Shown: piece after piece, positions 1 to 64,000 of the stretch
Numbering within the stretch: the first letter of the stretch is position 1
Layout of the letters: each line of letters opens with the position of its first letter
Source: Diplolepis rosae
Lineage: Eukaryota; Arthropoda; Insecta; Hymenoptera; Diplolepididae
Length of the DNA: 64,000 nt
Reading direction: 5' to 3'
Assembly (NCBI GenBank): GCA_030998225.1
Contig: JAPYXD010000466.1
Location: forward strand, 8,287,001 to 8,351,000
Program-made: the position numbers and the translations under genes
Notes under the pieces: model-generated
What the model was told of the DNA's origin: nothing
The model's database searches: none
Seen by the model: only the letters and a program-made list of their open reading frames with translations

Positions 1-834
1 AAACCTTATTCTGCCTCGGACAAAATTTTGCCAATATGATTTTCAGTTTGATTTTTTTGAGTTTGAAATTATGAAGTCGGCCAAAATTTTGAATTATAGT
101 AATTGAAATTATTAATACTTTCAATTTGAAAAAAAAATTTTTACATTCACAAGGGTTTAATTCAGTGATCGTTTTCAAACTCTATAGATTTGATACTACT
201 TATAATTTTATTTAATTAGAAAAGTTTTTATTTTTAAATGATACAATTTGAAAAATTTGAAAACAAATAATTTGGCCCATTTCATTCTAAAAGTATATAC
301 TGAAGTTTAAATGTTTGCCATTCGAACTATACTTAGAAAAGGAGACTAAAAGTGGATCTTAAAAAAAGTGATTAAAAGTGACAGGCTTCAAATGAGAATT
401 TGAAATTATAAATTTTCAAATTTTTGTCGTTTCGGTCTTAAGGAATTAAAAATCTATAGGCTTCAAAATTGTACAAGTTTCAGAATTAAGATTGTCAAAG
501 TCAAATCTTTAAATTTAAACACTTGTAACATTAAGCAATTTAAAATTAAAAGTATGTTTAACACTGTAAAAATTCCTATAGTTATTTTAATGAAACACGA
601 AGTCGTTTAATCTTACAATATTTCATTTGATATCAAATGCCACTTGAAGGAATTGTGTAAGTTTTTCTGGAAAATGAAAAACTTAAATAAATTCCTAAAA
701 TATATTTCCGGTGTTTCTAAAATAATTTAAAATAATTAATTAAAATAATTAATTAATCTAGAAAAAATAATTTAAGTTATTAATTATTTAAAGAATAAGA
801 GGTTATAATATAATAAGAATAGATAATATCTTAC
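1..834. other. AT-rich non-coding stretch
   Basis: No open frame with coding character and no recognisable repeat on either strand. If the THAP exon at 835-958 belongs to a spliced gene, this stretch is its first intron: a consensus donor (GTAAG on the minus strand) sits at 830-834. I could not find the next exon, which should carry the C-x2-H half of the finger, so it may lie outside the window. Confidence 0.5.
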
Positions 835-958
835 CTGCATTGTCACACCAATCATCAAAGTTTGGATTGCTCTTATTGGGAAAAGTATAAAGAATTACAC
901 CTTCACCGCCTCTCACCTTCGAACACCCTTTATAATGACACCGATCGACGGATTTCAT
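835..958 (-). CDS. First coding exon of a THAP zinc-finger protein (partial)
   Basis: On the minus strand an ATG at 958-956 opens 41 codons plus one base, ending in CAG followed by a consensus GTAAG donor at 834. The peptide begins MKSVDRCHYKGCSK and continues through an LYTFPNK segment to FDDWCDN. This is the N-terminal half of a THAP finger: the first Cys pair at C7 and C12, then the F-P and W positions. THAP fingers bind DNA and occur in host transcription factors and in P-element/THAP9 transposases. The second half (C-x2-H) must be on another exon that I did not find. It could be a host gene, a domesticated transposase or a transposon remnant. Start and donor are well supported; function beyond DNA binding is not. 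Confidence 0.6.
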
Positions 959-1540
959 TGTAAATTAGAACTTTTCAGTGAATAATTCCAATAAAAATAG
1001 CTTCATATGACAATAATACTTCGCAATAAATCTAGTGCATTCTGTCATCTGCTACTGACGATCGTCTTTTGTTTTTCTCCTTGAACATTTTCCGCGGCAA
1101 TTGAAAAATTTTTTAGAAATATTTTGAACAAAAACCAAAAGTAATACTTTTAGATTACAAAAAGAATAACAAATACGAATATTTATTCTTTTCACAAAAT
1201 ATTGACTAAAAGTTTTCTTTAAAAAAATTCTTAATTTATACATCTTATTATAAATGTTTATAAATCAATTCATTTGAGTTTTTTTGAAAAACATTGATCT
1301 ATTTTTTTTCAGAAAAGTGTGGAATTATCACTTTTTTAATAAGAAAATACAAGAACTAGCCATAAATTACAATGAGATTTTAAAACATTCTGACTAGTGT
1401 GAGTCAAACAAATATTTTAGAAATTACAAATTATTGAGCTTCGGACAACTTTCTTCTTTAAATTTTCAAAAAAAATTTCTGTAAACATTGAGCTTAAAAA
1501 AAGGAGAAGACTTCAACATTTGAACTGGTAAGATATTGAT
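959..1540. other. AT-rich non-coding stretch
   Basis: If the 835-958 exon is real, its promoter and 5' UTR would lie here. I see no convincing core promoter and no other gene. The short minus-strand open frame at 1052-1243 has no recognisable domain and a composition like its surroundings. Confidence 0.4.
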
Positions 1541-1753
1541 TTAAGGGTATGTGATACTTTACCTTAAAAGCAATTTAGTTTACACGGTTGTTTTTCCACA
1601 ATTTTGAATTTATCAAAAAAATAATAGTGCCGAGACGTAAAGAAAATTAACACTGACGTCTGTGCACTATTATTTTGTTGAAAAATTAAAAATTGTGGAA
1701 GAACAACTGTGTAAACTAAATTGCTCTTATGGCAAAGTATCACATGCTCTTAA
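1541..1753. mobile_element. Foldback MITE with TTAA flanks
   Basis: A 213-bp stretch in which the left half (TTAA, then GGGTATGTGATACTTT and onward) is repeated inverted in the right half, ending AAAGTATCACATGCTC then TTAA. The arms are about 90 bp each around a short centre, with several mismatches. TTAA on both sides is the target duplication of piggyBac-type and some other DNA transposons, so this is probably a non-autonomous element mobilised by such a transposase. The superfamily is inferred from the TTAA only. Confidence 0.65.
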
Positions 1754-1867
1754 GTCTAAATTTGCAATTAACTAATTAATTTAAAATTTTATTTTTAAAA
1801 TTGTATTTATTAATTTGAATAATATTTGAAAAGAATAAAAATCCTGGAAACTAGAAGTTGTTCATAA

Positions 1868-3268
1868 TGAAAAAAATCTGCCCGCTTCGCGGGCACATTC
1901 TCATCGCGCGCTTTGCGCGCAGCTCGCTTCGCTCGCAAGTTTGAGCGCGCCTAGGGCGCGCGATTTGATCGTCGTGCTTCGCGCTCCGTTCTTGTGCTCT
2001 TCACATACATTCAAGTTTATTTATTATAATTTGATACTAAAGCTCAAACCAATTTTATAATAATATTACAGATGATGTGAATTACACATTTTCTCAAAGC
2101 CACTCAATTTCTTTTTGAATTTAAGTGAAATAGGAAATTCAATTTACTTAAGGCTCTATCAACCTTAAGGAACACATTCTCATCATGGCGCTCGCGCTTC
2201 GCGCTCGATTTTATGTATACATTTCGGTAACTTTTTAATAAATTACATGATTAAAATAATTTATTTTCTTCCAAATCTCTCAAAAAGAAAAATCAATCGT
2301 AGACTTTATTTAAGGAAACGATTTTGCAGAACAACGCTTATTTCGTATCTCACATATTTTGGTGAAAAAAATCGAATTTTTTTAATATTAAAAATTAAAA
2401 CATAAAATATACATCCCGTCCCGAAATGTCTTAATGAGAATTTGTAGACTTCATTCAGGCAAACAATTTTCCATCTAAACGTTTTTTTTGTATCTCACAT
2501 ATTTTGTCTAAAAAATGGGATTTTCGAATTTTAATCGTATTTTTTGGAATTGAACCGAAAAATATATGTTTTATTAGAAACTGTATAAGACAAAATTTGT
2601 AGATCTTTTTGAAACGAACAATTTTGTATTCCTACGTTTTTTTCGTATTTCACATATTATTGTTAAAAAATTGAATTTTGGATTTTCAATAGTATTTTTT
2701 TTAAATTAAAAAGAAAAATATGCATCTTATGGAAAAATGTTACAATTTAAATTTGAAGGTCTTTATGTAGTAAATAATATTGTATTATAACGTTTTTTCG
2801 TATCTCGTATAATTTAACTGGCAAATGGAATTTTGATATTGACTTTTTTTAAATTTCAATATGCTGTAACATTTCTAATGTTGATTTAATCAAAAAAAAG
2901 TTATTAGGATAATTTGTAGAGATTTATGAGCACTATCAAAAACCCGTATTGAAACTTTTGATTTTTTCAAAAAGTTATTTTCAGAAACACAAAAGTAGTG
3001 CTCAATCCCTCAATTTTGATTGGATGTGGCTGGTTAACGAAGTTGTCTTACTTTTTCGGCTCCGATAAAGTGTGCCAAAGCTCAATTCAATCTGATAATC
3101 CTATCGAGAGTTATGCCGCACACGGCCTACTACAGACAGACAGACACTTTCGTAAAAACCGTTTTTTCTGACTCAGGGGGTCTCAAAACGTAATGATTTG
3201 ATGAAAATTTCGAATGTCTTTTTTCATATAAAACCAATAAGTACCTTCTCATCCATGATGAGAATGTA
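1868..3268 (+). repeat. Dispersed repeat family A, longest copy
   Basis: A 1.4-kb non-coding repeat. It opens with a GC-rich run of short palindromes (1868-2000: CCCGCTTCGCGGG, GCGCGCTTTGCGCGC, GCTCGCTTCGCTCGC). It continues with about four degenerate units of roughly 150 bp, each carrying a GTATCTCACATATT-like motif near 2346, 2490, 2650 and 2800. It ends with a conserved tail at 2990-3268 that includes an ACAGACAGACAG run and the hairpin TTCTCATCCATGATGAGAA. Related sequence recurs at 32215-32570 (inverted), 38730-38860 (tail only) and 62937-63530, so it is mobile or was mobilised. It encodes no protein and I cannot place it in a superfamily. Confidence 0.6.
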
Positions 3269-3798
3269 AAAAAAAAGAATTAAAAATATGAAAATAAAAA
3301 ATTAAACTTTTTAAAAATAAGAAACTAATTCTCTTTCTATTGCATACATGTTCAAATTATAATAATTAAATATTGGTTTTTTATTCATGTACTTATCGTC
3401 CACTGACAGAAAGTTAATTTAGCAATGCATGTTCACTGTAACCTATTTCAATATCAAAATGATACTATAAAGCAAAATAAAATACACATAAAGTAACATT
3501 GAAACACTTTACACGTCGCTTTTCCTTGCTTTGTTTACCAATTTTTAATTTTCTTCAATATATATAATTTAAATTTAAATTTTTAAAGCGCGCTTTCTGT
3601 TTATGGGTATCTCAGCGGGTGGAGGGGATTGGAGGGAGATACATTTAGCGCCTCTATAATGCTTTCGAGGAACTAATTTGAATGGAGCATACGGTGAGGT
3701 GAGAGGCAAGAGGGGACCGGGAAAAACACGCCGAAAGCGACGTCTACATTTAAGTCTACCAAACTATAATTGGCCGCATCTAGGTTTATAATATCTTT
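3269..3798. other. Unassigned sequence left of the long inverted repeat
   Basis: AT-rich to about 3590, then a more GC-balanced 200 bp. A short minus-strand open frame here (3673-3903) runs into the inverted-repeat arm and has no recognisable domain. No feature called. Confidence 0.4.
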
Positions 3799-4231
3799 GC
3801 TTTCGTTTCTCGAGTCGAAATTAAGAATTGTATTTTTCTCGAGTACGCGCAAAAGAGGCGCGAAGCAGACGACGAATTTGAATTTACGAAGTATATAGTT
3901 CAAGAAATAACACTTTTCTTCAATTTCTTGAAGAAAGTCTGCATGAAATGAACATCAGTATGATCTTGGAAAATTTCATGAGGATTTCAACACTTCAAAA
4001 ATAAACTTTCAGTGAAATTTAGTGACAATAAATGTATAAAATTTGAATCAATATATAATTTTCCATTCAAATTTATATACTTCTTACTAATTTTGTACAT
4101 TTAACAATTTTTCAATTACAGCAATATTTTCTATCAAGATAAAATGAACATAAAATGCAAGTTCATAATTTATATTTTCAGTTATATGTTAGAAATATTT
4201 TCATCTCACATTTTTGTAGCCTAAGCACAAA
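3799..4231 (+). repeat. Outer-left segment of a split long inverted repeat
   Basis: This 433-bp segment is repeated in inverted orientation at 26319-26751. Landmarks shared by both are ACTCGAGAAACGAAAGC-like ends, the CTTCAATTTCTTGAAGAAAG block and GTAGCCTAAGCACAAA. In the right-hand copy this segment lies directly next to the partner of 22245-22636, whereas here the two are 18 kb apart. The left arm has therefore been opened by an insertion that includes the 16-kb retrovirus. Confidence 0.8.
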
Positions 4232-5074
4232 CATATACATATCAATCAACTTTAAATTTTACATAAAAATGGTCGTTCGAAGTGTTCAAATCTTGTTACA
4301 ATTTGACAAGATTTTATGGAGGAGTGCAATCTTTTGGATGAAATATTTTGTAGTTCTTAATTTGTCTGTCCGTCTGAAATCGTAGTAAGATTTGAACAGT
4401 AAACAACAAATTTTCCAATAGAATTCAGGATCAATAATAATTGATTCAGGAAATACTTCAACTCTGTAGAGCATTTTTGTATTTCGAATTCAAAATGTGT
4501 GCTTAAGCCACAAAAAATTAAGCTGAAAATGTAGATATAAAACTAATTATGTCATGTTTATGTCTTCTTAATGGAAAATACTTTGCATATAATTCTCTAA
4601 TTCGATATTTTTTTAATGTATGAACATTCAAGTAATTGATAAATATTCCATCTTTTTATAGGAACTAAAAATTTCCGGATAATGCTTTGATTGAGAAAGC
4701 TAAAAATTTGTCAAATATTGATATAAATTGCAATTTTACAATTGCATTATTTTTCAAATATTTTAACATCTCTTCAATCTTGATAATTCTTACAGAAGTT
4801 TATTTAATGTGAGTGACTTTTTCTTTTTCTAATGAAAGATTTCGTAATTCTAAATTCGGCCCAATTCATAACATTGTAAAAAGATTTTAAAACTTCATAA
4901 CAATTTTTTTTCTATTTTATTCAAAGTCAATAAATATTCAATGTTTGAAATCGAAATATTAAGTAAATGATTTTTAATTTCTGGGAATAAACTGCTTTAA
5001 TAAGACAATCTTTCTTCTTTGTGAGAAATCTCAATTTTAAAATTAAAATTCTACGCATAGGATACAAAAACATA
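4232..5074. other. Spacer left of the retrovirus
   Basis: AT-rich, no gene. Together with 21268-22244 it forms the roughly 1.8 kb that separates the two parts of the left inverted-repeat arm and that received the LTR element. The CATA at 5071-5074 is the left copy of the retrovirus target-site duplication. Confidence 0.5.
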
Positions 5075-5929
5075 TGTTACGTCACAAGTACGCAAATATA
5101 CTTACTTTGATCGAAGATTCCTCGTTTTAAGTTAGGATCGAATGATCCTCGCTTAGGGATGAGGATAAGTCAATGAAAGACACAATGATTATGAAAATAA
5201 TACAAATTGAATTTATTTTACTGGTTAAAATTTCCGGATATACATTCGTTAAGACAATTCTTATATAATGTAGGCACAGGCTGGTTGGTACGTAGGTGAG
5301 AAAGAGACAAAGAATAAAGATAGAGAGAGAGAGAGGTTCGGTACCTTTATGATTCGTAAGTTGTGTTGAGGTTTAATCCACACGGCGGTGAGTTGTAAGT
5401 ACTGGATCCCCACAGGTGTATTCCAAGCGTGTGAGAGAGACGGAGTTATAGGCCGCACAGGTATATTCCGTAAAGGGCGGCGATTCAAATTTACGACACT
5501 GTTCGAAGATCTTTACAAGATGTATTCAAGTCTACGATGACTTTTACGACTCCCGAACTTTGATTTTAAATTGTCCCGGTCGAATTTTATTAATCTCAAA
5601 CTCAGAGATTTTCGAAGTTAAATTGAAATGCCGCACTGGACTATTGTCGCGAGACCGGTTATAAATCCGAAGGAAAATTTATATGTCGAACTAGACGAAG
5701 AATTTACTGACTGCTTTCTCTTGGTGTGGGCTTCTTTTTATATTTTTTCATACAAATTGACGGTCAGCGAAAATCGTGACGTAGTCATATCTTCTTAGAG
5801 GAGAAGGGGCCCTATACTGCTCCCTACTTCCCCTACTCCCTATTCCCCTTTATCGATTTTCTCATAGATTTCTAACTCAAACCAGCCTGTGTGTATTATA
5901 TACATTCAAATACGTCGCGGGACGTGACA
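5075..5929 (-). repeat. 3' LTR
   Basis: 855 bp, matching 20408-21263 with a few differences: one fewer GA unit in a short (GA)n, single-base changes near the GAAGATCTTTAC block, one T-run length change and ACTGA versus ACTAA. In transcript direction it carries a TATA box (5735-5742), a TCAGT initiator (5706-5710) and an AATAAA signal (5212-5217). This suggests U3 of about 220 bp, a long R of about 500 bp and a U5 of roughly 130 bp. The U3/R/U5 limits are inferred. Confidence 0.95.
5706..5742 (-). promoter_or_regulatory. TATA box and initiator in the 3' LTR
   Basis: In transcript direction TATAAAAA (5742-5735) is followed about 30 bp later by TCAGT (5710-5706), the classic arthropod initiator, so the predicted start is the A opposite base 5708. 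The same pair in the 5' LTR has TATAAAAG but TTAGT. Confidence 0.55.
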
Positions 5930-5940
5930 CCTCCCCCCTC
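5930..5940 (-). promoter_or_regulatory. Polypurine tract for plus-strand priming
   Basis: In transcript direction GAGGGGGGAGG abuts the 3' LTR start TGTCAC. A pure purine run immediately upstream of the 3' LTR is the standard second-strand primer site of LTR retroelements. Confidence 0.85.
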
Positions 5941-6385
5941 AGTTCGAGCGCGGGGAGTTAACGATCCGCGATCGAAACTTCGGTAGAAGAATACATTTTT
6001 TTTGTTTTGAAGAAATACATTCAACTCTTTTTCTGATAACAATATCTGAATGATAAATATAACATTCATTTCTACGTTTGTTCTACAATTTGTATTTTTT
6101 TTTGCATTTTCATAATTTGATAAATTCAAATATTAACATATTTTTTGGATACAAATTTATATTGTCTTGTTATAAATTATTACATATTTTTTTTTTTTTT
6201 TTTTTTTCAAAATAGTTTGAACTTAGTATTAATATAAGGTTACAATGATTTATTTTGTTATATAACTGAATACATTAATATTTTTTATACGTGAATGGGG
6301 TATTTTATATTTGTAAATTATAAATAACATGCTGTAATATATAAAATATAATTTTTATAATGTAGTAGATTAGTGAAAATATTCT
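5941..6385. other. 3' non-coding region of the retrovirus
   Basis: About 445 bp between the last accessory gene and the purine tract. It contains a long T run near 6189-6207 (A-rich in the transcript). No gene or structure recognised. Confidence 0.5.
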
Positions 6386-6850
6386 TTAAGGGTTATTTTT
6401 ATATTTTTTATTACGTAGAGGGTTGCGGCAGTTACGAGCTAAATGTCCTCTTTGAAAACACCTTTCACATGAATTAGTCCATTTTTGTAAAGCTTCTTTA
6501 TTGTTTTTATCGCTTATATTATAAAATTTAGATTCTGTTATTAAGCATTTTTCTAACTTTTCTTCTAAAAATATATATTTCGTGGAAAGTGTTTCCAAGA
6601 CTCTAGCTGCTGCATTTTGTTTTGCTACTTTCTTTTGGGACGCAGGTTCTCCAACACAAGCATAGGTTACATTATTTTTTAAAATTTCACAAGTTGCCTC
6701 GAATGGCGGTAGTTCTTGATGTATTCCAAGAGATTTTACTGTGTATTCTGGTATTGAAAAATCATATTCAATACTTATTTCATTAAGTATTTGTACTGCG
6801 CTACCCTTTGTCAAATCTCTTTGTTGCATTGCCATTGTCCTTATCTGCAA
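6386..6850 (-). CDS. dsRNA-binding domain plus CCHC zinc-knuckle protein (candidate RNAi suppressor)
   Basis: An intact 154-codon frame and the last gene before the 3' LTR. Residues about 16-90 have the layout of a double-stranded RNA-binding domain: a first helix (AVQILNEIS), a middle strand with PPFEATCEI, then the signature second helix containing GEPASQKKVAKQNAAARVL, whose K-K-x-x-K and alanine positions contact the dsRNA backbone in this family. A retroviral-type CCHC knuckle follows at C128-x2-C131-x4-H136-x4-C141, then a basic tail. A small dsRBD protein encoded by an insect virus often sequesters Dicer substrates or small RNAs, so suppression of RNA silencing is the leading inference. 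Genome packaging is the alternative, given the knuckle. There are nearby in-frame Mets at residues 6 and 8, so the exact start is uncertain. How it is expressed (spliced or subgenomic) is not visible. Confidence 0.8.
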   Translation of the reverse strand: MQIRTMAMQQRDLTKGSAVQILNEISIEYDFSIPEYTVKSLGIHQELPPFEATCEILKNNVTYACVGEPASQKKVAKQNAAARVLETLSTKYIFLEEKLEKCLITESKFYNISDKNNKEALQKWTNSCERCFQRGHLARNCRNPLRNKKYKNNP

Positions 6851-6943
6851 AAGAATTATCTATTTGAGTTGTTTGTGATTTAATTTGATATAAATGGAAA
6901 TTAGTTATTATTATTGTTAATAATTATGTATATGGATTATAAG

Positions 6944-7306
6944 TTATTCGTTTTCCGCGTTTGCTAACTCAAAGAGATATTCAGTGCAAAGAAAACATTG
7001 GTCTGCTCTGAAACGTATGAAAAAAATTTGCTCTTCGCAGACAGAACATTTTAATCCGTTAAGATCCGTGGTTACAATGTGGCGGTTAAGGAAAGGTACA
7101 GATATTTCTGATTCAAAAAAGGTAATTTTAAATCTGTAACATTCTTTACATATGAATTTTTGATCTAAAGTATTCTGATATATTTCGTTTTCTGGAGAGT
7201 AACAACAAAAATGTTTCATAATTATTTGATCGATATACGGTTGGTAGTACTGTTCGTCGTTTTCTGGATTTTCGGCTTGAATGGATTCAAAATCATGCGG
7301 CAGCAT
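6944..7306 (-). CDS. Cys-rich small accessory protein 2
   Basis: An intact 120-codon frame with no family I can name. It has an acidic N-terminus, then an FCCYS segment and three C-x2-C pairs (CKEC, CSVC, CFLC) spaced as in a zinc-binding fold, and an aromatic-rich IFFIRF segment. It resembles its upstream neighbour at 7480-7836 in overall layout: a conserved FC near residue 33, then a KF(x)C-x2-C-(Y/F) block, then more Cys pairs. The two look like an old tandem duplication. No signal peptide or membrane segment, so it is probably an intracellular zinc protein. Its position between env and the dsRBD gene marks it as an accessory gene. The function is unknown. Confidence 0.65.
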   Translation of the reverse strand: MLPHDFESIQAENPENDEQYYQPYIDQIIMKHFCCYSPENEIYQNTLDQKFICKECYRFKITFFESEISVPFLNRHIVTTDLNGLKCSVCEEQIFFIRFRADQCFLCTEYLFELANAENE

Positions 7307-7479
7307 TTTTCTATAACAAATTCGTTATTGAGCTTTAAAATACTAACTAGATCCTAACAGTGTTTTGCTTAAAGAGAATTTTCTAGACATATTTGAAATT
7401 TTATTTATGACTACAATTTATAATATTTTATCGAAAAACATTTTCAACTATAACTTCGTTTCCTAATTGAAGTTGCATT

Positions 7480-7836
7480 TTATTTTTTAAAGGATTGCTC
7501 AGTACAACCTTTACAGTCGATTGCCCTACAGCGTGGCGTTATTAATGCTTCCCTACAACCGTTACAATTCATATTAACGCATTGTATTTTACAAACTGAG
7601 TGCCATGAGGTACAGAATTCGTATTTATTTTGTTCTGTTATTAGTAATTTTTCGAAACAAAATTGGCAAAATTTCTTTGTTGTTTCCTGACTGTAATAAA
7701 TGAATAAGGTTGACGCTTCTAAGTCGAAACAAAAACTATTTATTAAATGTCCATATGTGATTGGATAATCCTGTGGACATACACCGTCCACAGGTCCTGA
7801 GTGGAACACGATCGGTTCTGCCGCAGTCGGAATCAT
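7480..7836 (-). CDS. Cys-rich small accessory protein 1
   Basis: An intact 118-codon frame. After an N-terminal GPVDGVCPQDYP stretch it has FCFD, then KKFCQFCFEKLLITE, then a dense C-terminal cluster (FCTS, VCKIQC, NCNGC, RCRAIDCKGC) with about a dozen cysteines over 70 residues, typical of a multi-zinc fold. The KKFCQFC block aligns by eye with QKFICKEC of the 6944-7306 protein, suggesting paralogy. No signal peptide. It is separated from env upstream by about 420 bp and from its paralog by about 170 bp. Family and function are not recognised. A possible role in transactivation or host-factor binding is speculation from the retroviral context only. Confidence 0.65.
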   Translation of the reverse strand: MIPTAAEPIVFHSGPVDGVCPQDYPITYGHLINSFCFDLEASTLFIYYSQETTKKFCQFCFEKLLITEQNKYEFCTSWHSVCKIQCVNMNCNGCREALITPRCRAIDCKGCTEQSFKK

Positions 7837-8255
7837 TCTATAAATTTAAAAAGAAAGGGATCTAAATTTACTTAACTATACCCTTGATTATATAATTTTT
7901 ATACTTTATCTATTTAATTCGTGCAAAAGTATCCAAAATTTGATTCTAACAGAAGTTCTACATTATTGAAAGGTATTCTATTTCTCCATTAGAAAAACAA
8001 TTCTTATATTACAATACCCTTACAAAAACTGTTCTTCTAAAGGTACATTCCCAATGATCATGCTGTGGTTTTACAGTATAGAAAGAGAGGGATGGATTGT
8101 ACTTGTACCAGGAAGGTTGAAAGGATGGAACATATGGGTCCTTTTCAGTTTATAGATACGTTTGAAAAGAAGTAGTTAAAATTTTAATGTTAGGTCACTT
8201 AGAAGTGTTTTTGTTGATAGGCTAAGAGGAGTTTTCTGATCTAGTTTAATTTTAT
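7837..8255. other. Gap between env and the accessory genes
   Basis: AT-rich, no open frame of note. It is a plausible location for splice acceptors that express the downstream small genes, but I cannot pick one with confidence. Confidence 0.4.
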
Positions 8256-9956
8256 TTATATTTTTATTAGTTTTTTTGAAATTTTTTGAATTTTAATTAG
8301 TATTATTAATAGAATAATTATTATAAGAAAAGTAACTATAGTATGTGCTATATATATTTTATGTGCACTAGAATTAAAAATAGATGGGATAATTTTCTGA
8401 ATATTAGCATATTTTGTGAGTAGAAAAACATGACTTTCAAAAGTCGATATAAGCATGTCATCTTTTTTATGAAAAAGATGTAACACGTTTTTTAACAAGT
8501 GAGGTTCTGTGATCGACATATTATATAAGAAGGGAGAAATTATTTCAAGAGAAGTGGTCGATTTACTAAGTGGAATTGAGTTATCCATTATTTTTGGGTA
8601 ATTTTTAATATTATAGTATGGAATTGATGAGTCCAAATTACAGTCAGATTCTATTTGTAAAATTCCTATTCCTTGAAGAGTAATAAGGGTTTTGGAATTT
8701 TTGGAGCAAGATAAAAAGATTTGCTTAGGAAGAATAGTTGAATAAAGCCATCCACGGTGTGACAACAGTGGTGTTAAAAAGGGATATTCATTGAAAGTTA
8801 TAAATGTTTTACATTTATACGGTTGGGATTTTATAAACATTGATGTTTCGCAAATAGGATTATTTTGAGTACTGTATATGGAATGAGGAGGGTGACAAAA
8901 ATTTTGAAGTCCATTTTGGTGGCATGAAGCGAGGAAATTTTCATTTGTTGTGAAGTAAGATTCGTTATTTGGAGAAATCGCGATATAAGAAAATTGAGGT
9001 TTTATGAATATAGGTATAATATAATCAGTGTTGAAGTCAAAATGTATAGGGGTTGAATGTGTTTTAAATACTTGAAATTCTTCAGAAGATGGAATTGGTA
9101 TGGTCATAGTAAAAATTAAGTAGTTATTGAAAGTAAAGTATCTTATTCTAGAAAATGGAATGACCATAGAAAAAAGAGACGTTGGAAGGTGAGGGTCTTC
9201 TTTGTTAGATTTGAAGTCTAGGAAGGTATCTGGAAACAGCATGGGGTGCCATAAATTTGTGGCGGCATGGGTCATAGCTTCCGTAAGCTGTGTTAGGAGT
9301 GATAGAAAGGATCGGGATATTTCATGCAAGTCCATCAGCCAATTTGCTGCAAGAATTCTATAAATGTGCAAATTTGGGTAAATTTGTGATTTATGCCAGT
9401 CTTTGTACATCGTAACGTTATTGAGATTGGATGAAAGATTTTTAATTTGTTCAGAAAATGGATTTGGGAGTAGGAACAAATTTTCTTTAGGCCAATAAAG
9501 AGAAGTTTTTTGTCTTATTTTTGATTGTAGAAGAACTTTTTGAATTTGATGTAAAAATGGATCACTATTTTTGGGAATTTTAGTGATGTTATGAGCTTGT
9601 CTGGATATAAATGAAATTTCTCCGAGAAAATAATTTATACGTTCTTTCATAAATTCAAGCTGAGTGTGGTGATTATATATATTACAGTTGTTTGCAATAT
9701 TTGTGAGTATACAATGTTCATAAAGTTTGTGAGATATATCTACTATTTTATATTTTAAGTTTTCTGGTTGCAAAATGTCAAAATAAGAGATAAAATTATA
9801 ATTTTCGGAAAATAGACGTATTTTTGAAATTGGTTCAAAATAAATACCAGATGAGTGATAAAATTGTGAATTGATATACAAGTTATCTGCTTTAGAAGTG
9901 AAAAACAGAATTAGCATCAAGTATACGCCATAAGGTGGTTGGTATAGGAATTTCAT
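8256..9956 (-). CDS. env: Errantivirus/baculovirus-F-type envelope protein
   Basis: An intact 566-codon frame. It starts with a hydrophobic signal-like segment (LMLILFFTSKA) and has a segment near residues 35-60 (GIYFEPISKIRLF, then YFDI) typical of insect errantivirus Env and baculovirus F proteins. A Cys-rich C-terminal ectodomain follows, with the C...C...W...C...G.G.L...C pattern seen in that family. One long hydrophobic span close to the C-terminus (IVTFLIIIILLIILI) is followed by a short basic tail. Such proteins sit in the virion membrane and mediate entry. I do not see a clear furin-type cleavage site, so processing is uncertain. Its ATG overlaps the stop of the upstream glycoprotein by one base (TAATG), suggesting coupled expression. 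It is the second envelope gene in this element. Confidence 0.75.
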   Translation of the reverse strand: MKFLYQPPYGVYLMLILFFTSKADNLYINSQFYHSSGIYFEPISKIRLFSENYNFISYFDILQPENLKYKIVDISHKLYEHCILTNIANNCNIYNHHTQLEFMKERINYFLGEISFISRQAHNITKIPKNSDPFLHQIQKVLLQSKIRQKTSLYWPKENLFLLPNPFSEQIKNLSSNLNNVTMYKDWHKSQIYPNLHIYRILAANWLMDLHEISRSFLSLLTQLTEAMTHAATNLWHPMLFPDTFLDFKSNKEDPHLPTSLFSMVIPFSRIRYFTFNNYLIFTMTIPIPSSEEFQVFKTHSTPIHFDFNTDYIIPIFIKPQFSYIAISPNNESYFTTNENFLASCHQNGLQNFCHPPHSIYSTQNNPICETSMFIKSQPYKCKTFITFNEYPFLTPLLSHRGWLYSTILPKQIFLSCSKNSKTLITLQGIGILQIESDCNLDSSIPYYNIKNYPKIMDNSIPLSKSTTSLEIISPFLYNMSITEPHLLKNVLHLFHKKDDMLISTFESHVFLLTKYANIQKIIPSIFNSSAHKIYIAHTIVTFLIIIILLIILIKIQKISKKLIKI

Positions 9957-11122
9957 TATGCTTCTCGAATGGCTGAATTGGTATTTTCCTTAGGAGTTGA
10001 ACTTTTAGTTTCCTCTATGGAGTTTTGTGGTGCTGAAGCTGTAAGCAGTGGTTGATGGCTCTCAGCGGGAGGTCCAGCAGGTCGGTTGGTACCTAAGTGT
10101 AACAAAAGGTTAGTGACCGAATCCCAGAAGGCGCCTAGTAAATGGAGAGACCATCCAAATAATCTATGTAATGCATAACCATGAATAATGGTATCTGCTA
10201 TTAATTTGATCCCTCTAATTATTATAATTAATCCAATTAGACCTGCACTAGTAGTACCGAAATTTGTAAAAACTGTCCAAAATCTACCCCAAGCTGATTC
10301 AGCAATTTTATCAATTACTTCTTGGTTAAATAAATTTGTCAATGATATTCCTTGATTAATAGTCGGATGTCCTGTTATTTCTCTAGCTAAAGAATTTAAA
10401 ATCATTGGTTTTTCTGCTGGGAACATTATATGATCTCGTAGCTTATCAAGGTCAGATTGAGAATAAATGCCACTTGTTGCTAAGGATGAAGGATTTGTGT
10501 ATTTCCAGGTTGCTTTTGTGAGAGGTTTAACTATAGTTGGTGCTATGGATTCGACAGGATTTGGAAGTAATTTGTACCAGGTTTCTCCAAAAAGGTACAT
10601 TGGTGGAAGGAAAGAATTGCAATTTGTTTGGATGCCTGATTTTGTTAATATATGAGTTCGTGGAGAAAGGAAAAAGGATTGATTTCCTCTAAATATTGGT
10701 AGTTGTAGATAACATTCTTCAGTTTTGCGATATTTTACTTCAACCGGTATACATTTTACGATATGTACTACTTCTCCTGCAATTACTGACATATATCCTG
10801 GGCCTTTCATTAAATGATATGCAAATTCGTCTGGTGATTGGGTTGCTAAGGTTAATGTATTTCTAAAAACTTGCTGTTCAAGTATGCATCGTTGAGTAAG
10901 AACATCGTGATAAAGTCTATTTACTTCAGTGCGTATGTGTCGTTCTACATATATAAATTTAGAGTTGACGTATGTGAAAATGTCCATATTTTGAACTTCT
11001 AAATGTTTATTTTCTAAAAATGAATTCCCAGGTCTGGTTTCAAAAATTAATAATTTTGGATGTTCAGTTTGTATTAAAACGTAACTGCAAACTGGTTTTC
11101 TTGTTTTTTTCAGCCAGTACAA
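9956..11122 (-). CDS. Chuvirus-type glycoprotein, C-terminal part
   Basis: 388 codons continuing the ectodomain of the gene that begins at 11897, in the +1 frame. The listed start is only a TTG inside the shared overlap, so this is not an independent gene. It contains a central ectodomain with repeated Cys positions and a strongly hydrophobic stretch (SAGLIGLIIIIRGIKLIAD), followed by a second hydrophobic region and a Pro/Ser-rich cytoplasmic-like tail (RPAGPPAESHQPLL). This C-terminal layout fits glycoproteins of chuviruses (Jingchuvirales), class III-like fusogens that arthropod LTR elements have captured. It ends TAATG, overlapping the env start. Confidence 0.75.
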   Translation of the reverse strand: MYWLKKTRKPVCSYVLIQTEHPKLLIFETRPGNSFLENKHLEVQNMDIFTYVNSKFIYVERHIRTEVNRLYHDVLTQRCILEQQVFRNTLTLATQSPDEFAYHLMKGPGYMSVIAGEVVHIVKCIPVEVKYRKTEECYLQLPIFRGNQSFFLSPRTHILTKSGIQTNCNSFLPPMYLFGETWYKLLPNPVESIAPTIVKPLTKATWKYTNPSSLATSGIYSQSDLDKLRDHIMFPAEKPMILNSLAREITGHPTINQGISLTNLFNQEVIDKIAESAWGRFWTVFTNFGTTSAGLIGLIIIIRGIKLIADTIIHGYALHRLFGWSLHLLGAFWDSVTNLLLHLGTNRPAGPPAESHQPLLTASAPQNSIEETKSSTPKENTNSAIREA

Positions 11123-11897
11123 AGGTTATATCTTCAGTCGTTAAAGAATACAAGGTTTCAGAAATGTCTGTCGTGTTGTCATATGTTTTATTTGCTGGTC
11201 CTTCATAAATAATTTCATATTTGTTAAAATTACATACGTCATTAGGTAATGTATCCCAGAATGTTTGTCCATATTCTACGTCTGTACAGAATGTGTCTGA
11301 AAGTGTGCATATTATTCCAGATCCTAATTGAATTTTATTTGAATTTAAATGAATAGTCGCGTAATGTTCTTGTAAAGTTATTTTGAATATTGCTTGGACT
11401 ACGACATTATTCCATGTTCCATATGGGTCAGAAAATTGTGTACCAGTACAGTCTCCATTAGGTGTTACAGAACCTGCTAAAGTAACGCTATGAAATGAAG
11501 TTTCATTTACTTTTAACTTTGATATCTGAAGAGAAGGGGTTACTAAAAATGTTCCTATTGTGTGCATTTGATTACATTGATCTCGTGTAACATCATGTAT
11601 ATATTCACTGTGGCCATTTGCAACTATGGAACTGTGAGAATGCATACCACAATGAGAGATGGCGCGTCGAATTTCTATTTTGCATTGTATTACTTTTGTA
11701 TTTGAAAATCCAGTTAATTGTAAAAGTTGTATATGTACTTGAGATCGAGGTAGATCACATTCTCCTACCTCTAGTAAAGATAATGTCGTAATATTTGATT
11801 GATTTGAACCGCAATCGAATCCTATGATGGCGTAGACTGTTGTTATATAGTTGAATTTGCAAATGAGCAGTGCCAAAAGGAAGCCTCGTAATCCCAT
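11064..11897 (-). CDS. Chuvirus-type glycoprotein, N-terminal part (frame broken)
   Basis: 277 codons. The N-terminus has a signal peptide (GFLLALLICKFNYITTVYA) followed by IIGFDCGS and an LLEVGECDLP segment, then VIQCKIEIRRAISHCGMHSH, a stretch I recognise as characteristic of chuvirus glycoproteins and of their copies in arthropod LTR elements. Several N-glycosylation sequons are present. The frame ends at 11064 but coding continues at 11104-11110 in the +1 frame within an A7 run, so the glycoprotein as sequenced is split. It lies between the CARD gene and the second envelope. A captured rhabdo-like or herpes gB-like protein is the less likely alternative. Confidence 0.82.
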   Translation of the reverse strand: MGLRGFLLALLICKFNYITTVYAIIGFDCGSNQSNITTLSLLEVGECDLPRSQVHIQLLQLTGFSNTKVIQCKIEIRRAISHCGMHSHSSIVANGHSEYIHDVTRDQCNQMHTIGTFLVTPSLQISKLKVNETSFHSVTLAGSVTPNGDCTGTQFSDPYGTWNNVVVQAIFKITLQEHYATIHLNSNKIQLGSGIICTLSDTFCTDVEYGQTFWDTLPNDVCNFNKYEIIYEGPANKTYDNTTDISETLYSLTTEDITFVLAEKNKKTSLQLRFNTN

Positions 11898-12042
11898 CTC
11901 TGGAAAAAGGAGGTTCCAATTAGCAGCTTGCTTTGTAAAAAAAAAAGAATGAATAAAATTACTTAATAAACAATTTTGTTATTACTGTTGTATACATATA
12001 TATTTTTTTTATGATATTTATTAAGTTTTTTATTTTATGTAC
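11898..12042. other. Short AT-rich gap between glycoprotein and CARD gene
   Basis: No feature seen. An A-rich run lies just upstream of the glycoprotein ATG. Confidence 0.4.
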
Positions 12043-12324
12043 TTAGTCTATAATATCCAACATGTCAGCTATGACAATATGATCTGATAGGCGTAAACTG
12101 ATAATCAAGTTTTTGTATGCGTCTGGTCCTCTTGTTTTGATTGTTGAAAAAATGTCTTTTATTGTATCTGGATTGTTTAGGTTTTTGCTCCATGTGGGAA
12201 TATTACAGTCGTCTTGGTTAAAAATTCCAGTTTGAATTAAGTATGGCCAGAGAGCTACCATGTCGATAAAACAGGGAACTATTTCAATGAGATCATCTAT
12301 GCGTTTGCGATGAATTTGATCCAT
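12043..12324 (-). CDS. Stand-alone CARD-domain protein (candidate apoptosis or immune modulator)
   Basis: An intact 93-codon frame that is one domain with nothing added. Its pattern is that of the caspase recruitment domain: an N-terminal charged helix (HRKRIDDLIEIV), a helix followed by an LWPYLIQTGIFNQDD segment, and near the end the hallmark TRGPDAYKNLIISLRLSDH followed by IADMLD, which matches the R-G-P-x-A-(F/Y)...L...L...H..LA..L signature of CARDs in initiator caspases and Apaf-1-type adaptors. CARD-only proteins usually work by homotypic binding, blocking or seeding death-fold assemblies. In an insect the obvious targets would be Dronc and Dark, which is inference. It sits between pol and the first glycoprotein, where an ordinary errantivirus has nothing. 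Capture from a host gene is likely. Confidence 0.8.
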   Translation of the reverse strand: MDQIHRKRIDDLIEIVPCFIDMVALWPYLIQTGIFNQDDCNIPTWSKNLNNPDTIKDIFSTIKTRGPDAYKNLIISLRLSDHIVIADMLDIID

Positions 12325-12537
12325 TATATCTGGAATAATGTGTTATGTCTAAATTTGTTGTATATATTTTTTATATAAAATATATATATTTTTATATAAA
12401 TTTTATATATGTATATTTTTTTTTATTTTTACCATTTATCGACAAAATAAAATTTCTATATTTTGTTTAAACTGTATATGTATACATATTTTTTATAATT
12501 AAAGTAAAGATATTTTGTTTGTTATTTTTTTATTTAT
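12325..12537. other. AT-rich gap after pol
   Basis: About 210 bp, very T-rich on the plus strand, with no coding signal. Confidence 0.4.
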
Positions 12538-15500
12538 CTACTTTTGTACTTGTACGTGTGAGCGTTTTAGTCTATTAATGTGAACTACAGTAGGTTTGCC
12601 TTTATAGCTTATTTTGACATTCCCTTTTCCTAACACTTCCAATATTTCATAAGGCCCTGTATAATGGTTCTCTAGTTTTTTTATTTTACCTCCTTTTAAT
12701 ATAAATACGTTGTCTCCAATTTTTACTTCTAAAGGATTTATTTTTTTATCATAATATAATTTCGATTTTTCTTTTGCTGAAATAAGATTCTCTCTTGCTT
12801 GTGTTCGCATTTCATGTAGTTGTGTTACGAAATTAATTAAATAATCGTCATATGTTTGTAATTTTTCTTGTTGTGATAAAGGTTCACTGGAAGGTTCACG
12901 AGCTAGTTTACCAAAAACCAATTCATAGGGTGTGCATTTTGTGCCTTCATGTACACTAGTATTATACGAGAACATTGCTAGTTCAAGCCAATCATCCCAT
13001 TCTGAATTTTTTGCAACAAATTGTTTGAGATATTCTCCTAAAACATGATGTGAACGTTCTAATGATCCGTTTGATTGAGGATGAAAAGCTGTGGTACGAA
13101 ATTGTTTAATTCTAAAACGTTTTGCCAATCTTTTTAATAAATTACTTAAAAAATCTCTGCCTTGGTCAGTAAGTACTCCTTTTGGTGATCCAAATATGCA
13201 AATAAATTTTTTCACAAAAGCATCTGCTATTGTACTAGCTTGGTGATTAGGAAGAGGTATTGCTAAAGAATATTTGGTAAAATTGTCTTGTATCGTTAGA
13301 ATATATAAGTTACCAGATTTTGTTTCAGGTAGTGGACCAACAATGTCCATTGATATTTTTTCAAAAGCAGTAGTGGGTGTGTCTGTGATTACCATAGGAT
13401 TTTTTGTTTTGACTCTGATTAATTTTTTTAATTGACATTGTAAACAGCCTTGAATATATTTTTGAATGCCTACTTTCATATTTTCCCAACAAAATTTTTG
13501 GCGAATTCGAATATAAGTTTTTGTGACGCCTTTATGGCCTCCTAATGCTGAAGAATGAGCTTCTTCAATTAAATGAGTTCGTTGTTCTTTTGTTGGATAT
13601 TGCGTTATTCCATTGCAAACTATAATTTTTGTAGTTGAATTTGAAAAAATTGAGTCAAAAATTGATTTCACTTCTTCCCAAAGTATATGATTAATTCTGG
13701 AAGTTTTAGAAATACTAATTGACCGTAACTTCAGATTTTGAGATAATTCATGTAATGAGTATATTGATAATTTTATATTATTTAATGTTTCGGATAAATT
13801 GTCTTTAGTTTCTTCTTCAATTGGAAGTGCAAAATGGTAGTAGTTTCCTTTTTTAATCTCTTTTGCTATCCCTTTTTGTAAATTTTTAAATTTTGGTAAA
13901 ATTTCACGTTTTTCTAAAGTTTTTGATCCGTTGTCGCGAGGAGTTCCATTTGTTGTAACAAAATATGCATAATTATCTTTTCGCATAGTTAATTGATCGC
14001 GACATTCAACTAAATTTTTCCTTGTTATAATTTTTTCTGTTTGAGGGTTTATAGGAGGAGGTTCTGGGGGTGGGCGATTATAATTATCATGATCTTTATC
14101 GATTTTTTCACAATTTATTTGAGACCTTCGGTTTAATCTCAAATTTTCTTCAAAATAAGGCTCTTCAAATTCTTCTTCCAATTTTTCTTCTTGGTTTTCT
14201 TCAAACTTCTCTTCAAAATTTTCCTCAAGATCGTCTCCAAAATGTTCTTCAAAATTCTGTTCAAAATTCTTTTTGAAATTTTCGTCAAAATCTTCTTCAA
14301 AGTTATCTTCCAAATTTTCTTCATAATTTTCTTCATTGTTTCCTTCGTGTGAGGTTTCAATGTCGTTGATTTCATCTTCTGAGGTTGAAAAATAATTCTC
14401 ACTTTCTTCACTTTCTTCACTTTCAAATTCATTAATATTTTTTGGCTTCTTGGCATTCTTCTTCTTCTTTATGTTTTTTGCTTGAGTTTGTTTCAAATAA
14501 TCTAAATAATCAGGATCAGAGTCGGAATCTGATTCTACTTTCGTTCGGCTTCGCTTTTGCATATTTATTTCTGGTAATTCGTTTTCAAATATTTGTTTTC
14601 TTGGTCTACCTCTCTTTCTTTTTGTTTGGGAGGGGATATTTTTTAAATTTGTAAGTAGATTTTTCATTGGCCTACCTCGTGATTTTTTCACAAGAGGTTT
14701 AGAAGAAAAATTTTCGTCTAATTTTTCTTGAGTTTCATTTCGATTCATATTTTTTGCTTTATCTTGCTCTATTCTCTTTTGAGCTCTTGTAGTAATAGTT
14801 TTCCATGATAAATTTTCGTATTTTTTTGAAAACATTGGACTTAATAAAAATATTGTCATAAAAATAAGTCTTGAAGCCATATTTTTGAATAAATTTGTGT
14901 ATTTTAAAATATTCTTACCAATCTCACTAAATGATTCTTCACTAAGGAATTCTTGTAAAAATTCTGGAATTTTTGTGTGAATATTTAATATTTGGGCTTC
15001 TGGAATTTCGCTAAAATGATCTACGTCGTCTGGTACCATTCCTGGATTCAAGTTTTTTCGTTTTAAAGGTCTTACCTTATTTTTAGAGTTTTCTTGTTTA
15101 TTTCTTGTAAAAGTTTTCTTGGAAAACGTTTTTTCTTTAGAAGTCATGAAAGTATCATTGTCATCAACTTGTAAATATTTTGATTTTTCCTGGCTATCAT
15201 CAATAGGGTTTCTTGAGAGAGCATCTGCATTTACATTCATTTTTCCTGCTTTGTAAATTACATCAAAATCATATTCTGCGAGTTTTAATCTCCAACGTGA
15301 AACTCGTGAACAAGGGTCTTTAGAATTTTGAAACCAAACTAGAGGTTTGTGATCAGTCACCAAAGTAAATTTTCTTCCATACAAATAAGGACGAAAATGA
15401 GTTACACAAAATATTATAGCAAGAGCTTCTTTTTCATATGTATCATATTTTTTCTCAGTATCACTTAGACTACGTGAAGCATATGCTATTGGTTTATCTT

Positions 15501-15846
15501 TACCTATTTTACCTTGTGATAAAATACCTCCTATTGCAAATCCTGAGGCATCTGTTGTGAGTATAAAAGGTTGAGAAAAATCAGGTCGTTGTAAAAGTGG
15601 TTCTTCACATAATTTTGCTTTTAAAATTTCGAAAGCTGCTTGTTGTTTTTCTGTCCAATTAAAAGGTATATCTTTTTTTAGAAGTTGATTTAAAGGACTT
15701 GCAATTTTTGAAAATCCATCAATAAATCGTCTATAATATCCTGCTAAGCCTAAAAATTGTTTAACATTTTTCTGTGTTTTTGGGACTGGAAAGTTTTTTA
15801 CAGCTATTATCTTTTTTTGGATCTGGACGTACTCCATTTTTATCAA
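12538..15846 (-). CDS. pol: Pol: RNase H, AT-hook/acidic insert, integrase
   Basis: 1102 codons open in one frame. Residues 1-20 are out of the true pol frame; coding homologous to pol starts at about residue 12. RNase H follows with D99 (TTDA), E140, D165 (VTDH) and D208 (NADALSR). An atypical insert covers about residues 215-605 with two AT-hook cores (RGRP at 390 and 412), a Ser/Asp-acidic patch, a long Glu/Asn/Phe repeat at 500-566 and a PPPEPPP run. Residues 605-750 resemble the macro-domain-like region found before integrase in several insect Ty3 polyproteins. The integrase has its HHCC finger at about 758-804, then D834, D894 and E930 (D-x59-D-x35-E), and a C-terminal SH3-like barrel (GDNVFILKGGKIKKL). 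RNase H degrades the RNA template and integrase inserts the cDNA. Confidence 0.9.
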   Translation of the reverse strand: MIKMEYVQIQKKIIAVKNFPVPKTQKNVKQFLGLAGYYRRFIDGFSKIASPLNQLLKKDIPFNWTEKQQAAFEILKAKLCEEPLLQRPDFSQPFILTTDASGFAIGGILSQGKIGKDKPIAYASRSLSDTEKKYDTYEKEALAIIFCVTHFRPYLYGRKFTLVTDHKPLVWFQNSKDPCSRVSRWRLKLAEYDFDVIYKAGKMNVNADALSRNPIDDSQEKSKYLQVDDNDTFMTSKEKTFSKKTFTRNKQENSKNKVRPLKRKNLNPGMVPDDVDHFSEIPEAQILNIHTKIPEFLQEFLSEESFSEIGKNILKYTNLFKNMASRLIFMTIFLLSPMFSKKYENLSWKTITTRAQKRIEQDKAKNMNRNETQEKLDENFSSKPLVKKSRGRPMKNLLTNLKNIPSQTKRKRGRPRKQIFENELPEINMQKRSRTKVESDSDSDPDYLDYLKQTQAKNIKKKKNAKKPKNINEFESEESEESENYFSTSEDEINDIETSHEGNNEENYEENLEDNFEEDFDENFKKNFEQNFEEHFGDDLEENFEEKFEENQEEKLEEEFEEPYFEENLRLNRRSQINCEKIDKDHDNYNRPPPEPPPINPQTEKIITRKNLVECRDQLTMRKDNYAYFVTTNGTPRDNGSKTLEKREILPKFKNLQKGIAKEIKKGNYYHFALPIEEETKDNLSETLNNIKLSIYSLHELSQNLKLRSISISKTSRINHILWEEVKSIFDSIFSNSTTKIIVCNGITQYPTKEQRTHLIEEAHSSALGGHKGVTKTYIRIRQKFCWENMKVGIQKYIQGCLQCQLKKLIRVKTKNPMVITDTPTTAFEKISMDIVGPLPETKSGNLYILTIQDNFTKYSLAIPLPNHQASTIADAFVKKFICIFGSPKGVLTDQGRDFLSNLLKRLAKRFRIKQFRTTAFHPQSNGSLERSHHVLGEYLKQFVAKNSEWDDWLELAMFSYNTSVHEGTKCTPYELVFGKLAREPSSEPLSQQEKLQTYDDYLINFVTQLHEMRTQARENLISAKEKSKLYYDKKINPLEVKIGDNVFILKGGKIKKLENHYTGPYEILEVLGKGNVKISYKGKPTVVHINRLKRSHVQVQK
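14046..15201 (-). other. Unusual Pol insert with AT-hooks and acidic repeats
   Basis: This marks residues about 215-600 of the Pol frame. Two RGRP cores, one in the full AT-hook form KRKRGRPRKQ, suggest binding to the minor groove of AT-rich DNA. The acidic part is a run of near-repeats of the type N-F-E-E-N/D. In ordinary Ty3 Pol proteins this interval is short. Possible roles are tethering the pre-integration complex to AT-rich chromatin or binding basic nuclear proteins; both are inference. Confidence 0.7.
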
Positions 15847-16351
15847 TTATATGACCTAAATATCCTACTTCAGGTCGTAAAAATTCGCATTTGTCTGGTT
15901 GTAAGTGAAGATTTGCTTTCCGAAGTCTTTCTGCTAAATTGTTGAATTTAATTTCGTGCTCTTCTAGAGTATTTGCATATATAACTATGTCATCAAGATA
16001 TACAAAAAGTTCCGTTCCGATTAATCCAGTTAATGTTAAATCCATTAATCTCTGAAATGTGGCGGGTGCTGTTTTCAAACCGAAAGGCATTCTATCGAAT
16101 TCGTAATGACCGTGAGGTGTGGAAAATGCGGTTTTATGCGAGTCTTTTGGGTCCATTTTTATATGGTGAAAACCGGTAGCTAAATCAAACACTGAAAAAT
16201 ATTTTGCTGACCCTAGAGAATCAAGTATATCGTTTATATTAGGTAGAGGATACGAATCGCCAATTGTTTTTTCATTTAATTTACGAAAATCAAGAACCAT
16301 TCTCCATTTTATTTTTCCTTGGGAATCAGGTTTTTTAGGAACTATCCACAC
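15761..16351 (-). CDS. pol: Pol: reverse transcriptase core (frame broken at both ends)
   Basis: 196 codons covering fingers and palm of a Ty3-type reverse transcriptase: PKKPDSQGKIKWRMVLDFRK, then LPNINDILDSLG, the first catalytic aspartate at D56 (VFDLATGFH), the FGLKTAPATFQR motif, and the YLDD box at 118-121 (FVYLDDIVIYA). It then runs into the PDKCEFL and YLGHII motifs. It lies +1 relative to protease upstream and the next frame is +1 again. Both switches occur at A-rich runs (about 16385-16395 and 15811-15817). It copies the RNA genome into DNA, primed by tRNA-Gly. The listed start is a GTG within the domain, not a real initiation site. Confidence 0.93.
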   Translation of the reverse strand: MWIVPKKPDSQGKIKWRMVLDFRKLNEKTIGDSYPLPNINDILDSLGSAKYFSVFDLATGFHHIKMDPKDSHKTAFSTPHGHYEFDRMPFGLKTAPATFQRLMDLTLTGLIGTELFVYLDDIVIYANTLEEHEIKFNNLAERLRKANLHLQPDKCEFLRPEVGYLGHIIDKNGVRPDPKKDNSCKKLSSPKNTEKC

Positions 16352-16358
16352 TAGAGTG

Positions 16359-17321
16359 TTATATGGTGATTGTGAGGGCTTGATTACTTTTATTTTTTAA
16401 TAATTCATCGACTTGTCTTGTAATTTCTTCCTTGTGAACTGGGGGAAATCTATATTGTCTTGAAAAAATTGGAGCGTCATCTACAGTAGGAATTGAATGT
16501 TGTAATACATTAGTAGCTTCAAGTGGTTCTCCTGGGATTTGAAATCTGTCTGCATTATTTTTAATTAATTTTTCTACATGTTCATATTCATCTTGATTTA
16601 AGTGGTCTAATCGAAGAAGTTTTTTAATACATTCTACTCTGTCTTCGTCTGTTACATTATAAAATTTGCATGAGTTAATTAGAGAATTGTCAGTTTTTAA
16701 AAGGTTATTTAATATTTTACTTGATAAATCTTCGTTATTTGTTTGTTTGAAATTAATTAAATTTTCAATTTGTTTATAACATTCTTGTTCTTCAAAGTCT
16801 TCTAAATTAACTAATGGGACGGATAATGTAATTGGGATTTCATTTGTGTTTGCAAATTTTAAATAAGCTTTTCCTCTGTGATTTTTTACAACTGCGTCAC
16901 CTACGTAGACGCCATCTTGGATATGTAATCGAGGTACATACCCTTCACTCTTTTCTGTATTTTTTATATTAACATAAAATGTTGTAACTGTTCGAGCTGG
17001 AATAGTAAATGTATTGGTAGATTTAAAAGGGTAACAGTGGTTCTCAATTTCTAAGCATTTTGAAGTATAGTTTATATTCACACTATTATCTTGAAAAAAT
17101 TCTGATCCTAATACTCCATCTTCTTCTACTAGAACTTCATTGGGAATAATGTTAAATATCGTTGGATAACCAAAAATGTTTATTTTTACCTGCCCTAACG
17201 TGTAAAGTGGTAAATCATTAATTCCTGTAAGTTTCAATACGTTTTGGCTATTTATGGGTACTTCAGGGTTGAGAACCTTTTGTTTAATTAAATTTCGAGC
17301 AGCACCAGTATCAATCATCAT
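16359..17321 (-). CDS. pol: Pol: aspartic protease and linker to RT
   Basis: 320 codons. The active-site triplet D-T-G is at residues 4-6 (MIDTGAARNLI), followed by the ILGxxF-like VLGSEFF segment near residue 71 as in retropepsins. The remaining 200 residues are the protease-RT linker ending in the conserved QYRFPPVHKEEI lead-in to RT. The same frame is open upstream of the first Met to about 17450, overlapping the end of gag, and is -1 relative to gag. That is the usual gag-to-pol ribosomal frameshift arrangement of errantiviruses. It cleaves the Gag and Pol precursors during maturation. Confidence 0.88.
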   Translation of the reverse strand: MMIDTGAARNLIKQKVLNPEVPINSQNVLKLTGINDLPLYTLGQVKINIFGYPTIFNIIPNEVLVEEDGVLGSEFFQDNSVNINYTSKCLEIENHCYPFKSTNTFTIPARTVTTFYVNIKNTEKSEGYVPRLHIQDGVYVGDAVVKNHRGKAYLKFANTNEIPITLSVPLVNLEDFEEQECYKQIENLINFKQTNNEDLSSKILNNLLKTDNSLINSCKFYNVTDEDRVECIKKLLRLDHLNQDEYEHVEKLIKNNADRFQIPGEPLEATNVLQHSIPTVDDAPIFSRQYRFPPVHKEEITRQVDELLKNKSNQALTITI

Positions 17322-17440
17322 GTGTGTTGGATTTTTTAGACCTTCCGTTGATATTATAATTGATGGAATTGAAGTGGACTTTGAAATATTTATTGTTGTT
17401 GTTGTATGATCGTTAGAAGTGGATGCCAGTGGTTCTCGAT

Positions 17441-18190
17441 TTATGCTTTCCTCAGTGCACCCGTGCTGGGGAGAGCTTTGGAGTTTTCCTGATTAGCTGT
17501 TTGTGATTGGTTATTTGGTCGTATCTTGCAATCTCGTACTAAATGGCCGGGTTTTTTACAATAATTGCAAACTACTTCAGTATAATTTGAATTTTGTTGA
17601 TTATTATTATTTTGTAAAAACCTATATTCATATGGTTTATTTCGATTTTGAGACTGTCCTAAGTTAAAGTTTTTATACTGTCCTGGATTCCGTTGTCTAT
17701 TATTATTATTAACATTATTGTTATTATTGTAAAAATTTCTAGGAAAATTATTATTGTTGTATCTTTGTTGTAAAAAATTATTATTATTGTTTTTATAATT
17801 ATTATTTCTATTTTGCAAATTATTATTGTTATTGTTATTAAAATTATAATTTTTATTTCTTAAAAAATTGTTATTCGGAAAATTATTGTAATTGTTTCTT
17901 GCAAAATTATTATTATTATTACTTCTTTGACCATTGAAATTACTATATCCTTGTTGGTTAGGACGCAAAAAATTTTTTTGTTTATTATTAAAAACTGCAT
18001 CTTGAGCTTTACTTAAATGAAAACATTTTTCAGTTGTGTGACCTGGTTTTTTACAAATTAAACAAATAGTTTTATTTTCAAGTGCTACGTTGAATCTGGT
18101 GGTTTTATCAATTTTATTATTATTAGTTGATTCTTCGGTTTTTAAATAATCATTACTTTTATTTCTTCGCAGTGCAGAACTTGCAGCCAA
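17441..18190 (-). CDS. gag: Gag: nucleocapsid with two CCHC knuckles
   Basis: 249 codons. CCHC knuckle 1 is at C43-x2-C46-x4-H51-x4-C56 (CLICKKPGHTTEKC) and knuckle 2 at C208-x2-C211-x4-H216-x4-C221 (CNYCKKPGHLVRDC). They are separated by about 150 residues that are mostly Asn with scattered Arg, Tyr and Phe, a low-complexity, probably disordered linker. Nucleocapsid binds and packages the RNA genome. It is in the same frame as the 18242-18496 piece, from which it is cut only by an in-frame TAA (18239-18241). The large Asn-rich spacer between the knuckles is unusual, and an Asn-rich linker like this could phase-separate; that is inference. Confidence 0.88.
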   Translation of the reverse strand: MAASSALRRNKSNDYLKTEESTNNNKIDKTTRFNVALENKTICLICKKPGHTTEKCFHLSKAQDAVFNNKQKNFLRPNQQGYSNFNGQRSNNNNNFARNNYNNFPNNNFLRNKNYNFNNNNNNNLQNRNNNYKNNNNNFLQQRYNNNNFPRNFYNNNNNVNNNNRQRNPGQYKNFNLGQSQNRNKPYEYRFLQNNNNQQNSNYTEVVCNYCKKPGHLVRDCKIRPNNQSQTANQENSKALPSTGALRKA

Positions 18191-18241
18191 TCTTCGTTCT
18201 ATGTCTATTGTATCATTAATTACTTCCTTAAATGTGTCATT

Positions 18242-18496
18242 TTATTCTACACGAATTTCTAACTCAGGACGAAAACCTCGAATAAAACATTGAATTACAT
18301 CTCTTTCTAAATTTTGTTTGAAAGCATTATCTACCTGACCGTCATTATTAAGTCTGTGAGCATCTTCTATTCTATCAGCAATTTCCTTAATTCTAGCAGC
18401 ATAGGAAAGGACATTTTCTCTTTCCCACATAAATGTATTACCTAATTCTCCCTGCAATTGATATACGCTTTTCGCAGGGGCATATACTCTTTTCAA
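18242..18496 (-). pseudogene. gag: Gag: capsid C-terminal fragment
   Basis: 84 codons in the same frame as the nucleocapsid piece. Helical and charged (YAARIKEIADRIEDA, then DVIQCFIRGFRPELE), typical of the capsid C-terminal domain of Ty3 and Arc-like Gags. It ends at the in-frame TAA before the nucleocapsid piece, and a second in-frame TAA precedes it near 18523, so Gag as sequenced is interrupted twice here. Confidence 0.8.
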
Positions 18497-18573
18497 TTTT
18501 TCTATTAATTCCTCTATTGTTTAATACTTTGACCCAAAAATACATTTTCGTGCCTCACCAGACAATTTACCTC

Positions 18574-19305
18574 TCAATAGACGTGCAAGATTTTCTTGGG
18601 CAGCAGGTGTCGGCAGCATTGCCTTTGCTTCCATGCAACCCTCAATAAAATGGACAATGGGAGGTTACTTCCGTCGAACAAAGGGACCACCTCTAGCGCG
18701 TCGCGTAAGGATACCTGCTGGCTGTTAGGTATGGCTACGGCCATCTCTTCGTAGTTTACTATTACGGGATTATCCTGATTTATGACTTCTGTATCGCTTT
18801 TGTCGTCGTCGCTATCGTTGTTACTAATTAGAGAGTCGCGTGCCAATGAGGTTTTCAATTTTTCTTTCAAAGTTTTGTTTTCTATTGTTATTACCGTTGA
18901 GCTTAGCAAATTAGATTCGTCAAAATAAGATAATTCGTTCGTTAAAGTTTGATCTTGATTACTAGATCCTGTCACAATGCTTAAATCTTGACAAAAACTT
19001 GAATGAAACCCGCTAGTTTTACTGGAATTTTCACTTAATATGCTTTGATCATTAATTAGCGTCTTGTCAAAACGTGAATCGTCTAGCTGAAGAGTGTCAT
19101 CTAATTCTTGTTCAGCAGGAAAAGGGTTTGAAATATCTTTGTATTTATTATCGACTAAATTTCCCTTGATTTTACCTGATCTTTTTAGTTTCAAGGAATC
19201 TATTTGATTCTGATCCACAATTTTTGCGAGTTGGTTATCTTGTTTGGCTTTACTACGTGTGATAACCTTTTGGGCGGATTCTACAGGGGTATTTGAATTT
19301 GACAT
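18574..19305 (-). pseudogene. gag: Gag: N-terminal part (frame broken near 18650)
   Basis: 243 codons from a good ATG, the first gene after the leader. The N-terminal two-thirds is Ser/Asp/Asn-rich with acidic clusters (NNDSDDDKSDTEVI) and short basic segments, consistent with a matrix-like region. Coding similarity to capsid begins near VPLFDGS (about 18680) and then leaves this frame near 18650, so the last 25 residues are out-of-frame translation. Gag forms the particle shell. Together with the two stops downstream this makes the copy Gag-defective as sequenced. Confidence 0.8.
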
Positions 19306-20374
19306 TGAGTCATTATAAATTTACAGTTTCTTTTTGTTGAGCGTTATCTTAGATTATTTATTGTTAATTATCAATTGTTTATAACAATTTTAAAAAACTA
19401 CATGTAAAATTTTGTTTGTTAATAAAGTGAAATTAGTAAAAGTATAATTTTAGTTTAAAACCAATCATAAAAATGATATTAATAATAATTATTTAATTAT
19501 TTTTATTTGTTTATAACAAAATTAAAATTTGTACTCTTTTATTGGGAAATAAAATAACAAAATGAGAATATAATTCTATAAAACATTCAAATAAATAAAT
19601 AATCGCTCAAATTTTTTTGTAAAATTATAATGTTAAATAAAACATTTGTTAAAATTATAACAATATATATATATATATGTATATTTATTTTGTACCAACC
19701 ACGTGTGTCTTTTGTAAACTATAATAATCTATGTTATTAAATTAATAAATTATAAATTGTTTTTTTTTTTTTGTTTAAATAAATAAAATTGTTTATAACA
19801 AGGATCAGATAAGATTCGAGTTATGCACAATTTATTCTTCTCTAGACTGGACAAGTTAGGCTCAAGCTCAGATCCTTGGACAATCTTTGCAAATAAAAAT
19901 ATTCTGTTCCTTAACAGAGTTAAAATCAAAGTTATAAACAATACAATCACAAGCACTTCGAACTTTGCCCTACCCAATGATCGTAATCAATGGTGACCGT
20001 TCAACGTACCCAAAAGGGACTTATACTCTCGTGTGCTGTTTTTTTGTTTGTTTTAACTTAAATCAAAACTTAGTTAACAAATTAGAATAATTTTTTAATA
20101 AGATAAGTTACTTAATCACTTAGGTTAGCCTCAAGGTCAGATCCCTGCGTGATTTTTCAAACTTATTTTATTTTATACAATTTATATAAATTATAAAATT
20201 TCAAAGAAATGATTTGATTATTAAATCATTAAGGTTAGCCTCAAGGTCAAATCCCTTTATGATCTAACAAATCTATTTTATTGAAATTTCAAGTTACAAG
20301 TTGAAATAATATTTCATAATCATTTATTTATTCACTAGAAATAATCAATGTGTTAATTTTCAATTGACTTGTGT
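19306..20374 (-). promoter_or_regulatory. Long leader with repeated motif (possible insulator or packaging region)
   Basis: About 1.07 kb between primer site and gag ATG, long for a Ty3 element. In transcript direction the motif GGATCTGACCTTGAGGCTAA occurs near 20150-20120 and with one change near 20260-20226, and a weaker copy (GGATCTGAGCTTGAGCCTAA) lies near 19880-19845. Repeats in this position in gypsy form an insulator, so a comparable role, or RNA packaging, is possible. The minus-strand open frame at 19750-19977 is not convincing as a gene. Confidence 0.5.
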
Positions 20375-20393
20375 TTCCCGGGCCGATGCACCA
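20375..20393 (-). promoter_or_regulatory. Primer binding site, tRNA-Gly type
   Basis: In transcript direction TGGTGCATCGGCCCGGGAA begins 14 nt after the 5' LTR. It is complementary to the CCA-tailed 3' end of tRNA-Gly, with one extra C relative to the usual GCATCGGCCGGGAA. It primes first-strand synthesis. The 14-nt gap from the LTR is longer than normal. Confidence 0.8.
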
Positions 20394-20407
20394 GAAAAAA
20401 GGAAGTA

Positions 20408-21263
20408 TGTTACGTCACAAGTACGCAAATATACTTACTTTGATCGAAGATTCCTCGTTTTAAGTTAGGATCGAATGATCCTCGCTTAGGGATGAGGATA
20501 AGTCAATGAAAGACACAATGATTATGAAAATAATACAAATTGAATTTATTTTACTGGTTAAAATTTCCGGATATACATTCGTTAAGACAATTCTTATATA
20601 ATGTAGGCACAGGCTGGTTGGTACGTAGGTGAGAAAGAGACAAAGAATAAAGATAGAGAGAGAGAGAGAGGTTCGGTACCTTTATGATTCGTAAGTTGTG
20701 TTGAGGTTTAATCCACACGGCGGTGAGTTGTAAGTACTGGATCCCCACAGGTGTATTCCAAGCGTGTGAGAGAGACGGAGTTATAGGCCGCACAGGTATA
20801 TTCCGTAAAGGGCGGCGATTCAAATTTACGACACTGTTCAAAGATCTTTACAAGATCTATTCAAGTCTACGATGACTTTTACGACTCCCGAACTTTGATT
20901 TTAAATTGTCCCGGTCGAATTTTATTAATCTCAAACTCAGAGATTTTCGAAGTTAAATTGAAATGCCGCACTGGACTATTGTCGCGAGACCGGTTATAAA
21001 TCCGAAGGAAAATTTATATGTCGAACTAGACGAAGAATTTACTAACTGCTTTCTCTTGGTGTGGGCTTCTTTTATATTTTTTCATACAAATTGACGGTCA
21101 GCGAAAATCGTGACGTAGTCATATCTTCTTAGAGGAGAAGGGGCCCTATACTGCTCCCTACTTCCCCTACTCCCTATTCCCCTTTATCGATTTTCTCATA
21201 GATTTCTAACTCAAACCAGCCTGTGTGTATTATATACATTCAAATACGTCGCGGGACGTGACA
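20408..21263 (-). repeat. 5' LTR
   Basis: 856 bp, the promoter-bearing LTR for this minus-strand element. AATAAA lies at 20545-20550 in transcript sense. The copy at 5075-5929 differs at only about five positions. The LTR ends TGT...ACA and is followed on the plus-strand right by CATA, the second target duplication. Confidence 0.95.
21041..21076 (-). promoter_or_regulatory. Core promoter of the retrovirus
   Basis: In transcript direction TATAAAA (21076-21070) lies about 30 bp before TTAGT (21045-21041). The other LTR has the consensus initiator TCAGT here, so the 5' LTR has lost the C and may start transcription less precisely. Confidence 0.5.
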
Positions 21264-21267
21264 CATA

Positions 21268-22244
21268 ATATGAAAATACTTTTATTACAGAATTTTAAAA
21301 TATACAAGTTGACCAATTTTTAATCGAGTAAATCGGCTACTTTAAGCAAAAAATTATGTTAAAAATATTTTATCAAAAAAAAATAGGACACATTAAATTA
21401 CGGTTTAAAATCCACATTCATAGATTGATGGTAAAAGCAGTTTAAAGTTTTTTAATCTTACGTTTTAGTGACGTATGCACAGACTTTTAATCAGATAAAT
21501 GAAATGCTTTATAGAAAGTCAAAATTTTCTTATTACTGCACTTAATCAAATTTATAAAGTAAAAATATTTTTTAATTGATGCTTTCAATCAATTCTTTAA
21601 ACATTCATTAATTGAAAATTGTACTCAAAATTTAATCTTGCAGCGTTCCAATATTCCCACAATGTTACAAAATGTTATTAATCATTATTTTAGTCGAATT
21701 ATTTTCAAAATATTTAAAAAATAAATGTAAATATTTTGATTAAATACTCTGTCAAATTTTGCATTTGACTGATCTTGCAAAATTGTTGAAAGTTTTGAAT
21801 ACCGATAGAAGAAACTTTAAATGAAATTTTATGTCCATAAATGCTTAAAGTTCTATATAGAAATATCAACTACAACATTCTCAAATTTTATAAATAAACT
21901 ACTAAATTCAAAAAGTTTCGGATTTTTTTAAAAACTGTACAAATTTCAAATATGAATCAGTCAAAATCTACTGATTATCAGTGAAATTTGACTGATTTAA
22001 ATAACTAAAAACAGGTTACTGTGAATCAGTCAAACTGATTACTTCAGTGAAAAGTAACTGATTTAACAGTGAAAAATATTGTTTCCACTGATGATTCAGT
22101 GAAAAGGCAAATCAGTGAAAATTTGACTGATTCAGATTTAGAGTGTATACAAATTTCAAATATAAAGTGTACTCTGTACATTAATCAAACAAATTTAGAA
22201 GATGAATATTTTAATAAATATTCCTAAATATTATTGGAATATGA
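21268..22244. repeat. Spacer with CAGTGAAA / TTTGACTGATT motif array
   Basis: AT-rich spacer right of the retrovirus. Between 21955 and 22140 the short motif (A)TCAGTGAAA and its complement-like partner TTTGACTGATT occur about ten times in both orientations with irregular spacing. It is a degenerate short-repeat cluster, possibly the end of an unrecognised element. No gene. Confidence 0.5.
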
Positions 22245-22636
22245 TACATATCGATTTAGAAAAACTTCTTCAAAGTACTCAGACATTTTTCTTATTTTAC
22301 GACATATTTGCACCATGTTTGACCTTTGGGTAGGATTCAAGAAAACAATTGTAGACATACTTTCATTACTTAGTAAAATACTATGAAGACTTGCTTTTTA
22401 AATTAAAGCGAAAACTTTTAAAACCTTTAACAATCGGTTGCATAGATTCTGCTCTAATCTTGGACGCAATTAGAGAAATAGGTTTTTTTGCTTTTTTTAG
22501 ATCTAGTTTTTGCCTTAAACATAAAAGAAAGAAAACACATTTAAAATATTAAAATAAAAAAGCTGGTTCATTCTTAGAGAATCCCAAATATTCTGAAATA
22601 AAACTCCTTTCCACACCACCACGGAGTTAGAGTTTA
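22245..22636 (+). repeat. Inner-left segment of the split long inverted repeat
   Basis: Inverted copy of 25886-26283; shared landmarks are CCACACCACCACGGAG, the CTAGATCTAAAAAAAGC-like block and CCAAAGGTCAAACATGG. It flanks the hAT pseudogene, so the inverted repeat probably belongs to the same element or its insertion site. Confidence 0.85.
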
Positions 22637-23111
22637 AGGCTCGTTTTTTTACGTGGTATGCCCTGTAGGCCTAGTCCACGTCCTACGAAACGAAAAGGGT
22701 TTTTGCTTTCAAGCAAAAAGAAAAAAGGAAAAAAATGAAGCAAAGTGGTAAAAAACGCTACAAATGTAGCCCGTACTTCAGGCTTGCCTCTATCAAATGC
22801 CAGTATACGTCGAACAAAAATGTTTTGTTTTAAATCAAATAATGAAGAAGTTTGATTAATTCGGGATGATTTGGGGTGCTTGATTATTGTGAGTCCCCTT
22901 GCCTCTCACTTATGCCCAAATCGTGATATTACTCAATTTCAGTATGTTTTCTTACTCACAAAATAATAATTAAAACTAAACAATTTCCATACCCGAGGCA
23001 CGCGAAGAAAGGAATAAAGAACGTATCTCTGATATAAGAAATAAAATGTCATTATTTTGTGAGTAAGAAAGGGGTTTGAAATTGATTAACGCCATGCCTT
23101 GGCCATTAGAA
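22637..23111. other. Between inverted-repeat arm and hAT pseudogene
   Basis: Presumed 3' flank of the hAT transposase gene. Contains a short GC-rich block near 22655-22690 and no recognisable gene. No clear hAT terminal repeat was found. Confidence 0.4.
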
Positions 23112-25208
23112 TTAATCCTCTCCTTCGTGAGCGAAGAGCGACAAACCACTTTCCCTATCACTTTCTGCCATCTCATATAGATTTTCGGTCATTAATTGCA
23201 AATGCTTCGAAGTGATGCTCGTTGTTCTGGCTGTTTCAGCTCTCGCCTTTAGGGCTAATCGAGTAACACAAATTGAGTTGACCGTCCTGTTTCCTAAGCG
23301 ATTTCTTTTGGGAGTTTTCGCGTCCGTGAGCATGGAGAAACCTCGCTCCGCCTCAGCATTTGAATGAGGAAGACTCCGAACATGATTCAATACTGAGGTC
23401 AAATTTGGAAAAAGTTTTTCTCCTGTACTCGTCGAAGATACACCGATACTAGACCCCATTTCGTCAAAAGATAAATTCTACCACTTTTCTTTGAGTTCCT
23501 GTCTGATTTTGAGTAAAGAATCCCACTCTTTTTGTACACCTATTCTATCAAACGACCCTAAATCTTGACAAACTTTCCAGACCCTATAAAAAGTTTCTCT
23601 TCGATCAGCATAGAAAGCTACTTGAGGCCGGAAAACAGCAACGCAAGACAAAAAGATGTCATCAAAAGGAAGTCGATTTCGAATTTCATCGCTTGCTCTG
23701 ACATAAAATTACAACAAATTACGAAGAAATAGATCAACTTCTACTATTTGCAACTTCTTGTTTGTAAGTTGCTGCTGGAAATATTCTCGCGTTTCCTCAC
23801 CAACGTCAATGTCTTGAAGCGGCTTTTGATTACTAGGATCTGCAAAGTTAACATTTCTAATGATTTGAAAGAATAAATTCGGTTGAAGAAGACCCTCTTT
23901 CAAATAACTGCTAAGAATCCATACGAAGAATTTAGCCGAGTTTGGCTGGAGTTCCTGAACCATTGTTTCGCGACTTTGAAATATCGCATTGTATACCTAG
24001 AACCTATTCAAAGTAAATTTCAAGAATAGGAAATATGCGAGTGTCAAAGGATTCTGCATTTTTCCTAACAAGTCTTTGGCCTTCTCTACCTTCTCAGATA
24101 CGAGGACCATAAGATACTGAAGAATAACTTCCCAATTCTTTATTATAATATCTATGCATCAATAGCGGACAAGCCAGCGAGTTTCAGAATGACTAGGAAT
24201 TTTTTGATAGTCATTTCCTAATTCCAAAACAATCGATCGAAAAATAGCCGTTCGCTTGGAGCTAGCATTAAGAAAAGCTGGCAAATCTTGAATTAAATCC
24301 TCTACATCTGGTATTGCGGCACAAGCATATTTTGCTACAATTGCTGACGAATGCGAGACACACGGGAAAACAATTAAACGGGGACTTTTTTCCTTTAATT
24401 TTGTTTTAAATGAGGACCTATTGCCGACCATTACCTGTGCATTATCACAAGCTAAAGCACAGATATTAGATAAAGGGATTTTCTGCCCGGACAATGCTTT
24501 TTCGAACGCATCAAAAATTTTAGAGGCAGAACAATCCGAAGCATTTACATTAATAAGCTGGAGCAATTCCACCCTGACAGAAAATGTCGTTGGCTCCACA
24601 TATCGAACCATTTTAGTGTGGCTCAATCTAACGTCTTTTAAAACCGAAGGTTCCATATCTTGGAAAATTCCTATCAATTATGATGAAATCGCGAATGGTA
24701 AATTACGCTCTACGAAAAATGTACTAATCCTAATCTCTGCTTCTTGTACTTTCTGTTTGAAAGTAACACTTTCCGGAATCGTGGAATTTGTGAATTCTGA
24801 AGCAAAAGAACTTGCTACACAAGGTTCAACACTGTAAGAATTGGCAGTTACATTAGAAGAATTTTCACTTACTACTCCATAACATTCTAATTTATTTGAA
24901 AACTCTTGCTTCTTTCTGTGTGATAAAGATGCTTCATGCTTTTCAATTTCCGATTTGCCACATAGCAACGTTTTATTGCAAATTTTGCAATGAAATCTTG
25001 TTTCGTCTGCTAATGTAACCACCCACTCTCTCCACGACGGAAATTCCTCAAACCATCCCAACTGAAAGTTTTTTGCATTTTTCATAACTTTTCTAGCGGG
25101 TTGACATTCGTTTGAACCAGAGTTCAAACGGTGGTCAACCTTCGTTTGAACCTGGCTGTCCTTCAAAACACTCGAATTTGGGTCAACCGGATTACTCATT
25201 GTGAACAA
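23112..25208 (-). pseudogene. hAT-family transposase pseudogene (one frame, five stops)
   Basis: A single 2.1-kb reading frame from the ATG at 25208, broken by five stop codons (24678-24680, 24159-24161, 23997-23999, 23709-23711, 23478-23480) and by no frameshift I can find. The first 175 residues hold a C2H2/BED-like finger (FHCKICNKTLLCGKSEIEKH, then a terminal His). The RNase H-like catalytic part follows, with an ICALACDNAQVMVG segment and a SHSETRW motif. The C-terminus carries the hAT dimerisation region (LPHSNAEAERGFS). It belongs to the hAT/ZBED-like group that cuts and pastes DNA with 8-bp duplications. Inverted-repeat arms lie on both sides. As sequenced it is dead, though the frame has been kept. 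Confidence 0.88.
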
Positions 25209-25885
25209 TAAATTATACGACGAAGGAAAACAGAATTATTTGAAAAGAATTAATAAGATGAAAAGTCGATAAAATTGAGCGAATGTGAATAATTTGTAAT
25301 CTGCACACAAATTAAGTTTCACAAAATAAACTTACCCACAAGCATCAAACAATAACGTACGTAAGAGCACTCACGTATCACCAAATAATAATATAATATT
25401 CTTACTTTTGCCGTTTTCAATAAGGAATTACGATAAAAATATGAAGAATCCACACTCTTGCCTTCTCAAATAACGCATAAAGCGAGAATCAAGTATATCT
25501 TAGAAGAAAACAAAAGAAGGTTGCTATTATTATTTGTTTTCGTCTCCAGTTTGTTCTCTATACCGTTCGTTTGCGATTTAAAACATTGGTAACTTTTTGG
25601 CTATTAATCTGATTGAGCTACAACTTTTCAGAAAACTTTCTTTACTAAAGTATTAAAATTTTTCTCCTCTAGATAGTTTCAGAAAATGTAGACACTTAAT
25701 ACAATATCAATAAAATCGTAAAATTCTGAAAATTTGTTAAGCTAGCGCGAGTGGAAGTAGAGAAAACAATTTTTTTTTTAAATGTACTTCTCCCAATTAC
25801 TTGAAAAATTAGAAGTTTTAAAAATTTTTGCAAAAAGAAAAAACGATGTGCCTTGAAAGTGTACATAAAATTTATTGAACTATTA
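25209..25885. other. 5' flank of the hAT pseudogene
   Basis: Presumed promoter and leader of the transposase gene. No TATA box that I trust and no other gene. Confidence 0.4.
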
Positions 25886-26283
25886 CTAGTAAACTCTACC
25901 TCCGTGGTGGTGTGGAAAGGAGTTTTATTTCAGAATATTTGGGATTCTCTAAGAATGAATCAGCTTTTTTTTTAATATTTCTAATGCGTTTTCTTTCTTT
26001 TATGTTTAAGGCAAAAACTAGATCTAAAAAAAGCAAAAAAAACCTATTTCTCCAATTGCGTTCAAGATTAGAGCTTAATCTATGCAACCGATTGTTAAAG
26101 GTTTTAAAAGTTTTCGCTTTACTTTAAAAAGCAAGTCTTCATAGTATTTTACTAAGTAATGAAAGTATGTCTACAATTGTTTTCTTGAGTCCTACCCAAA
26201 GGTCAAACATGGTGCAAAAATGTCGTAAAATAAGAAAAATGTCTGAGTACTTTGAAGAAGTTTTTCTAAATCGACAATTTTCC
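25886..26283 (-). repeat. Right inverted-repeat arm, inner segment
   Basis: Inverted partner of 22245-22636, roughly 90-95% identical by eye, with small indels. The short open frames here are shared by both copies and show no domain. Confidence 0.85.
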
Positions 26284-26318
26284 ATTTCCGTAGAGATTTT
26301 AAGTTTTGGAATGAAAAG

Positions 26319-26751
26319 TTTGTGCTTAGGCTACAAAAATGTGAGATGAAAATATTTCTAACATATAACTGAAAATATAAATTATGAACTTGCATTTTAT
26401 GTTCATTTTATCTTGATAGAAAATATTGTTCTAATTGAAAAATTGTTAAATGTACAAAATTAGTAAGAAGTATATAAATTTGAATGGAAAATTATATATT
26501 GATTCAAATTTTATACATTTATTGTCACTAAATTTCACTGAAAGTTTATTTTTGAAGTGTTGAAATCCTCATGAAATTTTCCAAGATCATACTGATGTTT
26601 ATTTCATGCAGACTTTCTTCAAGAAATTGAAGAAAAGTGTTATTTCTTGAACTATATACTTCGTAAATTCAAATTCGTCGTCTGCTTCGCGCCTCTTTTG
26701 CACGTACTCGAGAAAAATACAATTCTTAATTTCGACTCGATAAACGAAAGC
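26319..26751 (-). repeat. Right inverted-repeat arm, outer segment
   Basis: Inverted partner of 3799-4231. It lies 35 bp from the inner segment, showing the undisturbed arm structure. Confidence 0.85.
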
Positions 26752-27154
26752 GTGAAATCTAAAAATAACTTGAAAACTCAAGCATTGTAACGAAGTCCGT
26801 CTTCGTGCACCTTCGGCTTTATACGAAGCTGGTGACCGTAGCGTGTAGCAGAGCCGACACACTGACACGCCACGTTTGCATGTGTTTCTCCCAGATGGGA
26901 ACGTGGTGGGGGCCGAAAAATCCCACGTTCTGGAGACAGTGTCTGGACTCAGCCTCCCATTTTTATATCCTGAGTCCAGACCCCCACCAAGGTCCATCAT
27001 CTCCCACTCTGGACCGCGGGATGCAGGAGGGAGATGCGGCGCCTGCGCTTATCGTCACCTCCCTGCGAGTGGATTACCTCGCTCTCTCTGTTACACGTCG
27101 GTATGTGGGGTTGCCATTACCCAGGTGTATCTCTGGGTGACATGTTACAATATA
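26752..27154. other. GC-rich island without a call
   Basis: 26790-27140 is clearly richer in G and C than its surroundings and contains a local hairpin (GAACGTGG and CCACGTTC around 26890-26935). Overlapping open frames exist in three phases, as expected from composition, and none has a recognisable domain. Confidence 0.4.
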
Positions 27155-28155
27155 TATATGGGTCATTTCATGAGAGATTTACAGTCAACATTTTTTTTTC
27201 GATGAAATATTTTTTTTGCCTTCTTACTTCGAAAATAATAAACACGTTTTTTTTTCAATGTGATACTTGAAAATTTCGAGATATAATTTTTTTTAGTTTG
27301 GCACTCGGGAAAATTCTTTTTTTTCTAACAGCTCACTGTAAAAGCAGTTTTGAATATAAAATGTAACCCTCGCACTTGGAAAGCGCGAAAGAGTACAAGC
27401 TTTAAAAAAAGTTATAGCACGCATTTCGTTGTTTTTTTGTAATAACAATATAGTACATTTTTATAAACAATTGAATTTTTATTTAATTTGGAACTAATTT
27501 TTTTCCGATTTTTTTGAAGTTTTTTCAATATGCAGGCAAAATTTTGGAATGGAAAAATGAAAAATGTAGGTGTAATTGATTTATAAAGTCTGTCTCGCCC
27601 ATTGCAGCGGTTCACTGCCACACGTGCTTCGAATCCGAGCATGCCTAAACAAGCTTAAGCGTAGTTGCAGCGTGCGAGCTCGCTCGTTGCAACGCGCGGG
27701 GCAGATTTTATAAATTAATTACACCTACATTTTTCATTTTTCCATTCCAAAATTTTGCCTGCATATTGAAAAAACTTCAAAAAAATTTAGAAACAAAAAA
27801 ATCGGAAAAAAATTAGTTCCAAATTAAATAAAAATTCAATTGTTTATAAAAATGTACTATATTGTTATTACAAAAAAACAACGAAATGCGTGCTATAACT
27901 TTTTTTAAAGCTTGTACTCTTTCGCGCATTTCAAGTGCACGGGTTACATTTTATATTCAAAACTACTTTTACAGTGAGCTGTTAGAAAAAAAAAATTTTC
28001 CCGAGTGCCAAACTTAAAAAAATTATATCTCGAAATTTTCAAGTATCACATTGAAAAAAAAAGTGTCGATTATTTTCGAAGTAAGAAGTCAAAAAAAAAT
28101 ATTTCGTCGAAAAAAAAATTTTGACTGTAAATCTCCCATGAAATGACCCATATAT
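27155..28155. mobile_element. 1-kb foldback element
   Basis: Two arms of about 440 bp, 27155-27590 and 27705-28155, are inverted copies with few differences. The element begins TATATGGGTCATTTCATG and ends with the complement CATGAAATGACCCATATA. The centre (27590-27705) is GC-rich and contains small palindromes (GCGAGCTCGC). It encodes nothing, so it is non-autonomous. Transcribed, it would make one very long hairpin RNA. Confidence 0.85.
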
Positions 28156-28162
28156 TATTTTA

Positions 28163-28443
28163 GGGGGCGTTCACATAATACGTCACGCGATTTTTAGCTA
28201 TTTTTTACCCCTGCGTCCCCCCATGTCACACAATTTTTCGATAACGCGTACAAAATCCAGTAAAAAAAGAAGCTATTAATTATTATTGTGGATAATCTTT
28301 TCAGAACTTTTTTTTAAATTTCGTGGGTACACATTTAATGTGTGACGTAACGCAGAGGGCAGACCCCCTCCCAACATGTCACACCACGTCACAATTTGCA
28401 GACCCCCCCCATAAACTGTGTGACGTATTATGTGAACGCCCCC
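28163..28443. mobile_element. MITE with GGGGGCGTTCACATAATACGTCAC termini
   Basis: 281 bp with near-perfect terminal inverted repeats: GGGGGCGTTCACATAATACG at the left and CGTATTATGTGAACGCCCCC at the right, flanked by TTA on each side. Termini of the GGGGGCGTTCA type with TTA/TAA duplications are common in insects and probably PIF/Harbinger-related; that assignment is tentative. Confidence 0.8.
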
Positions 28444-28839
28444 TTATATATTATATTATAAAATTTATAATATAAAATATTTTATATATATTCTTTCATG
28501 TATTATTTTATATATATTTTTTATAAATATATATGCGATCTTAGGAAAAGACTAGTAAAGAGCGGAGTAGAAGGAAAAAAGCTATGTTGTAAAATTCTGT
28601 CGAAAAGCTAGGGTTAAATTGACGAGAACTGCCTGACCCATCATGAATACAGCAGACTCACCAACACAAGTTTGGGCCTTACTCCTACAACTTACTTCTT
28701 ATCCGTGAGATTTTGGCGACTTTCGAAAGTGTTGATCCCCGTGTTGGGTTATGGAACTTTACCCACCCCTGGCGTCTTTCCTCGCAAGGTTTGGAACATT
28801 CAATCGCCCTCGATGTCTCCTCTATATGAATAGACCTTT
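28444..28839. other. AT-rich run and unassigned sequence
   Basis: 28444-28530 is nearly pure A/T. The rest has ordinary composition with no gene recognised. Confidence 0.4.
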
Positions 28840-29009
28840 TCATTTAAGAAAACGATACTGCGCAAGCGCGAAACATCCGTAGTACTTCCGGGAGTTTCGA
28901 GCTATTTTTACCGAGAATGTACATGAGCAAGGTAAATATTTACGGAAAGAAAATATTTTGAAAGATTTTGAGTTAAAAAACTTTGCACAAAAAAATTTCT
29001 GATATACCT

Positions 29010-29225
29010 GGAGAAAATCTTCTGAAAAGGAAAAAGGTTGGTACAGATACAAAGTGCTGTTTTGGAAATTGTAGAAGTGATAGCCGATACAAGTAGTCCT
29101 TAGAATGTACTTATTATTTTATTTTATTTCCAAAACCCTGTTTAGAATTTCGAAAAGGTAAAATACCAGACGAGTCGTTGAAAAAACATATTAAAAATTG
29201 TGCGGTGTGCAAAAATGTGATATGT
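29010..29225 (+). pseudogene. Possible THAP-like coding remnant
   Basis: An open stretch near 29035-29093 reads TDTKCCFGNCRSDSRYK and stops. The C-C-x3-C start resembles the beginning of THAP fingers in insect transposases, and a possible donor GTAGTC follows. After a T-rich tract ending in TTTAG near 29143, a second open stretch reads EFRKGKIPDESLKKHIKNC. The join is speculative and the second half does not clearly complete a THAP finger. Confidence 0.25.
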
Positions 29226-29492
29226 GGGTGAGGTTATGTGCGCGTAAGGACGGGTACTTTTGTAGTATAAAGAATGTAAAGAAAGATACTTATATTTGCT
29301 CTAAAAATAATTTTTTTCTGTTTAATATTTTGTATGTCATAGAATTAAATTATCTGCGTACTATAGAAATGTAATAGAGATAGAGAATAATAATTTTATA
29401 TTCTTATTTACCATGATCTATTCTTTAAAAAGAATTGTTTACCAATTTTAAAAAATATATTTGTACAAATGCATTCACTTTTTTACAGTATA

Positions 29493-31153
29493 CGAGGTGT
29501 GTCCAAAAAGTATCCGACATACGTTTATATCTTCGCGCCAGAGCGCTCGATTGGCCTCTGCGGGGTATGAGCGTAACCAGTAGTCCCTCGCGAACTCCCT
29601 AAATTCCGTAGTTACCGGCCGGACGCCTTGGGTCACAGTGGGTCCACTCATATAGGAGAAAAGGGGAACGAATTATAATGTTTGCTATCAACAAGTTGTG
29701 GCGCTATTGTTGCTACCGATGTTATTTTTAAACTGTTGTAACCATAGCAACCGTATCATTGCCAGTTGAAATAATACAGCCGATGCTGATTTTACTCAAC
29801 TACTGTTCGAAGCACCTCAAGCGTCGGTGATATATTTATACATTTCAAGTTAACCCACTGACGCATTGTGATGCCCTGTCGTCGACAACGTTTTACTCAA
29901 CTCCTTACTATTTCCTATGTAACGCTTATTGATATTCACTTTGGGTGAATTAGGTATTTATCAAATTCAATTTACCCGACTAGGATTTAATAAATGTTCA
30001 AATGCCCTTAAGTCCCAAGTTTAATCGACAGAGTTGAGTAAAATTACTTCAACTATTTTTCTCCGTGTAATAGTACAGTATTTAACTGTTCATTGTGATT
30101 CATATTTAAAAATTCTTGTTGTATTTTTATTCTTTCACAGATTATTTTCAACTTTAAATCATTTCAATTTATGAAATAGATTTCATACAATATATTTCAA
30201 AATTTTACGCTCTTTAGAATACATCGGGTTGGGGGGACGAGGGTTTCGTTTGCATCTATATTAGTTCTTGCTATCAAAACTTGGCGGCGCTGATGCTCAT
30301 TTTCACTTTTTTAACTACCCTCCCAAAATACATAGTAGTGGCCGCACTGTGCCTTGGGTTGCGTGCAGCGTGTGTTTATGTCCAACGTGCTTTTTCCGTT
30401 CTACGAATTTGTTTGGAGTTAAAAATGACAGAAAGACAGATCAAAGAATTTGCATCAAGATTTGCTTCAATCTTGGCAAGAGTTGTACGGAGACGATTGA
30501 AATGATACAGAAGGCCTTTGTGGACGAAAGTATGGGCATAACACAGATAAAGAAGTGTTACAGGCTGTTTAAAAATGGCCGCACATCTGTTGACAGTGAC
30601 ACTTGTTCTGGCCGACCTTCGCTGACAACAACACTGGAAAACATCGAGCGTGTGCGACTTGCGATTGAAGGTGATCGTCGATTGATTGTTCGTGAACTAG
30701 AAAATTTGCGAAAAGATTGCGTGCTGCCGTGAGAAGAAAACGTCCGCGCTTCTGGTCAAGCGGTGACTGGCTTCTTCGCCACGATAACGCGCCAGCGCAT
30801 TCATCGAACCTTGTGCAGCAATTTCTGGTGAAACACAAGATTGTACAGCTTCGCCAGCCTCCGTACAGTCCCGACATAGCTCCCAGCGACTTTTGTATGT
30901 TCCCGAAATTGAAAATGACGCTCAAAGGAAAGCAGTTCGACGACATCAAGACGATTCAGAGTAATGCGACGCGCGAGCTGAAGGACATTCCAAAATCTGC
31001 ATTCGAGGACTGCTTTAAGATGTAGAAGCACCGCTGGGAGCGTGTAGTTCAATCAAATGGGGACTACTTCGAAGGATTCCACAGTTCGGATGACGAAGAA
31101 TAGCACCAACGCGGAGATATGAACGCAGGTCAGATACTTTCGGACACACCTCG
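29493..31153 (+). mobile_element. mariner element, internally deleted and carrying an insertion
   Basis: Terminal inverted repeats CGAGGTGTGTCCAAAAAGTATC and GATACTTTCGGACACACCTCG lie inside TA duplications (29491-29492 and 31154-31155), the hallmark of Tc1/mariner elements. At 1661 bp it is longer than a standard mariner because the left half contains foreign sequence, including part of the CACGGAG-type MITE (ending about 30068). The transposase is truncated internally, so the copy cannot be autonomous. Confidence 0.9.
30425..31104 (+). pseudogene. mariner transposase pseudogene
   Basis: The N-terminal DNA-binding part is readable in the frame through 30440-30730 (RICIKICFNLGKSCTETIEM, then a SGRPS segment and DRRLIVRELENL), matching the paired-like HTH region of mariner transposases. 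Coding then jumps, across a deletion near 30717, into the C-terminal catalytic region in another frame (WLLRHDNAPAH, then PPYSPDIAPSDF). HDNAPAH carries the second catalytic aspartate and PSDF the third of the D,D34D triad. The first aspartate and the segment around it are missing. The final tail reads past a TAG at about 31023-31025. Confidence 0.85.
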
Positions 31154-31382
31154 TAGAATTTTAAGATTAAGAAAATCATTACCGAATAATTTATTAAAAG
31201 TTACTGTGAAGAAATCACTCATTTATAAACATTATGTAATATAAATTCAGCGATTTCCTGGTAGCATCTTAAATACACCTTTTATTTTATACATCAGATA
31301 CTTACTTCTTATAAAGTATAATCCACCAATTTTTATACTTATTTATATACTTATATTTATATAAAAGTACAATTTTCCTATG

Positions 31383-31936
31383 TATATGCTGTCTACGCTG
31401 GAGCGTAAAGCTATCGTAAAGCTATCGTAAAGCTGTCGTAAAGTAGCATTATAACTCATAAATGAGGCAAAATAAATATTCAAAATGTTTTTATCCTTAT
31501 TCTACGTTAAAAATAACGTTAAAAGGTAATGGACATATGCAATAATTTTATTTATTAGTGCTAAAAATTAAAAAAACATAATACCTGTCATTGAAGGCAG
31601 TGCAGTGGTTGAAATTTTGTGGAACGTCTCCACGGTTAAATTTGACCATTGGTTGGAGTGAGACACAACTATACTTTCATCTCACTCTAACAAATAATCA
31701 ACCCTGACAGTGAAGACATGGAAAGTGATGAACCACTGCACTGCCTTTAATGACAGGTATTATGCTTTTTTTAATTTTTAGCGTTAATAAATAAAATTAT
31801 TGCATATTTCAATTACCAGTTACCGTTATTTTTAACATTTTGAATATTTATTTTGCCTCATTCATGAGCTATAATGCTACTTTACGATAGCTTTACGATA
31901 GCTTTACGCTACAGCGTAAAGCTAGCCTTCAGCCAG
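31383..31936. mobile_element. Foldback element with tandem GCTTTACGATA ends
   Basis: Arms 31383-31615 and 31720-31936 are inverted copies. The outer ends carry short tandem units (CGTAAAGCTAT, repeated two to three times) and a small palindrome CTGTAGCGTAAAG. The inner boundary is near TGGTTGAAATTTT. A third, half-length copy lies at 62180-62335. Non-coding. Confidence 0.75.
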
Positions 31937-32214
31937 TTCGCTAGTGGAAAGACTTGAATATTTTGCAATCGAATACTTTATATATTGGAATAGTACGCTG
32001 CCAAAATTTCTATTGGAAATAGCAAATGTACTGCCGAGTGAAGTCAGATACATCGAACATTTCCGATATTACCCGAGAACCGCTCTATGTGCTCGTTATG
32101 ATTATTTGTCGGTACCCGATATAGTAATATACTTTTTTACATTTAAATGTGGCGGCTTTACAACTTACGACTAAAATTAAACCAAAATTAGAAATGTTAC
32201 TGCATGTTAAAACT

Positions 32215-32570
32215 TGAAAAAAGTCAATATCGAAATTCCATTTTCCAGTTAAATTATACGAGGTATGAAAAAAAGTTATAATACAAAATTATTTTCTACA
32301 TAAAGATCTAAGAATTTGAATTGCAATATTTTTTCATAAGATGTATATTTTTCTTTTTAATTCAAAAAACTACTTTTTCGAAAAAATCTAACATTTTAAT
32401 ACTAATTTCTGATATTGCTAGAAAATTCTATAAATTTTCCTCCTACAATTTTGCATTTAAATGAAAATGATAAAAGTTACAGTACTTATTACATTTTTTA
32501 GGTCGTATATTTTTCATTTTAATTAAAAAAAATACGATCAAAATTAAACTCATAAATATATATAAAAGTA
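32215..32570 (-). repeat. Dispersed repeat family A, inverted partial copy
   Basis: On the minus strand this matches about 2560-2880 of the family A copy, including the CGTATCTCGTATAATTTAACTGG block and the ATGCATCTTATG-like block. Truncated at both ends. Confidence 0.6.
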
Positions 32571-32859
32571 TAATTTATTCTTAGATATATTTCGCGAACG
32601 AAGATAAATATTTTTTTTCATTTCAATATTGCATCGCCGTATCACCATGTCTCAGTGTAACAACGTAATCACTACATTTCTTTGTCCTATTTTTGTGAAT
32701 ATACATTTATTGTCAATTTCATTTATCTTTATTTGTTGCATTTGGCGTTTCCAGTTTTTGGAATTTTGGACCTCATATATCCCTATAGACTTGGAAGGTA
32801 CTGGATAGGTGAATATATCATCCGCAATGTCAATAACTCATCCGCGTAACTGAATGTCC

Positions 32860-33370
32860 GATATAAATAAATCTCGTATTTTCAATGAAAATATTTTACA
32901 AATTTCCATAACCATTCCTGATTTCGTTAAAATGAAGATCGCCGAAAATTTGACTAGTTTCTTTTACATAAACAAAAAACTTTCGAAATCGAACGCTGAA
33001 AAGTCCGACAGTGGAGCTTTCATGTATGCGACGTCATCCGCAACATGAATCAAATTATGTAGATTTTATAAAAGCTTGGGCTGTTGTATCGCAAACGAAC
33101 CCAACTATTTTCACACTATAAACGACGCCTTGTATATTAGCTCCGTGAATAATCAAATCATTAACCTCAGCAACGAAATCGGCAAGCAAATCTGTAGCAG
33201 AACGTGTTTTCGTGTTTCCATAAAAAATAGCTATCAAAAACGGTTTGCTGAAGTCATTTTCCGAGTAAATTTTCGCCGATATGATCCAGAAACTTTTTCG
33301 AGATTTACTGTGAATTTGGACACCGTCAACGTTGATCAAAAGAGCAATTGTTGTTTCGTTGAAAATATCA
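32860..33370 (-). pseudogene. tnp2-like transposase fragment
   Basis: A minus-strand frame (33055-33370) reads INVDGVQIHSKSRKSFWII, then GNTKT...DFVAEVNDL and ends FVCDTTAQAFIKS. It has the same D-G-V-x-x-x-K-S-x-K-x-S-x-W pattern and C-D-T/T-P motif as the transposase at 58632-59636, so it is a distant relative. A second stretch at about 32960-33055 reads LIHVADDVAYMKAPLSDFSAF, another segment known from such transposases. The part between them is missing, so this is a deleted fragment. Its right end abuts the truncated R1-like piece, which has cut into it. Confidence 0.65.
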
Positions 33371-34040
33371 GGACCCCCTCTCTCGAACCAATACACCGCC
33401 GCGGAACCGCCTTTCAGCTTTAAACTTCGAGGGCGGCTGGTTTCAGCTTAAAGTCGCGTAGGGCACTTCCGTCATCCGTTCGCCCAGGACTCCTATCTGC
33501 GGACACACGCCCGTTAGGCAGGCCGACTAGCCGCGCCAACCAGAAAAAGAATAAAAAGATTCCTCCCCCGATCGACGCGGACAGCCAGGTCCCACCAAGA
33601 CGCAGGACCGCGGGTGCAAGCCCCGATGCGATTTCTACTGGCCTTCGTTGTTGCCGCGCTCCGCACGCCCATCAAGCTCCCTTATCTTTATCAAAAGGGT
33701 GACGAATGACTCGATAAGCATCCATATCTGTTCAGACTTGGGGCATGGGAGAGACCATCGTGTCAGGAGTGAGTTGTGCGCACACTGCCCGACCGACAGC
33801 CTCCCTTTCTGCGCCCTACCTGGCACAGACAAAGAGTGTATGCTCTGCATTTTCCACAAGGGATCCGCAGTAGCGACACAACTCATCGTATCTTTTCTTG
33901 AAGTGCTTCAGGTACGCATTAAAGCAACCATGGCCCGAAAGCGCTTGCGCCAGGTAAAAGCCGACTTGACCGTGCTTTCTATCCAGTCAGGTGGCGAGGT
34001 CCGGGATTAGACGGTGTGTCCATCTCCCGGTTTGGTCATA
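33371..34040 (-). mobile_element. Truncated copy of the R1-like retrotransposon
   Basis: Closely parallels 51382-52040, the 3' end of ORF2 and 3' UTR of the full-length element: same order of CCCCCTCTCTCGAACC, CCGCCGCGGAACCGCCTTTC, and the translated minus-strand NSLLTRWS segment. It is 5' truncated, as is usual for target-primed insertion. No poly-A tail is visible, so the 3' end is also lost or rearranged. Confidence 0.85.
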
Positions 34041-34899
34041 TAATTAGTAAAATGTAAAGCTAAAAAGTGGCTCTTTTTGGAGGTTTCATCAGATTTGAAA
34101 AATAATAAAAATTCGCGAAGTTATGGGTGCTCAAATAAAGCGAAAAATCGTGTTTTTTTCACTTCTAGGTTAGGATTACTCAAAAACCTGACGTGCTAGA
34201 GCAATTCTAACCCCGGATTGATCTTCAGCTATTCCAGAACAAAATCATGCAGACCTGTGTTATTATACTAAACTTTTTATTCTCCGATACAAATTTTTTT
34301 TTATGCTCTGTAAAAATAATTTTGTATTTTCCAGATGTTTCACTTATATGGTATTTGATTCCATTTCTCACGAAGACGACACGAAGGTGGTTATCGTGGG
34401 CGATTTGAAGAGCTTTATGAAGGCTTTTTGTGAGTTGCATGATTGTCAAGCATATTTAATACAATATAAATTACTTTGTTTGTTAAATATAAGTTATAAA
34501 TGACTGTACTTTATCATAAATAAACTTCCCTAGAATCTGTTTTTGAAGCAAGGAATCATAGAGAAGTTCTATTTGGTAAGAGTAAAGTTATTAATAAATT
34601 TTATTGTACATCAATAAAAATCGAAACTTAATACGTTTACAACGGTAGATCTGCAATTTGATCAGCGGCTAAAATACTTCACAAGTCAAGTCACAACCGA
34701 AATCCGAAATGCGAAAAGGAGCGTACAGTACGACATTAATAACAAATGCATACCATACAAACCACTGGATCCAATGTTGAAGATCTGGGATCCATCACAA
34801 TGAAAATGAACGTGACACTTCCTTTCTTAAGTGATAATGCTTTCAGCGGATTCGACAAGAGTCTAGGAGAACCTTCAGTACATTAAAACCTTGAAGTTT
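34041..34899. other. Unassigned; one weak open stretch
   Basis: 34631-34803 (+) is open and reads FDQRLKYFTSQVTTEIRNAK onward to a stop, with more coding-like composition than its surroundings. I recognise no domain. The two overlapping opposite-strand frames at 34225-34503 are not distinguishable from chance. Confidence 0.3.
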
Positions 34900-35715
34900 A
34901 AAAAACTGACTATACACGAATTTCAGGCTATTTTCGGGCTCTTGAAATACCCAAAAATCAATTTCGAAAAAACAACCCTATCACTGACTACGAACCCTTA
35001 ATTTTGAAAAATAATTATTGGGCAAAATAAACTACTCCAGACTTTCGGACTATTTTCGGGCTCTTGAAATACCCGAAAATCATTTATGAAATAACGACCC
35101 CTATCACTGACAAGCAACCCTTAATTTTGAAAAATACTTTTTGGACAAAAAAAGACTACTTTAGGATATCGGGCTATGTTCGAACACTTCAAAAATGTCT
35201 ACATCGATTTTTGGGCTGCAAACCTTAACATTGGCATTAAGTAAGCATTGCCATGCAGAGACGACTTTGGATAAAAAAATCTTTTTTGGAACTTTATGGT
35301 CTAGGAATATTCTCTGATTTTCGGGCTCTTCGAAAAAGTTAAAGTCGTCTCTACATGGCCATGCAGGGGTGCATTCTGATGTTAAGGGTTGGAGCCAAAA
35401 AATCGATATAGACATTTTTGAGGAGCCCGAAAATCAGAGTATATATATATATTCTAAAGTAGTTTTTTTTGTCCAAAAAGTATTTTTCAAAATAAAGGAT
35501 TGCTTGTCAGTGATAGGAGTTGTTTTTTCAAAAATGATTTTCAGGTATTTTAAGAACCCAAAAATAGACCGAAATTCTGGAGTAGTTTAGTTTGCCCCAA
35601 GAGTATTTTTGAAAATTAAGAGTTGCTTGTCAGTGATAGGGGTTGTTTTTTCGAAATTGTTTTTTGGGTAATTGAAGAGCCTGAAAATGCCCTGAAATTC
35701 GGGTACAGTCAGTTT
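34900..35715. repeat. Foldback with tandem units in each arm
   Basis: Left arm 34900-35345 and right arm 35360-35715 are inverted copies. Each arm itself contains two to three tandem units of about 120 bp marked by CCCTATCACTGAC (left) or GTCAGTGATAGG (right) and by a CGGGCTCTTGAAATACCC-like motif. Non-coding DNA transposon derivative, family unknown. Confidence 0.7.
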
Positions 35716-36120
35716 ATTAACTATTATCTACACTTCCACCTAAAATTTGGTTTTTTGAGAAAAATACATGAGCCCAAAAATCGGCAATACCGCCCAAAAT
35801 TAGCCCAAAAATGCGACATAAAATAAATAGTGATATTTTCGTTGTGTAGATTCTCTTATGGCAAAATTCAATTAAACAAAAGAAGCCGTTCAAACGAGGA
35901 CGAGCCGGTGGTTCACAGCAACACCAGACCGTGATGGTGACTGCCCCGCACGAAAAAGGATGGTCCAATAAATGAAGACCTGATTATAATCTTTCTCTTT
36001 CGTATCTATTTTCCTTTGGTTAAGCGCATTATGTCAATATGATGGACGAGAATAAAATTTTCCCATTCAATAAAAATAAATATTTTCATTCATTTATATC
36101 CTGACAGTTTTGCCGACAAG

Positions 36121-36420
36121 ATTGGTAACAATTATTAACTAACGTTATTGAAACATTGTTCATCAACGTTTTTAAAACCATGGTTATCAACATTTTTGAA
36201 ATTAAAAATTTTTAAAATAAAGTTTAGAAATGTTGACAGCCAGCGTGGAAAACATGTTGGTTACCAGTATTGGTACAACGTTGGAAACCGGTGTTGTACC
36301 TAAGCAGTACATCGTTATCATTTCGACTGTCCACTGACAGTCGGAAGTTGATATTCAGACTTGGATCGACGTTGGTCCGATTGTTAATTTCTGCTTGGGT
36401 GGCAACCATAACTACAGCCT
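36121..36420. other. Short-period AACGTT/ACATTG motif region
   Basis: Loosely repeated words such as ATCAACGTTTTTAAAACC and ATTGTTCATCAACG. No gene. A GC-balanced stretch near 36300-36400 has overlapping open frames in both directions and no domain. Confidence 0.3.
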
Positions 36421-36781
36421 TGTGTGTTGATTTGCTATCCCAGAGGCGCAGAAAGGCTTTCTTGTGACTCAGAAGTCCTCGGAAAATTTTACAGTTCCGT
36501 AAGAGGGTATTCCCTTAACCTGAGAAAAAGAAATGATTTTCAAGATTCAAAATCGTATCTATTGTACATTTCGGTTCAGGAAGTAAAAATTTATTATTCT
36601 TTATTTTTATATGATTGATTATTAATTAATTTATTATTTAAAGTTAAAGGCGCGATATGAAGAAGTTTTTCTGTGGAGAAAGAGATGTCGGATCAACTCA
36701 ATAATTTATTAATTAAAATCCATCAGGGTACAAAAATAAAAATGTAAGATGTTAAGGGTTAATAACATTTAATAAAATAGT

Positions 36782-36926
36782 CACTTTTATGTCCTATCTT
36801 GTCCTCTTTTTCTAACTTTTCTGTCCTACTTTATTCTCTTTTCCAAACTTTTCTGTCCTACTTTGTCCTCTTTTTTGAATAAATTTTTGTCCTACTTTGT
36901 CCTCATTTTTCAAACCTTTTTGTCCT
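36782..36926 (+). repeat. Tandem repeat, about 40-bp unit
   Basis: About four units of a TTCTGTCCTACTTTGTCCTC-type sequence, followed at 36941 by ATGGTCACCCTA, which looks like the end of a DNA transposon with GGGTGACC termini. Confidence 0.65.
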
Positions 36927-37694
36927 ACTTGTCGAAAATCAATTATGGTCACCCTACCTTTGTACGACAAAGAATTTCATTTCCAATCCAAAGGAAATAC
37001 TTTGCCAGTAAAGGATAGCATTTGAAACGGCAATCCTTTAACTGTTAAATGATGTCCTCTCATGCCAATTTTGAATAGAAAATACTTTACCATAATAGTG
37101 AAGGGAATAGTTTGACAGTCAATAGTCTGCTTTTAGAGTATATAGAAGACGTTCGGATTTTCCGCCGAAAGTGCTATTAGACGTCTAGTAGAGCTCAAAT
37201 TGGCCGCTAATTCAACTATTTTTTGCGTTTAAAAGAAAATCGAAAAAAAGCATCTACAAGTTCGCGATAATCTATTCTACAAGACGTTATGAAAATCGCC
37301 TTTTAGACAACAATTAAAAACTCTGCTTGAACAGGTAAGTAAATATTTCCTAGAGCTCTAGGTTAAGACCTCTAGAAGAGGTATGAAAAATTGTATCTTA
37401 GATATTAAAAAATGAGCTAAAAGTGATATTTTTACTGTTTTCTTAGATATCGGTCTCAAGAGAAATATCTGCTGGTACTACATTTTTCGGCTTTTGTTTG
37501 TAGAAAATCTCATGCTCAAACTTAACAAAGGAAAACAAAAAAAAAACAGTAAAAATATCGCTTTTAGCCCATTTTTTAATATCTATAATACAATTTTTCA
37601 TACCTCTTCTAGAGCTCTTAACCTAGAGCTCTAGGAAATATTTACTTACCTGTTCTAGTAGAGTTTTCAATTGTCTAAAACACGACATAAGGAT

Positions 37695-38606
37695 CCCGTG
37701 CAGAAATCGCCCGATTTGTCCTCATTTAAGGTAGGGCTACGGTTAGGCCCTCGCTAGAAAAAGTAGACTAGGAAGTTCTAGGCGGGCCCCGGCGAGGCGT
37801 TGATAAGGTTCACCCTGTTTGGTTTCTATAAAAACTAGTTCCTTCTAGTCGGGCCCTATTTTTGGATTTTAGTCAGGCCCTAGGTAGTTCCTTATTTTAA
37901 TAAAAAGTTTAGATATTCTTTGCTGCGCGTGCTCATGCAAAAGGCCTTTACATACACGGAGAAAAATAGTTAAAGTAATTTTACTCAACTTCCGATCAAA
38001 TTTGGGACATAAGGACAAGTTAGAAGTTATTTAGTATCACTGTATTTATTGTGATATATTAAATGTTCGAAAATGAATCAAAGTTGAGTAAAATTCAGAA
38101 GTGTAGGGTGAAGTATGAAAGCGTGCATTAAAAATTTTTAAATATATATATTATTACTCGTACTATAACTATAAAAAACCAATCTTTTATTAAATCACAA
38201 AAATAGTAGAGCTTTCCGTTCATTCTACTCTACGCTTCAATCGAGAGTTGAGTAAACCGTGAATCGCAAGATTTATTCCAACAGGTATATTAGGTATATA
38301 TCAAATTGATTTTACCCGACTAGGATTTAATAGATGTTCAAATGTCCTTATATCCCAAGTTTAATCGACAGAGTTGAGTAAAATTACTTCAACTATTTTT
38401 CTCCGTGTAGCTGGGGCCCCATTGTACGGTTAGGCAATAGATATGTGTTCTAATCAGGGCCCGACTAGATGTCTAAAATAGGGCCTGCCTAAAACAGCGT
38501 TACAGAAGTAGATGGGGCCTGACTACTTTTCCCTACTAGATCCCGACTAGAAGTAGGGAAAAGTAGTCAGGGCCCTACTATATCCTAAATGAAATTTCTG
38601 CACGGG
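37695..38606. mobile_element. Non-autonomous element with CCCGTGCAGAAAT termini
   Basis: 13-bp terminal inverted repeats CCCGTGCAGAAAT and ATTTCTGCACGGG. Subterminal zones are packed with GGGCCC-containing words (AGGGCCCTACTA, CTAGTCGGGCCC). Without the inserted MITE it would be about 460 bp. Subterminal repeat clusters are typical of elements moved by CACTA/tnp2-like transposases. Confidence 0.75.
37955..38407. mobile_element. MITE with CACGGAGAAAAATAGTT termini
   Basis: 453 bp with terminal inverted repeats of about 35 bp (CACGGAGAAAAATAGTTAAAG versus the complement of CAACTATTTTTCTCCGTG), flanked by TA on both sides. Its right half also occurs within the mariner at about 29930-30068. Confidence 0.8.
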
Positions 38607-38729
38607 ATGTCTTTTCTTGTAGATGCTTTCGGCGGAAAATCGGAACGTCTTCTAGAGCTCTCCCATTTTTCCCAAAAAGCTGTTTTAGATGTCTAATAGA
38701 TGATCTTGTGTTACTTGGGCAACAAAAGA

Positions 38730-38860
38730 CGGACAAAAAGGATTAGAAAAAACACTTTTTTTGTTTTAGGGGGTCATGAAACGTGGATATTTGTAAAAAA
38801 AGTTGATGTCAAATTTCACAAAAATCTACTATCTTCTCATATGTAACGAGAATGTAAGAA
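38730..38860 (+). repeat. Dispersed repeat family A, tail-only copy
   Basis: Matches the 3' tail of the 1868-3268 copy: the AGGGGGTC block and the terminal TTCTCAT...GAGAATGTAA hairpin. Confidence 0.5.
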
Positions 38861-41800
38861 GTTTATATTTATAAAATAATTACAAATAATTATAAGATTA
38901 CCAGTTATCGATAGTTCACTTGAAATGAAATTGAAATTAATTGATGTCAATTAATATTTAATGTCATTGATGGAATAAAAATTGATCTACTTTGAGATTA
39001 TTTTTGTGAAATTCTAAAATTTCAATTATGTATAATGAAAATAAAATTAAAAATATTTTGAAAATTCTTACGTAAATTTCCTATTAAAGTTGTATATAAT
39101 TATTACTTATCATACCGTTTGAATAATTATGACGAGCCAAAAAGTTTCACAAAGCAGTAAATGTCTGTATATAAAGTTGAAAGTGGCACATCGAGAATTA
39201 CAGATTAGACGTAATGACACATAATTAGGTATTTTAAATTTGTATTTAACTTAATAGTCTGCCCGTGATTTTAAAGTGAGATACATCGCTCAGGTTTCCC
39301 CAATAGAATATATCAGATGTACTAACGAAATCGGAAAACTGAAAAGGTGATTCTCTTTGTAAGTCTGAACCTTAATGAGAGTCTTTGGAAATAGTGTTGT
39401 TTCAACTTGTAAATGCAGAAAATGATTACGCTTATATAATTCCTTCACTACTAAACCTTTAATGTTCGGCAGAATGATTATTCTTAATTTAATTTTTAAT
39501 TAGCGTTTATGAATATTGAAAAATGCGATTCACAATATTTTACGTGATCAAGTTTTCTAACTTTTCAGAGTATTCTTAGGTGTTTTTAGATATAAGATTT
39601 TTTCTATAAAAATATTTCTAGCCCAAAAATTTGATGCCTGCGTGGTGGCTTAAATTCAAATTCTAAAGGTTCTAAAAATCCCCTTTGCGGTAGTGAATTT
39701 GAATTCCTATTACGGTTGTAATTGAAATGTGGGCGAATTTTAAAAAATTTATGTCATTCTGTACTTTCCATTCAAGAACGGCATCATGAAACTATGTGTT
39801 TAATTTTATTACAAAAAAGAAGTTGACAAAAGATTGTTAGCTACACAGTCACGTGACTGATAATAAAACAATAGAGAACTGACGACTGCGTAATATCTTG
39901 CCTAAATTTGATTGTTTTAGGTTAAACTGCTTCCAAGTTATCAGATAAACAAACATTAAATAAAAATACGTAAACCTAGCCAGTAGGAATACATTGAATT
40001 AAGTCACGTATGTTCTATTTTCAGATCTCTTACATAGTATTTGATGTAAAATGATGAAAAATTAGTTTTATATATCTTTTTTGCTATACAGTTTTATTTA
40101 ATAAACATATATTAATATTTGTTTCTCAGATAAAATTTTTTCAATGAAAAAAGAGGCATTCATAAAAATATTAAACAAGGACAATTTCTCATTGCAAACT
40201 AGAATTTTATGGAATTATTTTAGCATTTGTCGAAATCCTTTAGCAAGTCCAGTTCACCTGATTTATATTTAAGTGGCCCCATATCGAAGACGGTCATCTG
40301 TCGCCAAAATCAAAACTGATTGAACAGAGGATTCTTATAGGATTTTTCTCGCTGTCCAAAAAAAATTGATTATTCTTAACTTTCTAAAAACAACAGATGT
40401 CCTTCATTGATATGAAGAAGCAAGATGTTTTTATGTACGCGTCATATATGATTGACTAAAGATTAGTGAAATGGAGAATCAAAATAGAATCTGTTGAGCT
40501 GATTTTATCAGAATTTGCAAAATTGATGTTTGAAAAAAGATTTATTGTCTTGGTCCGCCATATTACATTTTATGATTCTGTTATCAGATTGGTAATTAGC
40601 AACCCAGCTAATGTATATCTACTTTTAGAAAAATCTTTTCGGGCAAAAACTATGTAATTTAATAATTTACAATTTACTATTCGGTATTTGAGAGACGTGA
40701 ACCTCGACATACTTTAGATAATTTCCTAGGCTTTCTGAGAAAAATGATGAATATTTTCAGATAGTAGCAGGCTCAAACAACTTTACAAAACATTAGGTTT
40801 ACTTATACGTTTCCGTCGAAAAATTGCCCTTTTCAACATTCTTTTTTGATAAATTAACTTTTTTCGGATAGAAGATACACCTAATTGAAAATAATAAAAT
40901 TCGAAAACTTTCTATATATCTAATAAGTCAGTAAAATACTAGGAAATAAAAAAAAAATTTGAAATAATATTAAATATATAATATAAATATTAAATATTTA
41001 AAAATAAAATATTAGGAAATATAATATTTTAAAATTGCAGAAGATATAAAAGGATATGATAAAAAACAAAATTTCATCCAAAAATTTTAAATAATTTTAA
41101 AAGTTTCTGAAGGTTTGAAAGATATTAAAGATTGTAAAGTATAGCAAGACATGTTCCTGTACATGTTTTGGATTTTTATATTGACCCACAGTAATAAATA
41201 TATGATAATGAAAAAAAGTAACTGACCCCATGCCGATTCAATTATATGTTATATATTATATGTTTCTAAAAGTTTGAAAATTTCTCAAAACTTTTCAAAG
41301 GTGTAAAATGATTTTAGTATTGAAATCATTTTAAGAGACTTCATTATATTTTGAATAATTTGAAATATTCCCAGAGATTGTTAAATAGATTTCAACAAAT
41401 TTGAAGATATCCATAAATATTTACTTAAAGTTTTAAAATATTGTAAAAGATATTTTTAAATGATTGAAAAGTTTTTGAATGATTTGACGATCCATCAACA
41501 GTTTTTGACGTGTTTTACGGATGGAGTGGATTTAATTTGAAGTACAATTAATTTCTGGATTCTCGAAAATTGCTCAACAATCTTTTGTTTTTAAATATTG
41601 AAAAGTATTTTAATATTTGTCGAACAGTTTTTGATCTATTTCACGGATTGGGTGCATTCAATTATAATTACAGTCAACTTCCTAAATTTCTAAAATTGCT
41701 CAAAAATCTTTTATTTGGATTTCTTTTTGAGGATACCAAAATTTGCCCTTTTCTCAAATTTTGAACCCCTCTTTCACTTTGAAGGATAAACCTCACCCTT

Positions 41801-42165
41801 ATTCATGAAGTAAAGAGGTATTTTCATACATATTTGGGATTATTTATTGATTGCCCGCATGGTTTCTATGCATATCTTTACTCTAGCCATATGAAGGCAT
41901 AGTTACCAGATTTTCCTCCACTTCGTTTCATCGATGACGCCCCCTCATTCTCATTCCCAGTAACCTAATCAGGAGCGTCTAATCTAGGCAAACCTCAAAA
42001 TTCTTCACTCTTTATAGTTATTTTCTTATCTCGAAAAAAAATCTTTCATGTTTAGAAGATTGAAGGTCTCATTCATATAATAATTAAACAAAAATCAAAT
42101 TATTTTTCACCATTTTAGAGAGAAGGAATTTAAAAAAATAATAAAATTTTTTAATATTTTTAAAA
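38861..42165. other. AT-rich region without recognised features
   Basis: 3.3 kb of low-GC DNA. The longest open frames (40466-40657, 41570-41764) have no domain and match base composition. 40900-41500 contains many short AAATATTT and GAAAATTT words but no clear repeat unit. Confidence 0.4.
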
Positions 42166-42241
42166 ATTGAAGATATATGTTGATGTTGGTGATTGGCTTT
42201 AGGGTCCAAGGTTGATAAAAACTCAGAGTTTTACATAATCA

Positions 42242-42273
42242 GACGTTTCGGCTCTGATCGGAGCCCTCATCAG
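42242..42273 (-). ncRNA. Hammerhead-ribozyme-like core, copy 1
   Basis: On the minus strand: CUGAUGAG, stem II GGCUC-CGAUCA-GAGCC, then GAAAC. These are the invariant hammerhead core boxes with a 5-bp stem II. Stems I and III are short or unclear, as in Penelope-type hammerheads, so self-cleavage is not assured. Confidence 0.55.
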
Positions 42274-42554
42274 TGATTTATTTAAATCTAAAAATACAGA
42301 AAAAGGTTTTGCTAACATAGGATATCTTGTATAAAAAATTTTTTGTAAAAATTTAACAAGTAATTATCATTATGTTTTTACATGTAGATAAATAAATTTT
42401 GATATTACTTTAAGGTAAATATTTCATTCACATAACCTAAAAAACTGGATACCAGAAAGCATTTTTTGGAAGGTTGGAATTAAGTGTCTAAATATAAAAA
42501 ATATTTTTAATTGACACTCGTGCATGGAATTGTAGATTGAAATTTTTGTGGTGT

Positions 42555-42678
42555 AGTTTTTAATACAATATATATACATATATACATACATAACCACACA
42601 TATATATACACATATACATACATATACATACATACATATATATCACGCATGCACTATATATATATATATGTACAATAT

Positions 42679-42741
<63 letters not shown>

Positions 42742-42756
42742 TATCATATATTATTA

Positions 42757-42790
<34 letters not shown>

Positions 42791-42870
42791 CAACATACAA
42801 TATGCATACGTACATACACATATGCATACATACTACATGCATATAACATTATATATATCACACATGTAAA
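42555..42870. repeat. (TA)n / (CATA)n microsatellite
   Basis: Long low-complexity run of TATA and CATACA words. The open frames across it, all Tyr and Ile, are artefacts of the repeat. Confidence 0.95.
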
Positions 42871-42920
42871 ATATTTTCAAATTCTTTAAATATTATTTCT
42901 TTTGGTATGAAGTGCAATCT

Positions 42921-44648
42921 CCCGTGTAGAAATTTTGATAGGGGTCTAGTGGGGCCCCGACGAGTTTTCCCTATCTCTAATCGGGATCTAGCGTGGAAAA
43001 CTAGTCAGGGCCCCGTCGATAACGTAACGTTTTTGTCGACGTGGGCCCTACTAGACTTTCTAGTAGGGGTTTAGTGTGGTCAGCCCTTACACTACCCCAC
43101 CTACAAAAAGGGCACCACTAGGGCCCTATTGGACCTCCGCATTGAATTTAAGGGCATATATCAGCAGAGTCACGTGACCAATTTTGTTCAGGTATCTCAC
43201 TGAGAAAATAATAAATAAAAACGATTTTCCACACTGAAAGAAAAAGTACAGGGGAAATGCGAGTTACGACTCTAATAATTACCGTTTTTAACGGTAACGG
43301 AAGGATATTCGCTTGGAAGGTTAAGTTTACTGTTTTCACAGTAAAAAATATGTTTTCAAGATAGGAAATTTTTTCTGAGTAAATTGACAGTATTTTTTCG
43401 TTACATGTACACCGAAAAAAATCTCAGTAGGTTTGACTACTTTTTAACTTACTTTCCGTAGTTTGTAAAGACCCCAAAAGTGTCATTTTTGAAGTTAAGT
43501 GAACTGCAGGAACATAGGTAAATCAAGTAAGAGCAGTAGTTGAATCGATGAATATTCTTAGTACATTTCCAAACTGTATATACTTTCAAGTAGACTCTAA
43601 CTTACTATTTTTATATACACACCTACAAACACACATCCCCCTCTCTACACTACACAAACGCTCGTTTAGGTGGTATTAAAAATTATCCTTAACGCTGCGG
43701 ATTCGAACCCTCTCTACTTATAATTAAAGCATTACTAACCTAACGACTAAGCCTCTCGGCTGCGCTCGCTTGGAATACGAGAAAGAAAATAGCGCTTATA
43801 ACCTTCAACTACTGCAGGGCCGTGTAAGAAGTGTATAGGCCCCGTGTAATCGCGAATTTTTAGATTTTAGCCCAATTTATGATTCTGATTAAAATGTTTA
43901 AGACTTTTAATTATTAAATCGATTTTCTATAAAATAAAATATTTTTGAAAGAAAGCGATCAAATTTTTGAATTACAGAACATTACGTAATAAAAAGATTT
44001 ATATACATTTTAGAATTATTAACTTGTATTATTGTATATTAGTGATATTTTATACAGGTTATGATTCCTTTAATTTTTTGTTTTCAAGAGTAAAATCAAC
44101 GTATGTTCAGAATCTAAAAAATTTGAGTTTTTTTTAAAAATTAAATTATTAAATCGTTATTACCTCGACACAATAAGATACACACACATACACATACGTG
44201 CTCGCATATGATTATTATAATTACATGCGAATTCGAGTCAAAATTATCAAAAAGTTTTCTTAGATGTTCTTGATTCCTCTTAAGTATTGATCATATTCAA
44301 GACCGTGTTCAGAAAATCTCCATTTTTCTCAGATAAGATCAAATTTTAATGGGAATAAAGATTAAAAGTTATGTTGTATCTAATGGACCTAACCTTAACC
44401 ACAAATATTACAAGTAGGGATTCTCTAGTCGGGGCCCCGCTAGATACAAATAGATTTTCCATACTTGAGCGAAACAAGGAATTCCTCACTGGAACCTGAC
44501 AGGGACCCTATCAGTTTTTTCTGGACTAGAAATACTAATCGGGTGCTAGCAGGGCCCCCACCAGTTTTTTCTAGAAGAGGAAATTCTAGTCCGGGACCCA
44601 CTAGAACCCAACTTGAAATAAGGAAAGATAGGGCAATTTCTACACGGG
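42921..44648. mobile_element. Non-autonomous element with CCCGTGTAGAAAT termini
   Basis: 1728 bp. Starts CCCGTGTAGAAATT and ends AATTTCTACACGGG. Subterminal clusters of GGGCCC words (GTGGGGCCCCGAC, AGGGCCCTATTGG, CGGGGCCCCGC) occur at both ends, as in 37695-38606, so they are one family. The interior has no transposase, and the short open frame near 44465 is composition only. Confidence 0.75.
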
Positions 44649-45551
44649 CTGTAAAATTTAATTTAATTTAACATTTTTTTCTTTGGCATATTTTCCTTGG
44701 AAATTTGTCCGCTGTGATACTTTTTTAGCAAGAAGAATTGAAAAATTGATAGTTTTTTTGCAATGACTTAGAACATAAAGAGTCCGTAGAGTTATACAAG
44801 AGGCTTTTCTCAATCGTGGGTATAGACAATGAGGCTGCTTATTCAGAATGTACACAAAAAGGCCATAAATTTTCATATAATATTGCACATAAAGTTTTCT
44901 TTGGTTTGAGTCTAGATCTAAAATTACCTATGTAAATATTTCTTTGGTGTAAAGCAATGAGAATAGCACTGTGTAAAATACAGTTTTTTGGGAGTAAATT
45001 GCCGATTTTTTGGTTTGACAAGTAGATGTAAGAAAAAATATTGTAAAAAATTATAAATTGTGTAAAGAAATTGAGATGCGATTGTACATAGAATGTTTCA
45101 AAAAATTTTTGCCTAGATTTTTTAAGTGAAATTTTACATTGAAATTTTCTGATTAAAACTGGATGGATTGAGATTATGAATTATACATTTTTTAGAGAAA
45201 TTCATTTCCAAGTGTATATGAAGTGTGTCTAAAATTTTTTACCTAGTTTTTTGCAAGTGAGATTGTACATCGAAATTGTGGATTATATAGAAGAACTTTT
45301 GAAATTTATGATTACACATGATATACACATTAGATGAGAAAGAAAAAAATTTTTTTACTTAAATAAAGGTATGAAAAGACGTAGAGAGCCGCGAAAAAAA
45401 TTCTAGGAGTAATTTTATCGAAATCTAATAGTAATGTCTTAGTGTTTAATGTGTAGTACTTTCAAATGTTAAATTTTTACAAAAAATTTTTTATACAAGA
45501 TATCCTATGTTAGCAAAACCTTTTTCTGTATTTTTAGATTTAAATAAATCA

Positions 45552-45583
45552 CTGATGAGGGCTCCGATCAGAGCCGAAACGTC
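45552..45583 (+). ncRNA. Hammerhead-ribozyme-like core, copy 2
   Basis: Same core as copy 1, on the plus strand in the right arm. A small hairpin (GATTT...AAATC, 45537-45550) directly precedes the CUGAUGAG box and could act as stem I. Confidence 0.55.
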
Positions 45584-46240
45584 TGATTATGTAAAACTCT
45601 GAGTTTTTATCAACCTTGGACCCTAAAGCCAATCACCAACATCAACATATATCTTCAATTATTAATTAAGGGTCAATGTAAGTCCACAATATGAATTTTT
45701 AAAAATTGTAAAATGTAATGTTGCTCAACTTTTAATATTATTGCCTCAAAAACTATAAAAATGCTAAAAAATTATTTTTACAAAAATAAATCTATTATTT
45801 TTTTTTTAGTTTCTAAAAATTGTGCTTCTCAAAAAAACATTGTTAGTAGTTCGCAGTCAATAAAGTTAAACGTTATATTTTCGTGGATTATGTTCACAAA
45901 GTAGTTCCAAGGAAATATTACAGAGAAATTTCAAAATTTTATTTTTTCATCATCTGCAATTTCAAGAAAAAATTTGATTTTTATGGAAATTCAATACTAT
46001 ATTTCATATAGTTTTTTGACAGTGAATACGTAAAATTTCATTGGAACCCAACTTTGTGATCCTATAGCCTGCGAAAGCGAAAGCTATGACGGAAGTTCTT
46101 TAATATAAAATAAGTAATTAAGTATTTCGGTAGTATCTATCATCAATTATAATAAATAACAAAAATAATAGATAGATGATTTTTTAATTTGGCTATAGGG
46201 TGCAGAAATAATGTAAACTCAGGGTATCATTTTTTCCTCA

Positions 46241-46272
46241 AACGTTTCGACTCAGATTGGAGTCCTCATCAG
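46241..46272 (-). ncRNA. Hammerhead-ribozyme-like core, diverged copy 3
   Basis: Minus strand: CUGAUGAG, stem II GACUC-CAAUCU-GAGUC, then GAAAC. Relative to copies 1 and 2, stem II has changed at a paired position on both sides (G-C to A-U), keeping the pairing. Confidence 0.6.
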
Positions 46273-46589
46273 TGAGATTTATTTCTATAAAAATACAAAG
46301 GAAGAAAAAATTGCACGTGTGACGGATAAACATTGTGTTAACAAACGATATATACAATCTAATAAAATTGAAATATTTGAAAATTTTTTTTACACCTGCG
46401 TAAAAATAATTATTAATTAAAATAAGATAAATTATACCTACGTTAAAATATATAATAAAACAAATTTGTGTCGAAGTAGATAAATAATGATAAAATACTG
46501 AAATAAATGAGTACAAGTATTGCAGTCATATTTATCATAACTATCAGTATTGCTGCTTCCTCGATAGAGTAAAAGCACCAGTCGTTGAC

Positions 46590-46800
46590 AGGGGTTCAGC
46601 GTAGGGGAGATCGAAGAGGAATGGAACGGTAAATTTTCACGTAAATTATCCGGATTTTAAGATTAATCTTTTAGAAATGGACAGAAAAAATGATTATAAT
46701 AAAAAGAATAATCTCAAAAACCACATAATTTACGTGAAAATTTATCGTCCCGTCTTACCCCGATGTTCCATTCCACCCCACTTTACTCTACTTTGCCGAA
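46590..46800. mobile_element. Imperfect foldback, possible MITE
   Basis: GGAATGGAACGGTAAATTTT...CACGTAAATTA on the left is mirrored by TAATTTACGTGAAAATTTAT...GGAATGGAAC-like sequence on the right, with several mismatches. No flanking duplication identified. Confidence 0.5.
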
Positions 46801-46967
46801 GCCACTCGAATTCTACTGTAATTTTTACATAAAATTTATATACAACTTATATAAAATAGTCAAACTTTTATGCGATAAATAATTATCTTCACTTATTTTA
46901 TTAGAAAGTGCCAAGTTTTTTAAGCATTTTTAAAAGAAAATCTTTAGCTGGTGGAAATTTAATAAAA

Positions 46968-47157
46968 GTAAGAATTAAATATTGTTAATAATTCATTTAT
47001 TAATTTTGGGAATGATGCCAATAGAATTTCATATAAAGAGTATCGCCTCCAGTTTTTGTTTTGTAAGAATTAAATATTGTTAATAATTCATTTATTAATT
47101 TTGGGAATGATGCCAATAGAATTTCATATAAAGAGTATCGCCTCCAGTTTTTGTTTT
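46968..47157 (+). repeat. 95-bp tandem duplication
   Basis: 46968-47062 and 47063-47157 are the same 95 bp with no difference that I can see, so it is recent or an assembly artefact. Confidence 0.95.
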
Positions 47158-47222
47158 AAATATTTAAAAAATAATATCAAGGGGGCCTGTAATGAAAATA
47201 ATTTTACATCCCGAGTCGAAAT

Positions 47223-47420
47223 TTAAGTTCTCCTTTAATGCTCTAAATTATCTGACCTTAGAGACTTCAGGAGAATCAAGAGAGAATGTATTTCAATACA
47301 ATTCAAGTTCTCTTTAAGTTCTCAAAATACGTAGATATTTCCATTTCTGCACGTTTAGAGCACTAACAGAGAACATAGTGAGATTCTCCTTTAAGTCTCG
47401 TAGGTTCTCCATACAACCGG
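47223..47420 (+). repeat. Left subterminal repeats of the tnp2-type element
   Basis: At least seven TTCTC-containing words (AAGTTCTCCTTTAATGCTC, GATTCTCCTTTAAGTCTC and similar), the complement of the right-end cluster. In CACTA-type elements such arrays bind the element's DNA-binding protein. Confidence 0.7.
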
Positions 47421-47499
47421 TCCTGTCCTATTGCGCATGCGTCCGAGACTACGCGCGCTTTTTTGAAATAGGAAAAATTTCAATTCAAATGCTCTTTAA

Positions 47500-48239
47500 A
47501 ATAATCATTATTAAAACATACTAAAATTAAAACATAATATTGTATAAATTCATAAAATTTATAACATCCTCTTCTAGTTCGTTATACGTACTGTGATTTT
47601 ATTGAATATAAAAAGTTTATAATATTGTATGAATTTTAAAAATTTATAACAACCTTTTCTTGTTCGTTTTAATTAGATGGAAAATGGTCATATTTATCGC
47701 TCTTTGTTCAAATCCCTAACATTTTAGAAAAATATAATAAATAATAGCTTTATCCTAGAACCAAAGATTTTTTTATATGTATTCAATAAATATACTTAGA
47801 ATTAATTTTTAATTCGTTAGTGAGAATGGTTAATTGATTTTACATTTTAGTACGTTTAATAATGATTATGGTTTGAGAGCATTTGAATTGCAATTTTTCT
47901 TATTCCAAAAAGTGCACAAAAGTATCTTAAAAGTTAAAAATATTGAATTTTTTATAATATTATAATGAAAATAAAATAATTTTCTTCCAATTCTTTTTTT
48001 TATTGCTTAAACTTTTTAAAATTTCAGTACCTATAATACTGTTCGAACTTAGCGATTACAAAATAAACAAAACTTCATAAACTTGAAGAAACTTAAAGTG
48101 GCTGTAAGCAATGAGCCCAATCTATGTTTTTTGTATTCTGTGATTGCCTCGATTCATCCGGAATGTCCTGCTGAGGTATCCAAAAACCATTGCTCAATCC
48201 TGGATTTATACATATAGTTTCGATTAATTGAACTCATTT
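47500..48239. other. AT-rich flank 3' of the BEN-like gene
   Basis: No gene seen. Presumably the 3' UTR and internal spacer of the tnp2-type element. Confidence 0.4.
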
Positions 48240-51217
48240 TCAATACCGTAAAAACAAATTGGTAATAATCTGATAGTCACCTGTTTGTAAGTGAGATTCA
48301 TAAGGTGACGAGACTGTTGACAAATTAAGGGCACCCATTTCGGGAGATATAAATGGCGTAGCTTCTGAAGTCCCTGAAGCTACACCAGCTCTTTCAGAAG
48401 GATCAGTTCTTATAGCCTCAATATTATTTTTGGTGGTTTTGCCGAACTCTCTCTCCTCGTCTGTGTAACTTGTCTCTTCAAACTGATTATCTATGACCAA
48501 CTGTTTGTGTTTCGAAAATTCCTTCTTGTCTGAAATTAAAACATATTGTTTTGTAAGGCACATTCAAAAGTTGTCTATTAATTATTTTATTAAATTAATG
48601 ATCAATTAGATTATATTATCAAAATGTATTCAAGTAAATGTTGGTCATTTGTCAGATATCCCCAAAAATTTCATAATTTAAGAATATGCTTTTTTTAATT
48701 AATAAAATGAATTAAAAAATAAAAATCAATATATAAAGGAATTTTTCATTTAAAATATAAAAAGTTGTGATTCATTGACAAATTGATTTACATTTCATTA
48801 TAGAATTATGCAACACAAACCTGAACGCAGTTTTCGTGTCTTATTTGCTTTTGACTGCTGATATCTTCGCTTATTGGCAGCAAATTTATTAATATAATAA
48901 ATAAAGTCCTTGTAAACGAGATTAGAGGATATTTGAAAGGCCCATTCTGCAATTGGACAATTTAAATCAGCATGTAAAACTTTTTTTCCTCTTAGAGGTT
49001 GAGCATAAGCAACGTACGAGATAGTCCTTTAAGCAGTAAAGGATTGATCGGTGGTTTTTCTCCTTTTTTCCCCCGTTTTCCTTTGGCCACATACTTTGAA
49101 ATTGTGTGTCCATAGACTTCAAGTAGAACTTCACGGACAATAATCTTCCATTTGTCTGCCTGCTCCACATTAACGTCAGTTTGTGCCATCGTATTGATAT
49201 AAGTAATAACATTTTGCGATAGGTAAAACCCACATTTCGGCGAAATTTCTTGCTAAAATAAAAGTTAAGTTACTCTTTCGGACATTAAGAAAATTATTTA
49301 TTTTAATCAAGAATACTTTTACCATATTCGATGCGGGTTGTAAATAATGAGACGGCAACTGAAAAAATCAAAGAAAATGAATAATACAGATGAAATTATG
49401 CAAAAATGAACTATGAAGCCTATTTCAGTTTTTAAGCAGGCTTCACCTACAAACTAAAAGTAAATTTCACCTCAAATGTTTTGTTGCAATTTTCAGTAGA
49501 ATGTGCTGACTTATATGAACACTTCATTGCAGCCAATAGTTGTTCTTGAAAGGCAATATCGCTCTGAGTAACTAAGAAAAAGTTTAATGTATAAATATAG
49601 TGAGGTAATAGTTAAATGCAATGAAAATACACTAAAAATATAAGAAAAATTGCCTATTCCAGGAAACGTTGCCGCCATGGCATTAATCGAACCACTCCAA
49701 TTTTCATTATTTAAATCTTCGTCCTCGGACGATGAAGAAAACTTATTCTCGTCGTCGTTGTTTGAAAGATTAACTTTTCCACAAGTTGCTGTTTTGTCTT
49801 CATTCAAAGATGAGCGAATTATATCTGAGGTGATTGCAGGTGGTGTTATTGATGAGGGAACTCGATGATGTACTTGCGTATTGGTTATCTTGTCAATTTC
49901 ATAAGACTTCAAGTAGCCATGTTGCGTTGACGTTTTTTGATGTTCAGAATTTTGAGACTGAACATTTCCTTGCGATGTTGTAATATCATGTTTGTGCACG
50001 CTTGATGGAGTCACTGAAACTGGCGGCTTTACATTTCCTTTAAGTGATGAAATTCCTTTGAGTCCGTCATCTGAAATTCTTTTAGTTTCAGACTGAAAAT
50101 GAAGTCCTGAAATTTCTTGCTGAATGTTTGGTGTACGCGTTGAATTCAATAACTGAACATGTTTTTCAAATACTGGCATTTGTTGTTGCCTATATGGTGA
50201 AAACGTTGATCTTTCAAAATGCGAAGTTAATGCATTTCCTGAAGTTGGCGTCTGAAAATTATTTCCTGAAGTTGATGGCTGACAATTATTTCGTGAAGCA
50301 TTTTCCCATGTCTGAAGGTATGAATTTGACAGGATTGCAGAACTTGTGGACTGACTTATTCTTTCCTTCTTTTCTAGATTAGCTAGATAGTCGGGAATTA
50401 TAGACGTCTCATTCAGAAAAGCATTTTCGTATTTTCTTTTGTTCGATTTAACAATGTTCTTCTTCAATTTATTTTTCAGGTTAAAATTATTCTTTTCCTC
50501 AATCGCTTGTTTTGAAAAAATTCTCATTGGTGGATCCAAAATTTCTCCTTCATCTGACACGAACATATTATCCAGTACAGTTCTGTCTTCTGGAAATTAT
50601 GCTTTATTTTAGAACAATTAAAATGCAATTCATTGTATTAAAGTTTTTTAAATCCTCAAATTTTCCATTGATTTTACTAATATATTCTTATAGTTCCGTA
50701 ATTAATGTTTTAATAAATTATGGATTTTTTAAAAATAATAAAAGAAGCAAAAGTTTTCTCTGCTTTTACTCACATATTTTAATAGTCTCACTATTATTTT
50801 TAAAATAAATCATTTATATTTTGAGAATAAGAAAATAAAGCAAAATCGATACATTTTGACTTTAAAGTTTTCTTGGAACTTGATTGTAGCTTGCAACGAA
50901 GAAATTTGTCGGTTATAGCAAGATATATAATGCAACATATATAATTATATAATATTATATATTATATATATAAATACAAGATTTTACTGCACATAATAGA
51001 TTTATGTTTTTAATAGGTGTATAGTAAATGTATACGTACCTGATATTGCAAGAATTTTCGCTTCAGCCTTCGTTTTCGTTGCCGTTTGTTTATCCATCCA
51101 CATTAAGTCACAAATTGCGTTAACAAACCTGTGTTTTACAGGAAACGTTGACAGTGGATCGACATCTCTATAAGAACTGTTTGTCCACCATATAAGTGCG
51201 TATTTTTTACGCCCCAT
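48240..51217 (-). CDS. Multi-exon BEN-like accessory gene of the tnp2-type element
   Basis: A spliced minus-strand gene. Exon 1 (51217-51040) starts MGRKKYALIWWTN and ends CAG/GTACG. Exon 2 (50589 to about 49655) joins it in exact phase and is long, Ser/Thr/Gln-rich and disordered, ending in an acidic patch (SSSSEDEDLNNE). Exon 3 (49571-49471) and exon 4 (49358-49323) have good splice sites and matching phases. Exon 5 (49251-48821) holds KWKIIVREVLLEVYG and PPINPLLLKGL, resembling the BEN DNA-binding domain. The last exon (48529-48240) joins in phase. At least two one-base breaks lie in exon 5, so it may be decaying. It probably binds the element's subterminal repeats, as second proteins of CACTA elements do; that is inference. 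Confidence 0.55.
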
Positions 51218-51250
51218 ATCTTAATGATAAGCCCCAAGCTTAAATGATTC

Positions 51251-51262
51251 TTATAAAAAAAC

Positions 51263-51266
<4 letters not shown>
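51251..51266. repeat. Left 16-bp target duplication of the R1-like insertion
   Basis: TTATAAAAAAACGTTT, repeated exactly at 57158-57173. Confidence 0.9.
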
Positions 51267-51295
<29 letters not shown>

Positions 51296-51698
51296 GTGAG
51301 GAGGAAAAATGGCAAAATCTTTTATAGACGTTGTACAGGACTCTACTAGGACGGGTCTAGGCATACCTGTTAAAACCAAAAAACCCCCTCTCTCGAACCT
51401 ATAAACCGCCGCGGAACCGCCTTTCGTCTTTGAACTTCACGGGTGGTTGGTTCCATTAAAGTCGCGTGCGACTCTTCCGTCATCCGTTCGCTCGGAACTT
51501 CCACCCGCGGCCACCCGCCCACTAGGACAACCGACCCGCCGCGCCACCCAGGGGAGAAACAAACAGATTCCTCCCCCGAACGACGCGGACAGTCAAGTCT
51601 ACCCGAGACGCAGGACCGCGGGCGCAGGCCCCGATGCGATTTCTACTGGCCCTCCCCGTTGTTTCGCTCCCGACGCCCATCAAGCTCCCTCGTCTTCA

Positions 51699-54600
51699 TC
51701 ACAAGTGTGACGAATGACTCGATGAGCGTCCAGAACCGCTCAGACTGGAGCATGAGGGGGACCATCGTGTCAGGAGTAAGTTCGGAACCCACCGCCTGAC
51801 CGAGGACCCCCTAGCCACACCCCATTTTGCGCAGACGAAGAGTGCGTGCTCTGCGTTATCCACCGGGGAATCGCAGTAGCAACACGTCTCCTCGTCTCTC
51901 TTCTTAAAGCGCCTCAGGTACGCGTTAAAACAGCCATGGCCCGAGAGCGCTTGTGCCAAGTAAAAGCCGACTTCCCCGTGCTTTCTGTTCAGCCAGGTGG
52001 CGAGCTCCGAGATCAGGCGGTAGGTCCATCTCCCTGTCTGCTCACCATGCCATCTCATCTGCCATTTCTCGACGAGTCTGCGCCTTCCATCCTTGCGGAT
52101 GGCCTCCTTCGCGCGAGCGATTTTCTGCAGGTCGGCGCAGGTAAGCTCCTTGCGAAGCTGAAAGGTTTCCTGCCTTTCCTCCGCCAATAAATCTATTGGC
52201 GGGACGCTCGCCAGGACCAGCACAGCGCTCGTCGAGATAGATCTATATGCCGAAACTATTCTCAGCGCGACAAGTCTCTGCGCCGAGAACAGCTTCTTCT
52301 GAATAGCATGGTTTTGCAAGGCATTGGCCCAGACCGGAGCTGCATAAAGCAGCTTCGAATGGACCACGCTCGCCACCAATCTTCTTTTCGCTTCCCTGGG
52401 TCCACCAATGTTTGGCATAAGCCGGGCCAAGTTTGCTCCACATTGGATGGCTTTGGCGGCTGCGATCTTTAGGTGTTCGCCAAAGCTAAGCCTACGATCC
52501 AGCTGCACCCCCAGGTACTTAATGCTTGTTTTCCACTCGACTTCATGCTCTCCGAGAACGATCCTCGGGTATTGGAAGGATCTCCTGTCCGTAACGAGCA
52601 AAGCCCTCGGTTTTCTCAGGGGCCAATTTAAGACCTCTGCCATCCAACCAGCGCTTCGCTCGCCACAGACTTTCATTGATCCTCAGCTCTAGGATTCCGA
52701 CGTCGTCAGCGGCGCACACGACAAGTGCGTCATCCGCGAAGCCGACGATGCTCGTTCCAGCAGGCAGGTCCATGCGCAGGAAATCGTCGTACATGACGTT
52801 CCAAACGAGTGGACCCACCCGCGACCCTTGAGGGGCGCCACATGTCATCTCCTCCTTGAGAGACCATTTGCCGCCCTCATATATCACCCACCTGTCGCTC
52901 AGATAGTCATCTATCATTCGCAACAGGTAGTCTGGAACCTTTTTCCGCACCATCGCCTCGATGCAGATGTTCCATCTCGCGGTATTGAACGCATTGCGTA
53001 TGTCAATGCTAATCAACGCACAGAATCCCTTACGCTTACCAGTTCCTTTTCTTGCATTTGTGGCGATGTTAACCACAGCTTGGATGGCGTCCACAGTGGA
53101 CCTGCCTTTCCTGAATCCGAACTGGTTTTCCGAGAGCCCGTTCTCCCCGACCAAGAGAGCCTGAAGCCGTTGTAGAATCAACTCCTCCAGAAGCTTCCCC
53201 ATCGTATCCAATAAGCATATTGGTCTATACGACGAGGCAACGCCTAGAGGTTTGTTGCCCTTCCTCAGCAGGACCAACCTCTGCTTCTTCCAATCTGCGA
53301 AGAACCTGCCCTCCCGAAGACAGGAGTTAAAGGCTTCTAGGAGGATCTCTGGGTACGCCCCGATCACCTCTTTGAGGATCTCGTTCGGCACCCCGTCGAT
53401 ACCCGGCGCTGTATTTGCCTTAAGCCTTCCACCCGCTCTCTTTAGTTCTTCGAGAGTGAAGAGTTCTTCGCGCCGGACCACGCAGGAACTTCGGTCCTGT
53501 CTTTGGAACGGCTCCACGTGTGGAAACAAGCTACACACAATGTACTGGACTCGATCGGGATTATCCAGGCCCGGGGTCTTTCCTGTAGCCACCAATCTCT
53601 TGGTGACTATTTTGAAGGCGAGATCCCATGGGTCCTTCTCGACCTCACCGATCAAGTCTTTCCAGCATTGAAGTCGGCTTTTCTTTATGCCTCGCTTCAA
53701 AGCTGTTTTTGCCCCTTTCCATGCCTCGTGCAGCGTAGCATCCCCCTTTGAACGGGTGAATTTTCGCCGCGCTGCGAGGCATTCTCGACGTAGGGCTGCC
53801 AACTGGTCGTTCCACCAGTACATCGAACCCTTGGCTTGCCTGCGCTCACGGCGAGGCATCGAGTAGTTGCAAGCCGCGACCACCTTCTGCCTCACCGAGC
53901 GCACAGCAGCTTTAAACGACCCAGCAGGGCAGACCCAACCAAGCTCATCGATGAGCCTGGTTTCTTCGAAGTGTTCGCGAAGTCTTTCCCTGCTGAGTCG
54001 TCTCGTGTTCCAGGAGGGGCTCCTTCCTTCGCCGCCCCTACCCTTATCCACCGCCTGACACCGTTGTTCTAGTGTGAATTCGATGCACCGGTGGTCACTC
54101 AAGGTTATTACCTCGAGGACCGACCAGTCGCTTATCCTTGAAGCGAGGCGAGGTGCGGCAATTGTGAGATCAATTATTGACCCCCCCGCTCCTCGTCTGA
54201 ACGTAAATTCCCCGCCCTGATTCAAGACGATCAGTTCGTTCCTAGCGACCATCTCGCCAACCAAGATTCCCCTCCTATCTAGGCGGGCTTCACCCCACTC
54301 GGGCGACTTACTGTTGAAGTCCCCCCTATGAGGGATCGCCCGATGGCCTCACGGAGGCTTTCCTCAAGGAGGAGGATCTGGGTCTCAAAGACATCGAAGG
54401 GATCGCCGGGGGAGAAGTAGCAGCTGTACACACGCACACCCGCCACCTCCACCCAGACGAACCCCGCGTCGGTCTCCAGGAAGTCCCCGACGCCCAAATT
54501 AGGGTTACAAACAAGGATGCCGGCCCTCCTTGATGCATCCTGATACCAAGCAGAGTTATCGGACCACTTGTACTGCTCACTAATGAGCAGCACATCAGCC

Positions 54601-54700
54601 CCCTCTCCCGGGCAGTCTGCATCAGGAGGTCCTGGGCATCCTTCCTTCCGAGGTTGAGTTGCAGGAACTTCAATTCCTGCCTCTCAACCTCCGAAGCTCT
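51699..54700 (-). pseudogene. R1-like ORF2: endonuclease, reverse transcriptase, zinc finger
   Basis: Read in three frames. An APE-type endonuclease begins near 54690 (LKFLQLNLGRKDAQDLL) and includes LLISEQYKWSD and SPGDPFDVFE, a break at about 54290 in the G-D-F-N region, then LIVLNQGGEFTFRRG and LSDHRCIEF. RT follows with NTAPGIDGVPNEIL, YRPICLLDTMGKLLEEL, NQFGFRKGRSTVDAI, CGAPQGSRVGPLVWN and the FADDALVV catalytic box near 52720. A break near 52600 leads to the last 300 residues, ending in a CCHC-type finger (CCYCDSPVDNAEHALFVC). It nicks target DNA and copies the RNA in place. Breaks at about 54590, 54290 and 52600 make this copy inactive as sequenced. Confidence 0.88.
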
Positions 54701-55998
54701 TCCCGGAAGACCGGGCAGGAGCCGCTCCCCGACACATGGGCGACATCTTTTTCGCCCCTGTCTGCACATGACAGGCACCTTGGTGGTGCCTTACAGGTCC
54801 CGGCCAAGTGTCCCGTGGCGCCGCACCTCCAACAGGCGTTTTTCCTGTCGGGGTTGCTGCAGCCCCGGGACCCGTGGCCGTACCCAAGGCACCTGAAGCA
54901 GCGGGCGACTTCCAGGTGTTCGCGAATGCGGCACTCTACCCACCCGATCCTCAACTTACCTATCTGAAGCAGACGCGCGGCGTCTGCCTCAGCCAGCCGG
55001 ATCACTGCAGTCTTCACCCCACCAAAGCGGGTGAAGAGCCTGCAGGACCCCTCAAAAGCCGGTCTGCCCAATGCCAAGCACAGGGCAGACACAACCTCTT
55101 CTTTTTCAACGGTCTCGTCGAGGTCCCTAATTTCGAGGGACCTCGTCGAGACCAGGGCTGAAATTTGCGCCCTTTCCCCGACCGCCAGGTCGAGCTCCTT
55201 TCGGAAGGCCGAAACGTCTCCCCCCTTTTTGAGGACCAAAAGGACTTCTTCCTTCCTGGTCCTCCGGATAGACAGGACCTCAAGTCCTGCCTTCCGGGGG
55301 TCGACCTTCGCCTTCATTTCCCTCAAGATGTCGGCGTAGGACTGGCCGTCCTTCGCCGACACCTTGATGGCGTCGCCCGACCTCGCGGCCGGGGAGCGCC
55401 TCGGCAACTTTCCCTTTGTTTTGTGTTCCTGCGCGGAGGGCACAGGAACCTCTTTCTTCTTCTTCTCTTTTTTTCTTCTTTTTCTTCTTCTCCACCAGCT
55501 GCCATTCCCCATCCTTTTTTGGGGTCTGGCCTCTGGTGGCCGCGGCATAAGACGGCGATATGCCGCCCTTCCCGTTCTTGGGAAGCCGATCTTCGGGAGG
55601 AGAAGGAGCAACCCTCTTCTCCCCCTTTGTCAGCTTCTTGGGGGTATCTCCCAGAGACGCAGAGCGCAGTCTCCGGAAGATACCCATCTTTTTTGAGGCG
55701 GGGTGGGATTCCAGCTTCTTCTGGATTTCCATCCCGCTTTCTACAAGACATTTATGGGTGTTGAGCATTCCGCTCAACACCTCTGATGCCTCGTTAACAC
55801 TGTCCTTTACGTGGCCAGGGTTATTTCTCAGCATACCCTGCTGGATGACACTGAGAGCCCTGGCCAACTTTTCCATCTTCGTGCTTTGCTCCTTCAGGAG
55901 CTGAAGGACGTCCTTCCATCCTCAGCCCCTGGAGAAGTGTGTGAGGGCGTATCTGACGCCTTCAACTCTTCACCTCCTTTATTTTTTAAAATATTCAT
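54670..55998 (-). pseudogene. R1-like ORF1 (Gag-like, CCHC knuckles)
   Basis: A likely start ATG at 55998 opens a short frame. After a break near 55890 it continues as MEKLARALSVIQQGMLRNN and onward, through a Lys-rich tract where the frame breaks again (about 55450-55490). It then runs to the stop at 54670. The C-terminal half has an RRM-like region (ALVSTRSLEIRDLDE, then VKTAVIRLAEADA) followed by knuckles CFRCLGYGHGSRGC, CWRCGATGHLAGTC and a third Cys-containing segment (CLSCADRG). It binds the element RNA. The purine-rich Lys tract is a probable slippage hotspot. Confidence 0.85.
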
Positions 55999-57157
55999 AT
56001 CAAAATTGTCGTGACTTAAGACGGTTCGCCCATCATGGGAGCCCTACCGCGGTAGGGCTACTATCCCCGCCTATATGGATCCCTAGTTATGTGCGCCGAA
56101 ACCGAGAAGCGGCTTATCGGATGGTCGATCCTATCGGCACATTAGATGAAACTAGTAAAAGGTTACGGGATAGGCCCGCGCCATAATGATGCTAAAGGTT
56201 TAACGTCACCCCTATCGACCGAGCGGTGCCGAGTCCGCCCCGACACCTGACCCGGACTTCAGGCTAGACGGTGTGCGATTTATCCTACGCAGCGTCGGAT
56301 ATAAGGAAATACTGACCAGGTAATCCTTCATTCCTGCGCCCGGACGTCCATGATTTCAACCCCGACATTGGCTCCAGACAGTAGGATCGTGAGCGGTTTT
56401 CCCAGATTAACATGTGGTTTCACGGGATCTTTGCCCTTCGCGGTCGAACACCGGAGGGACTTACGGTTACCCATATTACTTCCACAGAGGTGAGGTACTG
56501 ACATCGCGTCCTACCCTGGTCGAGAGGCTACTACTCCTCCCTTGGCTAGTCTATCGGGAATATCCACCAGGCGCCGGCCGCAGCCTCATTCACTCAGCGT
56601 CCCATTCATTCTGGTGTGTGTGGGTGTCGGTGTCGTGCATGTGATTGTAGTGTGACCGCAAGAGCGCACGCGGGAAGTTCAGCGTCATCGCCGCATACGC
56701 ATTTGGGGCGATACCCCGATTAAGGGACCCCCCGCATTCACTCCATTTACGTTCATTCGGCATCAAGAGACCTGTTCATGTTCCCCTGATGCTTTCGCTC
56801 CACGCCGCGTCCTCACGCGCTTGAAAGTCGCAGAACAACCTTCGTGGCACGTGCGCCCGGCAGGCCCATAACTAGGGAAATGCCCGTCTATAGGGCTCAC
56901 TTGGCAGCAATCCTGTCGTCAACATCCATACTGCTGGCAGAGTCCTTGAGTCTACTAAAGTTGGTGGGCTGCAGGACGCGTCTGCTCCGTGCTTGGACTC
57001 ATGCGTTCACCTCGGCGAGACCCTGCCCGCCCACAGAACGCTCTCTCGGTTGTTAGGTGTGTTGTGTTTAGTGTCGCTGTAATGTGTTGTGTCATGTTGC
57101 TGTCTGTGTGCCCCCTCCTCCTTTCTCATCCGGGCTTGGGACCGGCAATGGCGGAGT
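55999..57157 (-). promoter_or_regulatory. 5' UTR and internal promoter region of the R1-like element
   Basis: About 1.16 kb of GC-rich non-coding sequence upstream of ORF1. Non-LTR elements carry their promoter inside this region. Open frames here (for example 56414-56644, 56844-57056) are compositional. No rDNA sequence was recognised in it. Confidence 0.6.
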
Positions 57158-57173
57158 TTATAAAAAAACGTTT

Positions 57174-57457
57174 AACTTTTTAATTAAAGTGTGGATAGTA
57201 TTATGAAAAGACGTAGTATGTGGTTGCGGCAATCACCGTTAACCGTCGTGAATCAAAATCAACGTGGGTTTGTCGTTTGTTAATGTTTGAACGATAATCG
57301 ATTTCCGAATCGACCGTGAGGACCCGGAGCATTACGAATACTGTACACAACCTCTAAATCTTGGAGTAAAGTGAAAAAGACTGTGCATTTGTGATATTTT
57401 TTCTTTTAAATTAAGAGTGTTTCATTAAGTGGTAATATAACCTACATCAGGTGAAAA
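57174..57457. promoter_or_regulatory. Divergent promoter region of the tnp2-type element (right part)
   Basis: With the R1-like insertion and one duplication ignored, only about 320 bp separate the ATGs of the BEN-like gene (51217) and the transposase (57458). This implies a shared bidirectional promoter, now split by 5.9 kb. Confidence 0.5.
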
Positions 57458-60400
57458 ATGTCTAAAAAAGGTCTGAGAGAACTTTGCAGTCGTCGAAGAA
57501 CTGATCGGATTAGATTACTCAGAGATAATTACAATAATGGTAATGAGGAAGACGAAACTGAAGTACCCAATAACCCAAGACTTTTTATCGCTAGTCGAAA
57601 TGTAAGTATTTTATTATTTTGATTACTACTAAAAATGCAAGAACACCATTCTTACAACCAACCGCCCAGTTAGAAATTTACGGGTTAACATATTTAAAAG
57701 AACTAAAAGAAATACTCATTTCCCAATAGGATATTTTACAAGGCCTATAACGTAGTGTCTTTCACAATTTACACTTTAAAATAAACTTAGCAGAAAGAAT
57801 AGTAACAGTGTAATTTATTATATTTTTACCATATATGAGAATTTTTAAATGTAAATAATTAATTTTAAATAGTTTTCAATATTTATTAAATAATTTTAAT
57901 GATTAAATATCGAAGTTTATCAAAAATTTATTTTTGAACGCGTTCATATTTAATGGTTTTACTGATATTTGAATAATTTTTATTTGTTATGGTTTCCTTA
58001 TGAAAAAACTAATTTTAAATTTTTCGTATAGAAACAACAGCTTTTCATGAAATTGAAGCACTTATTTCTCAAGCTCTTTATAAATTTATTGACAGACTTT
58101 TTCAATTTACTCAACTATTACAACTATTTTTATTGATTGTATTCGGCGTACATTACAGAAACAACTCTGGGTCGGATGATGCGAGTGACGCAAGCTTGGG
58201 ACCACAATATGAGAATGAAGATTTACCTAGTGAATCCAGCGAGGACTATACTACTGATAACAGTTCATCTGAATCTGAAAACGAAGAATATGCAGAAATA
58301 TTTTCTGACAACGAAGATGATTTTAACGATCAACCCTTATATCGAGGATCTCCGCTAACGGTCATGGAGAGTATGTTGTTAATTTTAACAATTTTACTCC
58401 ATCACAACGTAACGATGACATGTCTCTCTGACATTATTGCAGTAATTAATTTCCACTGTTTAAATCAAGGCTTAAAAAGGAATAGTTTGTATAAATTCCG
58501 AAAATATTTTGGTCTTGGAGAAAGTAACAATTTGAAAAAGCATTATTATTGTACATGCGCTTGTATCAACTGACGAAATTTGTCCATCTTGTCCAAAGAA
58601 AAAAAATGGTTATTTTGTTCAATTACCATTTTTGGAACAGTTAAAGGAAATGTACAAAAGAAGGGATTTCTATAATAATTTGCAACATCGATTTCACAGG
58701 CCTATGCATCAACCACATACCATATCAGATATTTACGATGGTACTTTATATCAAGCGTGGATGGATAATGGTTTTTTATCTGATTCAAGCAACATTTCTC
58801 TTTCTTGGTACACAGATGGTGTTCCAGTATTTAAATCGTCTAAGATTAGTGTTTGGCCCATTTATTTATCCATTAATGAGTTGCCTTTCGAAATTAGGAA
58901 AAAAAGAGAAAATACTATGCTTGCTGGCTTGTGGCATGGCGATACTAAGCTTGATATGAATAGATTTTTTCACAGCCTTCGTTCAGATTTACAGAAACTC
59001 TCGAATGGTATTAGAATTTTTGTACCAAGTCTTGATGAGACTTTAAATGTAAGGGGAGTTCTTCTTACAGGAACTTGTGATACGCCTGCTAGATGTGAAT
59101 GCTTAAATTTTACAAACTTCAATGGTAAATACGGTTGCTCATTTTGTTTAATTGAAGGTGTAAATGTTCCTTTGGAGCCGAAGGGTCATGTTTTTGCATT
59201 TCCTTACCAAAATGAACTAAGCATAAGAACTTCTGAAAACACACAGAGATTTGCTCCTACAGCTTCTGCGGATAATCCCGTAATGGGTGTAAAAGGACCA
59301 ACAGTTTTTTCGCAACTTATGCCAGATTTAATTCTGGGTATGGGGCTTGATCGCATGCATGGCGTTGAAGGTGGTGTCGTGAAAAAAGTATTAAATTTAC
59401 TATTTAATGTTGAATACCGTGCACAACCCTTCTCTTTATATGCGTTTATTGATGTTATTAATAGTAGACTGACATCAATTAAACCTCCAAAATTTGTTCA
59501 TCGCATGCCACGCTCTATTACAGAATTAATTCATTGGAAGGCGTCAGAATTAAAAATGTGGTTCTTTTATTATTCGATTCCAGTTTTGCAAGGAATTCTT
59601 AGAGAAGATTATTTTAGACATTATCTTCTCTATTAGTGATAGGAATCGCATTGCTTAGTTCTGACGTAATTACACCACAAATGCTCCAAATAAGTCGCGA
59701 TTTTTTAAATACTTATGTTAAACAATTTCAAACTTTATATGGATTACGTTTCTGTTCAATAAATATTCACCAAATTTTGCATTATCCTGACATCGTAGAA
59801 AAACTTGGACCATTATGGGTGTATACTTGTTACGAGTACGAGGATTTAAATGGTCAACTACTGAGACTTGTTCATGGGACTAATCATATCGATACTCAAA
59901 TAGTAAATTCTCAAAATCAATTTATCGCAATGATAAAGCTTATGGAAACGCTTCCTAACGGCGAATTAAAAAGTTTTTGTCAAAAGAAAAAGCATCAAGT
60001 CAAAATCAATGAGCAAATTTTGGAGCATTGTTATAGTGTTGGAGTTTATAAGCTTACTATACAAATGTCTGAATTAATTCAAAGGGCAATGCAAAATATT
60101 CAAATTCTAAGAAATTTCAGAGTATGGACGTTTTCAAGATTGTTAAAAAATGGTACATTATATTTAGCAAATACGTATAAAGATAACTTGCAAACATGTT
60201 CATCTGTAGCGGAATACGTTCATAATCATGAATTTAAGTTAGGTGCCATACACTGTTTTGTTAAAGTTCACAATTGTGATTGTGAGATTCAGAACTGCGA
60301 ATGTGAAAAATTATATTTTGCAATTTTACAAAACGAAATGATTTGTCGTAATGTTTTTGAAACTCAAGGCAACTTTTTTTACCATAATAGTTTATCATTT

Positions 60401-60532
60401 CTACAACAATGTGAAATAGTCGAAAATGTAATCGCAATTTCAATTACAACTCTGATATCAGTTTGTATTTACATGAATGTAGACAATTCAGTGTACATTG
60501 GATTACCAATAAATCGAAAAGAGCTTGAATAA
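57458..60532 (+). pseudogene. tnp2-like (Transposase_21/DUF4218-type) transposase gene
   Basis: Exon 1 (57458-57601) encodes MSKKGLRELCSRRRTDRI and onward, and ends at a perfect GTAAGT donor. The acceptor is unresolved (candidates near 58031 and 58158). Coding resumes with a long acidic stretch (SSESENEEYAEIF) to 58573, shifts frame, and continues 58632-59636. There lie the catalytic motifs YTDGVPVFKSSKISVWP, a GTCDTPARCECLNF segment, a CSFC knuckle and DRMHGVEGGVV. After another shift near 59620 the C-terminal domain follows (LYGLRFCSINIHQILHYP, then YEYEDLNGQLLRLVHGTNH), matching the domain that follows tnp2 in CACTA transposases. It would cut and paste DNA with CCCGAG termini. Two shifts make this copy doubtful as an active gene. 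Confidence 0.75.
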
Positions 60533-60769
60533 AACTATTCTAACATTAATATTTCCACCATATAGTTTAATTAATATTCTCTCGCATTAAAATATTATTT
60601 TTATTATATAAAATTAGTAAACTAGTGTTAACTATTTTTGAATACATGTGTTTAATAGTAGATAATTATTATTTTAGACACTATTACATATCAAAAATAG
60701 TTAATACTTCATATTTAAATTATGTTGAATAATTATTATAACTCTAGAGATTTTAGAGAATCAATAGAG

Positions 60770-60959
60770 ACTTAAAATATTATAGAGATTAATAGAGGTT
60801 TAAAGGAGAACTTTAAAATCAACCGAAAATTGTAAAACGTCTAAAGAGAATCAAAAGAGAACTAACAAGCATCTAAGAGAATTAAAGGAGGGCTTCTAAG
60901 ACTGAAGAGAACTAACAGAGAATTTATTTAACATTATTGAGAATCAACAGAGAATCTAT
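60770..60959 (+). repeat. Right subterminal repeats of the tnp2-type element
   Basis: About ten GAGAATC, AGAGAAC and GAGACTT words (AGAGAATCAATAGAGACTT, AGAGAATCAAAAGAGAAC and similar), in the opposite orientation to the left-end array. Confidence 0.7.
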
Positions 60960-61027
60960 TTTTCGACTCGGGATTTTAAATTCACATTTTGTGAATTGTC
61001 GTAAATTTTTTTCAAATTTGACCTGTA

Positions 61028-61276
61028 ATGAAATTAATCAGTTTCGAGAAAAATTCGCAGCCTCAACATCCGAACATAGGTCTTTTTAATTTTTTGAAAT
61101 TAATAGAAACCTCTTTTACGAAGTTCTGCAAAAGAAGCGACGTTTTTCATTTAGTCTTAAACGACATGAGCCAGTATGAGTTTACATTTTCATGCAATAA
61201 ACATGTTGTAGATGTTTTGGCACATGTTGTCAATTTTCACTTGCAATGCCGAATGCATAAGTTTGTAAAACAATGA
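61028..61276 (+). pseudogene. THAP9/P-element-like transposase C-terminal fragment
   Basis: 82 codons open. The end reads MSQYEFTFSCNKHVVDVLAH, then VVNFHLQCRMHKFVKQ and a stop. The F-x-C-x2-H...I/V...R-M/L-H...K pattern resembles the extreme C-terminus of THAP9/P-type transposases. It lies just outside the right terminus of the tnp2-type element. The rest of that gene is not found here. Low-to-moderate confidence, from motif memory only. Confidence 0.35.
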
Positions 61277-62179
61277 TGACAGATCTTAAGAAAGCAAATC
61301 AGGAGAAAAAGAAAATGGCAAATCTGGTCGTCATATAACGTTTGAAACTATATAGACATGTATTTCTCTCTTGATGCATGAATATATTATTTCTTTAACA
61401 TTAAAATCCAATTTTTAAGAAATATTGGCAAACATTTATTTAATTTAATAATGTATATGTGATATTCTCGATATCTGTAATATTCTTGTGATAAAAACTT
61501 GAATTGATAAATATAGTGCATAAAAATTACAAATAATGAAAATAAAGAATTTATTTGTAATTGCAGTACTCAATTACATTTGAGTACATTTAAAATGTAC
61601 AATTATTTTTATTTCAGCTCCATTGATACCCTTTTAAAAATATTTAAAACAAAAAAGCTATTCAAAAATAATATACATATTTAATCAAATTTACTGAAAG
61701 TAGAAATATAAAATACATAATAATTTAATTAATAATCTATTTCATTTAAAATAATTAATCATTATAATTAATAATTGAGTAAATTATACACAAAATAAAA
61801 TTTCTATTCATAGTCGTATTATACTTTTAGAAACAATAACGTTTGAAACTTTGAAAAAAATGCCTCAGTCCAAATTATTCTATTATATTTATATTGACTT
61901 CATTATTCCACCTTTTCAAGTGTTTTATTTTTCTTTAATAAGAGAATTGTTTATAGTTTATGACATAACAAATATAAATCGATTTAATACAATAAGATTT
62001 TTGCAAATTTTTATTGCAATTTTGTATAATTTCCCATGCTCATGTTACTTTCTTTCTTCAGGCTACAATAGGAGTACCACTCGTGTGCTAAAAACTGCGT
62101 AACTTGCAAATTTCAGAAGTCATATACATACAATTACCCACATATAATACAAAACTATCCTAGCGAACCGGCTGAACGC
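61277..62179. other. AT-rich, no gene
   Basis: The open frame at 61851-62102 is hydrophobic by composition and has no recognisable domain. Confidence 0.4.
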
Positions 62180-62335
62180 TAGGTATATGCTGCAGCGTAA
62201 ACATAGCGTAAAGTAGCAATATAATTCATGAAAGCAACAGAATAAATATTTAATTTGTTTGTATCCTTATTCTACGTTAAAATTAACGTTAAAAGATGAT
62301 AGAGGTATGCAATAAATTTATTTATTAACGCTAAA
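62180..62335 (+). repeat. Half copy of the 31.4-kb foldback
   Basis: Shares CGTAAAGTAGCA, ATCCTTATTCTACGTTAAAA and ATTTATTAACGCTAAAA with the left arm at 31383-31570. Only one arm is present. Confidence 0.7.
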
Positions 62336-62935
62336 ATTTGTTTAAATTTAAATTTCTGCCCTTGAACTCTGCTGAAGGCGATTTCAAGCGCAACGCCCAA
62401 GCATTTGCTGCGCGAAATTTGAAAATATAATTAAAGATTGAAAAATGCAAATTTGTCCAATAAATGTATTGAATCATAAAATTAATGACATTGTATATGG
62501 TAAAGTATCAAAACTGCACGAATATAGTAATAAGTTTGACGGAAAATCATTAATAAAAGTATTTTACTTTATCGACTGCGGTAACATATCATAACAAAAT
62601 TTTACTAGCCGAATGAATAAAGTAAATATTAAAAATAATAGGGAATACTATGATAAAAGCTAAGAAGATTATCATTTATGAACCCTAAATTCAATTTATC
62701 CAACAACATATTAGCGTTTGTTAAAAGTTAAAGTTCAATACAACTTGCACTTTCTATTATAATAGAAAAAATTTTTAATTTATTAATACTTTATTAAAAG
62801 TGATCAAATTTTATAACAAATGTAATATAAATATGAAACTAGATTAGAACTTATAACGATATTATTAGACAACATTAGCTAATGTTTGTATAAAATTGTC
62901 TATATAATAAGAAAATTACAGTTTTAGTACAGTTT

Positions 62936-63530
62936 AAGGCTCTGTCGGCCTTAAGGAACACATTCTCATTTTGACACTCGCGCTTCGCGCTCGATTTTCT
63001 GTATACATTTCAGTAACTTTTTAATTAACATATTACATATTCAGGCTAAAAAATGAAATTTTTTCAATAGTGTTTCTTATAATCAAAACATAAAATATAC
63101 ATTCTGTCGAGAAGTGTCTTGACGAGAATTTGTAGACCTCATTTAGGCAAATAATTTTCCATCTAAACGTTTTTTTTGTATCTCACATATTTTGTCTAAA
63201 AATGGAATTTTTGGAATTGAAATGAAAAATATATGTTTTATCAGAAACTGTGTGAGACAAAAATTGTAGATCTTTTTAAAACGAACAACTTTGCATTCTG
63301 ACGTTTCTTTCGTATTTCACATATTATTTTTTAAAAAATTGAAGTTTGGATTTTCAATAGTATTTTTTTAAATTAAATAGAAAAAGAAAAATCTTATGAA
63401 AAAATGTTGCAATTCAAATTTTTAGATCTTAATGTAGAAAATAATTTTATATGATAACTTTTTTTCATATCTAGTATAATTTAACTGGAAAATGGAATTT
63501 TTATATTGACCTTTTTCAAGTTTTAAGGTG
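62936..63530 (+). repeat. Dispersed repeat family A, second copy
   Basis: Matches 2148-2870 in the same orientation: AAGGCTCTGTCGGCCTTAAG, ACTCGCGCTTCGCGCTCG and the repeated GTATCTCACATATTTT units at about 63178, 63316 and 63465. The GC-rich head and the hairpin tail are missing. Confidence 0.7.
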
Positions 63531-64000
63531 GCTTGAGCGTTTGGTGTCGTATGAAGTGAGGGGCACCGTGGGGGCACATGTTACATGAATGCTCATTGCT
63601 ACTTATTTTTTTAATAATCATATGTATTATAGTAACATCTGAGTAGAAGGGTAAGAAATCGCGGAAATGTCCCCGGAAAAAGCGATAGTAAAAAATTATT
63701 AGTTTCACCTCGAGGCGATTTCTATATTCTGTACCTTTTTCGCAATTTTCCCTTGATTGAAGTCGTCAACCCTTCGTTTTTATAATACTAATAGATTCCT
63801 CGAAATCGAAAGTACTAGTATATATTTGATTTATGGGGACTTGTGATTTTTTCCGGAGTTTTGCCGATTTTGACGAGGAATCCCATAAGACTACGTGTTA
63901 AACTGACATTTTTTCGGTAGCGATTTTTTCGGCAATGGCATCGTCAACCACGGTATTTCTTTTTTCCAAATGAATCTAGCATATTTTATTAAGATAATCT
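63531..64000. other. Window end, unassigned
   Basis: Composition is closer to average than the flanks. The minus-strand open frame at 63523-63708 has no recognisable domain. Confidence 0.35.

What the first reader, a model, noticed from the sequence alone, without database searches (positions are those of the whole stretch)
5075..21263. A 16-kb 'complex' endogenous retrovirus of an insect
LTRs, CATA duplication, primer site, purine tract and full gag-pol are all visible, and five extra frames occupy places where ordinary errantiviruses have one env or nothing. An insect Ty3 element with several accessory genes would parallel vertebrate complex retroviruses. That it is undescribed is my inference, since I cannot search.
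Basis: partly seen in the sequence, partly recalled or inferred. Interest (0 to 1): 0.92.

Follow-up and report, generated by a model that had tools for sequence, protein, structure and literature searches.

The report
Insect complex retrovirus with two envelopes
A young, many-copy retrovirus-like element in what is likely an insect genome carries, besides gag and pol, two unrelated envelope genes and a conserved set of small genes that likely block the host's RNA interference and cell-death defences, which would make it an insect counterpart of vertebrate complex retroviruses.

Summary
Window 5075-21263 (minus strand) is an LTR-bounded Ty3/gypsy element: LTRs with 3 substitutions in 854 positions, a 4-bp duplication, primer-site-like stretch, purine tract, gag and pol. 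After pol come a predicted CARD gene, a chuvirus-type fusion glycoprotein, a baculovirus-F-type envelope, two Cys-rich genes and a dsRNA-binding-domain (dsRBD) gene. This copy is damaged and lacks about 1.5 kb in which other copies carry two more dsRBD genes. The block is no passenger: in the window's own genome the CARD, tandem-dsRBD and last dsRBD genes lie in that order in 66 copies, though only 150 matches per gene were scored. A second subfamily (72% identical in the F-type envelope) has the same order, with dN/dS 0.13-0.27 between subfamilies for six genes; the last dsRBD gene gives a median of 0.17 within the genome. A short subfamily lacks the block but shares LTR, gag and pol. Nine literature searches found no such element; one survey reports no clear capture of this glycoprotein by Gypsy elements. 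Shown: anatomy, movement as a unit, purifying selection. Inferred: infectivity, RNAi suppression, interference with apoptosis, envelope replacement.

The parts
20408..21263 (-). 5' LTR (856 bp)
5075..5929 (-). 3' LTR (855 bp); 3 substitutions in 854 positions against the 5' LTR
21264..21267 (.). target-site duplication CATA, beside the 5' LTR
5071..5074 (.). target-site duplication CATA, beside the 3' LTR
20376..20393 (-). primer-binding-site-like stretch (tRNA-Gly-like; identity of the tRNA recalled)
5930..5940 (-). polypurine tract GAGGGGGGAGG
17441..19320 (-). gag region in three open stretches, with a CCHC zinc knuckle; interrupted in this copy
   Evidence: a 622-codon open frame stands at this place in another copy
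12538..17492 (-). pol: protease (DTGA), RT (YLDD), RNase H, acidic linker, integrase with GPY motif; in three frames in this copy
   Evidence: DTGA, YLDD and GPY read directly from the translation
12043..12324 (-). accessory gene 1: 93-aa predicted CARD protein
   Evidence: Pfam 19.4 bits, below cut-off; 53 relatives; predicted structure and fold match; dN/dS
9956..11897 (-). envelope 1: chuvirus-type (Monjiviricetes) fusion glycoprotein, split over two frames in this copy (11064-11897 and 9956-11125)
   Evidence: PF24664, 9e-86 and 1e-149; one 676-aa frame in another copy
9973..9977 (-). junction of a roughly 1.5-kb deletion in this copy; other copies carry the tandem-dsRBD gene and dsRBD gene CC1 here
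8256..9956 (-). envelope 2: baculovirus-F-type (errantivirus-type) envelope, 566 aa
   Evidence: PF12259, 2e-17
7480..7836 (-). accessory gene CysA, Cys-rich, function unknown
6944..7306 (-). accessory gene CysB, Cys-rich, probable diverged duplicate of CysA
6386..6835 (-). accessory gene dsRBD-CC3: dsRNA-binding domain plus CCHC zinc knuckle, 149 aa
   Evidence: PF00035, 31.3 bits against cut-off 23; 66 relatives; dN/dS

Best explanation
This is one damaged copy of a young, many-copy Ty3/gypsy endogenous-retrovirus family that carries two envelope genes of different type and a conserved set of accessory genes (one predicted CARD gene, three dsRNA-binding-domain genes and two Cys-rich genes), which likely disarm RNA interference and apoptosis while an envelope likely carries the particle between cells. 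Shown here: the LTR-bounded anatomy, the conserved gene order across many insertions and two subfamilies, and purifying selection on seven of the eight genes downstream of pol. The window copy itself lacks two of the three dsRBD genes. Inferred: (1) the chuvirus-type class III glycoprotein is the working envelope, and the F-type envelope, which lacks an RXXR site in the three copies of the window's subfamily that were scanned, has been kept for another role, as in group I baculoviruses after they gained GP64; (2) the three dsRBD proteins bind the element's double-stranded RNA or compete with Loquacious/R2D2-type partners of Dicer, blunting siRNA and perhaps piRNA silencing; (3) the small CARD protein binds the Dronc or Dark CARD and blocks apoptosome assembly; (4) the genes after pol are expressed from spliced RNAs.
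Confidence: 0.62

Rival explanations
1. The accessory proteins are parts of the replication machinery, not immune evaders: the dsRBD and zinc-knuckle proteins package or chaperone the long genomic RNA, and the CARD protein serves as an oligomerising scaffold.
For: dsRBD-CC3 and CC1 join a dsRBD to a CCHC knuckle as found in Gag nucleocapsid; the element is unusually long; three dsRBD genes in one element are many for a suppressor.
Against: A short subfamily with the same LTR, gag and pol lacks all these genes and has moved (two copies seen), so they may not be needed for basic retrotransposition, although help in trans is possible. CARD folds are best known from apoptosis and innate-immune signalling (names).
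Confidence: 0.22
2. Both envelopes are functional and used together or in different tissues, rather than the chuvirus-type having replaced the F-type.
For: Both are under strong purifying selection (dN/dS 0.17 and 0.13) and both have a hydrophobic anchor-like stretch near the C terminus (hydropathy only). The diverged subfamily retains RQAR in the F-type envelope.
Against: No RXXR site in the F-type envelope of the three copies scanned in the window's subfamily, and no match to a loose fusion-peptide pattern in any of the four copies scanned. Baculoviruses give a precedent for replacement with a retained remnant F (PMC4741009, passages).
Confidence: 0.3
3. The block is a set of passengers collected by this one copy, or an assembly artefact.
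For: Some copies with the same LTR lack the block (C154 and C394).
Against: Same order in 4 of 6 other copies at separate sites, in 66 three-gene chains, and in a subfamily with dS of 0.85 or more in part of the block.
Confidence: 0.01
4. The short, envelope-less subfamily is ancestral and the complex form gained the whole block in recent steps.
For: The short form shares LTR, gag and pol at high identity.
Against: The diverged subfamily already has the block with dS of 0.85-1.95 in its right part, so the block is much older than the short form's split, whose LTRs are 98% identical to the window's. The short form carries a replacement noncoding stretch, as expected of a derived deletion.
Confidence: 0.12

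Closest known systems
Errantiviruses of insects (gypsy, ZAM, Idefix; Metaviridae)
   Same: Ty3/gypsy pol, LTRs, 4-bp duplication, pol in the -1 frame after gag, baculovirus-F-type envelope after pol (the general features of errantiviruses are partly recalled)
   Different: Classical members have one env (recalled). Here there is a second, chuvirus-type envelope and six accessory genes, and LTR-to-LTR spans reach about 16.2 kb (window) and 18.5 kb (C298, which also holds an insertion)
Anakin (BEL/Pao element with chuvirus glycoprotein in mosquitoes; PMC7642597, passages)
   Same: Same glycoprotein type captured by an LTR retroelement
   Different: Anakin is BEL/Pao. This is Ty3/gypsy with a second envelope and accessory genes. 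PMC10084718 (passages) reports no clear evidence of capture by Gypsy elements despite Gypsy fragments beside such glycoproteins in Hymenoptera
MDG1-group retrotransposons with sORF1 and sORF2 (PMC11952523, passages)
   Same: Insect Ty3/gypsy elements with conserved accessory small ORFs
   Different: Those ORFs lie upstream of gag (in some Lepidoptera after pol) and sORF2 resembles FAST fusogens. Here the set lies after pol and encodes predicted CARD and dsRBD proteins
Vertebrate complex retroviruses (lentiviruses, deltaretroviruses, spumaviruses; recalled)
   Same: Several accessory genes after pol and around env
   Different: RT is of Ty3 type; no accessory gene matched a retroviral family in Pfam; two envelopes
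Group I alphabaculoviruses (GP64 plus remnant F; PMC4741009, passages)
   Same: A class III glycoprotein beside an F-type protein that may no longer be the main fusogen
   Different: A large DNA virus; unrelated genome

Membership tests
Metaviridae (Ty3/gypsy) | LTRs TG..CA and protease-RT-RNase H-integrase order | tested here: met
   (protease by motif only)
Metaviridae (Ty3/gypsy) | RT nearest to Ty3 RT | tested here: met
   Ty3 149 and 147 bits, an 'Enzymatic polyprotein' 120, retroviral RTs 56 or less, among solved structures only
Metaviridae (Ty3/gypsy) | place in an RT tree | not tested
   no reference set of named elements was gathered
Errantivirus | F-type envelope gene after pol | tested here: met
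   PF12259 63.5 bits and 81.7 bits in the diverged subfamily
Errantivirus | furin site and fusion peptide in the envelope | tested here: inconclusive
   no RXXR in the window copy, L012 and L019; RQAR in L091; no loose fusion-peptide match in any of the four
Errantivirus | 4-bp target duplication | tested here: met
   exactly 4 bp in 5 of 7 copies; 5 shared bases in one, none in one
Errantivirus | infectious particles | not testable with these tools
   needs expression data and particles
Retroviridae (complex retroviruses) | retroviral RT lineage | tested here: not met
Retroviridae (complex retroviruses) | accessory genes kept by selection | tested here: met
   (works like, not descent); CysB could not be judged
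Anakin (BEL/Pao) | BEL/Pao pol | tested here: not met
   pol matches Ty3-type RT; no Pao peptidase family listed at E <= 0.01 (that such a family marks Pao is recalled)
Anakin (BEL/Pao) | chuvirus-type glycoprotein after pol | tested here: met
   PF24664
CARD (PF00619) | score at Pfam cut-off | tested here: not met
   19.4 against 23.9 bits, although the precomputed Pfam column lists PF00619 for relatives P0096 and P0111; so called a predicted CARD
CARD (PF00619) | six-helix CARD fold | tested here: met
dsRBD (PF00035) | score at Pfam cut-off | tested here: met
   31.3 (CC3) and 54.8 (tandem) against 23; CC1 18.3 is below
viral suppressors of RNA interference | blocks RNA interference | not testable with these tools
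   needs an assay

The most novel reading that the evidence does not exclude
A lineage of true insect complex retroviruses: a Ty3/gypsy element that gained a class III envelope from a chuvirus while keeping its F-type envelope, and that carries its own counter-defence cassette, with three dsRNA-binding suppressors of siRNA/piRNA silencing and a viral CARD that jams the Dronc/Dark apoptosome. It would be the first retroelement known to encode both, still mobile in its host genome.
Probability: 0.42. Interest if true: 0.95.

Novelty: new variant of a known kind. Interest (0 to 1): 0.88.

Why it matters
Insect endogenous retroviruses are the textbook target of the piRNA pathway, yet none of the listings and passages seen here describes one that carries its own candidate suppressor of RNA silencing or a CARD. 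If the inferred functions hold, arms-race models built on simple errantiviruses miss a class that fights back. It also offers a carrier for chuvirus-type glycoproteins that are abundant in ant genomes and present in wasps, for which a survey found Gypsy fragments alongside but no clear capture by Gypsy elements (PMC6540820 and PMC10084718, passages). And it gives another natural example of a class III envelope arriving beside an F-type one.

Tried and rejected
Viral-contig scans with dsRBD-CC3, CARD and the chuvirus-type glycoprotein found no relatives. The CysA structure prediction failed (pLDDT 37). The solved-structure search with the glycoprotein gave only weak glutathione-transferase hits, taken as chance. 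Searching the own genome for the F-type envelope did not complete despite repeats, and the one try with the glycoprotein did not complete, so genome-wide copy numbers of both are unknown. The RT tree, the tRNA primer and the host species were not tested. An assembly join and single-copy passengers were rejected. In one search the script measured neighbours correctly only for the 18 plus-strand loci of 30 (integrase end upstream in 17, glycoprotein downstream in 17, both in 16); the 12 minus-strand loci were not oriented, so its printed 16 of 30 is an undercount. Whether the window's 1.5-kb deletion occurs in other copies was not computed. Not in print: nine searches of an open-licence library; the tenth asked about baculovirus envelopes only. 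Of the papers, PMC12440569 was seen in its first of five parts, eight others as passages, the rest as listings.
Full report
What is there. All genes of the element lie on the minus strand. The LTRs (20408-21263 and 5075-5929) differ by 3 substitutions in 854 positions; CATA flanks both ends; a primer-site-like stretch and a purine tract stand at the expected places. Gag has a CCHC knuckle; pol has a protease motif, RT, RNase H, an acidic repeat linker and an integrase with a GPY motif. Among solved structures the RT is nearest to Ty3 (149 and 147 bits), then an 'Enzymatic polyprotein' (120 bits), with retroviral RTs at 56 bits or less. The pol frame is -1 relative to gag, with an overlap at 17441-17492 (worked out from the frames). 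Gag, pol and the first envelope are interrupted in this copy, while open frames for gag and for this envelope stand at the same places in other copies.

The genes after pol. In order: a 93-aa predicted CARD protein; a chuvirus-type fusion glycoprotein (PF24664, E 9e-86 and 1e-149 for its two halves); a baculovirus-F-type envelope (PF12259, E 2e-17); two Cys-rich proteins, CysA and CysB, that are weakly alike (BLASTP 6e-4); and a protein with one dsRNA-binding domain and a zinc knuckle (PF00035, 31.3 bits). The protein database gave 53 relatives of the CARD protein, 66 of the dsRBD protein and 34 of CysA and CysB together, nearly all from short contigs without a name. The one named CARD relative is from the wasp Leptopilina boulardi, 58% identical.

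What this copy lacks. In C298 about 1.5 kb between the two envelopes holds a 243-aa protein with two dsRBDs (54.8 bits) and a 194-aa protein with one dsRBD (18.3 bits, below the cut-off of 23). The window copy has lost this stretch. Both genes are matched in C387, C24 and L091 as well, in part in broken frames; C202 has dsRBD-CC1 and only the end of the tandem gene. The fullest set seen is therefore eight genes after pol: CARD, glycoprotein, tandem dsRBD, dsRBD-CC1, F-type envelope, CysA, CysB, dsRBD-CC3.

Other copies. The window's genome (758 Mb in 428 contigs, unnamed) holds many LTR relatives: 2,083 first-look candidates, of which 40 were scored, all at 98% or more. Six further LTR pairs were fetched. 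Four of the six (C298, C202, C387, C24) have the block in the same order, though C24 lacks CARD and C387 has only the first 30 residues of the F-type envelope; two (C394, C154) lack the block. The flanks differ between sites, with a 4-bp duplication in the window copy, C154, C202, C387 and C24, five shared bases at C298 and none at C394. LTR pairs differ by 0-5 substitutions per about 852 positions. The two short copies share a 97%-identical noncoding stretch of about 1.65 kb where the block should be, so they are one subfamily.

Copy counts. For each of three genes 150 matches in the genome were scored, out of 1,168 (CARD), 1,612 (tandem dsRBD) and 2,322 (dsRBD-CC3) first-look candidates. By hand count of the listings, 141, 134 and about 85 of 150 show no stop; frameshifts were not assessed. 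Tandem dsRBD follows CARD on the same strand in 90 of 150 (median 2,485 bp), dsRBD-CC3 follows CARD in 88 of 150 (median 7,117 bp), dsRBD-CC3 follows tandem dsRBD in 81 of 150, and all three stand in order in 66. Wrong order within 12 kb was seen 0, 1 and 1 times in the three pairings, and opposite strand 0, 0 and 1 times. Of the 40 scored LTRs, 23 have a scored CARD within 13 kb. These are lower bounds, because lists stop at 150 (40 for the LTR).

A second subfamily. By hand count 48 of the 150 listed tandem-dsRBD matches cluster at 85-87% identity with nearly equal scores at the end of the capped list. One such copy (L091) has the same order. Against it, amino-acid identity is 95% (glycoprotein, from C202), 88% (CARD), 86% (tandem dsRBD), 79% (dsRBD-CC1), 72% (F-type), 64% (CysA) and 40% (CysB), all but the first from C298. 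dS is 0.13-0.28 in the left part (CARD, glycoprotein, tandem dsRBD) and 0.85-1.95 in the right part (dsRBD-CC1, F-type, CysA), and saturated for CysB, which points to recombination between subfamilies near the tandem-dsRBD gene (inference). dN/dS is 0.13-0.27 for the six genes where it could be computed; reading three of them one base out of frame gives 1.07-2.73. dsRBD-CC3 was tested within the genome: median 0.17 over the 170 of 210 pairs with dS above 0.1, all below 1 (highest 0.84); CARD likewise 0.195 over 111 of 210 pairs (20 stop-free copies each plus the window, which biases towards function). In L091 the dsRBD-CC3 gene is not a single open frame. So seven of the eight genes show purifying selection; CysB could not be judged.

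Against the literature. Anakin, a BEL/Pao element, carries the same type of glycoprotein (PMC7642597, passages). A survey found Gypsy fragments beside such glycoproteins in Hymenoptera and Coleoptera but no clear capture by Gypsy (PMC10084718, passages). Nineteen ant genomes hold 253 'Mono-Chu' elements, 89.7% of them glycoproteins, with 224 in ant-specific clades (PMC6540820, passages). MDG1-group elements have small accessory ORFs of another kind (PMC11952523, passages). Most silkworm ERV envelopes also lack the furin site and fusion peptide (PMC6085415, passages), so their absence here is not unusual among insect elements. None of nine searches (listed under Tried and rejected) gave a Ty3/gypsy element with this gene set; Repbase and closed journals were not searched.

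Verdict. The element, its movement as a unit and selection on seven of its eight genes after pol are established by the calls above. The counter-defence role is the best-supported reading, at 0.62 for the statement as a whole.

Noticed in passing
G000 C154 and C394 (L009, L010, L013, L014): A short subfamily with the same LTR, gag and pol carries a shared noncoding stretch of about 1.65 kb in place of the whole block after pol; it may ride on the complex form's proteins.
   Followed up: partly
window 14141-14335: An acidic linker with a 12-bp repeat lies between RNase H and integrase within pol.
   Followed up: no
L091 7590-7705: In the second subfamily a CysB-like fragment follows the CysB gene, so the Cys-rich family may have had three members.
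   Followed up: no
L011 about 8177-8927: An insertion within the integrase region of one copy carries a DUF4817 helix-turn-helix ORF, probably another transposon.
   Followed up: no
window 51699-55921: GC-rich (about 0.55) non-LTR retrotransposon with endonuclease and RT domains (Pfam RVT_1 103.6 bits).
   Followed up: partly
window 58536-60532: ORFs, the first with a tnp2-family transposase match (PF02992, 41.8 bits).
   Followed up: partly
window 22236-26289: A 263-bp inverted repeat pair, 94% complementary, encloses ORFs that look hAT-like by eye; Pfam gave no match.
   Followed up: partly
window 42160-45665: A 199-nt inverted repeat pair, 99% complementary, 3.1 kb apart.
   Followed up: no
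window 8001-10000: Strong GC skew (0.40 on the + strand) over the F-type envelope and the end of the first envelope: the coding strand is rich in C and poor in G.
   Followed up: no
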